64,000 bases of DNA, taken from NCBI GenBank assembly GCA_918797485.1, contig CAKKNE010000003.1, forward strand, positions 62,001 through 126,000, read 5' to 3'. The number at the start of each line of letters is the position of its first letter. The stretch's first letter is position 1. The notes beneath the pieces are model-generated. The model had not been told where the DNA came from. It did not search any database and saw only the letters and a program-made list of their open reading frames with translations. The position numbers and the translations under genes were made by a program. Positions 1-64,000 of this stretch are shown here, one piece after another. The DNA comes from Pelagomonas calceolata (lineage: Eukaryota; Sar; Pelagophyceae; Pelagomonadales; Pelagomonadaceae).

Positions 1-281
1 CGAGCGCTCGCAGACACCTCGCGGAACGATCCGACGGCTGCTTGCCACGGTCGCGCCTCTGGGCCTGCGCGCGAAGGCTGGTGCTCTCTGTTAAGCCGCC
101 GCCGCTCTCGAAGCGCTGCGCATCGCTGCAAAGCATAGTTCACAGGAGCCACAGCATTCAAGGCGTACCAGCACAAGGGCCAAAGCCGTCCTCCGCAAAG
201 CACGCGTCGAGCTCCAGCACCCAAGCCAAAAAAGGCTGCATTGGCCTGTTGCTGGACACGCTACGCTCAGAAGCAATAACG

Positions 282-3200
282 ATGGCCCAGCCGCCCCTCG
301 AGCTCTTCCTCATCACCCTCGCCCAGTCCCAGGACGACGTCGTCCTCGAAGGCGTCGACGCCGACAGGCGCCCGGCGCGCCTCGTCGTCAGCGGCTTCCG
401 GCCGCACTTCTACGTGGGCCCCGTCGCGGATGATGTGGACGCGACAAATCGCCAGGCGGACCTGTGTCGCGCGGCGCCGGCGCACGCCGTGTCCGTGACA
501 AAAGTAACGCGCACGTTCCTCTGCGGCATCCACGAGCCCCGGACATATCTGCGGGTCGCGCACCGCTGCGGCGCGGCGCAGTCGACGCTCGTGCGCAAGT
601 GCGAGCAGCTCTGGGCCGAGCCGCCCTGCGAGGACGGCGTGCCCCTCCTGCGGCGGTTCCTCGTCGAGACGCACCTGTCGGGCGGCGCCTGGCTCGTGGC
701 CCGGAACGTCGCGGAGGCGGGCGACCGCCGTGACCGCCGGCGTGGAAATCAACACAGGGACAAACGTCGCGTCGATGGCGTGGGGGCTCACTCGGACTGC
801 GCAGGCTACCGCTGCGCCCACGCCCGGCGTCGCCCGCCGCGCGCCGGACCCGCCGCCAGACCTTCGCGGCGCCGCGCTTCGCGTCGATCCCGGACCTGAA
901 GGTCCTCGCGCTGCGCGTCGAGCCGGCGTCGGGCGCGACGACGCGGCGTCCGTGGTCCAGCGTCCTTTGAGGTGCGCCTTCAATTCAGCGGCGCGTCGAT
1001 GGCGTGAGTGGGATGGACAGTCTCCCCTTCCACGGCGTCGGGCCAAGGCAGGGGAGGCAGTGGATTTGTCGAAGAAAGGAAGGGCAACAACAAAGGGTCA
1101 ACAACGCGCGCAGGTGGAGCGACGCCGACAAATCAAGTAAGGACTCCATCGCCGCCGTCGCGCTCGCGACGAGCGACGGCGTCGACGTGCTCGCCGTCGG
1201 CGGCCGCGGCGAAGCTTTGCTCGCGTGCGGCGCGCGCGTGTCGCTCTTCCGCGACGAAAGCCGACTCCTGGCCGCCGTCGAGACGCACCTGCGGAACGCG
1301 GACCCGGACGTGCTTTTTACCTTTGATGATAGACGCCTGGGTTTGTTAGCCCAGCGCTTCCGCGCGCGCCACCGCCGCGCGCTGCAGCTCGGCCGCTTCG
1401 ACGCCACACCCCTCGCGTGCGCGAGCGTGACGACCTACTCGAAGGCCTGGATCAAGGATAGGTCCGAGAGGCGCATGGCCTCGGCGAACAACCTCGAGAC
1501 GCACCGCTGCTCGGGGCTGGGTGGGAGACTCGGCGTGGACTTACTGAGGTGTTTGGTGATGCGCCAGCAGCCCAAGCTCACGCGGTACGACCTGCCCGAG
1601 GCGTGCCGCGCGGTGCTCGACGCGGCGCCTCCCACAATAACGCCGGCGGCACGGCAACAATTGGACGCGTCGACGCGCGCGGCCGTCGCCGCCTGCGAGG
1701 CGCGGGCGATCCTGGCCCTAGGACGGCGCCTCAACGCCGTCGCCGAGACCGTAGAATACGCGCGCTGCACGGGTTTGGACCTGGAGACGATTTTGTGGCG
1801 GGCGACGGCGGTCCGCACAGAACAATTAGTACTGGGCGCCGCGAAGCGTCTGGACGTGGCGCTGCCCCTCAAAAGGTTCCCGGCAGAAAATGGCTGGGTG
1901 CAGGACACGACGCCGTTCCTCCACCACCCCGCGCCACGGAGTGAACTAAGGGACCACCAGGCGGCGTTGATTTCCAACGGTCTCATGGGCCACTCGCGCG
2001 CGGTGGGCTCGTGCGGCTTTTATGGAAAGGACCCGGTCGTGGTTTTGGACTTCGCGTCGCTCTATCCTTCGCTCTTCGTGGCGCACAACATCTGCTGGAC
2101 GACGTTGCGAGGCGCCGGCGCGGAGGCCGACGACGCCGTGTGCCCGGCGTCGGCGCAACTCAAACACCCGCACCGCTTCGCTTCGAAAACCAAGCGGCCC
2201 GGACTATTGCCGCGGTTACTAGAGGCCCTGATCACGACGCGGCGCCGCACGAAGGCTTTAGCTAAGGCGGCGGCGCAGCGCGGCGACACGAACGAGGCGG
2301 AGTGCCTGCATGTGCCTGTGTGGAAATCAACCAGTGAGTTAGGTTATACCTCCACGCCATCGAGCTGCCGCAGTTACGGGGACAACGTCGCGTCGATGGC
2401 GTGGGGCGCCCGAAATTTGAAAACACACACAGGCAAGCACGCCAGCTCTCGCTCAAGCTCTGCGCGAACGCGTCCTACGGCTTCACGGGCTCCGACGTCT
2501 CGCCGCTGGGGGGCAAGGCCCCGCCGAGCTGCGTGCGCTGGGGCAACTGGTACTGCCGCCGCGCGCGCGACGTCATCGAGGCGGAGGTCGAGGGCGCGGA
2601 AGTCCTCTACGCGCAGACGGACTCGCTCTTCACGCCGCGCCGGGCCGGAGCCACGCCGAGGTCGCGGCCGGGCGCAAGATCGCCGCGGCAGCGTCGGCGG
2701 CGCTGCCCGAGGGCCTGACGCTCGAGCACGAGCACACGCTCTGCCCGTTCCTGCTCCTCCACGTGAACCGCTACGCGGGCCGCGATTTTGGGGGAGAGGT
2801 CGTCATCAAGGGCATCGGCAGCGCGCGGGGCGACACGGATTTTGTAAGAGCCACGCTCCGGGACTCGACGACGGCGTTGCTCGAGCGCGGCGTCGAAGCG
2901 GCGTGCGCGCTCGCGGCCGCGCGCCAGGAGCAATTACTACGGGGCGACGTGGCCCTCGACGAGCTCGTGAGCGGCGCCTACCTGTGGCGCGTGGACCAGT
3001 CGGACCTGGAGCGGTTCGCGCGCGGCGAGGACGAGGACGATAGCACGCTAAGGACGCCGCACGTCGCGCTGGCGACGAAGCGCCTGAAGCAGGACCCGGG
3101 CCTCCGGTTTCGGTTGGGCGAGTTCGTGCCCATGGTCCACGGTAAATCTTTGAGGGGGGACGCCCAGAAGGACGGCGTCATGGACCCTCCCTCCGTGCTG

Positions 3201-4325
3201 AAGACGAACGCGGCCGTGGACCTGAAGTTATATAGAGATAAGAAGCTGCTGCCCGACTTGAGACGCTTGTTCGCGCCCTTTGCGCAGCGGGCCGACGTGA
3301 AGAAACTGCTCGACGAGCCGCCGTCGATCGTGCGCAGCGGCAAGCTCTCGTGCGACGGCGCCTCCGTTTTGCTGGATGGGTCCGCGGCGCCGCCGTCGCC
3401 GACACGGCAGCGGCCGGACCGCTTCTTCCTGGCGCAGCCCCGCGCCGAAGCGCTGTGCGTGAACTGCTCGTCCCGAACGGAAGACGCCGACCGGAAAGCC
3501 GCCTTCTGCCGATCATGCTTGCGCCTGCCGCTCGCGGACCGCCAGGCGGCTTTTTTGAAGGCGCTGGCCGAACAGCGCGAGGCGCACGCGTCCGTCGCGG
3601 TGGTCGCCGCGGAACGAGTGGAGGCGGCGCGGCGCTGCGCGGGCGCCGCGCCGGGGTCGTTCCCCGTCGCTGACGGCGCGTACGCCCTGGCGCGGGCCAT
3701 CCAGCGCCTCGAGAAGGCCGACGCCGCGTGCGAGCGCGACTTCTGCCGCGCGCCCGCGAGCCTGCGGCCGCCGCCCGCGCCGCGCAAGAAGAAGCGCACG
3801 CGCGCGCCCGCGCGGGACCTGGCCGGCGCGCGGCGCACGCTCGGCTTCGGCGATTCGGACGAGGAGGTCGATTCCTGGACCTGTCGCGAGTGCGCCTACC
3901 CGCACACGTCTCCGGCAGAAGCGGCCATGGTCGCGTGCGCCGCCTGCGGCGAGCGCCGGCCGTCGCGCGCAAAGAAGCAGGCACCGCCGGCGACGCCATC
4001 GGCCGTGCTCATGCGCGGCGGCCGGAGCCCGCCGCCGCGGACGCCGGGCCGGGTCGCCCGGTCGCCGGCGCCGCGGACGCCGGCCCTCGCGTCGCCGGCG
4101 CCACCGCAGACGCCGGCCGTGACCTACGGCGGCCGGCCGGCCCGGCGGCGGCGACGGGCGGGGGCGCCGCCGACGCCGGGCGGGCCGCCTCCTCCGGAGA
4201 CGCCAGAGACGAAGCAGCCGCCGAGTGTTGTCCCAGTCCCGGTCCTTTGGTTTGTTGTTGACGCCGTCGCCGCGAACAGTGCAAGAAAAAGAGGGGCGGG
4301 ACTTGGTTTTAGCCCTTTGCGCTAG
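282..4325 (+). CDS. REV3: B-family DNA polymerase, REV3-like (Pol zeta catalytic subunit)
   Basis: Translesion DNA polymerase by family. The N-terminus (ELFLIT...RPHFYVGP) resembles the Pol delta/zeta start. Polymerase motif A is DFASLYPSLFVAHN (about 2048), motif B KLCANASYGFTG (about 2455) and motif C YAQTDSLF (about 2615). The place where Pol delta has its Exo I acidic pair reads KVLALRVEPAS, so proofreading residues are absent, as in REV3, and the following GRLGVDLLRCLVMR and GLDLETILWRATAVR blocks also fit REV3 better than Pol delta. After the thumb comes one CxxC...CxxC pair (CVNC...CRSC), a weak second cysteine cluster (CERDFC), then an added zinc-ribbon-like WTCREC...CAAC and a proline-rich tail. 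Three introner-type introns interrupt it. The second and third give clean phases; the first does not, and one single-base frame slip near 2640-2660 separates motif C from the thumb. About 1,230 residues. Confidence 0.8.
742..804 (+). mobile_element. Introner-type intron 1 in REV3
   Basis: Begins GTGGAAATCAAC, the inner part of the family's terminal repeat, holds the core GCGTCGATGGCGTGG and ends in GCAG, 63 bp. It is the shortest copy here and has lost the left core. The splice ends are inferred from the repeat; the reading frame across them is not clean, so a base error nearby or another acceptor is possible. Confidence 0.6.
952..1113 (+). mobile_element. Introner-type intron 2 in REV3
   Basis: Runs from GTGG to GCAG, 162 bp, phase 2 on both sides, and contains the core GCGTCGATGGCGTG at about 991. 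Removing it joins ATTRRP to WSDADKSS in frame, avoiding a stop at 968-970. Confidence 0.65.
2320..2432 (+). mobile_element. Introner-type intron 3 in REV3, near full-length
   Basis: The left terminal repeat CTGTGTGGAAATCAACCAG starts at 2316. It is followed by GTGAGTTAGGTT, the left core CCACGCCATCGAGC, the right core GCGTCGATGGCGTGG, then GGGCGCCCGAAATTTGA and ACACACAG. The donor is the second GT of the repeat and the phase is 2, restoring the polymerase motif B block ...VPV-QARQLSLK. Very close to the copy at 56782-56885. Confidence 0.88.
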
Positions 4326-4392
4326 ACTTTGGGAGGACCATGATGCGCAACGAACACAGCGAAACGCGCCACTCAAAAGAAGAGCGGCGCGC

Positions 4393-5106
4393 TTAAGCCA
4401 TGAACGTGAGGACGTGGTCGAAGCAGACGTGGCCGCCGTGCGCGCCGAGGATGAAGGCCTCCGCCGACACGCCCGACTCCTTGATGCGGTCGTAATGGGT
4501 GTTGGCCTGGGCGTGCAGGACGCCGAACGCGAGGCGCACTTCCGCCTCGACGTACTTGGGGCGCTCGGCCTTGACGAGCTCGCCGTACAAACCGGGCGCG
4601 CGCGCGTGCGCGCGGGCCCAGTGCTCGTAGCCGTCGTGCTCCTCGACCTTCTTGAGGAGGTCGGCGACGACCGTGTCCGCGTCGGACTCGTCCAAATGAG
4701 CGTCCAAGGCCGTGTCGCCGTCTTCGTCTTCGTGGGCCGCGTCGGCGCCCTTCGACAGGAGGTAGTGAACTAATTCAGGCTTGTCGCCCTGGAACGCCGC
4801 CGCGTAGTGGAGCGGCGTCCACTGCTGGGCGTCGCGAATATCAATATCGTGCTCGGCCTCCTCGAGGAGGAATCTTACCACGTCCATAGAACCGGCCTCG
4901 CAGGCCTCGTGGAGCGCGTAGGTCTTCGCGGTCGTCGCCAACGCGAGGGCGTCGGCGTCGACCTTTCTTAGCTCCTCGACGTTGTTCGTCTGCAACATCT
5001 CGAGGACGGCCTCTTCCATCACCGCTTCTCCATTGAGACCAAGCTGGAGCGCGGGTTCATCGATGCTGACAACGGAGTCGGAACGATATCTCATCGTCTC
5101 CGACAT
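4393..5106 (-). CDS. Ankyrin-repeat protein
   Basis: About 237 residues from the first ATG (5106); a same-frame GTG at 5160 would add 18 helical residues, but a stop lies just upstream of it. Two to three ankyrin repeats are visible in the middle: TYALHEACEAGSMDVVRFLL, then WTPLHYAAAFQGDKPELVHY, then a degenerate DGDTALDAH repeat. The C-terminal third (from about LLKKVEEHDGYEHW) is not recognised. It ends 67 bp from the REV3 stop on the opposite strand. The role is probably protein binding; no catalytic motif is seen. Confidence 0.8.
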   Translation of the reverse strand: MSETMRYRSDSVVSIDEPALQLGLNGEAVMEEAVLEMLQTNNVEELRKVDADALALATTAKTYALHEACEAGSMDVVRFLLEEAEHDIDIRDAQQWTPLHYAAAFQGDKPELVHYLLSKGADAAHEDEDGDTALDAHLDESDADTVVADLLKKVEEHDGYEHWARAHARAPGLYGELVKAERPKYVEAEVRLAFGVLHAQANTHYDRIKESGVSAEAFILGAHGGHVCFDHVLTFMA

Positions 5107-5841
5107 CCTGGCCTTGAGCTCTTCCGCTTTTCGGATGAGCTGATTTGCTTTTTCTAGCACGGACGTCGTGGTGGACGTTTACCGGCTAAGATGCGAGATG
5201 GCGCCTTTTGACGTCCTTTGTCGCGTGTACCGTGTCGTTTGACGCGCTGACGCTTTCTATGGCACACTGAAGGTGCTGAGAGGTTGCGCGCTGCTTGGTA
5301 CGTGCAGCAGTGCAGCTTGCGGTCCGTATAAAATTATCGCGGTCGGCGCTGGTTCGATTCCAATGTCGACGCAGACGTCCGTTGGAGTACGTACACGGGG
5401 GAATGAGCTGGGCGCATTCCTCCATGAAAGAGTCCCGGAGGGCCGTCCGTGCGCCCGTCCTGGGTTGCCCTGGACCCCGGCAGTCATCTGTGGCGATCTG
5501 TGGCGGATTTATGGACTGGGCAGCCAAACGCAGCCAAAACCAGCAACGGAACGCTCCACCCCTCCCGGAGACGCATGTGACCCTCCTGGACCGCTCCTGA
5601 TGGGCGGCGGCGGCCTCTCGACTCGACTCACGATGGACTGCTTGTGAGACGGCCGTCGTGCCGCGCCAAGCGCTCCAAACTAACAGCTGGAACAGGACGC
5701 AGCTCTACTATAGCCACATAGATCTTGTGTGAAAATTTTGTGAGCGTTGGAAGAGCAGTCACGGAGATAAAGAGCAGCTCTGCCAGGTGAGGTCAAATTT
5801 GAGCCGCGCGAGCACACGAAGGACGAGCCAGCGCAGCATCC
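5107..5841. other. Intergenic, shared upstream region of divergent genes
   Basis: Lies between the starts of the ankyrin gene and the cystinosin gene. Short open frames on both strands overlap one another and show no domain. AT-richer patches (for example around 5325-5340 and 5700-5740) could be promoter DNA. No copy of the GCTAG...CTAGC motif is seen here. Confidence 0.5.
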
Positions 5842-6915
5842 ATGGACGAACCACTGGCAAACAACACAGAGGAACCAAATATAACTGAGACGAAAGGACG
5901 ACTCCGTCGACGCCTCATCACCCTCGCCTGCATGCTGATCGCTGCGGGACTAGTAGCCGCAGTCACGCCCGACGACAGCGCGCTCACGAAACCCTACGCC
6001 TACATCTCCGCAGCGTTGGGCGGCCTGTACTTCGTAGCCTGGAGCGTCTCCTTCTGGCCCCAAGTGCTGCTCAACAAACAGAGAAAAACAACAGTCGGCC
6101 TGTCGCCCGATTTCGCGGTGCTCAACGCGTTTGCGTTTGCCGCTTATTCAGCGTACACCCTCGCCCTGTACGCGTCGCCGCGCATCCGCCACCAGTACAA
6201 GCGACACCACGACCATGCACCAGAAGTACGCCGCCGGCGTCCTCTTCTGCCTCCACGCCCTGCTGCTCTCGTCGGTCACGGTGGGCCAGATCGCCTACTA
6301 CGACGGCTTCGCGAAGCAAAAGCCGAGTCGACCGGCGCGCTACGGCCTGGGCGCTCGCGCTTTATGTAGCAGGCACCGCTATCGTGGGCCACGAAGCACT
6401 ACAAATCTCTACGCGCGCTCGTACTGTAGGAACCAGCGTCGCGTCGATGGCGTGATTCTTCGCGAAGTCATTTCTCGGCGACGACGCGGCCGTGCTAAGA
6501 CCCACACCACCGCCGCGCCGTCGAGCAGGTGTCGCGTCGATGGCGTGCAGGGGAGAAGGTGGAGGGTGCAACGTATCAACACGCAGGCAAGATGGCCGTC
6601 ACGTTCTGCAAATACCTCCCGCAACTCCTCTTGAACTATAGGCGGCGATCGACGGTCGGCTGGCCGATCGACAACATCCTGCTCGACTTCACGGGCGGCG
6701 CCCTCTCGACGCTCCAGCTCATCCTCGACTGCGCAAATCAAAACGACTGGAGCGGCATCTCCGGCGACGTCGTCAAGTTCGGCCTGGGCGTCACGTCGAT
6801 GGTCTTCGATGTGCTCTTCCTCGTGCAGCACTACGTGCTCTACCGACCCGTTCCCGCGGGGACGTCGGAGGCGCTCCTCGACGGCGTCGACGGTGGCGAG
6901 GACCTTGTTGTGTAA
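5842..6915 (+). CDS. Cystinosin-like lysosomal/vacuolar transporter (PQ-loop)
   Basis: Multi-pass membrane protein of about 300 residues. Two PQ-loop motifs are clear: FWPQVLLNKQRKTTVG near residue 72, and YLPQLLLNYRRRSTVGW after the intron. The late QHYVLYRP block matches the cystinosin C-terminus. Cystinosins export cystine from lysosomes with protons. Helices seen include LITLACMLIAAGLVAAV, YAAGVLFCLHALLLSSVTVG and ALALYVAGTAIVGHEAL. The reading frame slips by one base near 6215 and again near 6345 within conserved membrane segments. An introner-type intron sits at 6421-6586. The stop is 37 bp from the stop of the photolyase gene on the other strand. Confidence 0.82.
6421..6586 (+). mobile_element. 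Introner-type intron with two cores, in cystinosin gene
   Basis: 166 bp, GTACTG to ACGCAG, phase 1, joining ISTRAR to KMAVTFCKYLPQ. It contains two same-direction copies of the core TCGCGTCGATGGCGTG (about 6438 and 6534), each followed by a different sequence, as if one element had landed in another or the core had been duplicated. Confidence 0.75.
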
Positions 6916-6952
6916 GGTGATTTTTGTGAAGAATCGAATATGAACAGAACTT

Positions 6953-8574
6953 TTATCCAACAACAGACTTGGGCGAGGAGAGGAAGCTCTCCATGGTCCG
7001 CTGGCGCTTCTTGGCCGGCTCGGAGCCGTCGACGCGGACGCGGGCGAGGCGCTCGAGGTCGCCAGGTTTCACGCCGCGCCGGCCGATAACGCTAGTCGGT
7101 CGCAGCTTGGGGCAGCCGCCGGCGCCGGGCCGGTCGCGCCAACCCAAACACCACAGAAGTCCACCGTACGAGGGCGGCGCACCACCGTCGAGCGCGTACG
7201 TGTCGTTCAATCGCACGAGTAGATCGAGCGCGGCCTGGAGGCGCGTCGCCGGCGTCGCTTCTTGGCCGTTCAAGACGGCTCCGTGCCACGCGGGGATGGC
7301 CTTGCCCCAGGCCATGCGCACGTTGTTGTGCAACTCGCCCGAGAGCACGAGGCACTTCTGGCAGTCGTCCCAGTAGGCGTCGCCCGACGCGCCCCGAGCT
7401 AAAGCCTCCACATCTGGGGCCGGGTCGGTCGCCCGCAGCTGGTTCCGGGCCCACGCCGGCACGGCCCGCGACGCGTCCAAGTACGCGCCGGGGTTCCGCA
7501 GGCACCACAAATGCGCGCTCTCGCGGAAACCGCAAAACTCGCTCACGAACTTCTCCGAGACGCGCGCGCCATCGCGCGCCATGCGGAGCGGGTCGATCAT
7601 GCCGCAGTTGACGTACGCGCTCATGCCTGCGTCGAGCAGACATCACGTCGATGGCGTGCAGTGGACACGTGTATCAAATCGCGTCGATGGCGTGGAGGCG
7701 AATGGTCAGACTCCGGAACCGCACGACTGGAGCCACAGACGTCCAAAGGATCATTCCTCCTCTTCGCGTAGCCCGCGAGGCCGTCGTTTGCGACCCAGGC
7801 CTCCCAGCGCGCGACCGCGGCCCGCGGCCCGCCGCGCGTCCGCGCCACTCGTCCCACAGAGGTGTCCCGCCGGCTCGGCGCCGCCAGCACCTCGTCGACC
7901 GCGGCCTCGCCGGAGAGGTCGAGGTGCCACGTCGGCGGCGGGGGCGGCGCTGCCGAGGCACGCGCCGGCGCGAGCGGCGTCGCGGCGAGCCGCGCGCGGC
8001 GCGCGTCGCGCGTCGCGCGCAGAAACCCCGCGTTGCCGCCCACGAGCGCCTGCGCCGGCAGCGTCCTAGACGGCACGGTGCAGGCGCAGTCGCACAACCA
8101 GGTCGGCGCGCCCGTTCGCCGCACCTTGTCCGCGAACGACATGTGCGGCTCGACGCCGAAGTGCTCGTCGACGATGACCAGTCGAGCCCGCGCGGCGAGG
8201 GACTGGGCGGCCGCCTGGCGGGAGCCGTCGCGCTCCACATGCACCAGCAGGACCGACCCGCGCGCCGCGATCTCCGGCTGCAGCTCGCGCAGCGCTTCGA
8301 GCCGGAAGGCTGTGGCGCGATCTGTGGGCCGCATGCCTATGCGACTTAGCCCAGCCGGAAACGAGTCCTCGAGCACGGCGAGGCAGAGCAACGGCACGCG
8401 CAGCTCGTTGGCGGCGCGCAGTGCCGTTTCCAACGACGGGTTCGCGGCGCTACGGTACGCCGTCCGCATGCAGTACAGCACGTGCGCGCCGGCGTCGCGC
8501 GGCGCCGGCAGCGTCGCGCCGTGCTGCGGGCGCAGGCGCTCTTGCAGCGACGCGGGGAGGAACTGAGCTGCCAT
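6953..8574 (-). CDS. DNA photolyase / cryptochrome family flavoprotein
   Basis: 503 residues after removal of one intron; total exon length is an exact multiple of three. The N-terminal half is the antenna-binding Rossmann domain (AHVLYCMRTAYRSAANPSLE...LLCLAVLEDSFP). The C-terminal half is the FAD domain: LAGYAKRRNDPL, MSAYVNCGMIDPLRM, SGELHNNVRMAWGKAIPAW, LNDTYALDGGAPPSYGG and CLGWRDRPG. Such proteins repair UV-made pyrimidine dimers in light or sense blue light; the sequence alone does not settle which. The YALDG...YGG block has some likeness to class II enzymes. A basic tail (EPAKKRQRTMESFL) may be a nuclear signal. Confidence 0.85.
7627..7736 (+). mobile_element. Introner-type intron in photolyase gene (element reversed to gene)
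   Basis: 110 bp. Read in the gene direction it runs GTGGCTCC to CGCAG in phase 1, joining RNDPLDV to CMSAYVNCG. Two cores (CGTCGATGGCGTG at about 7646 and 7682) lie on the plus strand, opposite to the gene. Confidence 0.8.
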
Positions 8575-9208
8575 GACCGCGCACCGCTTGGAGCGATGCG
8601 CCCGCGAACGTCAAATGCCAGCGCACTGCTTACACCAGCTCAGAGTGATCTCAGTGATAGGAGGCTAAGCGATGCTGGCGCCGCACGCACGAGCGCACAG
8701 ATACGAGAGACCAGCGATGCGACGGTCGTTTGGCCGCCGCTTGTCACGAATGTGGCCGTGCTGGTGCGTTTGCCAAGCCAGACCAGGCTGCCCGCTTCGA
8801 AAGCGACATCATGGGGGAACTCGTCCGATGCGACGCATACGATCGCTTTAAGAGGCAGTTGGCGCCTTTATGGAGTTTTCCTTTTTTTGCTAGTGTCTTT
8901 ACGTACCGCTAGCGCGACTGCCTTGCCTTGCCCTTGCCGTCGGAGCCTTGCAGGACTACCGACGCATCGCTGCACCAAGACAACGACGCGGATTTGCAAA
9001 AATTTCAGCGCTAGCCGAAATTTTAGCTGCTGCACATAACAACGCGGACGCACCGCGCCCACCACCCATCAATACGACGGAGAGCAACCGCGCGTCCCCG
9101 CGGCGCGACGCCACCGCCACCGCCAGCAACAACTCGAAGGCGACGTATCAGTCGCAGGACTCGCAGGACAGCGAGCCGGACACGCCTCTGCTCCCCGGCT
9201 GCAGTGTC
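8575..9208. other. Intergenic, upstream of divergent photolyase and transporter genes
   Basis: An open frame in phase with the transporter runs back to a TTG at 8948 but has no ATG before 9209, so it is more likely leader. A copy of the recurring GCTAG...CTAGC motif lies at 8889-8913, about 315 bp upstream of the photolyase start. Confidence 0.55.
8889..8913 (-). repeat. GCTAG...CTAGC intergenic motif, copy 1
   Basis: Reads GCTAGTGTCTTTACG then TACCGCTAGC: the reverse form with one extra T in the core. It lies 296 bp before the ATG of the SLC35-type transporter. Confidence 0.75.
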
Positions 9209-10204
9209 ATGGCGCCGCCCCCGAAGCCGGACGGCGCGGCGAGCCCCGCGAAGCTCGCCATCGGCGTCGTGGGGATCTTCGGCGCGTTCCTCTACTACGG
9301 CCAGCTCATGGGCGACATTGTGAAATATCAAGCCGAGGACGGCTCGAAGTTGGAGCGCGAGTGGTTCCTGCAGGTGCTCGAGGCCGCCGCCAACGTTTTA
9401 GTAGGTCTGGCGGGACTCATCCTCACGCAGGGCGGGCCCTCGCCGGCAATCCCCTACAAGTCGTTTTTGTTGACCGGCAGCACGCAAGTCCTGGCCAAGG
9501 CCATGACGCAGAAGGCCCAGATCTATGGGGTGCCCTTCTTTTTAGCAACATTAGTGAAAAACGCAAAGATGGTCCCCGTCATGGTCGGCGCCATCGTCCT
9601 GAGCGGCACGCGGTACCCCGCGCGCAAGTGGGCCCAGGTCGCGCTGATTATCGGAGGCGTCGTCCTCGTGACCGTCGGCAAAGCTAGGAAGCCGGGTTCG
9701 GACGGAGGCCACGCCGATGTTATTGGAATGGCCTGCCTCGGGTTATCGTTAGTGTGTGACGGCATCACGGGCGGCCAGCAGACGGCCTTCAAGAAGGAGT
9801 ACAAGAAGACGCAGGGCCAGGGCCTCGCGCCGTACGACCTCATGCTCTTCACGAACGCAGCCATGTTGGGTGTGGCCCTGGTCATGGCGTTAGCGTTGGA
9901 CCAGTTCTTCGGGGGCGTCGCCTTCCTCTTAGATCATCCGGACCTATTAACGGCCGTGGCCAAGTTCTCGTTCTGCTCGGCGATCGGCCAGTCGGCCATC
10001 TTCTTCACGATGGCGAACTTCGACCCGCTCCTCGTGACGACGGTGACGACGACGCGCAAGATCTTCTCCGTGCTTTTAGATATTGTGTCGCGGGGCTACG
10101 TGCTGAACGGGACGCAGTGGTCGGGCGTCGCGGCGGCGTCGCTCGGCGTGCTCGGCGAGCTGCAGGAGAAGTTCGGCAAGAAGCAGCATGCCCACTCGAA
10201 GTAG
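9209..10204 (+). CDS. Nucleotide-sugar / adenine-nucleotide transporter, SLC35B (UAA) family
   Basis: 331 residues from the ATG at 9209 (the open frame upstream begins only at a TTG). Length and pattern fit SLC35B1-like carriers of the ER/Golgi: about ten hydrophobic segments, the early LAIGVVGIFGAFLYYGQLMG, the internal YKSFLLTGSTQVLAKAMTQK and AKMVPVMVGAIVLSG blocks, and the late TTVTTTRKIFSVLLDIVSRG signature of UDP-galactose/ATP-type transporters. These antiporters move nucleotide sugars or ATP into the ER/Golgi lumen, which fits the glycosyltransferase genes elsewhere in the window. Frame intact, no intron seen. Confidence 0.85.
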   Translation: MAPPPKPDGAASPAKLAIGVVGIFGAFLYYGQLMGDIVKYQAEDGSKLEREWFLQVLEAAANVLVGLAGLILTQGGPSPAIPYKSFLLTGSTQVLAKAMTQKAQIYGVPFFLATLVKNAKMVPVMVGAIVLSGTRYPARKWAQVALIIGGVVLVTVGKARKPGSDGGHADVIGMACLGLSLVCDGITGGQQTAFKKEYKKTQGQGLAPYDLMLFTNAAMLGVALVMALALDQFFGGVAFLLDHPDLLTAVAKFSFCSAIGQSAIFFTMANFDPLLVTTVTTTRKIFSVLLDIVSRGYVLNGTQWSGVAAASLGVLGELQEKFGKKQHAHSK

Positions 10205-10428
10205 ATTTGGCCTAAGTATTCTATGGGAGCCGCCGCGTCGACGGCGTCGGGGGCGCCGCAGGAGTGCGCTCGGCAGTGGAACTAGAGGCTGGAGCCTAGA
10301 AGAGCGTGGACAGACCAGAGGGCACCACTGGCACCGGCTACTAGTGCGAGTAGCACCCGGGCCGGGACCGCCGGGCGCCCAGCGAGGGCGAACACCCAGA
10401 CCGCGCCGGGAAAAAAGAAAACAGACTA

Positions 10429-11425
10429 CTAGCTTACGCAGCAGTTCGCCGCGGACGCGTCGGGCGTCGGCAAACCAGGCATCCCCGGCGCGGCGCCCGG
10501 CTTCGGGAAGATGTTGTCCCCCAAATTCATGACCGGCATGCCGTCGGGCCCGAATTCGAGGGCCGGCGCGAGCTCCTTGATGATCTCCGAGGGCACCTGC
10601 CCGTACTTCTGTAAATCTTGAAGCAATTCCACGAGTCGAGGAAAATTGTCCGGCTCGTATTTATAGACGGCCACGATGCGCTGGAAGTACTGGTACTGCG
10701 TGCCATATCTTTGATACTCGTCCTGGCTTAAAGTTTCGTACTTCTCCGCGAGCCATTCCGGGTACTTGTCGCAGACCTTCGACATCGGCTCGTACATGAG
10801 ATCTTTCGCTAACAGTTGGCGCAGCATGTTCTCGACGATCTGGTCGAAGTCCTCCTTCTGGCCCAATTTCTCGAACTCCGCGATCATGTTCGTCATCATC
10901 TCGTCGCCGCTCTGCTCGATCTGCGCCGGTTCCAGCCCCTCCATATTCGATGAAGATGTCGCTAATAACTCCATGGTCCGACTTAACCCGCGATCCAATT
11001 CCACATCGGGCGCCTCGTCCGAGATTAACCGCTCCGCCCGATCTCGCTGGTCCCGGACGAACTGTTCTATCGTTCTCGCACCTTCTTCATTGCCCGACAA
11101 CGCTCGCAGGGTCATCTCCAGAGTGTCTTTAAACGCAGGATTCCTTAAATTATCCACGAGCGAGTCCAAGCGATTGTACGCGTCGTCCTTCATCTCCTCT
11201 TCCATCGCCAAATCGATGCGCTCGCGCGCGCTTCGCCGCCAGCAGCGTCTCCATGCGCTCGCCCTCGTCGTCTTCCGGTTTCTCGGTCAGATCTTCTTCT
11301 GCCTCGAACTCGGCAATCGCCTCATCCAAAATCTCGTCGAGGTCCGCTTCCGCTTTCCTTCGCATCTCCTCCATCTCGCGCTTCGCTTTCGCGGATTCGC
11401 GCATCATGGCCTTCATGTCGGCCAT
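10429..11425 (-). CDS. PEX19: Peroxin-19, import receptor for peroxisomal membrane proteins
   Basis: About 331 residues. The N-terminal part is acidic and helical. The middle and C-terminal part carries the PEX19 core (MMTNMIAEFEKLGQKEDFDQ, MLRQLLAKDLMYEPM, KYPEWLAEKYETLSQDEYQR, LVELLQDLQKYGQVPSEIIK). The last four residues, CCVS, form a CaaX box, as expected for a farnesylated PEX19. It captures newly made peroxisomal membrane proteins in the cytosol and hands them to PEX3. The frame slips by one base inside a GC run near 11225-11235, between AAKRA and RERIDLAMEEEM. Confidence 0.9.
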
Positions 11426-11843
11426 GGTCGTCGATCACCGCGCCGCTGCTGGCGCGGCGCCGCGGCGGCGTCGAGGGACGGCGTGGGCGTGCCGCGCGGA
11501 CGATTAGCAGGCCGTGCGGCGGGTGAGCGGGCAGCCCCCAAGATCAGGCCACACGCAGCGGTTCGTGCGCGGATTTTTTGCGCCCTGTCTGACGGAGGGG
11601 GATCCGTGCGACCGCCAAGCGTGCCAGGAGCGCCGAGTGACCGCCTGGAACCGCGCAGGGGCAGCTTTTGCTTGCAGCGCCAGTTTGGGTTCGGGGTTTT
11701 GCAGCGGCCGGTGCGGTGTTGGGCGTGCTAAACGCAGCCAAAACAGTCGCGTAGGCCCGAACACGCTTACACACGACCGCCCGCGACCCGGCCGGTGCGC
11801 GCGGGCAGCTCCGCGACGCGCACGTTTCACAAGAATCACAAAA
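11426..11843. other. Intergenic, upstream of divergent PEX19 and 11844 gene
   Basis: GC-rich with small overlapping open frames on both strands. No domain, tRNA or copy of the recurring motif is seen. Confidence 0.5.
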
Positions 11844-13899
11844 ATGGCGTCGCCCGCCGCGAAGGCAGCCCTCGAGCGGCGCCTGCGCGGCGCGTCCGCC
11901 CGCGTGACGCCGCGGGACGACGACGACGACACCATCAATAATGACGCGCAAGCGACGCCGCGGCCGCCGCCGTTCAGCCCCGACGAGGTGCCGACGCAGG
12001 GCAAGGAGATTCCCAGGGGCGACGCGACGCCGCGCGACGAGGACCTGCGGGACGCGAGCCCGCGCCAGGGCCGAAGTATACCAATGGACACCTCGTCCTT
12101 CTTCATCTGCCCGCCGCGGCCGCCGTCGCTGCGCGAGAAACGGCCAATGCTGATAGAGCGTTCCTCAAGGAAGTCATGGGCGACGCTTCGACATCTCTCG
12201 CGGGCGCCGAGTACGGCCTCAAGCAGGTCAACGAGTTATTTAGGAAGATTCGATTGCTCAATTTGAATGACGAGGCCGCGACGGCTTTTGTCGACGCGAA
12301 TCGGCTCTTCGAGGAGATCCAGAAGGATATAGGATCCGCGAGAGGCAACTTCGGCGTGGCCGCGTCGGCCGTGTCGGCGGCGGGCGCGCGGGACACGATG
12401 ATGGTTGGAGTGGCCGAGGTCGCGTCTGAGTTCTACGAGCAGCAACTGAATCGTTTAGGGTTGGAAGACGACCTCAAGGGCTACCTGCCGCGAGGCGCGG
12501 ATCTCCTGGACACTCACCGAATGTCAGTCAAACTGCTGGAGGTGGAACTGGCCTCGTCGACGGACCGCATCGACGACGTCGTCTACGAACAGATGCAGGC
12601 CGTGGCCGATAGATATTTAGCAATGGGCTCGGCGCGCATCTACCACAACGACGCCGCGCGCCAGGCGACGTGCGCCGCGGCCGACTGCTACAGGATGTGC
12701 TGCGACTATGCGGCGAGTGCCGTGGCGGCATCAACAGCCGCGCGGGCCGCGTTCATCAAGGACACGGCGGCGTCGGCCACGGACTTTGCGAAGGCTGCGA
12801 ACGCGGCGTCGGACGCCTCGAAGCAGATGATGGAGGCCGCGCGGTACCGGGCTGTGTGGAATCAAATTTTACGGCGCGTTCGTGCTGAATCGTCGCGTCG
12901 TCCTCCACGCCATCGACGCGACGCCTGCTCGATGGCGTGGCAATGTCGGTTCCTCACCGCTCGACGGAGCCAGCGCGGCCACGTCATCGCCGAGAAATGA
13001 CTTAGTGAGGAATTATCGGGTGCACCCGACACACTGGTTGATTTCCACACAGGTACCGCGAGAAGCGGGCCCTGCGCCAGGCGAAGGAATTACGGGAGAA
13101 CGGCGAGCGCCTCCAGAAGGAAGTGGAAAGACTCCAGCCGGACGCGCGCTTGGTCGCGGACGGCGCGCGCGCGACGCCCGCCACCTCGCTCCCGCGGTCG
13201 CCGCGCACGGATCAACAAACCATGTGCGAGATCCGGACTGCTTTAAATGACCTCGGCAAGGCCGACGACCCCTTCGAGCGCTCGGGCGCGCTGGAAGCGC
13301 TGGCGGCGACGTTACGACGCGAGGCGCCCGCGTCCGTCGTCATGGGCGCCGGCACGGCGGAGCTCGTCGCGACGGGCGGCGCGCGCAAGGTCGCCCAGGA
13401 GATCGCCGACGCGCCCCTGGACGAGGCCGACGCGCGATTGGAGCGGCTCCAGTCCATCGCGCGGCCGCATCGGATAAAGGAGCCCCTGTCGCCGCGGCGG
13501 CGCCACTTGTTGGAGCGGAACGACCTGCCGGTCCGGGGCACGCTCCTCGAACCCCCGCCGGTTGCGACGCGAGATTTATTGGAGGACCTCGGTCTGAAGA
13601 GCGACGCTATTAGAACCGTGCGCGACTCGGCGGAGCTGTCGCCGCGGCGGAGCAAAACGCGGCGGCGGCCGCCGGCGGACTGGGAACTGAAGGCGTCGAC
13701 CCGCTCGGACGGCGACTTCGGGGCCACCCTGGCCGAGGCGCTGGCCAACGCGGCGGTCGATCCCGTCCTCCGGGCGAGTGATTCTATCCGGGCGAGTGAT
13801 TCTAAGCTGAAGGCGTCGTCACGCTCGGGCGGCGACTTCGGGGCCACCCTGGCCGCAGCGCTGGCCACGGAGAGAGTTGATACTCCACCGGGGGAGTGA
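11844..13899 (+). CDS. Unrecognised helical protein with C-terminal 40-residue repeats
   Basis: About 620 residues after removing one introner. An N-terminal disordered stretch (TPRDDDDDTINND...) is followed by a long alanine-rich helical region (residues about 100-380; VKLLEVELASSTDRIDD, AARAAFIKDTAASATDFAKA, REKRALRQAKELRENGERL) that reads like a coiled coil. The C-terminus has two 40-residue repeats beginning LKAS(T/S)RS(D/G)GDFGATLA. A one-base slip near 12135 separates the disordered start from the helical part. The alternative is that the gene begins at the in-frame ATG 12176. I do not recognise the family; a scaffold or membrane-curvature role would be a guess. Confidence 0.6.
12856..13052 (-). 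mobile_element. Introner-type intron with 8-bp target duplication
   Basis: Longest copy, 197 bp. Terminal repeats CTGTGTGGAATCAA (from 12852) and TTGATTTCCACACAG (to 13052) flank two opposed cores, CCACGCCATCGACGCG and GCTCGATGGCGTGG. The CACTGG next to the right end shows the element is reversed relative to the gene. Flanks GTACCGGG (12844-12851) and GTACCGCG (13053-13060) match at 7 of 8 positions, a target-site duplication. Splicing at the second GT joins ARYRAV to YREKRA in frame. Confidence 0.9.
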
Positions 13900-13906
13900 T
13901 TCTAAG
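13687..13906 (+). repeat. 120-bp tandem repeat with inner 20-bp repeats
   Basis: CTGAAGGCGTC starts at 13687 and 13807, exactly 120 bp apart, and the two units share most bases for about 60 bp. Inside, GAGTGATTCTA recurs at 13774, 13794 and 13894. In the last copy the frame differs by one base and GAG-TGA becomes the stop of the 11844 gene. Confidence 0.8.
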
Positions 13907-13946
13907 CTTCGGGTTGTTTGTACATATGTTTATGCCGCGAACGCTT

Positions 13947-14369
13947 CTAGTACTGGACGAGCGGGTCGCGCTCGGGCGCCCGCTTCGACCCGAAGCAGAG
14001 CGAGCAGCAGCCGCGCTCCGGCCGGCGCGCCGCGCCGACGCCGCTCTTCTCGCTCTCGCGGTCGCGCGCCGCGTTCAGTCCCGCGACCCAGGCGAGCGCC
14101 GACTCCCGCGACTCCGCCTTCATCAGGTAGCCCGGGTGGGCGTCGTCCGCCGACTGGGGCACGATGACGAAGAGGCCCTCCTCGCCGTCGACGACGTCGA
14201 TCGTGCGCGTCTTCCGCAGGTCGAGCATGTTCATGACCCGCGCGGACGGCATGTCGGCCGGGCACGACTGGTACGAGTAGAGCACGTGCTTATTCACCTC
14301 GAGCCATCTGCGGACCCACTTGTCCGAGTTCTTCACCTTGCGGCGGACCCAGCCGTGCGTGTGGACCAT
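13947..14369 (-). CDS. Small pleckstrin-homology (PH) domain protein
   Basis: 140 residues, almost entirely one PH domain: HGWVRRKVKNSDKWVRRWLEVNKHVLYSYQS, then the strand pattern ARVMNMLDLRKT, LFVIVPQSADDAHPGYLMKA, and the closing helix ESALAWVAGLNAA with its conserved tryptophan. A cysteine-rich tail (GCCSLCFGSK) could be lipidated. PH domains bind phosphoinositides or proteins at membranes. The upstream end overlaps the open frame that follows the MsrB domain, so the true 5' end may lie further upstream. Confidence 0.75.
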   Translation of the reverse strand: MVHTHGWVRRKVKNSDKWVRRWLEVNKHVLYSYQSCPADMPSARVMNMLDLRKTRTIDVVDGEEGLFVIVPQSADDAHPGYLMKAESRESALAWVAGLNAARDRESEKSGVGAARRPERGCCSLCFGSKRAPERDPLVQY

Positions 14370-15322
14370 CCTGCGCTTCGTACCTGCGAGGCGTCCGGTC
14401 GACGCGCGTCAGCACTTGGGGAAGTGCGCGGCGTGGTCGGCGACCGTCGCGCGGCGATGAGGTGTCTCGCGGGGTAACCATCGCGGCCGCGCGTCGCCGG
14501 GGCCGCTCGCGCCGCTCGAGAAACAATGCTGGCTTTGATAGAGTTTTGCTCACCTGGTTAAACCGCGGCGTCGCGGCGTCGCACACGCTCGCACGCTTCG
14601 TTTTATAGAGACCAGAGCGCGTCACGGCGGTAAATGCACGGCCGCGCGGCGGCTTATTCGAGTGGTGCCCAGCGGCCTCGGCGGCGCTCGAGCCGCCCAC
14701 GGCGAAGCACGAAGCAAAGCCTATCAACACATCCTCCTTACTCACGGAGGAATCGGCTTCGGCACCAGAGCCGCCAAGCTTCGGCGTGTCGTCCGGCTGA
14801 TACCCAGCGGGCTCGTATCTCAAACTAGCGCCGTTGACGCAGTGGCGTTCGTCGGTCGGGGTCAGGAAGCCCCGTTCTTGCCACGTGACCGAGGTGTCCG
14901 TCGCATTTCGCGCAGACGATCTCTACGCGCATCCCGTCGGCATCGGGCACCTCGCGGATCGCTCCGGGTATGCCGTCGTAAAAAGCCGGCCAGCCGCAAC
15001 CACTGTTGAATTTCGTGCGAGCAAAGTACAAGGGCTCCCGACAGCCCGCGCACTCGTACACGCCGCCGGCGTCCGGGTATTTCGCACCGTAATCACGCTT
15101 GAGGTCGTGCTCAAGCTCGCCCTCGGTACCTTCAGAGTAACCGGGCGGCTCCGTCGCCTTCTGGCGCAGCACCGCGAATTGATTCGGCGAGAGCTCCGTC
15201 ATCCAGCCGGCATCATCTTTGGGCAGGCTGGCCAAGGCGCGACCGCAGCGGCGGCGTATTACGGGTGTGAGGCTGGCGCCGCGGCGAAGCGCGAGCAGAA
15301 GCGCCATGGACCACTTTGGCAT
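14290..15322 (-). CDS. msrB: Peptide-methionine (R)-S-oxide reductase
   Basis: Reduces methionine-R-sulfoxide in proteins. The MsrB domain is clear: WMTELSPNQFAVLRQKATEP, two zinc pairs CAGC and CAKC, FNSGCGWPAFYD, GHLGHV and the catalytic-cysteine block RHCVNGASLRYEPAG. A one-base slip just after GHLGHV (about 14890) separates the last block. The first ATG (15322) gives MPKWSMALLLALRRGASL, a possible organelle or secretory leader; a GTG at 15364 lies upstream. After the domain the frame stays open to 14290, overlapping the PH gene. That tail has no recognisable domain and may be untranslated or intronic. Confidence 0.8.
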
Positions 15323-15721
15323 CTTCGAGCAGCGTAAATGAGTGCTTTGATGACGACGTATCACACCTTGGGCCCAAGTTAAGAGAGCGGGCTCTCACAA
15401 GCTCTTGGAGCCACGTACGCTCGCAGGGCTCGCGGAGACGACTACTGGGGTCGTGAAAATGGCCTAATCTCTGCAAATTAAGCAGCGCTGAGCCTGAAAA
15501 GCTAGCAAGCTGGCGTGATCGAGCTAGCGGCATGTAAGACACTAGCAAGCACACGATTTCCCAGCACAGGCCAGCACGCGCAATCTCGCGCTGCCCGGCC
15601 ACATTTGCTGCTAGACACTCACACTACATGGTCCATACGAGCGGTAGGCAGCGGAAGGAGCAGCCGTAACAACACACAGGGGGCCCACTCAGATTCGGGC
15701 TGCCCCACACGAGCAGATAGG
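15323..15721. other. Intergenic, upstream of divergent MsrB and glycosyltransferase genes
   Basis: Contains an exact copy of the recurring motif at 15523-15546. The glycosyltransferase frame is open upstream to a GTG at 15515, but the secretory leader begins at the ATG 15722. Confidence 0.55.
15523..15546 (+). repeat. GCTAG...CTAGC intergenic motif, copy 2 (consensus)
   Basis: Reads GCTAGCGGCATG then TAAGACACTAGC, taken here as the consensus because two copies match it exactly. It lies 176 bp before the glycosyltransferase ATG. Confidence 0.85.
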
Positions 15722-17315
15722 ATGACACCCTTACGGCTCCTGCCGCTGCTGGGCACCGTAGCATGCCTAGACTACGCCGCGGACTTGGCAAGCTACCGCG
15801 AGAAATGCAAATCAAAACCGAACACGGCCTTCTGCTGGATGGACGATCCTGGTAACGTCGACGGGTCGTGCCGCTTCGCCGCGCGCGCCGGCCTGGTTTC
15901 GATGGGAGCGAGCAGCGTGGGCCCGCGCCTCGACCTGCGCTTCGACAATGGGAAAGCGTGGACGGCGGTGCCCCACGCGCTGACTGGTTCTAAAGCGCAC
16001 GCCTTCTCCAGCAAACCGCGGCTGTGTGCCCTGGCGACCGAACAGACGGACCCGTCGCCCTCTCTCTTGTTAATTGCGAACAACGTCGACTACGTGTTTA
16101 GACTGTGGCCCTACTTCATTAATAAAGTAATGTGGGCGTCTTCGACAAGACACCGCCTTTCAATCTGGATCGGCGAGCTGCCCAAGATCGTCGCCGCCAA
16201 GAGCGGCGACGGCTGTAGAGCCTCAAAGCAGAAGCAATCGCTATATAGTAGGCGACTCAAGCAGAGCTACTACGGGTCGCCGCGGCAGAAGTCCAGCAAC
16301 CACCACGCGAAGATGCTCGCGGCCTACCGGTTGCTCGCCGATCCTTATGTTACGGGCCTGTACTACGTGGACATGGACGCCTACGTGAGGCCCGATGCCC
16401 TCTTCTCCTCCGTGCCTTCGTTGTTTCGCAAGGTGCACTATGACGACGTGGTCGACGTGCTCTTCGAGAACGCGCGGGACCAGAGCCTCTTCTGGCACCT
16501 GCACGGCGACACGTTTTATCTAAGGGACGTGGCTTTGTCTCGGATCTTCCTCAAGGCGCGCGGGCGGCGTCCGATTTCTTTTCACGCCATCGCCTCTCGC
16601 GTCGATGGCGTCGAGCGTCGAAGCGTGAGTACGCAAACGTGGGGGCGCCGATGCGCGGAGAGTCTACGCCATCGAGCAAAATGAAGAGCGTCTCAAAACA
16701 CAGGAGTGGCTCGAGCGGCGGTGCGGCTTCAAGGACCAGTACTCGCTCTGGCACGCCGTGCTGGGCATGGCGGGCGCCGCGGGTTGCATGGAATACGACG
16801 GCGAGATCTACCGCAACTTCACGTACCAGGAGGCGCTGCACATCGACAAGAACGAGTGGAAGGCGCTGAAGATGACCTGCGGCGGGCGCCAGAAGCGCTG
16901 CCCCGAGTTCCGCTTCTGCCGGGACAAGTACGACCTCGCGCGCCAGCACTTCGTGCACTCGAACATCGACGCGGGCGCCACGCGGCGCTTCCGTTATGAT
17001 GTGGGCGGCGGCTGGCGCGCCGACGTCGTCGTGGCCGACCTTAGTGGAGGCCCCGAGGGCGACGACGACGCCGTCGACAAGTCGGATTTGCTGGGAATGC
17101 TCGGGCTCCTGCACGTCGGCGCCGACAGGGTCCTCGGGCAGCTACCTCCACTTGAAGAAACGCCGCCGTCGTCCGGCGTTTCGGTCGGGTGGCTCCTCTT
17201 CCTCCTGCCCGGCGTCCTGGCCGCGGCGTGGCGGTGTCGGTGTCGTCAGGAACCGGAGGACGAGGCGTTCTCGGCCTACGGCACGCGACGACCAGCATTG
17301 CGGAAATTCATATAA
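15722..17315 (+). CDS. Secretory-pathway glycosyltransferase-like membrane protein
   Basis: 472 residues if the introner at 16529-16703 is removed; the exon total is then an exact multiple of three. Starts with a short signal peptide (TPLRLLPLLGTVACLDYAAD). The catalytic part has LLLIANNVDYVFRLWPYFIN, NHHAKMLAAYRLLADPY and the metal/sugar-binding DxD in LYYVDMDAYV, as in nucleotide-sugar transferases that copy sugar onto secreted glycans. After the intron: EWLERRCGFKDQYSLWHAVL. A C-terminal membrane helix (VGWLLFLLPGVLAAAW) is followed by a cysteine-rich cytosolic tail. The exact GT family is not certain; the layout is vaguely like GT34. Confidence 0.7.
16529..16703 (+). mobile_element. Introner-type intron in glycosyltransferase gene
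   Basis: GTGGCTTTG to AAACACAG, 175 bp, phase 0. Inside are CACGCCATCG, GCGTCGATGGCGT and a further CTACGCCATCGAGC core. The donor is the best fit by frame; the reading frame stays open into the element to 16684, so a later donor cannot be ruled out. Confidence 0.65.
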
Positions 17316-17351
17316 ATTTGATAGTCTAGATAATTATTACGATGTCGACCG

Positions 17352-17606
17352 TCACGCGTCCTTCTGGTGCATCCATCCGCCCTTGAAGCGCATGAAGAAC
17401 GCCGCGCCGCCGATGAGCGCCAAGATGAAGAGCTGCCGCGTCCGCTCGGTCGCGGGCTCGTACGGCTCCAGGGAGTCGGGCAGCTTGCCCCGCAGGCCCT
17501 CGGGCACGAGGTCCCGTCGGCAGACCAGCACGGTCACGGTCACGAGGCTCGCGCAGTAGACGACCGTGCGCATCATTTCTGCTACTACACCGGCGGGTTG
17601 CGGCAT
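17352..17606 (-). CDS. Small two-helix membrane protein
   Basis: 84 residues from the ATG at 17606; the next in-frame methionines (MMRTVV) start ten residues later. Two membrane helices are visible, VVYCASLVTVTVLVC and TRQLFILALIGGAAFFM, joined by a charged loop with PEGLRGKLPDSLEPYEP. The end is KGGWMHQKDA. Not recognised; size and layout resemble small organelle-membrane or respiratory accessory proteins, but nothing specific supports that. It converges on the glycosyltransferase gene with 36 bp between stops. Confidence 0.55.
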   Translation of the reverse strand: MPQPAGVVAEMMRTVVYCASLVTVTVLVCRRDLVPEGLRGKLPDSLEPYEPATERTRQLFILALIGGAAFFMRFKGGWMHQKDA

Positions 17607-18059
17607 CGTTGCTAGGCTGCTGCTGTGCTGCTACGTGCGCTTGCTGCAAAGCTATGCCTCTCCGACAGCGCTGTTGTAGAGCGCCACAAGCCCGCTCAGA
17701 GCGCAGCGTTCGATGCACGCCGATGATTTTCGTTGCTATTATGTTAAATCGTACTCCACACAGCCTAACTATTCGTGTGCGAGGCACACTGCGAGATGCG
17801 TCGACCTGCAAGCTGCTTCTAGTGTCTTACAGGCCGCTAGCCCAGAAATATAATCCAACAAGCCTCCGTCGCTGAGACGCGCCGCGCGTAATTACCACGC
17901 GTGAGCCTCCTCAAAGACTCGCGGACAGAGCCACTTCGCGATCTCGCTCCGTGACGCGCCATATCTCAATTCTAGAGCAGTTCCTAAAGTTTCTCAATCC
18001 TAAGCGGATACCGCGCGTCGCGGCGTCATCGTGACCGCTAAGTACAATTTCTAAAAAAA
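17607..18059. other. Intergenic, upstream of divergent small membrane protein and C2 gene
   Basis: AT-richer than its surroundings. It holds a copy of the recurring motif at 17818-17841 and an A-run directly before the C2 start codon. Confidence 0.55.
17818..17841 (-). repeat. GCTAG...CTAGC intergenic motif, copy 3
   Basis: Reverse form TCTAGTGTCTTACAG then GCCGCTAGC; the first base differs from consensus. It lies about 210-220 bp from the start codons on each side. Confidence 0.78.
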
Positions 18060-18663
18060 ATGGGTTGCTGCGCGGGCAAGCTCCAGTTCCACAAGGAGAC
18101 GAAGCGCCAGGACAAGAATGAGTACCTCGCCGCGGCGCGCGCAGAAGACGCCGGACGTGTATTGCCGGGCGCGCGTCGCGGGCGGGCCGCCGCAGGACTG
18201 CCGCGACTGGTGGAAGACCAAGACCGTCCAGAACTCGGTCGCGCCGCAGTGGGACGCCGAGTTCACGCAAGCGTTGGCCGCACCGGAGCTCTGTGTTGTG
18301 GTATTGGAGTGCTGGGACGACGACACCGTGACGGGCGACGACTTCCTCGGCACCGTCGCCGTGCCCCTGTCCGAGGTGACGTCAGGGAAGCAACTCGACT
18401 TGCCTCTACTGGCCGCGACGCTCGCGCCGTGGCCGCGGAAGCACGGCGCGCCGTCCCTCCAAGTGACCTTTGATTTGGTTCTTATTGCGGCGTCCCGAGC
18501 TGCCTTCATACGCGCACGAGACCCCGCCACGCCGTCGCCGCGACACTCGCCACGCAGGTCTATGCCGACGCGCGCGGCCCCTCGGGAGGGCTCGCCTGAA
18601 GGGGTTCCTTCCCCTCGCACTAAGAAGCATTTAGTGCCTCAGGGTCCCGAGAATGACAGATAA
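18060..18663 (+). CDS. C2-domain protein with N-terminal MGCC (possible lipid anchor)
   Basis: About 200 residues. Starts MGCCAGKLQFHKE, where glycine 2 plus cysteines 3-4 suggest myristoylation and palmitoylation. A one-base slip near 18120-18150 leads into a single C2 domain: KTPDVYCRARV, WWKTKTVQNSVAPQWDAEF and LECWDDDTVTGDDFLGTVAVPL, with the aspartates expected for calcium binding. The tail is Ser/Pro/Arg-rich. C2 domains dock proteins to membranes in response to calcium. Its stop is 4 bp from the stop of the pseudophosphatase gene on the other strand. Confidence 0.72.
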
Positions 18664-18667
18664 AACA

Positions 18668-21100
18668 TTACATCCGATAAAACGCCGACGCCGAGATAGC
18701 CGTCGCCGTCGACTCGCTCTCGTACGGCAACGCCGGCATATCCTCGGGGACGAGGTAGTTCCGCGGCACGTATCCACAATCGTCGCCGCACGTGGCAAAC
18801 ACCCAGCCCGGTTCTCGCGACATCTCCTCGCGCAGCACGAGGACGCGGTCGCCTTCGCCAAGGCTCATTTCCCCCATTTCGAAGGCGTCGTGGTCCCGCC
18901 GGGCGATCGCGGCGCAGAGCTCGCCCTCCGTTTTGTCGTCGCGCGAGCTCCGCCGCTTCGCCCAGTAGTTCGCGCTTTCCTCGGACGCCAGCGACGCGAG
19001 CGACTCTTCCAGTGAAGGCTGGAGAAACAGGCCCGGCTGCCAACTCAAGAGCGAGTCGGAGGCCATCGATGCCTCGGCCGACCGTCCGCCGGCCGTCGCC
19101 GGCCGCGCGGAGAGTTGCGGCGTCGGCGGGAAACTTTCGGACGACTCCGCGAGAGGCGGCAGCTGCACGGCCACGAGCCCGTCGACGCGGTCCTCGATTG
19201 AAGCGGCAGCATCCTGCGGCACCGTCGGGAGCGGTTCCAGCAATTGAACCTTCGCGCGGCGGCGGCGGCGCCCCGCCGGCGCCGACGCGGGCCGCGCCTT
19301 CTTGCGTCGGCTGCCCGGGCGCGACGGCGGCCGCACGAGGGGTTTCGCCTTTTGTTCAGGCGCGGTCCAGAGCGTCGGCGGCCGCGAGAGGCGCGGCACG
19401 CCCTGCCAGCCGACGTCCATGTCGGGGAAGACCGCCGCGGCGCTCCTCGGCCGCGCCTTGCCGTCGCCGGCGCTCGGCGGCCGCACGAGCGCGCCCTGCG
19501 CCCCGAGCGTGGCCTCCCGCGGCGTGCGGGGCCAGGGCCGCGGCGGGTCGTCGCGCGTCGCGTCGTAGTGCGTGATGCGCCGCTTCGCCGCGCGGCGCCG
19601 CTCCCGTCGTTCTAGGGGCCCGGTGCAGATAGCGGTGGTGGTCGCCTCCTGGTAGCCCTTCAGGCCCGTCCTTACCTTCATATAGATGGCCTTGACGCCA
19701 TGATACACCGCCTTGTGTATGGCCAGCCGTTTCTTGGGCGCGGCCGGGTTCCGCGGCTCGACGAGCGGCGCGCGCCCGAAGGCGAACTCGCGCATCGACG
19801 CCATCTGCACGTTCCCGAACGCGTAGTAGCTCCCGAGGCCCCCGGGCTGCTCCCAGGGCACGTACTGGCGCACGAGCGTAAAGACGGGCGTCGCGAGATC
19901 TTTATGCTTTCGGATGGACGTCGCCTTATAGCATTCGATCTCAAAGAGCGTGATGAAGAGCGTGTTTGACCTAGATAGCTCAAGCAACGGCTCCTGCACC
20001 TTCAGGACTTTGTAGGCCGGCGCGAGGGGCATTTCCCGCACCTTGATCAAATACGCGAGCAACGCGCAGGCCGAACTGTCGTAGCCCGTGGCGCACGTGA
20101 CGAGGACCCGACCGCCCAACTCCAAGGCGTCCTTGATGAAGGCGGCGGCCATGCAGTACTCCTCGTACAAAATGTTTTGACGGGCCTTGGACCCCCCGCT
20201 CACGCGGACGCGGCAATAGACGAACTGCCGCGGGTAGCGGTTCGGTATGTTTTGAGAACAATTCACAATGTGCGTGATGCCCGCCTTGATCAATTCAGCT
20301 TTGTCGCGCGCCGTCCGGTCGCCGGCCCAATACAAGTCCGCGCTCACGATCTTGAGGGGGTTGTCCATCTGGAAGTCGTTGAAGCCCACCAAATGACTGC
20401 AATAGACCAACTCCGACAGGACCATGGCCCCGAGCCCCTTGCGCTTCGCCTTTTTGAGCCGCTTCGCCGCCAACGCCTTGGCCCGCGATCCTAAGCGTGA
20501 TAAAATGACGGCCTCGGCCCCAATACGCACCTCGTCGCGCGACGGCCGCGGGTCGTTGGCCTCGGCCGTGATGCGCCTGCCGAGCTCCTTCAGCTTGAAC
20601 CGCTTCCTGACAATCTTCTTCGAGTCCTCCCGCTTCTTCTCGGACAAGTACTCGGGCACGGTCAACCCTTCGCCCCGCGCGTGCCTCTTTATGAGGTCGA
20701 CCTTTCTTACCGAAGGAGGCCCCGGGCCTTTTATGAGTTTTTGCACGTGGCCCGCGACGCGCAACGTGTTCGCGCGGTCCTGGTTGATCTCCTCGCGCCG
20801 CAACTCCGACACGATCTCCGAGTAATCATCCAACATGCGCCGCGTCTTGTCCTTCGGGTCCCAGGCCGGCAGCTGCGCGCGCACAGGTCTCATTAATCTT
20901 TCCTCGTCCTTCTCGAAGAACTCGGGGATCTCGCCAAGTATAGCGGACTTTATCGCGTCCCGCAACCGCAGTCCCTTGCACGAGCAGCCCGCGGCCTCGA
21001 CCAAGGACTCTATTTGATTTCCCTGTCCAAAGCGCGCCGCCTCGGCCTGCTTGCGCGCGGCCTTCTCCTCGGGCGTCTCGGGGGGCGGCTTTTTGCCCAT
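18668..21100 (-). CDS. Dual-specificity-phosphatase-like pseudoenzyme with C-terminal SH3 domain
   Basis: 810 residues, frame intact. A basic helical N-terminal 230 residues is followed by a DUSP fold (about 250-370): ADLYWAGDRTARDKAELIKAG, ITHIVNCSQNIPN, LYEEYCMAAAFIKDALELGG and the P-loop position VTCATGYDSSACALLAYLIK. Active DUSPs have HCxxGxxRS there; here the cysteine and glycine remain but the histidine is threonine and the catalytic arginine is serine, so catalysis is unlikely. The next 300 residues are basic and disordered. The last 75 are an SH3 domain: DHDAFEMGEMSLGEGDRVLV, GWVFATC, CGYVPRNYLVPED. Probably a phosphoprotein-binding adaptor. Confidence 0.8.
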   Translation of the reverse strand: MGKKPPPETPEEKAARKQAEAARFGQGNQIESLVEAAGCSCKGLRLRDAIKSAILGEIPEFFEKDEERLMRPVRAQLPAWDPKDKTRRMLDDYSEIVSELRREEINQDRANTLRVAGHVQKLIKGPGPPSVRKVDLIKRHARGEGLTVPEYLSEKKREDSKKIVRKRFKLKELGRRITAEANDPRPSRDEVRIGAEAVILSRLGSRAKALAAKRLKKAKRKGLGAMVLSELVYCSHLVGFNDFQMDNPLKIVSADLYWAGDRTARDKAELIKAGITHIVNCSQNIPNRYPRQFVYCRVRVSGGSKARQNILYEEYCMAAAFIKDALELGGRVLVTCATGYDSSACALLAYLIKVREMPLAPAYKVLKVQEPLLELSRSNTLFITLFEIECYKATSIRKHKDLATPVFTLVRQYVPWEQPGGLGSYYAFGNVQMASMREFAFGRAPLVEPRNPAAPKKRLAIHKAVYHGVKAIYMKVRTGLKGYQEATTTAICTGPLERRERRRAAKRRITHYDATRDDPPRPWPRTPREATLGAQGALVRPPSAGDGKARPRSAAAVFPDMDVGWQGVPRLSRPPTLWTAPEQKAKPLVRPPSRPGSRRKKARPASAPAGRRRRRAKVQLLEPLPTVPQDAAASIEDRVDGLVAVQLPPLAESSESFPPTPQLSARPATAGGRSAEASMASDSLLSWQPGLFLQPSLEESLASLASEESANYWAKRRSSRDDKTEGELCAAIARRDHDAFEMGEMSLGEGDRVLVLREEMSREPGWVFATCGDDCGYVPRNYLVPEDMPALPYESESTATAISASAFYRM

Positions 21101-21531
21101 TTGTTAGTGGTTTGGCATTGATGCTGCCCTTTGTCCGGCGCTCTTCTGATCGATGCAGCGCTCGTCGCAGGCGAGCTGGTTCGTTCCGTTTTGCGCGGCG
21201 CTGCCCCTTCTTGTGCCGCTAATGCCGCTATGCTCTCTTGCTGCACACACAGCGCTGCTCTCCCTCCTCGACGCCCGATGCTACGGAGGCGTGTCTGACC
21301 CGTCTGGCGGCCCGCTTTAGAGATGCTAGGGCTTGCGGAGCATTGCTTTTTCATGCGAGACGGGTTTTCACGCCGCAGCAAATCTAGATTGCTTTAGCTC
21401 TTGCGATTTAGCGTCGGGGGCGGTTTCTCCTGAGTTATTATTAAGTCTTGAAGCCACAGCAAAACGATCAAGCGCGCGACGTTTTTGAGCTCTCGAGCGG
21501 AGAGCCTCTCCGAGACTTTTTTCATTTCATC
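21101..21531. other. Intergenic, upstream of divergent pseudophosphatase and cupin genes
   Basis: The cupin frame is open back to a TTG at 21448, with no ATG before 21532. No recurring motif copy is seen. Confidence 0.5.
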
Positions 21532-22602
21532 ATGGCCGAGCTCGCGCGCTGGTGTCGTGCGCAAAGCCTCTCAGAGACTATGACCAACGCTGTCATCAAA
21601 GCTTTCGTTGATTTGGACTCGCTTCGGTCGTGCGCGAACGACCCCGGCATGGTCGACGACGGACTCATGCGCGCCGGGTCCGAGCTGGAGGCCTACTGCG
21701 AGACGCTCGCCGCGACCGCACGCGTGGAGACGGTGTGCCCCCCGAGTGAAGGATGGACCTTCGGGCCGCGCGGACGATCGATGGCGGGCGACGCGGACCG
21801 CCGCTATTATTTGATCGCTGGCTGGGCGGGCGGGCTCACGCCGACGCACTGCGACTTCGGAACGCAAGCCGTCGTCTATCACCACGTCGCGGGCCAGAAC
21901 CGCGTGTTGGGCGTCCCGCGGCCGGTCGCGAACTGCCTCCACGCGGCGCGCGAAGCCCTCGCCGCCGAATCATTTGGCGACGCCGCCGACGCGCGTCTAT
22001 TACAATTCGAGGCCGACGCTTTGTTAGGTTGTTTGAACCGCGGTTTGTTGCAGTATGACGAATTTGGGCCGGGAGATACGATGCTGATCCTGCCGAGGGG
22101 TGGTCATGCTGTGTTAACGGGGCGGCCGCACAAGGTCGTGCTCGCGGGCGAGTGGCATTTAACACCAGATGGTGTGCGAGCCGCCGCCGTGCCCGCGTCG
22201 CTCACGTCGCCGCGGCCCTTCGCCGAAGAAGAGGCCGCGCCGATGCCGCCCGCCGCCAACAAGAAGAGACCCGAATCGAGCGCATCGCCTATATCGGCGC
22301 CGCCCGCGACTACTGAGCTCAAGGCCTCTACTACGCGCGCGCGCGCCGCGACGACGCCGTTTCACCTACCTATCGGCGGCCCCACGACCCCCGCAGCGCC
22401 GGCCGCCGGTCGGCGTCGACGAACGCGCCCGGTGCCCGGCTCGCTTCCACCGACCACGCCCCTGCCCCCCGCCCGCCCGAGGCCAACGACCGCTGCCGAA
22501 GACGGCGACGAACCTCCACGCCAAAAGAAGCCCTGCTTTGGACCGTCGGAGACGCTCGAGGCCGTCGAGTCGCGGTTCTTGAGTGCGACGCTACCCCAGT
22601 AG
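21532..22602 (+). CDS. Cupin / JmjC-like protein
   Basis: 356 residues from the ATG at 21532. The middle (residues about 95-215) looks like a double-stranded beta-helix: YYLIAGWAGGLTPTHCDFGT supplies the HxD metal pair, followed by AVVYHHVAGQNRVLGVPRP, and FGPGDTMLILPRGGHAVLTG supplies the distal histidine. This order matches JmjC/cupin_8 oxygenases, which use iron and 2-oxoglutarate. The fit is partial and no co-substrate arginine or lysine can be assigned by eye. The C-terminal 130 residues are low-complexity, Pro/Arg/Ala-rich. It ends 14 bp from the stop of the convergent glycosyltransferase gene. Confidence 0.55.
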   Translation: MAELARWCRAQSLSETMTNAVIKAFVDLDSLRSCANDPGMVDDGLMRAGSELEAYCETLAATARVETVCPPSEGWTFGPRGRSMAGDADRRYYLIAGWAGGLTPTHCDFGTQAVVYHHVAGQNRVLGVPRPVANCLHAAREALAAESFGDAADARLLQFEADALLGCLNRGLLQYDEFGPGDTMLILPRGGHAVLTGRPHKVVLAGEWHLTPDGVRAAAVPASLTSPRPFAEEEAAPMPPAANKKRPESSASPISAPPATTELKASTTRARAATTPFHLPIGGPTTPAAPAAGRRRRTRPVPGSLPPTTPLPPARPRPTTAAEDGDEPPRQKKPCFGPSETLEAVESRFLSATLPQ

Positions 22603-22616
22603 AAACACAACTAAAT

Positions 22617-25332
22617 TTAGTCCACGAACCCATCACTGTCCGCGCGCCCCGACGCCACGGGCATGGCGTGGCTCTTGACGGGCTCGCCGCCCTTGAAGTC
22701 TCCCGTGCCCCAGATGTTCGACGGGAGCGCGTCCTTCTGCGGCACGCGCATATCCAACTGGCCCGCGTTCTCGGCGATGCCCTGGCTGTCGACGCAGCGC
22801 ACGTTTAGTAAACCGCGCTGGCCCCAGTCGGCGACCATACAATCAATAGGCGCGTGGGCGCACCCTTCCGTCTCGATCAGGTGCTGGAGCTTGCGGGCGC
22901 CCTCTCGACTCACAGCGTAGGCTAACAAACACCACGTGCGGAAGCCCTCCGTCGTGGCGACGCGGACCTTTGATGGATTAAGCTTCTTCGGCGGCTGCGG
23001 CCAGTGGTCGGGGTAGACGTAGAGGTAGCACACATCAAAATCCGGGCCCCGGCAGACCTGATCCACGGCCTCCCGGAACGCGTCCGGCCCGTTGGGCAGG
23101 ACCGCGTCGTCCTCGAGGACGACGAAGAAGGGCTTCGGGCAGTGCGCGAACCGGCGCCACAGCTGCGCGTGGGAGCACAGGCAGGCCACCTGGCCCACCG
23201 TCGCCTGCCAGACGTCCGTCGCGAGGCGCACGCCGAGGTCCTTCAGCGCGCGACTCAGCGCGTGGGCGTCCTTCCCTTCCACGGCCTTGTGCCGCTTGAT
23301 CTCGGGGCACGACGCCACGAGGCGCTCGTAGCTCTCGACCCGCCGCGGCGCGCTGCCCAGGACGATGGCGTGGCAGCTGTCGACGGGCACCGGCAGTTCG
23401 ATATCTCCCGTCAGGTCCATCTTGGAGATAGCTCTTTCAAAGCCTTGCGCCCACCTCCTCGCCGAGAAGAGCGGCGCGTCGACCCGCCCCCGCCGCAGCG
23501 CGACGCTCAGCCGCCGGCGCTCGTCGCCGTCGCGCGCGAGGCGCAACACGTTCGCCGCGAAGGCGCCGTCCCAGTCGTCGGCGACGAGGCCGCGCGCGCC
23601 CTCGTGCCGCGCCGCCGCGAGCGTGACCGAGGCGCCGACGCGCGACGCCTGCGTGCGTTGACATGTTTGCTCGATGGCGTCGACGATACTCAAAAAGGAC
23701 GCCGCATCACACCCAGCGCGGCTCGGCGTCGCACAGCGCCGTGCACAGCGGCACGCCGGCCCAGGCGTAGTCCGCCGCGAGCGTGTGGCTGTTGTAGGCG
23801 CGCGTGTCCAGGGCGAGGTCCGCGTGGCGCAGCCGCTCGAGGTGCGCCGGCCGGTCCTCGCGCCCCGCGAACACCAACCGGTCCCGGGCCTCCTCCTCGC
23901 CACCCGGCAAAGTTTTCGCGGCCCGTGCGAGCGCCCGCGTCCGCAGCGAATTACCAGAATCGCTCCCGGGCGCGTACAACCAAAGCTGCGTGTCGACCGC
24001 GGGAGCGCCGTGCGCGAGCTCCTTGACAATACGCACCCAGGCGTCGAAGCTTGTACAATCAACCTTGTGGGGCCGGTTCATGCACGCTAGCACGACGGCG
24101 TCGTCGCGCAGGCCGTGGTCCTTGCGGGACGTGGGCTCGCGGCTCTCCTTGTAGTTCAGCTCGTGGCGCTTGTAGGCCTCGGCGTCGCCGACCTGGTACG
24201 TGTGCGGCACGAGCACCGCCCGGTGCTCGTCGGGCGCCCAGCCCGCCGCCGCCCGCAGCCGCGCCGGCGCAACCACCGCATCCGCCAGCGCGTAGTCGTA
24301 GATGCCCGTGCCTCCCATGGGCGCCGGCGTCCCGAGCCCGCCCACGACCTGGATGCGGGCGGGTCTCCTTGCAATAATCTCGACGACGTCGCTCGACCCG
24401 GCGTGGCCGCACATATCCACGAGCACGTCCACGTTCAAATCCCGGATCGCGTTCGCGATTTCCTCGGTCGTCGCCGTTTCGCCGTCGACGACGACGTCGC
24501 AGCCCTTCTCGACGCGCCTCCTCTCGGGTGAGCCGTCGTCGGCGCAGAGCGTCACCAAGACAATATTCCGAAACTCGGTCTCGTCGAGGGCGCACAGCGC
24601 GGACGGTAGTAATTGAGATAAGGGGTGCGCTCCGGTGGCGTCGGGCGTCAGGAAGGCCACCGACGGCTTGTCGGGAGCTTCATTTTCCCGGCGCCGACCG
24701 CCCGCGCGGCGCGGCGCTCGTTTGTCCGACGACGTCGTTTTCGCGGCCGCGATCGCCTCCTCGAGGTTCAACCGGCCGCGCCGCGCGCAGCCCTCGCCGG
24801 ACACACCCAAACTCAGCGCCGAGAAGGGCGGCACCGCGCCCGCCTCGACGAGCTCCGCGGCGTCCTTCGTATCCTTAGCATCGCCGTCGTCTTCCTCGAG
24901 GCCGCGCCACGTCGACCGCCGCGCGCGCAGCGCGAGGGCTCTCCGTCTATCCGTCGCGCCGCCCCGCGCCATGGCCTGGCGGCAGGCGTCGTACACGGCC
25001 TCCCAGTCCTCGGCGTCCGCCGCTAATGCGCCAGCGTCGCACGGCCCAGCGTCCTCGTTTTTTCGTCGCGCGCTTCAAACAAATGCGCGAAGCCGCGGCG
25101 CAGTTCCGGCGGCAGGTCGGCTCTTCTAGCATCTCTTGCTCTCAATTCCAGGAGCAGCGCTTCGGCCGTCGAGCTGCTTGGCGTCGACCAATGCGGCGGC
25201 GCGGGCGACGCCGGCGGCGAGGCTTTCCTCGCCCCCGCTTTTTCGCAGCACCAGCTTTCTGTCATGATGATGCCGCGGGCTCGCCCACGCCTCCGTGCAC
25301 GCGAGCGACAGGATGATTGCTGCTGCTCTCAT
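22617..25332 (-). CDS. O-GlcNAc-transferase (GT41) domain fused to GT25-type glycosyltransferase
   Basis: Starts with a signal peptide (RAAAIILSLACTEAWA). Two frame changes lie between 25180 and 25020, so the N-terminal 100 residues are uncertain. Then comes the OGT/SPINDLY C-terminal domain: VAFLTPDATGAHPLSQLLPS, VLVDMCGHAGSSDVVEIIAR, RPARIQVVGGLGTPAPMGG, then DLALDTRAYNSHTLAADYAW and GVPLCTAL. After an introner it closes with ASRVGASVTLAA and APLFSARRWAQGFERAI. Without a stop the same exon runs into a GT25 domain: CHAIVLGSAPRRVESYERL, LCSHAQLWRRF, FFVVLEDDAVLPNG and YAVSREGARKLQHL. GT25 members add galactose or glucose to collagen-like or surface glycans. A secretory leader with a GT41 domain is unusual. 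Confidence 0.78.
23649..23712 (-). mobile_element. Introner-type intron in the GT41-GT25 gene
   Basis: 64 bp; in the gene direction GTGTGATGCGG to ACGCAG with one core GACGCCATCGAGC. Phase 0, joining AEPRW to ASRVGAS, both conserved OGT positions. Confidence 0.82.
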
Positions 25333-25835
25333 TTTGCAGTGCTGTGCTTTTTGCGCTCTGCCGGCGCGAAGCGATGCAAAATCGTTCTGTTCTGAAGGAT
25401 TTGGGTTGTTGGCAGTCCGTATCGAAGCGCACGCGTAATTCTAACGTGAGCAAGGACCACAATCACTCATGCTCTTGGTCCAATGCCAAGAGATAATGCC
25501 AAGCATTTAACCTCGCCATGCTGTCTCTAACATTCCGATCAAAAACAGGCCTGAATTTGCACCGCTGAGCGCTTTCCAGCCACGCTGAAAACCCGTAGGC
25601 TCTCGATTTTTTGAGGTCGTCTGCGTCTCCGCGCATAAATTTACCACCAGGGGCAGCTACGCTGCATTTAAATAGCTCGTGCCGCACACAAAGGCTGCTG
25701 CTCCGCTGCATCGCTTCGCACGCCTCCTCCACTGATTAGCATCGCTTCGCACTGCAGAAGCGGAGCAAAGGGCTACTGGCGCGCCTCCTCCACGTCTTAT
25801 TAGCGCTCTGCGCGATCGCCACCGCCGAACGAAAC
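25333..25835. other. Intergenic, upstream of divergent GT41-GT25 and HAD genes
   Basis: AT-richer than the genes. The stretch CATCGCTTCGCAC is repeated around 25710 and 25741. No gene, RNA or copy of the recurring motif is seen. Confidence 0.5.
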
Positions 25836-26537
25836 ATGGGCCTCTTCCAGTCGAAGCCAAAAGCTGCATGCCTGCTCGACATCGACGGGACGCTGGCCCT
25901 CACGGACCCGCTCTACGTCAAGGCCTTTCAAGATTTGATGGCCGCCGAAGGCGTCAGTGGAGTCGACGAGGCCTGGTTCGCGGAGCACGTGGCGGGCAAG
26001 GTCGATTCCGTGGTGTTCAAGAACGTGCTGCCCGGCGCGGTGGACGACGGCCGCGCGAACGCGGCCTCCAAGGAGAAGGACCGGCTCTTCTGCGCGCGCG
26101 TCGCCAGCGACGGCTGCGACATCGTCCCCGGGCTATCGTCCTTTTTCACCACGTGCCGCGCCGAGAATATCCCATGCTGCGCGGTGTCGAACGCGCAGCG
26201 CGGCGGCTGCGAGGCTGTATTAAAGCACGTCAAGGCGCACTGCCCCGACGCGTCTTCAGCAATACGCGACCTAGTCGTCGGCGCCGAGTGCGCGCGGGCG
26301 AAGCCGCATCCCGACCCCTATATCGAGGGGGCATCAAGGGTGGGCCTGCCGCCATCGCGCTGTATCGTTTTTGAAGATTCGCGCACGGGCATCAAGGCGG
26401 GCGTCGCCGCGGGCTGCGTCGTCGTGGGCCTCACGACGTCGATGACCGCGAGCGCGATGCGCGAGGCGGGCTGCGCCGCGACGGTGCGCGACTGGTCCGA
26501 GGTGACGGCGGAGTTCCTCCAGGGGCTCCTGGCCTAA
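25836..26537 (+). CDS. HAD-superfamily phosphatase (beta-phosphoglucomutase-like)
   Basis: 233 residues, intact. All HAD motifs are visible: LLDIDGTLALTD (nucleophile Asp and acid/base Asp), CCAVSNAQ (motif II), AKPHPDPY (motif III lysine) and CIVFEDSRTGIKAG (motif IV acidic pair). The helical cap between motifs I and II fits the class of sugar-phosphate phosphatases and phosphoglucomutases. The start MGLFQSKP has glycine 2 and serine 6, compatible with myristoylation. The substrate cannot be read from sequence. Confidence 0.85.
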   Translation: MGLFQSKPKAACLLDIDGTLALTDPLYVKAFQDLMAAEGVSGVDEAWFAEHVAGKVDSVVFKNVLPGAVDDGRANAASKEKDRLFCARVASDGCDIVPGLSSFFTTCRAENIPCCAVSNAQRGGCEAVLKHVKAHCPDASSAIRDLVVGAECARAKPHPDPYIEGASRVGLPPSRCIVFEDSRTGIKAGVAAGCVVVGLTTSMTASAMREAGCAATVRDWSEVTAEFLQGLLA

Positions 26538-27200
26538 TTCTTGTGTAAGGAAGTCGTCTTTGATACTACATTCCATGTGAGAGGGCGAGGTACCGCTCTG
26601 CGCGGGGTCGTGAGGGGTCTAGGAGACGTCGCATTCGTGCCAAGCGCTGGAATGCGGCGTGTCTGCGTGCGCGGCGGGCGGCGCGCCTCTCGGCTCGCTG
26701 GGCTCACGCGAGCACACACGGGCTATCTTGCTCAAGGTGACGATAAAAGGAGTCTATTCGCGGCGTCTATCGAACTTGAGGCTGCATCGAGCAGCGTGGT
26801 GGTCCACGGCGAGCTCCGGTGCCGCGCCGGCGCGCCTGGCGCCGGGCAGCGCGGGCAGCTGCAAAATTCGGCCTGGGGCAGAGGCGGGCTGCACTGGCGC
26901 GCGCGGCCCGCGGGGCAGCCGCAGCATGCAGCCCTGGTTCCGACCGGAGGCCGAGGCCGGCCGCGCGCACGCGGGAGCTGCCGCCCGGCGCGCTGCATAC
27001 AAGCTCAGTACGCCGCCGGCCGCGGCGGCCGCGCCCCGTCCGGGGCCCGGCCAGGCGAGCCCAGGCTAAGTCGCGACGCGCACCATCGCATGGGCGCACG
27101 CCGAGACGCGCACCATCGCACGTCCGCACGTTGAGAAGCTCACCATCGCATCGCGCGCCGCCGAGACGCTCACCATATCGCATTCGCGCAGGTCGCAACC
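26538..27200. other. Gene-poor, very GC-rich stretch with degenerate short repeats
   Basis: Overlapping frames on both strands show only Ala/Arg/Gly-rich composition, typical of GC-rich noncoding DNA. The last 130 bp hold the CACCATCGCA repeat set described separately. It is probably the promoter and leader region of the strongly codon-biased gene at 27201. Confidence 0.5.
27070..27185 (+). repeat. Degenerate ~30-bp tandem repeats around CACCATCGCA
   Basis: CACCATCGCA or a close variant recurs at about 27080, 27110, 27142 and 27172, each preceded by a GACGCG/GACGCT/AAGCT-like stretch. The spacing is close to 30 bp. It ends 15 bp before the start codon at 27201. Confidence 0.65.
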
Positions 27201-27647
27201 ATGGTGAAGGTCGTCGTCTTCCTCGCGGCCGCCGCCGGCGCGCTGAACTTCGGCTCCAAGCCGACGACGGCCGGCACGACGCCCGCGGCCTTCAAGCCGG
27301 CGTTCGGCAACCCCGCCCAGATCGCGCAGCGCGCCGCCGCGCGCCTCGCGAAGCAGGAGGAGTGCAAGAAGGACCTCATCCCCACGCCGGGCCGCTTCCT
27401 CTTCGCCTTCGGCCGGCCCGACGTCCTCGCGGCGCGCCAGGCCGAGCGCTGCGCCAAGTGGGAGTGGAGCTCCGAGTTCCTCGCCAAGGCGCGGCCCGAC
27501 AAGGCCGGCGTCGGCAACTACGGCGCGGGCGACTACTTCGACGACGGCCTCACGGTCCTCGAGCGCAACCAGATCGCCTCCGGCAAGGAGTCCTTCCTCA
27601 CGGGCGGCGCCAAGGCGGCCTACCGCGCGCGGACGGGCCAGTTCTAG
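27201..27647 (+). CDS. Unrecognised 148-residue protein with extreme GC3 bias
   Basis: Intact frame in which nearly every codon ends in C or G (AAG, CTC, GGC, TTC), more so than its neighbours; this usually marks a highly expressed gene. The start, VKVVVFLAAAAGALNFGSKP, looks like a short secretory or plastid-type leader with a cut before LNFG. The rest has no domain I recognise: LIPTPGRFLFAFGRPDVLAA, CAKWEWSSEFLAKARPDK, VGNYGAGDYFDDGLTVLERN. A plastid or photosystem accessory role is a guess from the leader and codon use only. Confidence 0.6.
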   Translation: MVKVVVFLAAAAGALNFGSKPTTAGTTPAAFKPAFGNPAQIAQRAAARLAKQEECKKDLIPTPGRFLFAFGRPDVLAARQAERCAKWEWSSEFLAKARPDKAGVGNYGAGDYFDDGLTVLERNQIASGKESFLTGGAKAAYRARTGQF

Positions 27648-28013
27648 GCGTCTTCCACACCCCGCGCGGGTGCGTTAGTTTGTCCCTCTGAATGGCGTTG
27701 TGTTGCGGTGCTAGGGCTAGTGGCCCGGAGGCGGGCGCCGCGCGTCGCCGTCGTTGGCTTCGCGTCGTCCGCGCGGCGACGGCGCTTTTCGAGGCGTTCC
27801 CGGCGACCTCTTGGATCGTTGGCGGTCGAATCCGAGATCGATGCACGGTTACGCTAGCGTACATACATACTAGGGACAATGCGACCGCGTCGCGCCCAAA
27901 CTCCGCTCTCCGGGGGGCCTGACCCGCTATGGAGTTCAATGGCGCTGCTCCACCGGCTTATACTGATGCCGCACCGATAAGTACGATCGGGCACGCCTTA
28001 CAGAACGCGAGCA
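27648..28013. other. Intergenic before the PHD-finger gene
   Basis: Holds a degenerate copy of the recurring motif at 27853-27874 and short open frames without visible domains. Confidence 0.45.
27853..27874 (+). repeat. GCTAG...CTAGC motif, divergent copy
   Basis: Reads GCTAGCGTACATACA then TACTAGG. The ends match the copies at 51605 and 53407, but the TAAGA core is lost. It lies 140 bp before the PHD gene ATG. Weak evidence on its own. Confidence 0.45.
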
Positions 28014-30404
28014 ATGGCGAACCACCCGAACGCCTCGCTCCCGCCGCGCCCCGCGCGCGGACTAAACGAGCCGAGAGGTGCATCCGACGCGCCGCTGCCG
28101 GTCCCTCAAGCAGCCGCCGCAAGTTCCCGATCGCCCGCGGTCGTGATGCAAGCCGCGACGTTGCCTCCGGCCGCGCCACCATCCGCGCCGCCGGCAGCGA
28201 CACCAGCCGCGCCGCTAGCCGCGCCGCCAGCCGCGCCGCCAGCACAGATGCCCGTCGCGCTGCCCGCAGCCGTGCCTGCTGCGCCACCAGCCGCGCCGCC
28301 GGCCGCGCCGCCGGTCGCGCCGCCGGTCCCGCCCGGCGTCTTCGACTGGATCTGCGCGAGTTGTGCCAATATCAATTCCTCCGGCCGCGTAGCCTGTAGC
28401 AAATGCCAGCGGCCCGTCTGCGCCGCGTGTCGGCTGGTCACACCGCGCGCCGCGGCCGCGGCCGCGGCCGCGGGCTGCGCGCCGCCCGTGGCCGCGGCCG
28501 TGATCATCAAGCTGCCCTTCGCGCCGCCGCCCGCGGCGCCCGCGCCGCCACCGGAAGAACCGAAGAAGAAGGAGTACACCGGCCCGAGCATCGCCGAGAT
28601 CCGGGCCGCGTACCAGCGCGAGCAGGCCGCGGCCCTCGGCCCGCCGAAGCACGGCAAGCGGCCGTCGGCCTTCCTGCAGCCGCGCTACAGCACGCGGTCG
28701 ACGGCGCCGCCGCCGCCGCCGAAGCCCGAGCCCGAGCCGGAGCCGAAGCAGCCCCTCTTCGCGCCGGCGCCGCCGCGGCACGCCCCCCGCGAGCGCGCGC
28801 CGCCGACGGCGCGCGGCGGCCGTCCCAATAAAAGGGACGCCTACGCGGCGCAGCGCGTCGGCCAGTCGGCGGTCACGTTTCTCGGGGAGCGGGATCTAGC
28901 CAGACGGTCGAACGCGCGGTTCCTGCCCGAGCCGCGGCCGCGCGCCTACTGGCACCCCGAGACCAAGGACTCGTGCGAGGTTTGTGGCGGCGCCTACACG
29001 GACTGCCTGGAGGACACGATCGTCTACTGCGACGGCTGCGACCGAGGGTTCCATCAAAGATGCTACCACGTGACGGTCATCCCCGAGGACGACTGGTTTT
29101 GTAGGGTGTGTATTAGGAGGAGAGGCGGCGTGACGCCGCTGACGATGATCCCCCAGGCGCCCGCGGTCCCCACGATCGTCGAGCACGAGGAGAGCGGCGA
29201 CCCCGATCTTATTTTAGATGCGCTGAAGCACGCCGGCTTAGATAAATGTGTGGATTTCCTCGTGCTGGCTTCAGTACAATTAAGGTTCGGCTACCCGTCT
29301 TTACCTTTAAGGAGTCTCATCGACTGTTTGCGGACGGACCTGGAGCGCGTCGTGGAGTGGGACAAGGAGGGGCCGTGCGCCTACGAGAAGCTCTGCAAGA
29401 ATTATCTGCGGAACACGGGCATCCTCCCCAAGAAGGAGCCGCGGTGGTGCACGGCTTTGGCTGATTGTCTGCGGATCATGCAGTGCGTCGAGATGTCGAG
29501 CTGGCTCGTGGATCAAGATGAATTGCAGGCTTGTAGACCGGTAGGCATGGAGCCGGCAGAAAGTACAGACGAGTTTAGTGTAGGAGACACGGTAGAAGCC
29601 CAGTGGAAAGGTAGAGCAGAATGGTGGGAGGGCACGGTCGAGTCCGTGGGCGAGCTGACGCTGGGCGTGCGGTACGACGACGGGACTGTGGAAGAGGCCG
29701 TGCCCATCGGGTTGTGCCGGCCCGGCGCCGAGCAGCGCACGAAGAACAAGGAGTACAAAGAAAAGATGGAGGCGGACATCCGGGAGAAGCTGAACGGGCT
29801 GAACGCGCGGCGGCGGGCGAAGATTCTGCGGGTGCTGGCGGAGGAGACGCTCCAGGGCGGCGTCGTCAAGCAGCGGCTCGAGAAGTACACGGGCCAGTCG
29901 CGCGACTGGTACCCGCGCCAGTTCATCGACGAGACGCTGATTGGCGTCGACTCGCAGGGGCGCGCGTACCGGTGCATGGAGGACGACGTCGGCGGCTGCC
30001 TGTTATATAGGGAAAAGGACCCGACGCGGACGCCGCCGCACGGACCCCACGCCCACGAGCGCGCGCGGAAGCGGCCCAAGGTCGCGGCGCCGTCGCGGAG
30101 GGACCAGCGTTCTAATCCGTCGGCCGAGGCTATCGCCTGCAGCGCGCGCCAGATCCACACGATCGCTAATGAGCTGATCGGCGGCCACGACGGCGACGAG
30201 CTCTGGCTCGCGAAGTGTTTGCGCGACCTGGCGAAGCACGTGGCCGCGAAGCGCGAGGAGCGCGCGTCGATCTTGAAGCAGCAGGAGCGGGCCATCCGGC
30301 GGGAGCGCCAAGTCGCGCGGGATTTGGGCAGTTATGTCTTACCGGAGAGCGAGTCGCGGACGCGCGGCAAGAAGGTCGATTACAGTGATATGGGGAACGG
30401 GTGA
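28014..30404 (+). CDS. Chromatin protein: zinc ribbon, PHD finger, DDT-like, Tudor and WHIM-like regions
   Basis: 796 residues, intact. Order: an Ala/Pro-rich start; a double cysteine module at about 108-140 (WICASCANINSSGRVACSKC, then CAACR) like RanBP2 fingers; a PHD finger at about 319-368 (CEVCGGAYTDC, VYCDGCDRGFHQRCYHV, WFCRVC); a helical DDT-like part (ILDALKHAGLDKCVDFLVLA, LRSLIDCLRTDLERVVEW); a Tudor/agenet module at about 519-565 (VGDTVEAQWKGRAEWWEGTV, VRYDDGTVEE); and a WHIM-like part (RQFIDETLIGVDSQGRAYRC). This layout recalls BAZ/ISWI-partner proteins that read histone tails for nucleosome remodelling. The target is unknown. Confidence 0.75.
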   Translation: MANHPNASLPPRPARGLNEPRGASDAPLPVPQAAAASSRSPAVVMQAATLPPAAPPSAPPAATPAAPLAAPPAAPPAQMPVALPAAVPAAPPAAPPAAPPVAPPVPPGVFDWICASCANINSSGRVACSKCQRPVCAACRLVTPRAAAAAAAAGCAPPVAAAVIIKLPFAPPPAAPAPPPEEPKKKEYTGPSIAEIRAAYQREQAAALGPPKHGKRPSAFLQPRYSTRSTAPPPPPKPEPEPEPKQPLFAPAPPRHAPRERAPPTARGGRPNKRDAYAAQRVGQSAVTFLGERDLARRSNARFLPEPRPRAYWHPETKDSCEVCGGAYTDCLEDTIVYCDGCDRGFHQRCYHVTVIPEDDWFCRVCIRRRGGVTPLTMIPQAPAVPTIVEHEESGDPDLILDALKHAGLDKCVDFLVLASVQLRFGYPSLPLRSLIDCLRTDLERVVEWDKEGPCAYEKLCKNYLRNTGILPKKEPRWCTALADCLRIMQCVEMSSWLVDQDELQACRPVGMEPAESTDEFSVGDTVEAQWKGRAEWWEGTVESVGELTLGVRYDDGTVEEAVPIGLCRPGAEQRTKNKEYKEKMEADIREKLNGLNARRRAKILRVLAEETLQGGVVKQRLEKYTGQSRDWYPRQFIDETLIGVDSQGRAYRCMEDDVGGCLLYREKDPTRTPPHGPHAHERARKRPKVAAPSRRDQRSNPSAEAIACSARQIHTIANELIGGHDGDELWLAKCLRDLAKHVAAKREERASILKQQERAIRRERQVARDLGSYVLPESESRTRGKKVDYSDMGNG

Positions 30405-30596
30405 GCAATCCGGCGTTGCGTGTCTATAGGGTAAGAGCAATTTATTTCATCGCTCCTCAGCCCTCAGCTGCTTCAGGCTCAGCTAGGCATCAAATCGGGT
30501 TTTTGCCGGTCCTTCACAATTGCAAAGGAGCTCAATTCGTGCATAGACCTGCGCGCGACGCACGCCACGATCGCTATTCGTCGAACTTGAGTAGCA

Positions 30597-31216
30597 ATGG
30601 CACCACCAAAGCAAAAAGCTGCAAGCTATGAGTTAATTGAGACCGGTGGCGGCGAGGGCTATGGGTCTTTGGAGCCGGCGAGCGCGGATTCTACAAACGA
30701 AGAATACGACAAATACGACGGCGGCGAAACGCCGCGGCAAAAATTGCTCTCGCTCGTGGCGCCGGCGTCGGCGACGGGCAAGTTCCTCTTACGACGACGG
30801 AGCGCGCGATCCAGCAAAGCCTGACGGAGGCTTCCAAAGGCCGCACGACGCTCGTCGTCGCGCACCGCCTCTCGACGATCATCGGCGCCGACGAGATTAT
30901 CGTATTGCGAGACGGGCGCGCCGTCGAACGAGGGACGCACGCCGTCCTCGCGAAAAAACCGAAGGGTCTCTACGCGGGGCTTTGGAAGGCGCAGAGCGGC
31001 ACCGAGAAGAAGGGATATCTCTCGGCGGAGGAGTGCCGGCGCCATATCGACACGGCATGTCCATCTGGCTGCCCGGCCCTGAGGAATCGTCCGCTCCTCC
31101 GCACTGTCTCCTTGCCGGCGCCCCGTCCCGCCGTCCAGGACGACAACGACCTGATCTACCGCCCGGCGCCAGTGGCGGTGGAACAGGTCGTGGAGCTCCA
31201 CGACGAGGAGGAGTAA
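30597..31216 (+). pseudogene. ABC-transporter gene (ABCB half-transporter type) lacking its centre
   Basis: The first 65 residues (MAPPKQKAASYELIETGG...PRQKLLSLVAPASATGKFLL) resemble the N-terminal lead-in of ATM1/HMT1-like transporters. Directly after, in another frame, comes the far C-terminal end of a nucleotide-binding domain: TERAIQQSLTEASKGRTTLV, the H-loop AHRLSTI, and VLRDGRAVERGTHAVL. The six membrane helices, Walker A, signature and Walker B are absent; there is no room for them. The junction lies near 30785-30795. Either the gene lost about 1.5 kb, or the assembly did. As given it cannot make a transporter. Confidence 0.75.
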
Positions 31217-31234
31217 GTTATTCTTTCGGTCGCA

Positions 31235-31256
31235 GCTAGCCGATAAAGACACTAGA
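31235..31256 (+). repeat. GCTAG...CTAGC intergenic motif, shortened copy
   Basis: Reads GCTAGCCGATAAAGACAC then TAGA: ends and TAAAGACA core are kept, two or so bases shorter than consensus. It lies 190 bp before the ATG at 31447. Confidence 0.6.
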
Positions 31257-31446
31257 CTAGTTTGATTTTTGGCCGCTTCACAACGTGCGCTGCACCGCGC
31301 AGCATTGGACTGGGAACGTGTCGAACGCGTGGTCGCGACCAATTCCTGCGGGCTGCGCGACGGCACGCATCAACAGCCTGCCCCCCATAGAGCACGCCAT
31401 CACCGCTGCCCCCATTAGAGCAACAGCGGAAGGTGCCCACGCTACG

Positions 31447-33604
31447 ATGGCCGCCCTCACCGCTACACTGGACGATGAAGCACAAGAAGTGGAGGACTAC
31501 AGCGCCGAGTTCGACAGCGTCTCGTCGTTCGCTTCTGTCGCGGGCTCGCCGCGCGCCGCGGCGGTGGCGGCGGGCGAGGACTACTCGACCGACTCGTTCG
31601 CCTCGTTCGCGGGCTCGCCGCGCGCCGCACAAGTGGCGGCGGACGACTACTCGGAGGACTTCGACTCGCCGCGCGCGGCAGCGGCAGCGGCCGGCGAGGA
31701 CTACTCGGCGGACTTCGACGGTCCGCAGCGCGGAGTTCGACAACGCGAGCGACGACGACTCGCTCACGTCGTGGCAGTCGCTCGATAGGGCGCGCGCCGA
31801 GGCGCGGAACGTGCCCAAGGCGCGGCAGCGCGAGCTCGAGGCGCTCATGGGCGCGGCCGCGGCGGCGGGCGACCGCTACCTGCTCCTCACGCATCTGTCC
31901 GAAGGCGCGCGGGCGAACGCGTCGGACGAAGAAGGCAGGACGGCCCTGTCCTTGGCGTGCGCGGCGGACCAAGCGGACGCGGTCACGTGCTTATTGCAGC
32001 ACGGGGCCCTGAGCACGCGCCGGGACAAGGACGGCCGCACGCCGCTCTGGACCGCGTGCCTCAAGGGCTCGGTCGAGTGCATCGCCGCGCTGGCGCAGGA
32101 CGAGGCCCTCGCCGCGACCTTCGACGTCACGTATCGAGGGCTCACGTGCGCCTACGCCGCCGCGTCGTCGGGAAACAAGGACGCGATTTGCGCCTTGGCC
32201 GGCGTCGATCCAATGTGTGTCCAACGGCGGTGCGGCGACCGGGACGCGCTGGCCTGCGCGGCAGAGCGGGGCGACGCGACGGCGTGCGCCGTTTTGTTGG
32301 AGGTGGCCCGGTGGGAGACGCCCGTGATGGGCGCGACGCCGTTGGAACGGGCGCTGCAGGCGGGCTTCGTGGACTGCGCGTCGTTCCTCCTCGCGAAAAT
32401 GGCGTTCTCCGTGGATTTACTGAAGGGCGACGCGAAGCGGCCGTCCCTGAAGCGGCGGTGCTTCGAGGCGGCCGTCCGGAGCCAAGAAGCGACCGTCTTG
32501 ACGTGGGTCCTCACGAGCGCCGACGTGGCGGCGCTGCCGGGCAGCTTCGGCGAGCACCCGACGCGGCTGACGCCCCTCGTCTATTGCATCGTGCGCGCGC
32601 CGCCGCTCGTGGGCGTCGTAATAGAGCTGCTGAAATGCGACGTGTCCGAGCCGTCGGGGCCGCAGCGGACGCCGCCCCTGCTCGTGGCGGCCGTGCGGGG
32701 CGCCGCCGAGGCCTGCGCGCGGCTCTTGCAGCGGGGCGCCGACCCGTTCTGCGCCGACGGGAACGGCGCCACGGCCGTCGAGATGGCGGAGCTGACGGAA
32801 GCTAAAAGCGCCTTCCCGCAGCTCCTCGCGCTGCCGGCCCTGCCGCCGGACCGCTGGTACGCCAAGGAGGAGGCAGACGTCCGCGTCGAGCCGATCACCG
32901 GCGGGCGCTGGCGGCGCCGCGTCGACGAGTCGTACGCGAGCTACGGCGACTCCTTCGAGTCCTTTCGGGGGACGCCGCTCCCGTCGCCGGGCGACTCCTA
33001 CGCGCAGGACTCGTTCCACACGCCCGAGCTGTCGCGGTCGCGGCCCGAGTCCGAGCGGTACAGCGCGACCTTCGAGGCGGAGCCGTTTGGAGTAGGAACG
33101 CGGGTCGAGGCGCGCTACGAGGGCGGCGACGAGTGGTACGCGGGCGTCGTCGAGAGTATCCAAGGGGACGCCTACGACGTGCTGTATGACGACGGCGACC
33201 GCGAGACCGGCCTCGACAAAACATTAATACGGCGCGAGATCGCGCTCGACGCTTCGTACAGCAACGCCTTCGAGTCGCTGCGCGCGAGCGACTCAACATT
33301 ACCCCAGGGACGGTCCAAATCTATAGCGACGCAAGCCGCGGTCTTCGACCCGATACCGGAGCAGGAGGTCACGCGCTTTCCCCGCAGCGCCGTCGCGCCG
33401 GCGGCGAGGGAGCTCGCTTCGAAGATGGAAGCCGTCATGGAGGCCATCGACCGGCCCCCGAGCGACCCGCTGACGTACCTCCGCGCGCTGCACGCGAAGA
33501 GGGACGACGCGCCGCCCGCGTCGCCCGACGGCGTCGAGGCGACGCCCGCCGGCGTGGACGCGTACCTCCGGGCGCTCCGGTTTTATACAAGTACTGGGCA
33601 ATAA
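31447..33604 (+). CDS. Ankyrin-repeat protein with acidic YSxDF repeats and a Tudor-like module
   Basis: About 718 residues. The first 95 carry four short repeats with EDYSAEFDS / EDYSTDSFAS / DDYSEDFDS / EDYSADFDG and SPRAA linkers; YSEDF-type motifs occur in several cilium and microtubule proteins. A one-base slip near 31735 leads into ankyrin repeats (GRTALSLACAADQADAVTCL, DGRTPLWTACLKGSVECIAA, TPPLLVAAVRGAAEACARLL). After residue 470 come more YASYGDSFES-like repeats, a Tudor-like unit (VGTRVEARYEGGDEWYAGVV, YDVLYDDGDRETG) and a final YSNAFESL repeat. A ciliary or cytoskeletal scaffold is possible. Confidence 0.72.
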
Positions 33605-33621
33605 TACTATGTACAACATAT

Positions 33622-34308
33622 TTACAGGGGCCGGTTGCTCCCGACGCAGGAGGTGTCGATGATGTCCGTGATGAGCCAGACGTCGCGCGGTGGCGGTCGT
33701 CTTTGCTTTTCTAGGCGTATTGCGAAGATCGCGTTGCTCAGCGCGATGTCGTCCTTGGGAATACCGGACGGGTGCCGCATCGCCCCCATTGGGCTGCCGA
33801 CCACTCTCAACGCCACCGACGCGAGAGCTCCTCTGGTAGGCGTTCCGGCGATTTCTGTTAGCTCGCCTATGTCTATCCGCGACGCTCCGAAGAATGGCCT
33901 CAGCACTGGCGAGAGCTGGCCGCGTTCGATGAATACGTCCACGCCGCGGTTCTCTTCCTGACGGCCTACAGCGGTGACCGCCACCCGCGCACCCAGCGTC
34001 ATGAACGCGTGGCACCGTTCTAAACCAGCGTTCTTCGTCGGGATGTCTACGAACTGCAAACCGCGGAAACAAGCGCTCACGACCTGGCCCGGGCCGAGGT
34101 CCTGCGACGGCTCCATCGGTGCACAACGAGCAGCGAACTCGCCGACGGCCCAGTCGTCGACAGCGATGCATTCCTCGTCGGCTTCGGGCTGCGCGAGTCG
34201 TTTCGTGCGGATTGCGCGCAGTGCATTACGATGCGATATGAGAGCTGGTCGCCACGCCGTACAACCAATGACAAATGCTGCGAGCATCGATGCCGCGCGA
34301 GCAGCCAT
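33622..34308 (-). CDS. Conserved-looking protein with plastid/secretory-type leader
   Basis: 228 residues from the ATG at 34308 (the frame is open to a GTG at 34344). The leader AARAASMLAAFVIGCTAWRP is a signal peptide with an aromatic residue right after the likely cut, followed by a basic stretch, the layout of proteins sent to complex plastids. The body: VDDWAVGEFAARCAPM, VVSACFRGLQFVDIPTKNAG, TLGARVAVTAVG, then DDIALSNAIFAIRLEKQRRP and VWLITDIIDTS. I do not recognise the family with confidence. Convergent with the ankyrin-Tudor gene, 17 bp between stops. Confidence 0.6.
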   Translation of the reverse strand: MAARAASMLAAFVIGCTAWRPALISHRNALRAIRTKRLAQPEADEECIAVDDWAVGEFAARCAPMEPSQDLGPGQVVSACFRGLQFVDIPTKNAGLERCHAFMTLGARVAVTAVGRQEENRGVDVFIERGQLSPVLRPFFGASRIDIGELTEIAGTPTRGALASVALRVVGSPMGAMRHPSGIPKDDIALSNAIFAIRLEKQRRPPPRDVWLITDIIDTSCVGSNRPL

Positions 34309-34610
34309 TGCCAGATGCTCTGTACGCACACTCTGCAACCACACAGATGGAATTAGCTTACGCGGCGGTCCGGCGCAGTAGTGCAGGACACTTTACACTC
34401 AAGGGGATTCCAGTGCAGCGCTATGCGTCCACCACGGCAGCGCGGCGCCGCGCGATGCGTGCTAGCGGCATGTAAGACACTAGCGAGGCATCACTGCACG
34501 CACTTCTCAAACAAACAGGCTTCTTACAGTACCAGCATAGCACCAGTATTCTGTGTGTGCTTCGATCGGACACCCCGCGATCGGGGTGCCGAAAAGGAGC
34601 AGGAAGAGCA
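34309..34610. other. Intergenic between two minus-strand genes
   Basis: Holds an exact copy of the recurring motif at 34461-34484, 153 bp upstream of the 34308 start codon. No gene is seen. Confidence 0.55.
34461..34484 (+). repeat. GCTAG...CTAGC intergenic motif, copy 4 (exact consensus)
   Basis: Identical to the copy at 15523-15546 over all 24 bases. It lies upstream of the minus-strand gene ending at 34308, so it is reversed relative to that gene. Confidence 0.85.
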
Positions 34611-36491
34611 TCAATCGTCGACGGCCCCGCGGTCCGGCCGCCGGGTGAGCCCCTCGAGCTCCTGGAAGGACGACTGCCGCGGCATCGCCACGACGACGCG
34701 CTCGGCGAGTTCCAGCGCCCCGGCGAGCCGATCTACCGACCAGGCCGCCGCGTCCTCGAGGCCGAGCACGAACTGCAACAATTCGAGGCGCAGCGACGGC
34801 CGGTGGAACGACGACGCGAGCGCCGCGAGTTCCGCCAGCTTCGCGGGCGCCGCGTCGACGGCCGAGCCGTCGCTCCGCGCCAGCGACGCGAGCCGGTCGC
34901 GGAACGCACGCCGATTCGCCAGCGCGCGGCCGCCCGCAAAGGCCGTCAGTTGCGGCGCGTGGAGCGAGCCCTCCTTGTCGCCGGCCGTCTTCGACGCGTC
35001 GCGGTACGCCGCCAGGCGGAAGGCCAGGCTTTGATCCGCCTTTTCGAGCCACGCGTCGAGTAACGCCACGGCGTCGCGCGACCGCTTGGCCAGCGCGCCC
35101 GACGCGCACGCGATCAGCGCGGCGACGGCGCCGCTCGCGACGAGGCACCGGTCGCTCGCGTGGCGGACCGACCCCGGCGCGCAGGCCTCGTCGGCGGCGA
35201 AGGTCGACAGTTCGGCCCCCACCACCCCCGCCACGGCGCGCGCGGCCTCGGCGTTGTCGGCGCGCACCGCGTGCGCGAGCGCGTCCCGGGCGGCCCGCGC
35301 CGGCGCCGGCGCGGATCTCAGTAAAGCGTGGAGCACGTCGTCGGCGAGGCCGTAGGCGCCGTGGGCCACGAGCTGCGCGTCCAGGGCCCCGGGCGCGTGG
35401 CGCAGCGGCGGCACGTCGGCGTGCGGCCGCAGGCAGAACGACGGCTTCGCGTCGGCGAGCTTGGCGAGGAGCCCCGCCTGTTGATCAGCCGTGAACTCGA
35501 CGGCGTCGGCGCCACCGCCGGCATCCAGCACGAGCAGCGGCAGGGCCGTGTCCGACGCGACAGCGAGCAAATCTCTGGCAGCCATCGCCAACAACAAATG
35601 GTCGGGCCGTGTCGTCCGCGCGAAGACGGCCACGACGGCCTCGCGCGTCACCGGCGCGAGGACCTCGTTGTAGGGCGCCACTTCGGTGGAAGCGCGCGTC
35701 TCGCCGAAGTGGACGTACTCCTTGCGGATCGCCATGCGTTCCAGCTTTTCGAGCGGCACGGCGTTCCTCCGCAGCTCGTCGGCCACGAAGAACGACGAAC
35801 TACTGGAATCGAGGCTCTCGCTCTTCTTGCGGCCCGTGCTGAATTCTGTTTTTGCAAAGAAGCCGGCGGGCCAGCACCAGACATCCTGCGGGAGATGTAA
35901 TTTCTTCCGCGCCAGCACGACGCCGCAGGACGACGAGTAGGCCCGCCCGAATAAACGCATGCCGGCGCCGCCCGGCGGCGGCAGCGAGCACGGGCTCAGG
36001 TCGCCCCGGTCCAGGGCCCTCGCGAACTGGTGCCAGAAGTCGTTCCGGATCGTCTTGACCAATGCGCCGCGCTCGAAGGCGCTCGCGCCCTCCGTTTCTC
36101 GCAGGATCGCCATCGCTCTTCGCGAGGCCTCGGCCTCCTCGCCGCCGCCGGCGCCCGTCCCGAGCGCGGCCAAATCGAGCTCCGTCGTCGGCTTTAGGTC
36201 CGAGGGCGGCAACGGCGGCGGCGGCGGCGGCGCGTCGGCGTCCTCGAGGAGCAGCCGCCGCCGCAGCGCCTCGATGCGGCGCTCGTGCGCCGCCGCCGGC
36301 TTCTCGCCCTCGTCGTCGCCGGAAAAGCTGCGCGCGCCGCGCGTGACGGCGATCGAGGGCCGCGGCGACCGGCCGCCGCCCTCGGCCTCGACGGCCTTGC
36401 GCGCCGCGCGCACGGCCGCCTTGACGTTCGGGACGGTCGCCAGGAGCTGGAGGAGCGCGGTGACTTCGTCGGCGTCGGCGTCCTCTCGCAT
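34611..36491 (-). CDS. Unrecognised 626-residue helical protein
   Basis: Intact frame. An N-terminal helical part (ADEVTALLQLLATVPNVKAA), a disordered proline run (DADAPPPPPPLPPSD), a middle region with ALVKTIRNDFWHQFARALDR, YSSSCGVVLARKKLHLPQDV, VFARTTRPDHLLLAMAARDL, and an alanine-rich C-terminal half of paired helices reminiscent of HEAT or armadillo arrays (DAVALLDAWLEKADQSLAFR, PSLRLELLQFVLGLEDAAAW). No catalytic motif, signal or membrane helix is seen. It could be a scaffold; no function is assigned. Confidence 0.65.
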   Translation of the reverse strand: MREDADADEVTALLQLLATVPNVKAAVRAARKAVEAEGGGRSPRPSIAVTRGARSFSGDDEGEKPAAAHERRIEALRRRLLLEDADAPPPPPPLPPSDLKPTTELDLAALGTGAGGGEEAEASRRAMAILRETEGASAFERGALVKTIRNDFWHQFARALDRGDLSPCSLPPPGGAGMRLFGRAYSSSCGVVLARKKLHLPQDVWCWPAGFFAKTEFSTGRKKSESLDSSSSSFFVADELRRNAVPLEKLERMAIRKEYVHFGETRASTEVAPYNEVLAPVTREAVVAVFARTTRPDHLLLAMAARDLLAVASDTALPLLVLDAGGGADAVEFTADQQAGLLAKLADAKPSFCLRPHADVPPLRHAPGALDAQLVAHGAYGLADDVLHALLRSAPAPARAARDALAHAVRADNAEAARAVAGVVGAELSTFAADEACAPGSVRHASDRCLVASGAVAALIACASGALAKRSRDAVALLDAWLEKADQSLAFRLAAYRDASKTAGDKEGSLHAPQLTAFAGGRALANRRAFRDRLASLARSDGSAVDAAPAKLAELAALASSFHRPSLRLELLQFVLGLEDAAAWSVDRLAGALELAERVVVAMPRQSSFQELEGLTRRPDRGAVDD

Positions 36492-36749
36492 TCTTTGTCC
36501 ACGCGGTAGCTGGAGTGGGTTCGGAGCGCGGCGATCAACTCAGAGCAGGGAGAGCAGCACTGAGATAGTGTTAGAAGGCGCTTGCTGGCAGAGCGAGCTT
36601 GTCACAGCACGAAGGGTGTACAGGACTATATTTTGCTGCCTATCTCAGCATCATTACGTCCTTAAAGTGCCTCAACTCGCGATAAACAAGCTGCCAAAGA
36701 AATATGCTAGTACCTCATCGCGCTAGGGACTCTTACGACTCTTACAACG

Positions 36750-38378
36750 CTACTGGGACGCCTCCGAGTCGCTGACCGTCTCGCCGTCGCTCGAGTCCGA
36801 GTGGTTTCGCTGCTCAGCAATCGCCGCCGCGACTCGGAAGGCCTCGTCTGCGTCCGCGGCCGACGTGGACAGACGGTTCGGGCGCCGCGTCGCGGCGGGC
36901 GCCGTCGGGTCGGCGCCCTTGCGCGCGGGGCCGACGCGCCGCCGCGCGTCCTCCTCCTCGAAGAACTCGTCGTCGTCGCTGTAGTCCTCGTCGTTCGTGG
37001 GCGGCGCGTCCTTGTACTGGTTTGGATCGAACGCACCCTCGTCGCCGGCGGCCCACTTCTCGAACTCGGCGAGCTCGTCGGCGTCCTTGGTCAAGGGCTT
37101 CTCGACGGGCTCCGCGGCCTCCGCCTGCGCCCAGCCGTCGCCCGGGCCACCGTCGTCGACCGGCGTCACGATGTGGCCGTCCGTGCCCGCCTCGACGGCG
37201 TCCAGGTCCTCCTCCGCCGCCTTCGGCGGCGCCGGCGGCTTCGCCGCGCCCTTCTTCTTCGCGACGACGTCCTTGACCGGCGCGGGCGGGTTCATTTCCT
37301 TCTCGAGCTCGGCCAAGCCTTCCTCGTCGAGGAAGGCCTTCGTCGGGATCGACAGCGTCGGCAGGCCGTCGCCCCCCAACAGCATGTGCGCCACGACCAA
37401 GCACAGCGTCGACCGCTGCGCCTCGATCAGACCCAGGCTCAGGTCCGCCTGGCGCGGGTGCCCCGCGAAGGGCCGGAAGCGGTAGAGTTCCATGAGCCGA
37501 CGCATCACCGGCCCGCAGCCCTGGACTTCCACTTCTTTGCCCCGCGCCGCGTCCCTAATCACGCGCATCATCGCCGGCTCGCCGTCCTCGTCCACGTCGT
37601 CGTCGTCCTCCTTCGACGGGTCGCGCGTGTCCACGGGCACGCGCCGCGGCGCGCTCAATCGCAGCACGTCGTCGTGCGTCAAATCCGCAGTACATACCGC
37701 ATAGACGGCCAGCAGCTCGCGCATGACCTCGACCTGCTTGGTCTTGGGCAGGTCGTCGGCCGTCTCGCAGACGTCGCCCTGGGCGGGGCAGAAGGCCTCC
37801 TGGAAGCAGCCTTTTATTTCGTTGAAGGCCCGCGTGAGCATCCTTTCCACCAATTGCTTCCGGCTCTTCTCATCCAATTTGGCCCACTTCTTGCAGAAGG
37901 GCGCCGCCTCGCCCTTGGACAGGGCGCCGCGCACGGCGTCGCGCCGGTCCTCGACCGCGTCCGCGAGGCGCTTCTTGACTCGCAAGCCGGCGGCGACGTC
38001 CAGATCCAGGGTCGTCAGCAGCTTCAGCGCCATGGCGTCGTCGCGATCTAGACTAAGCGCCCGGCGGCAGGCTCGCAGCGCCGCCGGCCGGTCGCTCCGC
38101 TCCAGCGCTTGCGCGAGGCGCGTGTGCCCGCGCGCGAACGATTCGTCCGCCGCGATGCAGGCCTCGGCGTCCCTGCGCGCGTCCTCGAACTTCCCGAGCT
38201 TGACATAACAAAAGGCCCGGTTGCAGAGCGTCGCGCAGTCCGCGGGCTTCTCGTCGAGGCGCTTGGAGTAGCTGGCAACGTCCTCACCGTACTCGTCGAG
38301 CGCCGCGGCCCGCTGGAGCGCGCTCGCTTCACTAACGATGATCTTCTCGGGGTCGGGCAGCTTCGTGACGCAGGCCAT
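36750..38378 (-). CDS. TPR-domain protein with acidic C-terminus
   Basis: 542 residues, intact. Two to three TPR units near the start: EYGEDVASYSKRLDEKPADC, ATLCNRAFCYVKLGKFEDAR, and ARGHTRLAQALERSDRPAAL. The middle is helical (LDEKSRKQLVERMLTRAFNE, VEVMRELLAVYAVC). The C-terminal 200 residues are acidic and disordered, with DNEDYSDDDEFFEEED-like runs and a final SDSSDGETVSDSEASQ. TPR units often bind chaperones; a co-chaperone role is possible but no specific family fits. Confidence 0.7.
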   Translation of the reverse strand: MACVTKLPDPEKIIVSEASALQRAAALDEYGEDVASYSKRLDEKPADCATLCNRAFCYVKLGKFEDARRDAEACIAADESFARGHTRLAQALERSDRPAALRACRRALSLDRDDAMALKLLTTLDLDVAAGLRVKKRLADAVEDRRDAVRGALSKGEAAPFCKKWAKLDEKSRKQLVERMLTRAFNEIKGCFQEAFCPAQGDVCETADDLPKTKQVEVMRELLAVYAVCTADLTHDDVLRLSAPRRVPVDTRDPSKEDDDDVDEDGEPAMMRVIRDAARGKEVEVQGCGPVMRRLMELYRFRPFAGHPRQADLSLGLIEAQRSTLCLVVAHMLLGGDGLPTLSIPTKAFLDEEGLAELEKEMNPPAPVKDVVAKKKGAAKPPAPPKAAEEDLDAVEAGTDGHIVTPVDDGGPGDGWAQAEAAEPVEKPLTKDADELAEFEKWAAGDEGAFDPNQYKDAPPTNDEDYSDDDEFFEEEDARRRVGPARKGADPTAPAATRRPNRLSTSAADADEAFRVAAAIAEQRNHSDSSDGETVSDSEASQ

Positions 38379-38804
38379 GGTCTTGTGTGGCTGCCCTGAC
38401 GGGCTGCACTTTGTATTATTTTGTTAAACTGCTGCGGCCCTCGAAACCCGTGCCTTTTGACTTCACGTTTCGGGGCCGTCGCGAGGCCGTGGGGCACGAG
38501 TCGGAGGGACCTGGGGCGGGTCGGGGCGCGTTGGGTTTTGCATGCTGCCACTGAAAAAAGCATGGTTCCGCCAGCGTGTGCGCAGTAGGTAGCAAGATCT
38601 AGATCTGCGCCGGGCTGCGCCGCAAGGTTCACCAGGGCTGCCCATTCATCGATGCAGTGAGGCACGCGCTCTGTGGAGCGAATCATTAATGGTGGCAGAT
38701 CGAGGCAAGCGCATTTGGCTGCCTTGCTGCCCGTAAAAAGGTGACCGGCGGCGAATATGTCGCTGGGGCTCCGCCGCTGGTCCTCCTAAAGCTTCGAACC
38801 CCGC
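38379..38804. other. Intergenic, upstream of divergent TPR and RING genes
   Basis: No convincing gene; frames from the neighbours' antisense strands run through. No recurring motif copy is seen. Confidence 0.5.
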
Positions 38805-40781
38805 ATGGCCTTCACTACAGTGGCACTGCTGGCGGGCTGCCTCGGGCGCGCTGCCGCAGAGGCCTGCTCGTGCAAAGCAACGTGGAGCAACACCTTCTGC
38901 TCCAACCAAGAGGGCTGCCCAGCAACTGCCTGCGACGGTTCGTCCTTCAACTGGTGCGAAGTCGAACCCGCCGGCTGCGACGGGAGCTTCTACAGCTCGT
39001 ACCATGGGCACTACTGGATGATTTGCGATCAGTCGACGCCCGTGAGCGGTCCAACTGACCAACCCTCCCAATCGCCTCATGATGATGATGATGATGATGA
39101 CTCTCCCATGATGACTACAATGATCCTCGTCGCCCTTGTCCTTGCCTGCCTCCCTTTGTGCTGCTGCTGTGTGTTTCGGGTTGAGGAAGTAGAGAGCGAC
39201 AAACTCGACACGCCCGCCGTCGGCTTTTGCTGCTGCTGTGTGGCTCCAATTTATAAAGTAGAGGGCGTGCGACCGAAGACGCCCTGTTGCTGGGAGGCTT
39301 CCGCGACCGAAGAAGGAGCCGCCCCGGGCGTGCGGCAGTTTGTAGAACGTCGGACAATGGTGTGCCAGACGCCGTGCATCCCGGAGAGCGTACGAAAGGT
39401 CTCGGCGATTCTCTTGGCCACTGCGAACGTTGCCATTATTTTTACGTGGTTGCTTCGAAGTACTCTCCGGGGTCCAATTATAGGGACTTTCTTGCTGAGC
39501 GCAATTTGTTTTGGATGTACAGGAGGAGGAGAGACGGCGGCAGCGCCTAGGCCGGCGCCGCCGGCCGCCGCGTCGTCTCCCGCCGCCGCCGCGCGGCCGG
39601 CACCCTGGTGGGCCGAGCACCTCGCGCGTATCCGGCGCGGAGAACCACTGGGGGCCGAGACGGCGTCGCCCGTCGAGGTCGCGCCGCTGCCGTCGGTCCT
39701 CGGTCAACCTCCCACAAGTTCTCCTACCCTTACTTCGCCCCGCCAGTGCTCCATCTGCCTCCAGCCGTACAGCGACCGGGTTACGACGCCGTGCAACCAC
39801 AGCTTCTGCCGCGAGTGCATCACGCGAGTCCTGGCCACCAATCCGCCTCGGAACGAGGCGCCGTGCCCGTTTTGCCGGGCGGTCGTGCGACTCCGCGACC
39901 TGCAACCACCAGGCCGGATCATTCCTGAGGGACCCCACGCGGCTGCAGCGCATAGGCGGGCGCCGCCGGCCGCCGTGCCGCCGGCCGCCGCGTCGTCTCC
40001 CGCCGCCGCGCCGCCGGAACCGGCAGAGACCATCGCAGAGATGCTTCGCCGCGCGGAGAACGCCCGGCTGCGGGCCGCGGCCGAGACGGCGTCGCCCGTC
40101 GAGGTGGCGCCGCCGCCAACGGTCCGTGCGCAGCCTCCTGCAAGTTCTCGTACCGACCACGCAACGCCGCCCCAACCGACGGGCGCGCGGCCGCAGTCGG
40201 AGGGGGAATGCGGCATCTGCTTTGAGCCGTACAGCGACCGGGTCACGACGCCGTGCAACCACAGCTTCTGCCGCCAGTGCATCACGCAAGTCCTGGCCAC
40301 CAATCCGCCTCGGAACGAGGCGCCGTGCCCGTTTTGTCGGGCGGTCGTGCGACTTCGCGACCTGCAACCGTCGGCGGCGGCAGCGCATGGGCGGCCGCTG
40401 GAGCGCCCACGCGCGCACCACGAGAGGCGCCCGGCCGCCCTCGACGCTGCGGCAAACAGATTTATAAACATGCAACGACAAGCAATGTGGGGAACTGCCG
40501 ATGTCGTGAATCGAGTTCATCGTCGTCACGTGGATCGGGCCTCGGAGGCGCGAGACCGCGACGCGAGGCGGCGGCAACGGGAAGAGGCGGCGCGATACCG
40601 CGAGGCGGCGGCAGCGAGGGACGAGGCGGCTGCCTTGGACTCTGGACGTCGTCATGCGACCGTGATTTCGGTCGAACCGATCCCGACGGCGACTGCCGTC
40701 CCTGTGCCGCCCGGTGCCGTTGAAATGGTCCAAGCGCACGCCACCGAACCTCCAGATCAGGCGCGCGTCGTGTCCGACTGA
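38805..40781 (+). CDS. Membrane protein with cysteine-rich ectodomain and two near-identical RING fingers
   Basis: 658 residues, intact. A signal peptide (AFTTVALLAGCLGRAAAEA) precedes a cysteine-rich luminal part with ten or so cysteines, then an aspartate run coded by an ATG microsatellite. A first membrane helix (MILVALVLACLPLCCCCVF) and a second hydrophobic region (ILLATANVAIIFTWLLRSTL, GTFLLSAICFGCTG) follow. Two C3HC4 RING fingers lie at about residues 317-360 and 469-513: CSICLQPYS/CGICFEPYS, TPCNHSFCR, CPFCRAVVRLRDLQP. RING fingers recruit E2 enzymes for ubiquitin transfer, so this is probably a membrane E3 ligase. The C-terminus is a charged coiled coil. Confidence 0.8.
   Translation: MAFTTVALLAGCLGRAAAEACSCKATWSNTFCSNQEGCPATACDGSSFNWCEVEPAGCDGSFYSSYHGHYWMICDQSTPVSGPTDQPSQSPHDDDDDDDSPMMTTMILVALVLACLPLCCCCVFRVEEVESDKLDTPAVGFCCCCVAPIYKVEGVRPKTPCCWEASATEEGAAPGVRQFVERRTMVCQTPCIPESVRKVSAILLATANVAIIFTWLLRSTLRGPIIGTFLLSAICFGCTGGGETAAAPRPAPPAAASSPAAAARPAPWWAEHLARIRRGEPLGAETASPVEVAPLPSVLGQPPTSSPTLTSPRQCSICLQPYSDRVTTPCNHSFCRECITRVLATNPPRNEAPCPFCRAVVRLRDLQPPGRIIPEGPHAAAAHRRAPPAAVPPAAASSPAAAPPEPAETIAEMLRRAENARLRAAAETASPVEVAPPPTVRAQPPASSRTDHATPPQPTGARPQSEGECGICFEPYSDRVTTPCNHSFCRQCITQVLATNPPRNEAPCPFCRAVVRLRDLQPSAAAAHGRPLERPRAHHERRPAALDAAANRFINMQRQAMWGTADVVNRVHRRHVDRASEARDRDARRRQREEAARYREAAAARDEAAALDSGRRHATVISVEPIPTATAVPVPPGAVEMVQAHATEPPDQARVVSD
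39547..40380 (+). repeat. In-gene tandem duplication carrying a RING finger
   Basis: The Ala/Pro linker, the GAGACGGCGTCGCCCGTCGA block (39657 and 40083) and the RING segment (about 39755-39910 and 40215-40372) each occur twice in the same order. The RING DNA differs at only about ten positions in 150, including silent ones, so the duplication is recent or kept alike by gene conversion. Confidence 0.82.
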
Positions 40782-41211
40782 CGACTGCATTGCCGGCGAC
40801 GCTTCACTTTCCCGGAACTCCTCCGCTTTCTACTTCCATATTCCTTTAAACGACCTTACCTCTTGATAAAATACTCATGTGTCCCGAGGGGCCTTCACGA
40901 TGCCGTTAGGATGAGTCGGGGAGGGGTGGGGCGACTCTGTGCGGGTTCGTGTCTTATCCGCTCTGGAGGGGGTACCGCCCCGGGCCGCGGCTTCCAGGGC
41001 TCCAACGCTTCGGAAACCCTGTGCGCAGCTAGCGGCCAGTAAGATACTAGCGAGCACGCTCCGACGCGCGCTGTGTGCGCTGCGGGCCGCTGTAGCCACG
41101 CGTGGGCAGCCCTATGTGCGCGTCGACGTTCCTTCCGATGCGCTCGGCAGCCCCGTCGAGGCTATGACCACTACACAACACCTGTCCTGATATGCTGATG
41201 CAGGCCAGCTG
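40782..41211. other. Intergenic before the DUF285 gene
   Basis: No gene seen. It contains the recurring motif at 41028-41051. Confidence 0.5.
41028..41051 (+). repeat. GCTAG...CTAGC intergenic motif, copy 5
   Basis: Reads GCTAGCGGCCAG then TAAGATACTAGC: three bases off consensus. It lies 161 bp before the ATG at 41212. Confidence 0.8.
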
Positions 41212-42967
41212 ATGCTGCGAGCAGTAATGCCAGCACAGTATCACTTACGGGTCGAACTGTTGCTGTGTCTGGTGCTGGCGACACCAAGCCTGGCAGAGAG
41301 CCTGGCTGGAATGAAATCTCTCGGGGCGAAGGAATGCTCTGGCTGTACGTCAAACTGTGCGGACAACGTGTGCAACGGCTGGCCGTCGACGTCAGCTGAA
41401 GAGTGTCAGCAGAAATGTCTTGTGAGCGAGATCCCCGATGGTTGCACGGCGCCTGCCAACTACAAGTGCAAATACGCGTGGTGGCATGACAATCCCGACT
41501 GGCAACCTGGGTGGTGCCATAATTTCGTAGCATGCGACGTGGTGGACTCATATGACAGCACGCAAGCCCTTCTATTCGAGGTGGAAACTTCCGCACCGAC
41601 GCCATCGCCGACCACGGGTCGCAAGTTGACATACGGGTCGCTCACGGCCTCAACCTCTGTTGGGCCGACTACGGGGTGGTGCTCTCCTGGTTTAGGTGCG
41701 AATGCCGAGCTCTGGTCAAACTTTCTTTGTGGCAAGTCTGCTGAACTAATTCTCGCCGTGAGCCAGGACAGCGCTGGCTACTACGTTGAAACGACGCAAA
41801 CTAGCACTGATCCATTTTGGGACCTTGCACCTGCGAGCAACTGGGAGCTGCCGCAACTTCGGGATGAAGTCACATTAGTTGCGGGCATTGCTTGCGTCGG
41901 AGGATACAACGCAGCCGGGTCTGTGACAATTGACCTGCAAGACCACGTAATTGCGCATGGTAATACTGTCACCCCGTACGGCTGGCAGCCTCAGTGTGAG
42001 GTAGAGTGCACGCATCCAAACGGCGAAGTCTTCTCTGGTAGCACGTTCCCAGCGGAGTGCACCGGAGCGAATCGCGTGGTTGTGCACGGCGGCGGCGCGT
42101 GTGGGGCCTGCCATTTTAAGGATCAGCGCATCAACGTCAAAATCAGCGGCACGCCCGCGCCGACGGTATCTCCAGCACCGACGCCCGCGCCGACGACGCC
42201 CGCGCCGACGTTCGCGCCCACAGTTTCACCTCTTGTTGCTGACAACCTTTCGATAGGCGACGCCGTCACGCTCTGGCTCTCGAACCGCGACGAGGCCATC
42301 CGCATGTACGGCCACATCTCGACGTGGGCGACTGGGGGGGTGACGAGCATGTCGTTTTTGTTTTGCGATAGCAACTCTCCTGAGTATTCCAGTTGCTACA
42401 ACTCGGGCGCATCGTCCTTTAACGAGGACATCGGCGCGTGGGACACCTCCGGCGTCACGAGCATGTACAGGATGTTCTACCACGCTTACGCCTTTAACCA
42501 GGACATCGGCGCGTGGGACACCTCTGGCGTTACGGGCATGGACGGGATGTTCTACTTCGCCTCGGCCTTCAACCAAGACCTCAGTGGATGGGCGGTCCAC
42601 AGCGTCACGACGATGTACGAGATGTTTCGCGAAGCCGATGCCTTTAACCAGGACCTCGGCTGGTGCGTGGACGATGACGTGGACCTGTACAGCGCGTTCA
42701 GTGGCACCGGGTGCTCGTCGACGTCGTGCGGCGTCCTGCAGAGACGCGCTCACGCCCGACGTGCGCGACGCGGCCACGCACGCGCACTACGATTCGACGG
42801 TCGACAACCCCCAGGACCCATCAATTTTCGTCACTTACCACGACGCGCAAGCGTATCCCGAATACCTTATCAAATTCAAACAGGACGGCAATCCGCCACC
42901 TCCTCCAAACTGCAAGCCGGCGCATCCAGACTACCGCCCCAACGTCTTTCCTAACTACTATGACTAA
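41212..42967 (+). CDS. Secreted DUF285/BspA-repeat protein with a PARP-like C-terminal tail
   Basis: About 585 residues. A signal peptide ([18 protein letters not shown]) is followed by a cysteine-rich region ([18 protein letters not shown]), a Thr/Pro linker ([19 protein letters not shown]) and DUF285 repeats of the FNxDIxxWDTSxVTxMxxMF type: [60 protein letters not shown]. Such repeats are common in secreted surface proteins of bacteria and algae. After the closing CSSTSCGV and a one-base slip, the last 60 residues read [20 protein letters not shown] and [12 protein letters not shown], the typical end of a PARP ADP-ribosyltransferase domain, with none of the rest of that domain. Codon and base use are less GC-biased than in neighbours. 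Confidence 0.72.
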
Positions 42968-43000
42968 GCTCACTACACCGTCATAAATAACACAAAAAAC

Positions 43001-44537
43001 TTACACAAACGTCTCCCGGTCGTACGCCGCCCGCTCCCGCGCGTCCGAGAGCACGTCGTAGGCCGCCTGCAGCTCGCGGAAGCGGTCCTCGGCGTCGGGC
43101 GCCTTGCTCTTGTCCGGGTGCATGCGCAGCGCCCGCGCGCGGTACGCGCGCTTGAGCATTGATGGAGACGCGTCGCGCGGCGCGCCGACGACGTCGTAAA
43201 GCGTCGGGCCCACGACCTTGGGCTTCGGAGGCGGCGGCGGCGCTTGTTGCGCGGGCGCGGGCCGCGTAGGCGCGCGCCGCGGCCGCGTCGGCCTCGGGGT
43301 CCGCGGTGTCGCAAAAGGCGAGGCGCTTCCGGCACGCCGCCTGCTCCGCGGCCGCGTCCGGGCACCGCGCGTACTCGTCCAGCGCCGCCTCGAGGTAGGC
43401 CTTGGCGTTCGCCCCGCGGTCGCCGTCGGCGGCGGCCCCGCGCGCGAGGCAGCGCGCCCGCCGCAAACGCGCCGCGGCGTAGTCCGGCCGGCAGCGCAGG
43501 GCGCTCGCGCAGCAGCGCGCCGCGTCGAGCGGGCGGCCGAGCTTCTCGAGGCACGCGGCCGCATTGTAGTGCAGCGCCGGGTGCTCCGGGTCCTCGTCGA
43601 GCGCCGCGGCGTACCAGCGCTCCGCGGCCCGGGCGTCGCCCGCGCGGAAGGCGGCGTCGCCCTTGTCCTTGAGCTCGGCGACGGAGCCGAACCGCCGCGC
43701 CTGGCTCGCGCACCAATCCCGCGACCGGGCGAACCGCGCCGCCCACGCCGACGCGACGCGGGCCGCTCGCGCGGCGTCGCCGCCGTAGCAGAGCGCCTTC
43801 AGGAGATCCAGGGCGTCGCGGCGGTCGATCGTGTTCGGAACGGCTCCCTTCGGCGCGTCCACCTCGTCCCCACCGAGCGCCGTGGCCGCCTCGGGCCAGC
43901 GCTTCAGGCGACACAGCGCGGCGGCCTCGAGTTTTTTAATTTCGGCCGACTCGGGCGCGGTCTGCTTCGCGACGCGCGCGGCGGCGAGGGCCCGCTCGAG
44001 CCGCCGCGTGACTTCTGCGCCATCGTCGGTGCCGTCCGCGCGCAGGAGCTCGCGCCGCGCCGTTGCGACGTCCGCCGCACACGCGGTCGTCGCGTCAAGA
44101 CCTTCACTCGCGACCGTCGCCGCGTCTCCAGCCGCTCCGGACGCATCACCCAACGCCGCGGCGCCGCCTTCGAGCACGCGGCGGAACGCGCGGTCGGCCT
44201 CGTCGAAGGCGCCGCGCCGCAGCAGACTCGCAGCGCGGGCGTTCGTGGCCGCGTCGTCGTCGCGCCGCTTGGCCGGGTCGTCGTCGTCGGCGTCACGCCG
44301 CTCGCCGACGCGCAGCGTGCTGCCGTAGAGCTCGACGGCCGCCTCCCACGGCCAGTCCTCGGGAATGGGCGTACCGTCGTTGGACGCGAGGTACAGCTCG
44401 CCGCTGCATTGCTTCCGTTTGGACCACGCTTTGATGAGTTTCGAGCACGGCGCGCCTCCCCAGCTCTCTGGTATCGTGAGCTTGAGAGGTGCTGTCCTCT
44501 CCTTAGACAGCAGTGTTTTTAAGACTACGGTCCTCAT
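43001..44537 (-). CDS. TPR and J-domain co-chaperone (DNAJC-type)
   Basis: About 510 residues from the ATG at 44537. TPR-like helices fill the middle (AELKDKGDAAFRAGDARAAE, HPALHYNAAACLEKLGRPLD, AARCCASALRCRPDYAAARL), as in DNAJC7-type proteins. A one-base slip near 43250 leads to the J domain at the C-terminus: TLYDVVGAPRDASPSMLKRA, YRARALRMHPDKS with the HPD that stimulates Hsp70 ATPase, and FRELQAAYDVLSDARERAAY. It probably hands clients to Hsp70. Its start lies 344 bp from the divergent ClpP gene, with a motif copy between. Confidence 0.82.
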
Positions 44538-44881
44538 CACTCAAAATCGCTTGCGCACTCAATTGTATGATACCTGAGCCCACGAATGCTGCCGCATGAG
44601 GCCTGAGACTCGCAGTGGCGGCTGCGAATTGCCGCATTAACATGTCCACTGCAGCTGGCTGGTGAGCGTCGTGGCGACTTGTTCGCTCAGCGGACGACTC
44701 TTCTGGAACCGCCAGAGAAGCAAACGGACGCCTCTTTGCTTGCTAGTGTCTTACAGGCCGCTAGCTAACTCGACTTGCCGTCTCCGCGAGTGCTGCGTAC
44801 GCGCCGCATTTGTCAATATCCTGACAGCGAGCGAGGCTTGACACAACGTTGTTTCTGGCCTAAACCTGCTGGACCAGCGAA
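44538..44881. other. Intergenic, upstream of divergent J-protein and ClpP genes
   Basis: Holds the recurring motif at 44742-44765; no gene seen. Confidence 0.55.
44742..44765 (-). repeat. GCTAG...CTAGC intergenic motif, copy 6
   Basis: Reverse form GCTAGTGTCTTACAG then GCCGCTAGC. It lies 117 bp before the ClpP ATG and about 205 bp before the J-protein ATG. Confidence 0.85.
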
Positions 44882-45676
44882 ATGGCGCCAAGACGAGCGG
44901 TTGCACTGCTACTTAGCACAGCCTGTGCCAGCGCACTCGTGGCGCCGCAGCCGCGCGCGGGACGCAGCCCGGCGCCGCAGCCGAGAAGCCGAGTGGCGCC
45001 GCTGCAGTCCGAGCCCGGGCCGCAGCCGCCCGCGCCGGAGCCCGAGAAGCCGAGGCCCGAGCCGCGCCCGGTCATCATGCCGACGGTCACGGGCTCGAAC
45101 GGCGAGCAGATCGATGTCGTGTCTCGATTGCTCAAGGACCGCATTTTGCTCCTCGGCAGCGAGGTAAATGACGAAGTAGGCAACGTGCTCGTCGCGCAGA
45201 TGCTCTACCTCGCGAACGAGGACCCGGAGGCCGACATCACGCTGTACATCAACAGCCCCGGCGGCTCGGTATCCGCGGGCATGGCCATCTACGACACGAT
45301 GCAGTTCATCCCCTGCGACGTGAGCACGGTCTGCTTCGGCATGGGCGTCGATGGGCGCGTTCTTATTAGGCGCCGGCGCCAAAGGGAAGAGGAAATCCCT
45401 GCCGAACGCGCGCATCATGATCCACCAGCCGCTCGGCGGCGCGCAGGGCCAGGCCGCCGACATCGAGATCCAGGCGAAGGAGATCCTTTTCACCAAGGCC
45501 GTCATCAACACGTACATGGCCGAGTACACGGGCCAGCCCGCGGACAAGCTCGCCGAGGATACGGACCGCGACTGCGCATGATGCCCGGCGAGGCCAAGGA
45601 CTACGGCCTCATCGACGAGGTCATCAAGACGAAGACGAGCCACATCAACCTCGGGACGATGCCGTCGCTGGACTAG
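44882..45676 (+). CDS. clpP: ATP-dependent Clp protease proteolytic subunit, plastid-targeted precursor
   Basis: Serine protease subunit of the plastid Clp complex. The leader [21 protein letters not shown] is a signal peptide ending in an ASALVAP motif, the cleavage signature for import into red-derived secondary plastids. The body matches Clp[105 protein letters not shown]. At about 45345 the frame breaks where ClpP has its catalytic serine (normally ASMGAFL; here GVD then MGAFLLGAG), and a second slip lies near 45578. Together the two changes restore frame. Confidence 0.88.
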
Positions 45677-45751
45677 GAAGTGTAAGAGTTCAGTAGTATG
45701 GCGCTTAGTCGCCGTGGGGAGAGGGGGAACATGTAGGCAGGGCGGCTCTTC

Positions 45752-48700
45752 TTAGCGGCCGAGCGACTTGCGCTTCGGCGGCGACTTCTTGGGCGTCTTC
45801 TTCTTCTTCGGCGACGGCTCGGCGGGCTCCTCGTCGCTCTCGACGACGGGCGCGCTCGGGATCGGCGACAGCGGGTGCGGCTTGCGCTTGCGCGAATTCG
45901 AACCCGCCTGGTCGTCGTCCTTGAGCGACGACACGGCCGACAGGTCGTCGGGCACGTCGTCCTGCGAGCGACGTTGGAGAAGCGCGGCGCCGCCGTCGTC
46001 CGAGTCCTCGTCGCTCGCCTCGGCGATCTTCTCGAGCGGCTCGCTGAGGCTCGACGCCAGCGCCGAGCGGTAGCCCGAGCCGCGGCGCGCGGGCGGCGCG
46101 CGGCGGCGCGGCGGGCTCTTGGCCTTGGGCAGCTTGGGTGGTTCGGCGGGCGCGTCCCAGGGCTCCTCCTCCTCTGGAGCAGGCGGCGCCTTCTTCTTGG
46201 CCGGCGCGTGCGTGCCTAGCGCGCCCTCGAAGGCATCTAGTAAATCCCAGTTCTCATCGTCGTCGGCGTCGCGGCGGATCACTGAGGCCCGCGCGGCGCA
46301 TGCGTCCCGGACCGAAGCGACGAGCGCGCGGTCGACCTTGGAGTCCGCCTCGGCGTCCTTGCCGCGGCGCTTGGGCTGCGCGGCGTCGACGTAGGGCCGC
46401 AGCGCGCCGAGCAGAATTAAGGTAGAGGGCGCGTCGGCGAGCGCCGCGTCGACGCCGGCGTGCAGCAGCGCGTGCAGCGCGTCGGCGCGGTCGGCGCGCG
46501 TCGCCGCCGCCTTGACGAGGCTCTTCGCCAGGGCCTTCGCCGTCACCTGGTCCAGGGTCTCGGCCTCGAGCGCCTTGAGGTGGACGCGGGCGACGTCGTC
46601 GGGGCCCGTGCCGGCCAGCCGCGAAGAGAGAGAAGGGAGCAAGTCCGCGTCGTCCTTCGCGGCCCTTGCTACGACGGCGGCCCAGAGGTCCGTCCGCGCG
46701 GGCGTCTCGGGCGGCGCCGCGGCGGCCACGTGCGCGCACGGTTCTAGGGAGACGTCGCCCCGGCGGCAGGCGTCGGCGACCAACGAACACAACTGCGCGT
46801 CCGTCTCGACGGGCAGCGCCATAGATTCTAAGCCTTGGCGCTCCTTTAAACCAGGATGGGCCGCGGCCGCGAGCACCGCAACCACATCTAACGCGGCCCT
46901 CGTCACTTGCATCGTGTTCTCGTCGTCCTCCCTCAATTCGAGGTCGTGGAGGTCCCCTCCTTTCAACGCCAGCGTCGGCGCCTCGTAGCGGCACGCCAGC
47001 GCGCGCGCGGCGCCGTCCGCGCACGCAGTAATGACGGGGTCGAGCGGCTCCGCGTCGCCGGCGTCATCTATATTATCCAGGCACGCCTTGGCGCGCCACA
47101 ACACCAACGCCCCGAGCGCCTCGAGGCACGCCTTGGCATTGACGTCGCCGTCGTCGGCCAGCTGCGCCGCGCGCGCCGCCAGCGCTTCGGCCAATGCCGC
47201 GCCACCCGATAACGCGGCCGGGACGTCGACGGCCTGCGCCAGGGCTTGAATGCGCTTCACGGCCGCCATCAATGCCGCCTCGACGGCGTCGTTATCGCCG
47301 GCGGGCTCCTCGAGTAAGGGTTTGGCCGCCTCGCTAATACATTTCGAGACGGCCTTGGATAGCTTCTTGTCCGTCGAGTTGGCGGAGAAGGCCCGGATGG
47401 CCTTCGCCGCGGCATTCAGGGAAGCGTCGTCGGAGGTCGTGGCGACGCGATCTAAGAGAGCCTTGCAGGCCTTGACGTAGCGCGCGTCTTTCGTGGACGC
47501 TTGCGAGGCGCTCTCGCCGAGGGCACAGACCGTCTGGAGCAGGTCGTCGTCGCCGCCGTACTTCGTGAGCAAGGCCGGTAAAGCTTCTAGCAACGCGGGC
47601 GCCGCGCTTAGTGAATCTGTCTCCGCCGACCGGGCGCACAGTCGTAACAGCACGTCCACTAATCGCTGGTTCTCTTGCGACGCGGCGGCGTCGACGTCGT
47701 CGCGCTGCAACAAAGCGACCCAGGCGCGCCAGTCTCTCAGTAGAGATGCTCGTTCGGGCAGCGCGAGGAAGGCGTCGGCCGCCAGGCTTGTTAAGGTAGT
47801 GGGACCGTCATCACCCAGGACCGACGCCTCGACGAAGCGGCCCAGGTCTCTTAAAGATCTTTGAGCGTCGCCCTGCGACGTGTTGGCGTCGAACTCCTCG
47901 AGATCCAACGCAAAAGCGAGGGCGTCGCTCCTTATATCGGCTGAACAAGCCTGGTCCACGATCTTCGCGTGAGGCGTTGTCGGCGCAACGTCGGCCCTCG
48001 TCTTCACCCAATTCCAACTCATCCAATAACCCGCAGTCCTTCAGGGCCCGCAACGCCTGGATCGCCGCCGCCTGGCAGTCCGGGTCGACATCATGAGCCA
48101 TTTCACCTAATCGAGGCGCGAACCGTAAAGCAAAGTCCCGCAGCGTGTCCTTCTGGTCTCCCGCACACGCGAAGGCCGCGGCTAAGACACGAGCTCCAGA
48201 CGCTCGCACCGCAGCACCGTCCTGGAAGTCGAGGACCCAGGCCGCATACTTGAGGTACTTTGTGGCCGCGAACTTCGATGGTCTCGCTTGTACCCAGCCG
48301 ACCAGGCCCTTGACGACGGCCGCGCGCACCTCGGGCTTCGAGTCGCGATATCTTTTGGAGAAGACGCCCTCGAAGAGTTCGTCGAGGGCCTCGTCGCATT
48401 TCGTGCGCGCTTCTTCGAGGTCGTCGACGGTCTGCTGGCACGTCTCGGCCTTGGAGCCCTTCTTCGGCGTCTTGGAGGACCCGAGGGCGGCTCTCAGTTG
48501 TCTCTTGGCAATAACTAAACGGTCGTCGATCGACGTCGCGGCCTCGGCGAGCCGATCGCCGACCGCCATCGCGCCGGCGCCGCCGACGTGCCGCGCGTGC
48601 GCCACCGCCGAGCCGGAGAGGCGCCTGTGTGAGTCAGTGTCTCGCTCCACCTCACGCCATCGACGCGATCGGTCGGATCGAGGTCAAAGGACGCCGCGTT

Positions 48701-49352
48701 GCACGTGAGCACGTCGACGATCAAGGAAATGGCCGTCTCCTCGTAGGCGCCGCGGTCGCCGCGCGCCGACGCGTCCACGACCTCGGCCCAGGCCCCGCGG
48801 AAGCGCTCCTCGAACGCGTCTCCCCTCCCGGCCGTCGGGTGGAGCGGGTACGCGCGCGGCGTCGCCTTCGAGCCGAGCTGGTCGCCGAGTGATGTTAGTA
48901 ATTGCGTCCAGGCGGCGTCGTCGGCGTCCTCGTCTAGGGAATCGCCCACAATAGCCTTCGCGTCCACCGCACCGCAGCACTCGAAGGCGAAGCGCGTTAA
49001 TAGGGCGGCGCCCTTTTCTGGAGAGGTCGCGAACTCGACGGCCCAGGCCTCGGCGGCGCTTTGGGTTGTCACTTTTTCTACCTTGTTTGGCGGCCGACAC
49101 GGCCTTGAAGAGGGCCGTGGCCTGTTTGGGGGCCGCGTTCGTCCGCGGCTTGGCGACGGCGCCCGTCCGCGCTCTAGCCTTCTTCTGGGTCGGTTCGGCC
49201 ACGAAGGTCGCGGAGCGGTCGTCGTCCTGTTCCTCGTTCTCCTCGTCGTCGTCCTGCGTCTGGAGCTCGACGCCCTTCTTCCTCAGTTCTTCGGCCTGCT
49301 CGTCGTACAAGCTTCGTGGCTTGGCGCGCGCGCGGCTCGGGCGGGCGACCAT
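45752..49352 (-). CDS. SCC3: Cohesin subunit SCC3/STAG
   Basis: About 1,170 residues. The N-terminus is basic and acidic-disordered; then comes AEAWAVEFATSPEKGAALLT, and after an introner the stromalin-conservative domain: TSIDDRLVIAKRQLRAALGS, LDELFEGVFSKRYRDSKPEV, RAAVVKGLVGWVQARPSKF, YLKYAAWVLDFQDGAAVRAS. A long run of alanine-rich HEAT-like helices follows, then a basic tail ending KKKKTPKKSPPKRKSLGR. SCC3 clamps cohesin onto chromatin and holds sister chromatids together. One-base slips occur near 49078 (an A-run) and near 48000, between DELELGEDEG and RADVAPTTPH. Convergent with clpP (75 bp) and divergent from MBF1. Confidence 0.82.
48625..48692 (-). mobile_element. Introner-type intron in SCC3
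   Basis: 68 bp; in the gene direction GTCCTTTGACC, core GCGTCGATGGCGTG and end ACTCACACAG. Phase 2, joining LTCNAA to RLSGSAVAHARH. The donor is chosen by frame; the acceptor side carries the family's terminal repeat. Confidence 0.72.
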
Positions 49353-49941
49353 CGTCTGCTTTTGAATTTGCGCTGCGCGCGGGCTAAGTTAGTGCTCGCT
49401 GCTGGCGCCTGGAGTGCGCGCGCGCTGTAGGCGTGCTCTTTTAGTGCTTGCTTTTTGAAATTGGGCGGTCTCGGTCCTGGCGCGCTCGGTAGCTTGCGCT
49501 TCTAGCGGACGCCTGGAGTGCGCGCGCGCTGTAGGCGTGCTCCACTGGTTGGGTGTGGCGACGTCGCAGCTGCGCAGCACTTGTGGCCACTGTGCGTCTC
49601 GTTTTGGGCGTCCAATTGCGAGAGCTGCTTCGCGCCAAGAGAGCTAGCTAGCGTGTAGAGCTAGCGTGTCAAGCGGTAGAGCCGTTCCAGGGTACAGCAG
49701 CACGTGGAGCAGCCCTCGGGAAGAGTCTTAGCTCGCTGCCCGGCTTGGGCACAGACAGAGACATCGACGAGTGTGCGTCGATTGCGCTTTTACGCGTCTG
49801 CTCGCACAGATTGAATAGCGTATCAGCGCATCGCTCGTTGCATCGCGCTGCTGCACAAGTTTCTCGCCGCGCTGCGTGCGCACGCCACAGGGAATCACTG
49901 ACCAGCAACCAGACACTGCACACTGCAAAAGCACAGCAACC
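49353..49941. other. Intergenic, upstream of divergent SCC3 and MBF1
   Basis: Contains a 32-bp direct repeat (listed separately) and, at about 49641-49672, two copies of GAGCTAGCGTGT that recall the ends of the recurring motif but lack its core. No gene is seen. Confidence 0.55.
49407..49542 (+). repeat. 32-bp perfect direct repeat
   Basis: The sequence starting GCCTGGAGTGCGCG and ending AGGCGTGCTC occurs at 49407-49438 and 49511-49542, 104 bp apart start to start, upstream of SCC3. Confidence 0.85.
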
Positions 49942-50418
49942 ATGTCCAACTTCGGCGGCAACGCCGGCCAGGACTGGGAGACCGTAAATGTGGGCCGCTC
50001 GACCAAGCCTTTCAAGAAGCCGACGCAGGGCGACAAGAAGCAGAGCCTGACCTCGGCGCAGCGGAGCGGCGCCGCCGTGTCCCAGGCGCGCCAGTTCGCC
50101 ACCGCGAATAAATCTGTGGGCGGCCACGGCCCGATGGGCACCTCGGCTGGCGCCGGCGCGCGCAAGCTCGCCGAGGAGACCGAAACGTTCAAGGTCCAGA
50201 AGACGGGCCTCGCCTTCGGCAAGGCGTTGATGCAAGCTAGAATGGCCAAGAAGCCACGTCCCAGAAGGACCTCGGCACGAAGATCAACGAAGCCCCAGGT
50301 CATCCAGCAGTACGAGCAGGGCAAGGCCGTGCCCAACCCTGCGATCATCTCGAAACTCGAGCGCGCGCTCGGCGCGAAGCTGCCGCGGCCGCCGAAGGTG
50401 AAGAAGGTGAAGGAGTGA
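49942..50418 (+). CDS. MBF1: Multiprotein bridging factor 1 (transcriptional coactivator)
   Basis: 158 codons. The start SNFGGNAGQDWETVNVGR and the linker LAEETETFKVQKTGLAFGKA are typical of MBF1. The helix-turn-helix domain (LMQARMAKK ... PQVIQQYEQGKAVPNPAIIS, KLERALGAKLPR) bridges TBP and gene-specific activators. Between AKK and PQVIQQ the given frame reads PRPRRTSARRSTK, while the next frame reads TSQKDLGTKINE, exactly the conserved MBF1 helix; so two opposite one-base slips lie about 40 bp apart (near 50250 and 50293). Length and C-terminal basic tail (PRPPKVKKVKE) fit the family. Confidence 0.92.
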   Translation: MSNFGGNAGQDWETVNVGRSTKPFKKPTQGDKKQSLTSAQRSGAAVSQARQFATANKSVGGHGPMGTSAGAGARKLAEETETFKVQKTGLAFGKALMQARMAKKPRPRRTSARRSTKPQVIQQYEQGKAVPNPAIISKLERALGAKLPRPPKVKKVKE

Positions 50419-50489
50419 GCGACGCGCGTCTGTGTAACAACGTATCTTAAGAGTAGACCAAGTTCCTTACGCGGCCCGGGGATTCCTAG

Positions 50490-51515
50490 CTAGCCGAGGA
50501 GGACGGACCCGAAGCATGCCAGACTCCTGTGGTCGAGTGCATCGACGTCGGCGACGGCCTGGTAAGGAGACCACGAGCCGTCGTTGGCGCGCTCAAACGC
50601 CGCGCCGTCGTGGTAAAAGGCGACGATGCGGCCATTGTGGACGCAGGAGCAACGACGCCCGCCCGGCCTTGGCGGGCCTGGGATCTCGGTCCACGTATCG
50701 GAGTGAGGGTCATACCTCACCGAAAAGCTCCCGTCGACACAAAATAACTTCCCGTCAACAGCAAGCGCCGCAGCAAATTCTTCACCGTCCGGTTTCGACG
50801 CCCCCACTCGCCAGGTCCTAGTGGGGATGTCATAAATCTGCAAAATATTTGTCGAGGCCATCTCCGGGCCTGCCTCGTAGCCTCCTAGAACGAAGAGCTG
50901 GTCGCCGATGACGGCCGACACCGCGCACATACAGGCGTGTGGCATAGAAGGCAACGTCTCCCACAATCCCGTTACTTCGTTGAACGCGTGGAGAGAACTA
51001 AGATAGCCCCCGGTGTTGGCCACGTACCCGCCGGCGACGTAAAGCAGCCCGGAGCCGTGCCAAAGCATGCATTGCCCCTTTTGATTTTGCGGGAGCGTTG
51101 CGAACCGACTCCATCGGCATGTAGAGGCATCCATAACTAAGATTTCATTACCAGTTTTTACATTGGTGCAGAAAAATATCCGGGCGGCGCCGTCGGTCGT
51201 CGACTCAATTATAGACACTTTGTGTTCAAAAAAGGATTCCGCGAACCCCCTTTTTTGCGCCGCGTGGATCTCCAAACATCCGTCTATACTTTCGTCCTGG
51301 TTAATTCTAAAACGACCTGAGAGGAGGAGGACGGCGCGTTCCGCGAAGCCAAACTCCCGGCGTAAGCGGAGAAATCTCGGGCCACGTATGATCGCGCGAA
51401 AGGCGCCACAAGCAGCGGCCGCGGCGCCGTGGTCGTCGCGGGGAATACCCACGAGGACGCGCTGCAGGAGGTCATCTGGAAGGCCCAGTAGAGGCGAGCT
51501 ATTTGTGGTCGCCAT
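50490..51515 (-). CDS. F-box and Kelch-repeat protein
   Basis: 341 residues, intact. Residues 8-50 (LLGLPDDLLQRVLVGIPRDD, AAAAACGAFRAIIRGPRFLR) form an F-box-like motif. Kelch units follow with their glycine pairs and spaced Y/W: LLYVAGGYVANTGGYLSSLH, AFNEVTGLWETLPSMPHACM, QLFVLGGYEAGPEMASTNIL, IYDIPTRTWRVG, VRYDPHSDTWTEIPGPPRPG. F-box/Kelch proteins pick substrates for SCF ubiquitin ligases. Codon use is somewhat less GC-biased than in neighbours. Confidence 0.82.
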   Translation of the reverse strand: MATTNSSPLLGLPDDLLQRVLVGIPRDDHGAAAAACGAFRAIIRGPRFLRLRREFGFAERAVLLLSGRFRINQDESIDGCLEIHAAQKRGFAESFFEHKVSIIESTTDGAARIFFCTNVKTGNEILVMDASTCRWSRFATLPQNQKGQCMLWHGSGLLYVAGGYVANTGGYLSSLHAFNEVTGLWETLPSMPHACMCAVSAVIGDQLFVLGGYEAGPEMASTNILQIYDIPTRTWRVGASKPDGEEFAAALAVDGKLFCVDGSFSVRYDPHSDTWTEIPGPPRPGGRRCSCVHNGRIVAFYHDGAAFERANDGSWSPYQAVADVDALDHRSLACFGSVLLG

Positions 51516-51813
51516 GCTTTTGCAAGTACGCCAGGTTATAATTATGAGTCCCGCGTCGCCGGTCTACAAATTTTAGACCCGCGCGACAAAGTTAGGAATC
51601 GCGAGCTAGCGTCATGTAAGATACTAGGGATGCCTAGCACGCGCGGCGGGGCTTTTTTGGAGGCTGCTGCAAGCTAAGGGCTCGTCCACGCACGGCCAGG
51701 AATCACTCTAGCTCTCGCGACAACGCCTGCGCGCCAACGCGCCCCACCGCTGTGCCGCTTGGCTAGTAGTCCATCCGACTCGCTGCGCCGCCGCGCCGCA
51801 GCGCTACCAAAAA
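51516..51813. other. Intergenic, upstream of divergent Kelch and EMC2 genes
   Basis: Holds a motif copy at 51605-51628; otherwise nothing recognisable. Confidence 0.5.
51605..51628 (+). repeat. GCTAG...CTAGC intergenic motif, copy 7
   Basis: Reads GCTAGCGTCATG then TAAGATACTAGG; three bases off consensus. It lies 90 bp upstream of the Kelch ATG and 186 bp before the EMC2 ATG. Confidence 0.8.
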
Positions 51814-52840
51814 ATGGCTAGCTACGCCGACCTCCACGCCGCCGTCCAGGCGGACCCGCGGAGCCTGCCCAAGATCGCGGCGCTCCTCAAACTGATCCGA
51901 CGCAGAAGCTGCGCCAGTCCCAGGTCGTCCGCGACGCACGGAAGACGGCGCTGCAGGACCCCGACGGGCGGCCCGTGTTCTAGGCGACGACGTCTGGGCC
52001 GTCTACGAGCAGACCTTGGTGGCGGCGTTGGACGTCGACGACGCCGCTGCGAGACGCCTGCCAGCGCTCTACTGAAGAGGTTTGGGCGCGAACCCGCCGT
52101 CCCAGCGACTAGAACGGCTGGAGGGCCTCGTGGCCGAGGCGGCGGGCGACTGGGAGGCAGCGCTCCAAAGGTACAAGGGCGTCCTCGCGCAGAACCCGCG
52201 AACTCGACGGCTCTGAAACGCGAGGTCTGCGTCGTCGAGGCCAAGGGCGCCGGGCGCGAGGCCGTCATCGCGGCACTCACGAAGCTGACGGCGACGTGCC
52301 AGAGCGACCGCGGCGCGTGGCAGGCCCTCGCCGAGGCCCACGCGGCGGCCTACCGCTTCTCGGACGCCATTTTCTGCTACGAAGAACTCACATTGTTCGA
52401 CCCGACGGCGCAGCACTACATGCGGAGATTGGGAGAGCTCTACTACTCGTGGGCTGCGTCGACGACGGCGAAGCGCGAGCCTCACGCCTACAGAAAAGCG
52501 CGTCTACTTCGCGAAGAGCTTGGAGCTGCTCGGCCCGAAGCACAACCCGCGGGCCGCGACGGGCCTGCTGCTGACGTGCTCCGCCATCAAGCTCGACGTC
52601 CGCGGGCGGAAATCGGACCCCGACGACGAGCTTAACGCGGCGCTGGGTTCGCTCGCGGCCTCGAAGCTCAAGGCCGCCTACGCGAACGTGGACCCGTTCC
52701 TGCGGGAGTGCAACGAAAAGTTGCTGGCCGCGCACGCGCCGCCGTACGCGCGCCTGTTGCCGAAGAAGAACGAGGAGACGGTTTCGGCGACGACGGTGGC
52801 CGTCGAGAAGCTGGTTGTCGACGATATTGCTCAGGAGTAG
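51814..52840 (+). CDS. EMC2: ER membrane protein complex subunit 2 (TPR protein), frame broken several times
   Basis: The EMC inserts tail-anchored and multi-pass proteins into the ER; EMC2 is its cytosolic TPR subunit. Recognisable pieces in order but in changing frames: ASYADLHAAVQADPRSLPKI; TQKLRQSQVVRDARKTALQD; VWAVYEQTLVAALDVDDAAA; RLERLEGLVAEAAGDWEAAL; KREVCVVEAKGAGREAVIAA; AYRFSDAIFCYEELTLFDPT; KRVYFAKSLELLGPKHNPRA; and DELNAALGSLAASKLKAAYA. At least five one- or two-base slips separate them over 1 kb, the highest density in the window. No internal repeat explains it. This could be a decayed copy or poor local sequence. Confidence 0.72.
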
Positions 52841-52905
52841 TAAGTTATATACATAGTTGCTCATAGTATTATGCATGTGCGTGCGGCGATGGCGTTAGGT
52901 GAATC

Positions 52906-53187
52906 TTACGCACTGCTCGGCAGCGTCTCGTGGGCGCGGAGCACGGCTCGCGCGTTTCGCAGGCAAGTCCCAAGCCCTTCTGTGGTCGGGTGCGCGCCGC
53001 CCATCACGCGCCGCGCAATACGTTCAGTGTCCTCGAGCGTCGTTACGGCTTCGCGAATATCGTCGAGCGTGGCGTCGGGGTCTTCGTAGAGAGCCTCCGC
53101 GAAAAACCACCTATCGTGAGGAGGTCGGCGTAGGTCGCGCGGCTGCTCGGCTGCGGGCGGCGGACTCGAGCTCGCCGTGTTTTCCAA
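52906..53187 (-). pseudogene. Kinesin-light-chain-type TPR fragment
   Basis: About 93 codons with no ATG start (the frame opens at TTG). ALYEDPDATLDDIREAVTTL, EDTERIARRVMGGAHPTTEG and LRNARAVLRA match the ends of TPR_10/kinesin-light-chain repeats (the RRVxGxxHP signature), which occur in large, fast-changing families in algae. No complete repeat array or start is present, so this is most likely a leftover piece or a small truncated member. Confidence 0.55.
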
Positions 53188-53619
53188 GCCCCGGTACGAC
53201 GAATTTTATCTGGCCCGTCGCGTGACATCCAAACACAGCCTCGGCCTTTTTTTTAAAACTGGATCTCCTTAGCGCTCGTCTTGGCGCAAATATCTCTCGC
53301 CGCGCGCACTTGTGTGAGTCAGTGGGCGTGTTACGATTAACCCTCGACCACTGATTCGTATTGATGGGCGCCTGTGGACTCGTTTGATCCAGCAGTAAAT
53401 AAATGCGCTAGCGGCATGTAAGACACTAGGGAGCCGAGAGCGCCGCATTGAGCTGGTCTAATTTGCGAGCAAGCATCGCGGCGGGAGCTCCGGCCACCCC
53501 TTAGAAATTCTCTTCTCGGTGCCCACACAAAGCTGCGAAGCTTGTGCGCGCTCAGATAGCTTAGCAGCCGACCTGCTCTCACAGAGCACCTGCTCGCTTC
53601 CCTCCGCCGCTAGACAACC
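53188..53619. other. Intergenic before NFS1
   Basis: Contains the recurring motif at 53407-53430 and, near 53309, TGTGTGAGTCAGTG, which also occurs at the end of the SCC3 introner. Confidence 0.5.
53407..53430 (+). repeat. GCTAG...CTAGC intergenic motif, copy 8
   Basis: Consensus over 23 of 24 bases (last base G). It lies 190 bp before the NFS1 ATG. Confidence 0.84.
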
Positions 53620-54996
53620 ATGCGCGTCGCGTCCGCCGCCAAGACGCTCGCGCGCGCCGCCCGCACCGCGCCGAGAGCGCGCCCGCTCTCGGCTCTCGAG
53701 AAGGACACGGAAGCACCGCGCACGATGGAGCCGGGCTTTGGCATCGACGCCATGGCTAGAAACGGCGCGCCCGCGTATTTGGATGTGCAAGCGACGTCGC
53801 CCGTGGACCCGAGGGTCCTGGACGCGATGCTGCCCTACTTCCTGGGCAACTTCGGAAACGCGCATTCGAAAACGCACGCGTTCGGCTGGGAGTCGGAAAA
53901 GGCCGTCGAGAACGCGCGCGAGTCCCTCGCGAAACTGATCGGAGCCGATTCTAGGGAAGTCGTCTTCACGAGCGGCGCGACGGAGTCGAATAATATGAGT
54001 GTCAAGGGCATCGCGCGCTTCTACGGCGCGAAGAAGAAGCACATCGTCACCACCCAAACGGAGCACAAGTGCGTGCTGGATTCGTGTCGGGCGTTGGAGC
54101 GGGAGGGCTTCGAGGTCACTTATTTACCAGTAGAGCGCGCGACGGGCATGGTGAACCTCGACGAATTGAGAAGTGCGGTGCGCAAGGACGAGACGTGCCT
54201 CGTGAGCGTGATGGCCGTCAACAACGAGATCGGCACGCTGCAGCCTTTGAAGGAGATCGGCCAGATCGCGAAAGAGGCCAAGGCCTTCTTCCACACGGAC
54301 GCGGCGCAGATGGTCGGGAAGTTACCCTTCGACGTGAACGAGATCGGGTGTGATCTCGTGTCGATCTCGGGGCACAAGTTGTATGGGCCGAAGGGTATTG
54401 GAGCGTTGTACGTGCGGCGAAGGCCTCGCGTGCGATTGGAGCCCGTTCTGTCGGGCGGCGGCCAGGAGCGCGGGTTTAGATCCGGCACATTACCGACGGC
54501 TTTATGCGTCGGTCTGGGCGCCGCGGCGGACGTCGCTTTAAAAGAGCTGCCGAACGACATGGCCCACGTCGAACGATTGTCGGAAAGACTCATGGCTGGG
54601 ATCAGGGAGCACGTGCCCGAAGTTGTATTAAATGGCCACGCGACGCAGCGCCACGCGGGCAACGTCAATTTATCATTTGCGTATGTGGAAGGTGAATCGT
54701 TACTGATGTCGCTCAAGAACATTGCGGTAAGCTCGGGGTCCGCGTGCACGTCGGCCTCTTTAGAACCGTCCTACGTGCTCCGGGCCATCGGCGTGTCCGA
54801 GGACCTGGCCCACACGTCGCTGCGCTTCGGGTTGGGGCGGTTCACGACGGAAGCCGAGGTCGACTTCGCGATTGATCTACTACGGGTCCACGTCGCGCGG
54901 CTGCGGGAGATGTCGCCGCTCTGGGAGCTCGTCCAGGAGGGCGTGGATCTGTCGACGATCAACTGGACGCAGGACGCGGCGCACCACCACCACTAG
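53620..54996 (+). CDS. NFS1: Cysteine desulfurase, mitochondrial
   Basis: 458 residues, intact. It takes sulfur from cysteine for iron-sulfur cluster assembly. The Arg/Ala-rich start ([20 protein letters not shown]) is a mitochondrial presequence. Class V aminotransferase features are all present: [30 protein letters not shown], the EHK block [22 protein letters not shown], the PLP lysine in [20 protein letters not shown], and the catalytic cysteine in [20 protein letters not shown] (about residue 375). The ending LSTINWTQ plus a short His run resembles the family's usual C-terminus. Confidence 0.95.
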
Positions 54997-55428
54997 TAGA
55001 CCGGTGCTCCTAACCTTTGCTGCTTGTAGTCTTCCTTCTCTTCTTGCTTCGCGCTGAAGGCGTGCTGGTGTCGTACTGGTGTCGGTAATCCCTGCCCGGC
55101 GTCGGGCCGCCGCGCGTCGCTTAGAAATGGGAACCTAGAGGTAGCTAATCGGTTGTTCATTGCAAAGGAATGTTATGGCCACGTAAATATGCGTGCGACG
55201 ACGGATGTGGAGGCCAGCAGAGGCTTCTGCTAGTGATACATGCCCGCTAGAAACACGCATGCCAAGCTTTGCACGACTGTCACGTTGCCCACGCTAATTC
55301 TTACAGTGCAAGAATTGGTGCAAGGCAGTCCCTGCAAGGGAACAACCAGTTGCGCAGCGCGCGCAATCACTACGCATCCGTGCGAAGAGAAAATAGCCCT
55401 GACAACACAAGCTCTCCAAGAGGCGACG
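54997..55428. other. Intergenic / leader before the ABCG gene
   Basis: An in-frame ATG at 55240 would add 63 residues with no recognised feature to the transporter; the more family-like start is 55429. No motif copy is seen. Confidence 0.45.
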
Positions 55429-57478
55429 ATGGGGAAAGGTGAACGCACGCTCTCTGCGACAAAGATGGACCAGAGCCGCATCCGCGCGGAGAAGGAGAAC
55501 GTAGAATACGTGGAGACATTAGGCGTCCACTGGCGCAATCTCAGCGTGCATTTCAAGGACGTACAGGCATTAGCGCCGTGCTCGGGCGACGTCGAGGCGG
55601 GCCAGGCCGTCGCGCTGATGGGGCCCACGGGCTGCGGCAAGACGTCGCTCTTAAACGCATTAGCTCGGAGGGGCCCGGTCGGCGGTGGCCAGGTTTGGTA
55701 CGGCGACGACCTGGCCTGGTCCTCCGCGTTGAAGCGCCACGTCGCCTTCGTCGAGCAGGACGACCTCGTCTTCGAAGGACTGACCGTTAGAGAAACGTTA
55801 GCGTTCTCCGCGCGCCTGCGACTTCCGGCGGCCTCATTGAAGGAAAAACTGGAGAGAGTCGACGAGACGCTCAAGCTGCTCCGCTTGGAATCGTGCGCCG
55901 AGACGCCGGTCGGCGGCATGGGCGGCAAGACGATCTCCGGTGGAGAGCGCAAGCGGCTCATGGTCGGGCAGGAAATGCTGACGAGACCTAGACTCCTGTG
56001 CTGCGACGAGCCGACGAGCGGCCTCGACAGCGCCACGGCGTGCGTCGTCGTCGAGGCGCTGCGCGACCTCGCGCGGGAGCGGCGCGTCGCCGTCGTGGCG
56101 TCGATTCACCAGCCGTCGTCGCGCCTCTTTCTCCTCTTCGACGAGTTACTATTGCTGCGAAAGGGCGGTCTTACCTACAGAGGCTCGACGGCGGGACGCT
56201 GGCGGCGCCAGCGGGCGCGCCGTTCCACCTGCCGTGCCCTGCGGCTTACAGTGCGCCGGACTGGCTCATGGAGATTGTGGTCGAGAACAAGGTCGATAGT
56301 GATGATGAGAAGAAGCGGGTCCTCGACGAGCGCCACGGCCCCTCAACGCCGCCGCGGACGGAGCCCTTGCGATCGCTGCGGGCCCAGAAGCGGCGCCAGC
56401 GCTACGCCGCGCCGCTCACGGAGCAGATCGCCGTCCTCAGCCGTCGGTCGTGGAAGGCCGTGGCGCCCAAGGTCTTCAAGCGCTCGTCATTATTGCTGCA
56501 CGGCGGCAACGCGACGCTCGCCGGCCTGATGTGGTGGCAGCTCGGCTACAAAGAAAAGGACGTCTTCCCGCGCTACACACTGGCGTTCGCGATACCCATC
56601 GCCTGGATCTTCTTCCCGCTGCTGGACGCGCTGCCCTGGTTCGGCGCCGCTCAAAACATGCTCCGCAAGGACCTGGCGTGCAACGCCTACAGATTAGAAG
56701 CGTGGTTCGTCGTCGACTCGACGATGAATTTGGTGCCCATGTGTGCTCAAAGTTTGATGCATTTGACGGTCGAGAGCTGTGTGGATATCAACCAGTGAGT
56801 TAGGTTGCCGCCATCGAGCAGACGCGGCTACGGAGAAAATATCGCGTCGATGGCGTGGGGCGCCCGAAATTTGATTTCCACACAGATCTTCTATGTGCTC
56901 GCGGGCGTGTCGAGCAACCCGGCGGTCTGGTTCGCGTTGTACGCCGTGCTAGTGGCGTCGTTCCTCACGTTCCAGTCGATCGGCCTCATGTTCTCCGCTG
57001 GAGTAAGTGGAGAGAACGTCGTGACGGTGGCGATGATCTACGTGACCTACGTCTTCCTCTTCACTGGTTTATTTGTGCCCGTCTCGCAGACGGCCGTGCC
57101 GTGGGCCGTCTCGCCAATCTTGATCTACATCCTCAAGCTCTCGGCGGACGCCATTTTTGGGATTGACCGCAAAAATTCAAGTGCGGCAATCCCGACGACG
57201 GCACGCTCTTCCCCGATTCGTGCGGCGCCCGGCGGCGACGGCAAAATCTCGGTGAACGACCCGCGAGGAGTACCACCGACCGACGCTTCACGACGGGCCA
57301 GGCCATCGTCGCGCTGTTCGTCATGTTCGTCGTCGCGCGGTCCGTCGCCTACTTGCTGCTCCGGCGGCGCATGAAGCAGAAGGAGCGAACTGATGATTGC
57401 GTATCAGGACGCTACGCCGACCGCGGAGGCGAGTCCAGGAGGACGTCGCCGTCGCGGGCGAGCCTGGTCGATGTTTCA
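55429..57478 (+). CDS. ABCG (white-brown) half-transporter
   Basis: ABC nucleotide-binding domain first, membrane domain second, as in ABCG half-transporters that export lipids or small hydrophobic compounds. Walker A GPTGCGKTSLLNAL, Q-loop VEQDDLVFEGLTVRETL, signature ISGGERKRLMVGQEML, Walker B LLCCDEPTSGLD and H-loop SIHQPSS are intact. A slip near 56190 leads to the linker, then helices such as YTLAFAIPIAWIFFPLLDAL, NPAVWFALYAVLVASFLTFQ, VAMIYVTYVFLFTGLFVPVS and a last AIVALFVMFVVARSVAYLLL. An introner at 56782-56885 splits the membrane domain, and another slip lies near 57215. An alternative start is 55240. The substrate is unknown. Confidence 0.85.
56782..56885 (+). mobile_element. Introner-type intron in ABCG gene, near full-length
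   Basis: 104 bp with terminal repeats CTGTGTGGATATCAACCAG (from 56778) and TTTGATTTCCACACAG. Inner parts GTGAGTTAGGTT and GGGCGCCCGAAATTTGA match the copy in REV3 base for base. The second GT is the donor, phase 0, joining LTVESC to IFYVLAG. No clear target duplication can be seen. Confidence 0.9.
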
Positions 57479-57626
57479 GTGTGAACTTTGGCTCGAGCGC
57501 GTTCGCGGCGCTATCGTGCGGGGCATCTCGACTCGAGTTCGATGCGCTGCGCGGCCGAGATACGCCCAACTGCTGCCCAAGGCTGCCCAAAGCCGGCTGA
57601 GAGACGCAGCCCTTGTGGAAACGACC

Positions 57627-58133
57627 ATGACGGAGCACGTTACCGTCTGCGACCAGGCCTACGACCCGTCGACGACGCCTAAATACGACCTCCACAGCGT
57701 GAGCAGCCTTACAACGTATCAGCTGCGCCAGGAATTGGTAAGACTGGGCGCCTTCGAGCGCTTCTTCCCGCCAGAGAAAGTACAATATTGCTGCTACGAC
57801 TCGCTTCTCGAGGCGCACATCACGCTGCTGCGCGAGGCCAAGGCGGAGGAAGAGGCGGCGCAGTTCGCTCGTCACAACGCCGAGGTCGAGGCGCGCAAGG
57901 CGCAGCTCGCGGAAGCCAAGGCGGCGCGGAAGCGCGAGGCCGAGGAGCGGTCCCGGAAGCGCCGCGAGGCACAAAAAGCGGCGTTACACGCGGACCACGG
58001 CGACGCCGCGGCCGACGAGCCGTCAAAGCACGACGTCAAGAAATTCGAGATGCCGGCGGCGGAGCCCTTACCGTCGCTCATCCTGCGGTCGAAGCCCGTC
58101 GTCGAGGTCGTGTCTTCGACGACCGGCGAGTGA
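57627..58133 (+). CDS. Unrecognised coiled-coil protein
   Basis: 168 residues from the ATG at 57627 (the frame is open further upstream without a convincing start). The N-terminal part, YDLHSVSSLTTYQLRQELVR, has a SAP-like helix pair with a conserved leucine spacing. The middle is a charged coiled coil (EAKAEEEAAQFARHNAEVEA, RKREAEERSRKRREAQKAAL), and the tail contains MPAAEPLPSLILRSKPVVEV. No function assigned; it sits in tandem 3' of the ABCG gene. Confidence 0.6.
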   Translation: MTEHVTVCDQAYDPSTTPKYDLHSVSSLTTYQLRQELVRLGAFERFFPPEKVQYCCYDSLLEAHITLLREAKAEEEAAQFARHNAEVEARKAQLAEAKAARKREAEERSRKRREAQKAALHADHGDAAADEPSKHDVKKFEMPAAEPLPSLILRSKPVVEVVSSTTGE

Positions 58134-58508
58134 TCGCGTCGTGGTGGCTGTGTAATTTGATTGGTACTATTTAGTTTCTTCTGGAGGATGCCGTGTATTA
58201 CGGTGATCGATGGCTCATCTCCTTGGAACGACCGCTGGTTGGCCGCTCGCTAGTGTCTTACCTGTACAGGCCGCTAGCTAATTCCATCTTGCCGACCGCA
58301 AAACGGCAATAACGCGCGCCAGGCATCATTTGTCTGGCGCGACCCATCAGTACTCGCCATTTCTACAGCCCGCAGCGGCAGAACCTTCAGAGTACTCAGA
58401 GAACTGCTCAAAGGCTGCACTGCACAGATTGCACTCTGTGAGTTTACAGCGTACAGCATCCTGGCGCCAAGCCGTTGCATCCAGCAGCGTAAATTAGTGC
58501 ACCACTCA
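58134..58508. other. Intergenic before the small 58509 frame
   Basis: Holds an expanded copy of the recurring motif at 58249-58278; nothing else recognised. Confidence 0.5.
58249..58278 (-). repeat. GCTAG...CTAGC intergenic motif, copy 9 with 6-bp insert
   Basis: GCTAGTGTCTTAC, then a CTGTAC insertion, then AGGCCGCTAGC. The inserted bases make the centre a small palindrome (CCTGTACAGG). It lies 231 bp before the ATG at 58509. Confidence 0.78.
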
Positions 58509-58733
58509 ATGCCGTCGCCGCTACACCTCACCTTCCAAGCGCTCTTCAGCACGATCGGCGCCTACCTCGCACTGCTCTTTCGCGCGACGGCGAGGGTCCT
58601 CTTCGAGCGCGAGCCGGTCGAGTCCGAGGGCGAACCGGAGGCGCTCGACCTGGGCATCCTGCGATTGGACCAGGCCATCCACCAGGCCGACTTTGAACTG
58701 GCGCGCGCGAGGGCCGAGGCCGAGAATCGATGA
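58509..58733 (+). CDS. Possible 74-residue small protein
   Basis: Starts PSPLHLTFQALFSTIGAYLA with one possible membrane helix (FQALFSTIGAYLALLFRATA), followed by an acidic helical tail (LDLGILRLDQAIHQADFELA). Its TGA overlaps the ATG of the next gene (ATGA), so it could be a real small upstream gene, an upstream open frame, or a first exon. Supported only by its composition. Confidence 0.35.
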   Translation: MPSPLHLTFQALFSTIGAYLALLFRATARVLFEREPVESEGEPEALDLGILRLDQAIHQADFELARARAEAENR

Positions 58734-60244
58734 TTGCTATGATCGCTCTCCTCGCGGCGACGGCGACCGCGCTGTCCTCGACCAGCCACCGCATCTACCC
58801 GGGGCGTTTGGGCACCGCGTTCCGCATAAAACAATGCGTACCCCGAGAAGACGCGCTGGCCATCGGCGAAAAAGCGCTCGCGCTGCCGCCGTCCGCCTGG
58901 GCGTCGGACCGCCACGCGTCCTACGCGACCCTCGATACTTCAGCGCACGACGTCGAACCCCAGTTCGATTCGATAGTCTGGTCGCGGGTCCGCGCGCGCC
59001 TGGCTCATTGTTATGAGGTTCCGGAGGCGGCACTGTGCCTCATCGACGCCTTTGTCGTCCGATACGACGCCGACGCCGGCGACGGCGCCGAGCTGGCGCC
59101 GCACCGCGACGCGGGCCCGCTCTCGTTCAACGTGCTGCTCTCGGACGGGTCGGATTTCGACGGCGGCGCGACGACGTTCGTGGACGCCGATTTCGACGGC
59201 GTCGACGAGGATGCGGGCGACGCCGTGCTGCATCCCGGCCAGACGCGCCACGGCGGCCGCCGGACGACGCGGGGCACGCGCATTATTGCCGTGGGATTCG
59301 TGGAAATCGACGGCTTTGAAGTTAACGTGGACGGGTACGACGGCGCCGCGTCGGAGCGCCACCAGCGCGACCTCGGGCGCGCGTCGAACCTCAGAAGGCT
59401 GCAGTCTCGGGCGCTGTGTACTACGTTCGCCAGGGTGTGCGCCGAGGGCGCGGTCGTGCGGAGGGAACGTGAGGCGGACGCCGCGTTCGCGTGCGAGATG
59501 CTCCAGGCCACTCCGACGTCGCGCATCACCGTCGCGGTATCGACGCCGCCGTCGGACCGCGAAACAAATGAAGCATCTGCAGCTCTACGTGAATATGGCG
59601 TCGTGGTGCTCCGGTCGGTCGACGGGCTGCTTGCTGGTGTTCAAAAGGGCGATGCCGTGGCCGCCGTCGAGGCGCTCGACGATCGACTCGCCGGCCGTGG
59701 ACAGGATGCCGCCATTGACGAGCCGACGCTTGCTCGACGGTCGGAGCTCCGCCACGACGTGCGACTGGACGACAGTACGGCGGATCCGCGCTGGTCTGAG
59801 CTCGCTGACCGCGTCGCTGGGATTGCTAGGCGTGTCATAGCCGAGTCGAATCCAGGCGAGTGGGACGTCGCGACGGCGGGCTGCGTCATTTCGCGCCCCG
59901 GCGCGGGCCCTCAGTTGTATCACGCCGACGGCATGGACGAATTCTACAACGCGTTCGTGCCGCTGGTTGACGTGCCCTCTCACCTAGGCCCTACAGAATT
60001 TGCGCTGCGGTCGCACGCGGACGAGCACGCCGTCGCCTACGCGCCGACGCTGGAAGGCGATGATCGATACGAGAAGTGCGCGCCGGAACTTAGAAGAGGG
60101 GACATTGTACTCTTCTCTTATTCGACGCTGCACCGCGGCTTGCCGAACACTGGCGACGCGTCGCGACCCGTCTTCTACGTTACGGTGGCGCCGCCGGGCG
60201 CCGTCGACGCGATCAACTTCGCGGAGGCGCCAGGTGATGCTTAA
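58730..60244 (+). CDS. Protein with two different 2-oxoglutarate/Fe(II) dioxygenase domains
   Basis: 504 residues, intact, with a hydrophobic start (IAMIALLAATATALSS) that may be a signal peptide. The first domain (about 30-205) is prolyl-4-hydroxylase-like: AFVVRYDADAGD, the metal pair in ELAPHRDAGPLSFNVLLSDG, GGATTFVDADF, and the distal HGGR plus TRIIAVGF. The second (about 285-495) is phytanoyl-CoA-dioxygenase-like: YGVVVLRSVDGLL, the HxD in QLYHADGMDEFYNAFVPLVD, LGPTEFALRSHAD, and RRGDIVLFSYSTLHRGLPNT with the arginine in RPVFYVTV. Both appear to keep their iron ligands. Joining two subclasses in one chain is unusual; the substrate is unknown. Confidence 0.82.
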   Translation: MIAMIALLAATATALSSTSHRIYPGRLGTAFRIKQCVPREDALAIGEKALALPPSAWASDRHASYATLDTSAHDVEPQFDSIVWSRVRARLAHCYEVPEAALCLIDAFVVRYDADAGDGAELAPHRDAGPLSFNVLLSDGSDFDGGATTFVDADFDGVDEDAGDAVLHPGQTRHGGRRTTRGTRIIAVGFVEIDGFEVNVDGYDGAASERHQRDLGRASNLRRLQSRALCTTFARVCAEGAVVRREREADAAFACEMLQATPTSRITVAVSTPPSDRETNEASAALREYGVVVLRSVDGLLAGVQKGDAVAAVEALDDRLAGRGQDAAIDEPTLARRSELRHDVRLDDSTADPRWSELADRVAGIARRVIAESNPGEWDVATAGCVISRPGAGPQLYHADGMDEFYNAFVPLVDVPSHLGPTEFALRSHADEHAVAYAPTLEGDDRYEKCAPELRRGDIVLFSYSTLHRGLPNTGDASRPVFYVTVAPPGAVDAINFAEAPGDA

Positions 60245-60253
60245 ATTTGTTGT

Positions 60254-61138
60254 TTAAACCTTTAGCCGGAAGGGCTGTGCCCGCCGATGCGCCTCTACGA
60301 ATTTCTCGAGCGTCGTGCCCGTGAGGTACTGCCACACGTAGAAGGCGTTGCCGAGGCCGCCCATGGGCTCGACGAAGGGCGCGATGGCGGGATGCGCGCG
60401 CATGCGTTCGTGCCAGGCCCAGAGCGACGGGTGCCGCCGGAGGTCGTAGCCGCAGAGGAACACCCGTCGCACGGTCGGGAACCAGACGACGTCCGTCAGC
60501 GACAGCGCATCAGCTGCCGTGGACAGAAATTGGGCGCCATTCAATTCATTTTCCAATCCGTCGAAGGCCGCGCGGATCGCGTCATAAGCTTGGACGATGG
60601 CGTCGCCCGAGCAGCCGCCGTTTTGGTTATACGCCGTCCAGAACGCTATCTGCTCCCCATGGTTCTGCCCCTTGCCCTCAATGTTCGCCCCGCGGTCCTT
60701 GTAGAGGGCCAGCCTGTCGTCCGGCACGCGGCCGAGCGCCGACGGGATGCGGAAGCTGAAGGTTAGGGTCCGCATCGCCATGTGCAGCGCGTCCTCGGCC
60801 GAGAGCGCCTGCTCCGTGTTCGCATCTGATAAACGGCGCGTGGGAATCGGTGAGTCCGGGCCGAAGGCGTCGTCTAAGTACTGTACAATGTCGTTCGACT
60901 CGAGTATGACCTTCCCGTCGTGCACCAGGACCGGGACAAGCCCCCGTGGATTGATGCCGAGGAAGTATTCGGTCTTGTTCTCGTGGGTCGTGAGGTCGAC
61001 GTGGTGCAGTGTGCAGCTCAACTCTTTCAAGGCGAGCACTGTCCTTACTTTCTTGCTGCATGTGCTGCTTTCAAAGTGGAAGAGGTGCAGCCCTTCCCAC
61101 TGGAGCACTTCTGTGGTTGTAGGTGTCACGAAGACCAT
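60254..61138 (-). CDS. Glutathione S-transferase-like protein
   Basis: 294 residues, intact. The N-terminal thioredoxin-fold half shows HLFHFESSTCSKKVRTVLAL with a Ser/Cys active-site region, DLTTHENKTEYFLGINPRGL, VPVLVHDGKVILESNDIVQY (the cis-proline and glutathione-binding ESxxI motif). The C-terminal helical half ends with LTDVVWFPTVRRVFLCGYDL and HPSLWAWHERMRAHPAIAPF. It probably conjugates glutathione or isomerises. It converges on the double dioxygenase gene with 9 bp between stops. Confidence 0.85.
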   Translation of the reverse strand: MVFVTPTTTEVLQWEGLHLFHFESSTCSKKVRTVLALKELSCTLHHVDLTTHENKTEYFLGINPRGLVPVLVHDGKVILESNDIVQYLDDAFGPDSPIPTRRLSDANTEQALSAEDALHMAMRTLTFSFRIPSALGRVPDDRLALYKDRGANIEGKGQNHGEQIAFWTAYNQNGGCSGDAIVQAYDAIRAAFDGLENELNGAQFLSTAADALSLTDVVWFPTVRRVFLCGYDLRRHPSLWAWHERMRAHPAIAPFVEPMGGLGNAFYVWQYLTGTTLEKFVEAHRRAQPFRLKV

Positions 61139-61487
61139 CGCGGCTGGGAGAGCGGTGCGGAAGTCAAAAGATCAATTGTTTTGGCGCACTTGGGCAGCCT
61201 CGGTCTGCGCAGGTTGTGTGGCAGCCCCAGGATGGCTTGCCGCTTGCTAGTGTCTTACATACGCTAGCTCGTCTGTCTGCGAGAAACTGCCGCAGCGGCA
61301 CCGCTGCGCAACAAAGGGGACCGAAAGACGCTTCTATTGTGCATTTCGCTCGGGCGATTCAGCCCTTTTGTTCGGAAACCTCGAGGTTGAGCGACACCAG
61401 CAGACCTGCTCTGCTGGTGCCAGCTGTGCCACCCCAGGGACGCATTCGTGCCCGCCTTGGCACCAGAGCTCGTTAGTCTCCTCAGAA
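61139..61487. other. Intergenic, upstream of divergent GST and dioxygenase genes
   Basis: Holds a motif copy at 61246-61268. The dioxygenase frame is open to a TTG at 61368, but the first ATG is 61488. Confidence 0.5.
61246..61268 (-). repeat. GCTAG...CTAGC intergenic motif, copy 10
   Basis: GCTAGTGTCTTACATACGC then TAGC; one base shorter than consensus. It lies 108 bp from the GST ATG and 220 bp from the dioxygenase ATG. Confidence 0.82.
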
Positions 61488-62201
61488 ATGGCGCTGCGCG
61501 CAGCCCAAGCACGAGCACGCAAGGCATTGGTCGACCGGGCTGCCGCGCAGAGGCTGCCGGTCATACGAGTGCCGAAATTCCTCGACGACAGCGCGCTCAA
61601 CGCCATCGATGCGCTAGGCAGTGCGCATGCACTCGTGCACGGCCCACCGGTCGCGGCGCGGACGGCGTGGCGGACGCAGTATCTCAACGCCGACGGCCTC
61701 GCGAGAACGCAAGCTGGCGAGCTGCTCGATCGCCTGGTCACATTGGCGAAAGACGTCGACGACGAGCATTTTTCGGGAAATGCCAGAGAATGTGAAACCC
61801 GGTGCGTCGAACTGCACGACTGCGGCGAAGGAGCGGGGCTGGACGATCCGACGCACTTCGACTCCGGAAGTGTCGTCACGCTGGACGTGTGCCTGCGCGA
61901 GGCCGATGCGGGTGGCCGGTTTCAGACTTTGGAAGAGGACGGCTCAACGCTCGAACATGTCTTCGAACGCGGCGACGCGTTAATATTCCCGTCGTACAAG
62001 TACCACGGCGTGTCTCGCGTGGAGAGCGGCCGCCGGCGCGTCCTCGTACTGGAGCTCTGGAACGGCGAGGAGCGCTTTTGCAACCACCGCTGCACGGTGG
62101 CGCGCGGAAATTGTGAATTGCTCCAGGTCGGCGTCGCGGAGCGCGAGCTGAGTAGTCAGGAAGCTGCCTGGGGGCGGCTACCGGCGCGGCGCGCGCAATA
62201 A
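61488..62201 (+). CDS. 2-oxoglutarate/Fe(II) dioxygenase (prolyl-hydroxylase type)
   Basis: 237 residues from the ATG at 61488. LPVIRVPKFLDDSALNAIDA starts the domain. The iron pair is in DPTHFDSGSVVTLDVCLRE, followed by GGRFQTLEE, LIFPSYKYHGVSRVESGRRR with the distal histidine and the co-substrate arginine, and VLVLELWNGEE. Such enzymes hydroxylate amino acids or small molecules. It is the second dioxygenase gene within 4 kb, separated from the double-domain one by the GST gene. Its 3' end overlaps the convergent GOS1 gene by about 46 bp. Confidence 0.8.
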   Translation: MALRAAQARARKALVDRAAAQRLPVIRVPKFLDDSALNAIDALGSAHALVHGPPVAARTAWRTQYLNADGLARTQAGELLDRLVTLAKDVDDEHFSGNARECETRCVELHDCGEGAGLDDPTHFDSGSVVTLDVCLREADAGGRFQTLEEDGSTLEHVFERGDALIFPSYKYHGVSRVESGRRRVLVLELWNGEERFCNHRCTVARGNCELLQVGVAERELSSQEAAWGRLPARRAQ

Positions 62202-62848
62202 CGCGCGCGCCACCATCGGCGAGCACGGCCCAGAGCAAAAACGACGCGCAGCACCCGACCGTCACGCCGACGACGGCGTTCTCCCGGTACTTCTTCTGGC
62301 GCATTTTCTGGATGATCGAGTCGATCGACGGGAGCCGGTCCGTCAGCGACTGCGCCGTGTTTGTAGAGCCCTCGAGGGTCTCGCGCTGCGACGCCAGGTC
62401 CGACTGCGCCTCGTGGGCCTGCTCGATGACGTCGCCCACTCCTCGCAGCGCGTTCGTCGTCGCCTTCCGCTCGCGGTGCACGCCCTTGAGGTGGTCCGGC
62501 CCGCCCTCCAAGTCGACGACGTCGTCCGCGCCCGAAGAGCTTCGCCCGGTCCGCGTTCTTGCGCAGTTGTTTAGCGACGCGGCCGACGTCGGACGAATAA
62601 TCAACAACAACGGCGCGACACCGCTCGACGACGGCCTTGCGCGCCCGGCGACGGCTCGCGCCTCCTCGGCCTGCAGCGAGTCGCGACGCGCCGCCAGCGC
62701 CTTGAGGTGGTCCTCCACCGTCTTCAGGAGCCGCTGCGCCTCGGCGCCGCTGTCGCCGTCGGCCGCGAGCGACGCTAATTGAGGAGGGCGCGTTCCACGC
62801 CGCTTCGATCTTCCTCGCTTGCGCTCGCAGCTGCTCCCAGGACTCCAT
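62156..62848 (-). CDS. GOS1: Golgi SNARE GOS1/GS28-like (GOSR1)
   Basis: Qb-SNARE of the early Golgi. It begins SWEQLRAQARKIEAAWN, the signature GOS28 start. The body appears in two alternating frames: AEAQRLLKTVEDHLKALAAR, then VVERCRAVVVDYSSDVGRVA and KQLRKNADRAKLFG, then DHLKGVHRERKATTNALRGV, EAQSDLASQRETLEGSTNTA, SLTDRLPSIDSIIQKMRQKK and the anchor AVVGVTVGCCASFLLWAVL. At least three one-base slips separate the pieces. The stop at 62156 assumes that the first frame is regained after the anchor. Vesicle fusion between ER and Golgi or within the Golgi is the known role. Confidence 0.78.
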   Translation of the reverse strand: MESWEQLRAQARKIEAAWNAPSSISVARGRRRQRRRGAAAPEDGGGPPQGAGGASRLAAGRGGASRRRARKAVVERCRAVVVDYSSDVGRVAKQLRKNADRAKLFGRGRRRRLGGRAGPPQGRAPRAEGDDERAARSGRRHRAGPRGAVGPGVAARDPRGLYKHGAVADGPAPVDRLDHPENAPEEVPGERRRRRDGRVLRVVFALGRARRWWRARYCARRAGSRPQAAS

Positions 62849-63247
62849 CTTGTCGAACCGCTCCGCGTCGGCTGGCGTCGGGTTGGCTCCACGTCAGTGG
62901 CGTCAGGTCGCTCCGCGTCGGCGGCGTCCGAGGAGTTTTTGCAGCAGTGGCGTGTCGGTCTATACAGCTGCCGACAGCCGGCAGAGTGCAGCAAGCGCAA
63001 GCCGCTGAGGTTGGGTCTCGGTAGAACGCTTGCGCGTGCCGGAGCCTATGTAGACTGTCCCGTAGCTCTAGAAACTGCCGCCGCGACGCATCTAGCGTCC
63101 TGTAAGACACTAGCCTGGCTCCTTGTCCGGGCGCTAGCGCGGCACGAAAGGCCTACCGCTGGACCGCACCGTTATTTTTGACGTGCCACGAGCTGCGACG
63201 AAACAAATCCGCATCGATTTCACTCACAGACAGTCAGAAAAATCAGC
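62849..63247. other. Intergenic, upstream of divergent GOS1 and ATG12
   Basis: A motif copy lies at 63091-63114. A short direct repeat, GTCGGCGTC/GTCAGGTCGCTCCGCGTCGG, is seen near 62865-62925. No gene. Confidence 0.5.
63091..63114 (+). repeat. GCTAG...CTAGC intergenic motif, copy 11
   Basis: TCTAGCGTCCTG then TAAGACACTAGC; three bases off consensus. It lies 134 bp before ATG12 and 243 bp from the GOS1 ATG. Confidence 0.8.
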
Positions 63248-63571
63248 ATGGCAGCACAGCCATCCCCAGCACCCGGCGCAGAGGCAGCACCACAGCCACC
63301 ACCGGAACGCGTCAAGCTCCACTTCAAAGCCGTCGGCTCCGCCCCCTTATTACGAAAACCAAAACTCACGGTAAACGGAACAGAGCCGTTCCACGCGGTG
63401 CAGACGTTCCTCGCGAAGCAATTACAATTACCTCAAACGGAGCGCCTTTTCCTCTACTGCGACAGCGCCTTCTCGCCTGTCCCTACCGAGCCCGTCGGCC
63501 ACCTCTACGCCTGTTTTGGAAGAGGCGGCGAGCTCGTCGTCAACTACGCGACGACGGGCGCGTACGGGTGA
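63248..63571 (+). CDS. ATG12: Autophagy ubiquitin-like protein ATG12
   Basis: 107 residues, intact. A short proline-rich lead is followed by the ubiquitin-like fold: VKLHFKAVGSAPLLRKPKLT, FLAKQLQLPQTERLFLYCDS, FSPVPTEPVGHLYACFGRGG and ELVVNYATTGAYG. The chain ends in the glycine that is conjugated to ATG5 by ATG7 and ATG10. The conjugate then drives ATG8 lipidation on the growing autophagosome. Its last 28 bases overlap an open frame on the other strand. Confidence 0.93.
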   Translation: MAAQPSPAPGAEAAPQPPPERVKLHFKAVGSAPLLRKPKLTVNGTEPFHAVQTFLAKQLQLPQTERLFLYCDSAFSPVPTEPVGHLYACFGRGGELVVNYATTGAYG

Positions 63572-64000
63572 AGCGACGCGGCGTTTGTAAGGTGGCGTTT
63601 ATTCATCCCCTCCTCCAAGGCAGCGGCCTCTTGCGCCGCCTGCCGTTCAAGCAACTTCCGCTTGGGCCGGAGCGCGTCCCGCTTGATGATGAGCTGCTTG
63701 ATCTCCTGGTCGCGCTGGTTGAGGATCGAGCCGAAGAAGGACTCCTCTCCCGCCTTCTCCTCGGCCTTGCGCTCTCCTGCCAAAACTTCTTGGTCGGCTT
63801 TGGTTTTTTCGGCCAACGAGACGCTCGCGCCGATGTTGAAATCCAACAACGTGCGGTCCGCCGCCACGGGCTTCACACCGGCCGTCGCGAGCTGGTGCTG
63901 CACATCACCCAAGCCTCGCCGTCGATAAAGCGCGCGTAGTGGCCCACCATCCTTAAAGTAGCTTTGTCGTCGGGCGGGCGTCACTATCACCGGGCGTCGC
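63544..64000 (-). CDS. Partial coiled-coil protein, runs off the window
   Basis: At least 148 residues; no ATG before the window edge, so the 5' end lies beyond 64000. Visible parts: SYFKDGGPLRALYRRRGLGD, RTLLDFNIGASVSLAEKTKA, and a charged coiled coil ESFFGSILNQRDQEIKQLII, LRPKRKLLERQAAQEAAALE. Not recognised. The stop overlaps the 3' end of ATG12. Confidence 0.6.
   Translation of the reverse strand, partial: RRPVIVTPARRQSYFKDGGPLRALYRRRGLGDVQHQLATAGVKPVAADRTLLDFNIGASVSLAEKTKADQEVLAGERKAEEKAGEESFFGSILNQRDQEIKQLIIKRDALRPKRKLLERQAAQEAAALEEGMNKRHLTNAASLHPYAPVVA

Follow-up and report, generated by a model that had tools for sequence, protein, structure and literature searches.

A short bipartite element, consisting of the arm aGCTAGCG, a spacer of mostly 3–5 bp and the arm TAAGACACTAGCAAg, is concentrated in promoters of Pelagomonas calceolata and depleted from coding and convergent DNA, and it is probably the promoter site of an abundant nuclear protein, or protein pair, of the general regulatory factor type. 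A scan of the Pelagomonas calceolata RCC100 assembly revealed ~2,250 copies with exact arms, about one per 14 kb, while reversed-pattern controls gave 0. A 23-bp form of the element, allowing up to three mismatches, gave 1065+1143 matches genome-wide (control 0+0) and the exact right arm alone was found 2,503 times, compared to 7 in the control. The element is sparse in C1:2,587,724-2,927,324, chosen as the largest gap on chromosome 1, with one right arm on the + strand against 13.0 expected; this stretch may be the centromeric region of low GC content described in PMC9481584. Viral contigs were also considered as carriers but rejected, holding only two matches, not above estimated chance, and having a GC content (43% and 51%) that is not alga-like.

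In the window, i.e. the whole stretch of 64 kb that was analysed, eight places match a 22-bp consensus when up to three mismatches are allowed, seven of them exactly and the one at 41028 with a single mismatch, and no match was found in 100 dinucleotide shuffles of the window. All 13 places listed in an earlier sequence-only reading of the window hold the motif described there, and none of the 12 copies with at most two arm mismatches is located inside a called gene. The copy at 8889..8913 (- strand, spacer 6) lies between a photolyase-like ORF (start 8574, -) and a UAA transporter ORF (start 9209, +), and the copy at 15523..15546 (+, spacer 5, exact arms) is situated 176 bp ahead of an ORF at 15722 (+), with an ORF start at 15322 (-), present in the ORF list only and not from the gene caller, ~200 bp away on its other side. 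The latter copy is identical across 24 bp to the one at 34461..34484 (+), as had been noted from the sequence, which is found 152 bp from a start at 34308 (-), with the 3' end of ORF 34611-36491 lying 127 bp away. Between these are an exact-arm copy with spacer 5 at 17819..17841 (-), flanked by an ORF starting at 17606 (-) and a C2-domain ORF starting at 18118 (+), a weak copy under the scan threshold at 27853..27875 (+), ~138 bp ahead of a PHD-finger ORF at 28014, and a copy with spacer 3 and one mismatch in each arm at 31235..31255 (+), 219 bp ahead of an ankyrin/Tudor ORF at 31475. Further downstream, the copy at 41028..41051 (+, spacer 5) precedes a DUF285 ORF at 41212 by 161 bp, the copy at 44743..44765 (-, spacer 5, exact arms) separates a TPR ORF (start 44537, -) from a ClpP ORF (start 44882, +) and the copy at 51605..51627 (+, spacer 5) a Kelch ORF (start 51515, -) from an EMC2 ORF (start 51814, +), the ClpP and EMC2 ORFs being taken from the ORF list and Pfam and not from the gene caller. 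The remaining copies are located at 53407..53429 (+, spacer 5, exact arms), 190 bp ahead of an NFS1-like aminotransferase V ORF at 53620, at 58250..58278 (-), upstream of the ORFs at 58509 and 58730 (PhyH) and belonging to the long-spacer class GCCTGTACAGG with spacer 11, at 61247..61268 (-, spacer 4, exact arms), between a GST ORF (start 61138, -) and a 2OG-oxygenase ORF (start 61488, +), and at 63091..63113 (+, spacer 5), 134 bp ahead of an ATG12 ORF at 63248. When the Pfam labels of 50 window ORFs were compared by eye no common pathway was seen among the flanking genes, in agreement with the earlier reading.

The position relative to genes was analysed for 51 good copies in 356 kb of P. calceolata DNA, where called coding DNA makes up ~67% of the sample. 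The claim that the motif occurs only between genes holds for 49 of them, the other two being inside called ORFs that may be wrong calls. Divergent regions contain 27 copies, as expected from the claim that the motif often lies between divergent genes, while 21 are found in tandem regions, one in a convergent region and two in coding DNA. Counting copies against the distance to start codons, as had been proposed, gave a sharp peak (KS p 2e-8 for the distribution): the nearest called start is 100–250 bp away from the centre of 36 of the 49 non-coding copies, where 10.8 would be expected, and closer than 60 bp in no case, against an expectation of 5.4. Start codons are found within 450 bp on both sides of 20 of the 51 copies, and three copies have no called start inside 600 bp. 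For starts within 600 bp, those facing the GCTAG side (n = 34) have a median distance of 199 bp and those facing the ACTAG side (n = 36) one of 196.5 bp, and the one-sided cases show 16 copies in the same orientation as the gene and 12 in the opposite; in position and orientation, as distinct from activity, the element is neutral and placed so that it could serve divergent genes. Copies seldom share a promoter, since the 27 divergent copies are spread over 26 regions and the 21 tandem copies over 21, and among 130 copies there is one neighbouring pair within 1 kb against 9.0 expected at random (P 0.001). The element is not universal, because a good copy is present in only 26 out of 64 called divergent regions.

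When analysing the 51-copy sample and the exact-arm scans, the arms were found to be near-invariant while the spacer varies in both length (1, 3, 4, 5, 6 and occasionally 11–15 bp) and sequence. The single 24-bp word first described was thus replaced by two fixed arms with a variable spacer, the right arm running on into CAAG(C). The element is asymmetric, with GCTAGCG on one side and TAAGACACTAGCAAG on the other, and its GCTAGYG ends are near-inverted repeats, a pattern to be expected of a dimer site no less than of transposon ends. The arms belong together: exact right arms number 32 in the 356-kb sample and 31 of them are accompanied by a left arm (at most one mismatch) no more than 30 bp away, and genome-wide an inverted right arm comes as close as 20 bp to a left arm in only 10 cases. 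A search for partner motifs at a fixed distance gave none that was convincing apart from the element's own CAAGC extension. The core is unchanged in two related contigs, with alignments of 89% identity (347 columns) and 96% identity (257 columns), a conservation seen at only two loci, both retrieved by searching with the motif itself. The comparison with relatives covers part of the contigs L035 and L036, the stretches that align to G000, and both contigs may be chimeric.

The bipartite, asymmetric site would bind a putative abundant nuclear protein, or a pair of them, with two similar DNA-binding modules placed face to face on the inverted GCTAGYG ends around the asymmetric core. A flexible joining of these modules would tolerate the different spacers, including those of 11–15 bp. 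The bound protein would keep a nucleosome-free stretch open and activate transcription, which would start outward on any side that has a gene; this would explain both the neutral orientation and the common use by divergent pairs. The transcription starts may be situated ~110 bp outward, as suggested by a step in base composition: the A minus T skew, taken over 70 sides that face a gene, is 0.14 higher (95% 0.075–0.194) in the stretch between 110 bp and the ATG than in the first 110 bp, where the breakpoint was picked after the profile had been inspected and the skew climbs towards the ATG in motif-free genes too. No clear signal of a nucleosome-like CpG/AT periodicity was found around the element, and the lower GC content near it is not diagnostic of nucleosome depletion. 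CpG also dips at a distance of 140–160 bp from the element and GC at 60–80 bp.

Some features count against a factor site and favour a tiny mobile element of ~24–50 bp, with the GCTAGYG inverted repeats as its ends, that enters open promoter chromatin, whether or not it later took on a promoter role, or, in a variant, spreads via gene conversion between copies; taken together these two versions are unlikely. The information content of ~34 bits, compared to ~15 bits that suffice to locate 2,254 sites in the P. calceolata genome, is unusual for the site of a single factor. Identical long-spacer forms recur at unlinked places, GCCTGTACAGG (spacer 11) six times, two of these lying in duplicated DNA at C3:120250 and C6:3789245, GCCTGTACTTACAGG five times and GCCTGTACTTCAGG three times, and a right-flank subfamily, CACTAGGCATCCCT, has 43 copies at unlinked places (control 0) and is also borne by a lone right arm without left arm (L028:3982); these variants and the subfamily look like copying. 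Two copies on C5 and C6 (L042 and L043) have 44 identical bp in common with no likeness further out in the ~150 bp read, a third (L039) is 92% alike to L043 across 51 bp, and the spacer inserts may be read as TA...TA-flanked footprints or inverted core duplications. However, direct repeats of 3–8 bp are not above control around the 51 copies (15/4/1/0/0 observed for lengths 3/4/5/6/8, control means 18.9/5.7/1.6/0.5/0.06), a negative result that rules against a transposon footprint, and the similarity between flanks is at the shuffled level, the best pair having 17/25 letters and the best per shuffle 14–17 (20 shuffles). Neither was an enclosing long element seen in the sample, where short-range pairing was found for 17/17 left arms that match one of four 12-letter forms exactly and for the right arms as described above. 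Fixed arms with diverse spacers are unlike a young or decaying repeat, and one promoter seldom holds two copies. The interpretation given in the sequence-only reading is partly supported. Its promoter element withstands the refuting conditions examined, with a near absence from coding and convergent DNA and no excess of target duplications over control, and the start distance is sharply peaked, while the mobile element proposed there as an alternative is weakened but keeps some probability because of the longer dispersed subfamilies. A related and similarly improbable possibility is a self-spreading unit of 24–50 bp that came into promoters by copying and left no target duplications, perhaps via template switching or gene conversion in the repair of open promoter DNA, and was then kept because both its arms are read by a general transcription factor. 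Under this reading the information excess, the variants with recurrent inverted duplications and the subfamily of 43 copies would all be explained.

A boundary/insulator or origin-recognition element lying in promoters by chance would agree with the density of the copies, the rarity of close pairs and the sparse stretch on chromosome 1, but the tight start-codon spacing and the presence before single genes as well as divergent pairs put transcription first and make such an architectural or replication site quite improbable. A transcript of the site acting as a hairpin, which the earlier reading had raised, or as another small RNA feature is very doubtful. The ends of one strand of the 15523 copy can form a stem of seven consecutive pairs (-10.2 kcal/mol, z -2.7), but the z value was -1.5 for a second copy tried and -1.3 and -0.2 for the opposite strands, a C-A mismatch is present in the stem of one strand, and the orientation is independent of the gene. 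The outer pair is kept in 32 of the 51 copies and broken in 19 with no other standard pair and no compensation, while the inner pairs barely vary and so are uninformative on this point. The window had no Rfam match at gathering scores, and an extension of the hairpin by the flanks was rejected, their complementarity of 1.69/8 giving no signal against a control of 1.92 (sd 0.16).

According to PMC9481584, few eukaryotic species in the oceans are as abundant as P. calceolata. No description of the element, in pelagophytes or elsewhere, was found in the literature searched, a search that most subscription papers lie beyond, and the main text of PMC9481584 has no use of the word 'motif'. A promoter mark with ~2,250 copies would aid start-site annotation, transgene design and the study of transcription machinery far from animals, plants and fungi, and its information excess raises the testable question whether two factors occupy one site or the site spread through copying. 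Were the self-spreading reading true, a dispersed micro-element, among the smallest self-spreading DNA units, would underlie the promoter architecture of an entire alga.

Among known systems, introners are introns within genes, some families having inverted ends and some target duplications, and the intron length in P. calceolata peaks at ~210 bp (PMC9481584, PMC9860276). The many dispersed copies, and the inverted ends described for some introner families, are a likeness to introners and MITEs, while the Pelagomonas element differs in being ~24 bp, in its location outside called genes and in showing no target-duplication excess; a CGCCATCGA…TCGATGGCG repeat considered as introner ends found little support, with only two inverted pairs spaced by 60–400 bp in the 356-kb sample. 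Human ZNF143 has a 29-base site, with a TGGGA core and degenerate elsewhere, and 4,682 ChIP peaks, the factor stimulates initiation, and bidirectional promoters are said to be rich in motifs of its class (PMC11118474). Both sites are long, abundant and linked to bidirectional promoters, a functional likeness only, since the Pelagomonas element has no TGGGA match by eye and both its arms are near-invariant, in contrast to the degeneracy of the ZNF143 site outside its core. In yeast, the sites of Reb1, Abf1 and Rap1 are abundant and orientation-neutral, create regions free of nucleosomes and are used by divergent genes; they are shorter and less informative, and that of Abf1 is bipartite with a fixed spacer. 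By analogy the Pelagomonas element may be compared to these sites in its abundance, its neutral orientation and its apparent service to divergent genes, and to Abf1 in being bipartite, while it is longer, more informative and, unlike Abf1, variable in its spacer.

The window was searched with CTAGCGKCMTGTAAGAYACTAG, which matched at eight places, seven of them exactly and one with one mismatch, against none in 100 shuffles, and the recurring motif proposed in the sequence-only reading is thus real. It extends through the genome, where the 23-bp form with up to three mismatches was found at 2,208 places and the reversed pattern at none. The genome used comprises 32,445,274 bp in eight contigs, C1–C8, the window being bases 62001–126000 of C3, which starts with (CCCTAA)n telomere repeats, and C7 and C8 hold 90,574 and 39,373 bases; for the published P. 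calceolata RCC100 assembly the available text of PMC9481584 gives six nuclear contigs of 32.4 Mb in total, a 90 kb plastid, a 39 kb mitochondrion, 63.6% GC, TTAGGG telomeres and 16,667 genes.

When the site was split into parts and searched it resolved into two arms flanking a spacer. Exact arms occur genome-wide with a spacer of 5 bp in 1,407 cases, of 4 bp in 487, of 0–3 bp in 264 (among the 100 matches listed nearly all 3 or 1, two of 2 and none of 0) and of 6–30 bp in 96, the last consisting of 50 with spacer 6, 9 with 7, 3 with 8, 11 with 11, 2 with 13, 6 with 14, 6 with 15 and 9 longer. These counts total 2,254, with a few places counted twice since several long-spacer sites have a second left arm in tandem. 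The right arm by itself was found 2,503 times compared with 7 in the control, and therefore no more than ~90% of the exact right arms can be paired with an exact left arm nearby; right arms in inverted orientation at up to 20 bp from a left arm number only 10.

Scanning of 356 kb (256 kb of C3 together with ten 10-kb samples from C1, C2, C4, C5 and C6), allowing up to four mismatches in the 18 arm letters, yielded 86 places after merging, while three random sequences of equal neighbour frequencies gave 25, 16 and 17, of which 52 of 58 had four mismatches and 5 had three. The working set consists of the 51 copies with at most two arm mismatches, and judging from the random sequences the 22 places left out with four are no more than chance would give, and of the 13 with three the majority are probably real. 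In the working set both arms are near-invariant, the left arm has an A in front of it in 29 copies and the right arm runs on into CAAGC-like letters, outside of which no flank signal was found in the 51. Two places in L023, one of the stretches read (L023:1572 and L023:2990, three arm mismatches each and thus outside the working set), share the same unusual core and near-identical flanks 1.4 kb apart, evidently a tandem duplication that carried its putative promoter element along.

Genes were called with a codon-model ORF caller, introns and transcripts not being used, giving 234 ORFs over 67% of the DNA; many ORFs in the window are backed by Pfam, and the caller skips some starts, e.g. 15322, 44882 (ClpP) and 51814 (EMC2). 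The claim that the motif occurs only between genes holds for 49 of the 51 copies and not for the other two, which lie in called coding DNA, so that copies are far from equally frequent in this larger part of the DNA. Divergent regions hold 27 copies, tandem regions 21 and a convergent region one, bearing out the proposed location often between divergent genes, and a called start is more than 600 bp away for three of the 51. The spacing from start codons was likewise confirmed, as the nearest one is 100–250 bp away for 36 of the 49 non-genic copies (10.8 expected if they were placed at random between genes) and within 60 bp for none (5.4 expected), with median distances on the two sides of the motif of 199 bp (n = 34) and 196.5 bp (n = 36). 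Either strand is used, as suggested earlier (27 plus, 24 minus), one-sided cases being parallel to the gene in 16 and antiparallel in 12, and starts are found within 450 bp on both sides of 20 of the 51 copies. Motif copies avoid one another: the 130 exact-arm copies among the matches listed for the first 1.79 Mb of C1 include one neighbouring pair less than 1 kb apart where 9.0 are expected (P 0.001), a test which presumes that both strands, listed up to there, are fully represented. Only 26 of 64 called divergent regions carry a good copy and thus not every promoter has the motif. No common pathway is apparent by eye among the Pfam-named neighbours in the window (ClpP, NFS1-like, EMC2, ATG12, GST, Kelch, UAA transporter, photolyase and others), in agreement with the earlier impression.

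The best supported reading is that the motif is probably a promoter element and putative binding site, where an abundant protein would bind and open promoters, since this fits the motif's sharp edges, its arms paired over a short variable distance, its neutral orientation, the rare doubles and the copies shared by divergent genes. Measured on 70 gene-facing sides, the A minus T skew is 0.15 in the 20 bp adjoining the motif, -0.04 at 100–120 bp and 0.12–0.35 farther out, which may place transcription starts ~110 bp away from the motif in both directions. The skew between 110 bp and the ATG is 0.14 higher than that at 0–110 bp (95% 0.075–0.194), the breakpoint having been set after the profile had been viewed, and a skew climbing towards the ATG is seen in motif-free genes as well. 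The arms appear to be under selection, because they hardly vary while the spacer differs in letters and length and because the core is unchanged in two contigs of relatives, L035 and L036 (CAJWEZ010000013.1 and CAJWOS010000634.1), both retrieved by searching with the motif itself. L036 is 89% identical to C6 over 347 columns and L035 96% identical to C1 over 257; in L035 a 3-bp difference directly borders the core, and the other differences are mostly within ~20 bp of it. Conservation seen at two loci is only suggestive. In the RCC100 counterpart of L036 the site lies ~160 bp ahead of a frame led by ATG, and beyond it the other strand has a long frame. Both contigs are filed in bacterial bins, of a Spirochaeta and a proteobacterium, from ERR599032 and ERR599052, which we take to be Tara Oceans runs, and carry Pelagomonas-like promoter DNA along part of their length only, by either contamination or chimeric assembly.

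The chief rival to the promoter element is a promoter-seeking micro-element spread by copying, a possibility in line with the mobile element suggested earlier. Arms and adjoining letters, spacer excluded, hold ~34 bits (n = 64 copies with up to three mismatches), a figure inflated by picking good copies, though in our judgement hardly twofold, whereas ~14.8 bits are enough for locating 2,254 sites in a genome of this size. A surplus of this kind is what one expects of a site read by two proteins or of copies with common descent. Copying is suggested by identical long-spacer forms, with GCCTGTACAGG recurring six times (two copies, C3:120250 and C6:3789245, within a duplicated stretch), GCCTGTACTTACAGG five and GCCTGTACTTCAGG three times, by CACTAGGCATCCCT, common to 43 places, by 44 bp shared between stretches on different chromosomes (L042 on C5, L043 on C6) with no likeness farther out in the ~150 bp read, and by the 92% likeness of L039 and L043 over 51 bp. 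An ordinary transposon is however opposed by target duplications no higher than control, by flank likeness among the 51 no greater than in shuffles and by the lack of any bigger element found enclosing the arms. The spacer inserts can be viewed as the core duplicated in inverted form (CCTGTA/TACAGG) or, in another view of the same letters, as a few bases enclosed by two TA, and any one of template switching, gene conversion and excision footprints could have given rise to them. At window 51605–51640 the flank on the right, CTAG-GGATGC-CTAG, reads CTAG-GCATCC-CTAG on the opposite strand, which is the flank found with L039 and L043 of the CACTAGGCATCCCT subfamily; the CTAG-bounded segment looks as though it had flipped. 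Window 58190–58338, holding the 58250 copy, is 96% identical over 143 bp to C6:3,789,185–3,789,332, ~120 kb from the C6 end, and may therefore be part of the terminal duplication between C3 and C6, for which the available text of PMC9481584 states an identity above 99%.

An RNA hairpin can form on one strand, with seven consecutive pairs and -10.2 kcal/mol (z -2.7) in one copy and -10.4 (z -1.5) in the other copy tried, but the opposite strands are weaker (-6.8 each) and the outermost pair is broken without compensation in 19 of the 51 copies; no Rfam model reached its gathering score in the window. The motif may instead mark a boundary or act in replication, in view of a motif-poor 340-kb stretch, C1:2,587,724–2,927,324, picked as the largest gap, with one right arm on the plus strand against 13.0 expected, which may be one of the low-GC centromeric regions reported for each chromosome in the available text of PMC9481584.

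Another word, CGCCATCGACGCG / CGCGTCGATGGCG, is also dispersed and ranks with the most strongly over-represented ones between genes; its nine-letter core was counted 96 times in the 356 kb, and in the window the word lies at 2355–2420, 6512–6571, 7679–7718, 12902–12941, 16597–16636 and 56809–56874. Only two inverted pairs 60–400 bp apart were found in the 356 kb, and so an introner identity of this word is not supported. A tRNA-Gly(GCC) of 98 nt is predicted at window 43671–43768, within a called TPR-protein ORF (42981–44537) on the same strand, and either the tRNA or the ORF call may be wrong or incomplete.

For the motif an introner identity was rejected, introners being introns within genes according to the available text of PMC9481584 and PMC9860276 while 49 of the 51 copies are outside called genes. 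No description of it was found in the parts of the searched literature that were available. In the way of working proposed here it resembles the sites of yeast general regulatory factors. Known here from DNA alone and with no membership claimed in any protein-defined family, it may also be likened in this respect to the sites of ZNF143 in human promoters, for which the available text of PMC11118474 describes a 29-base site, 4,682 peaks and stimulated initiation.
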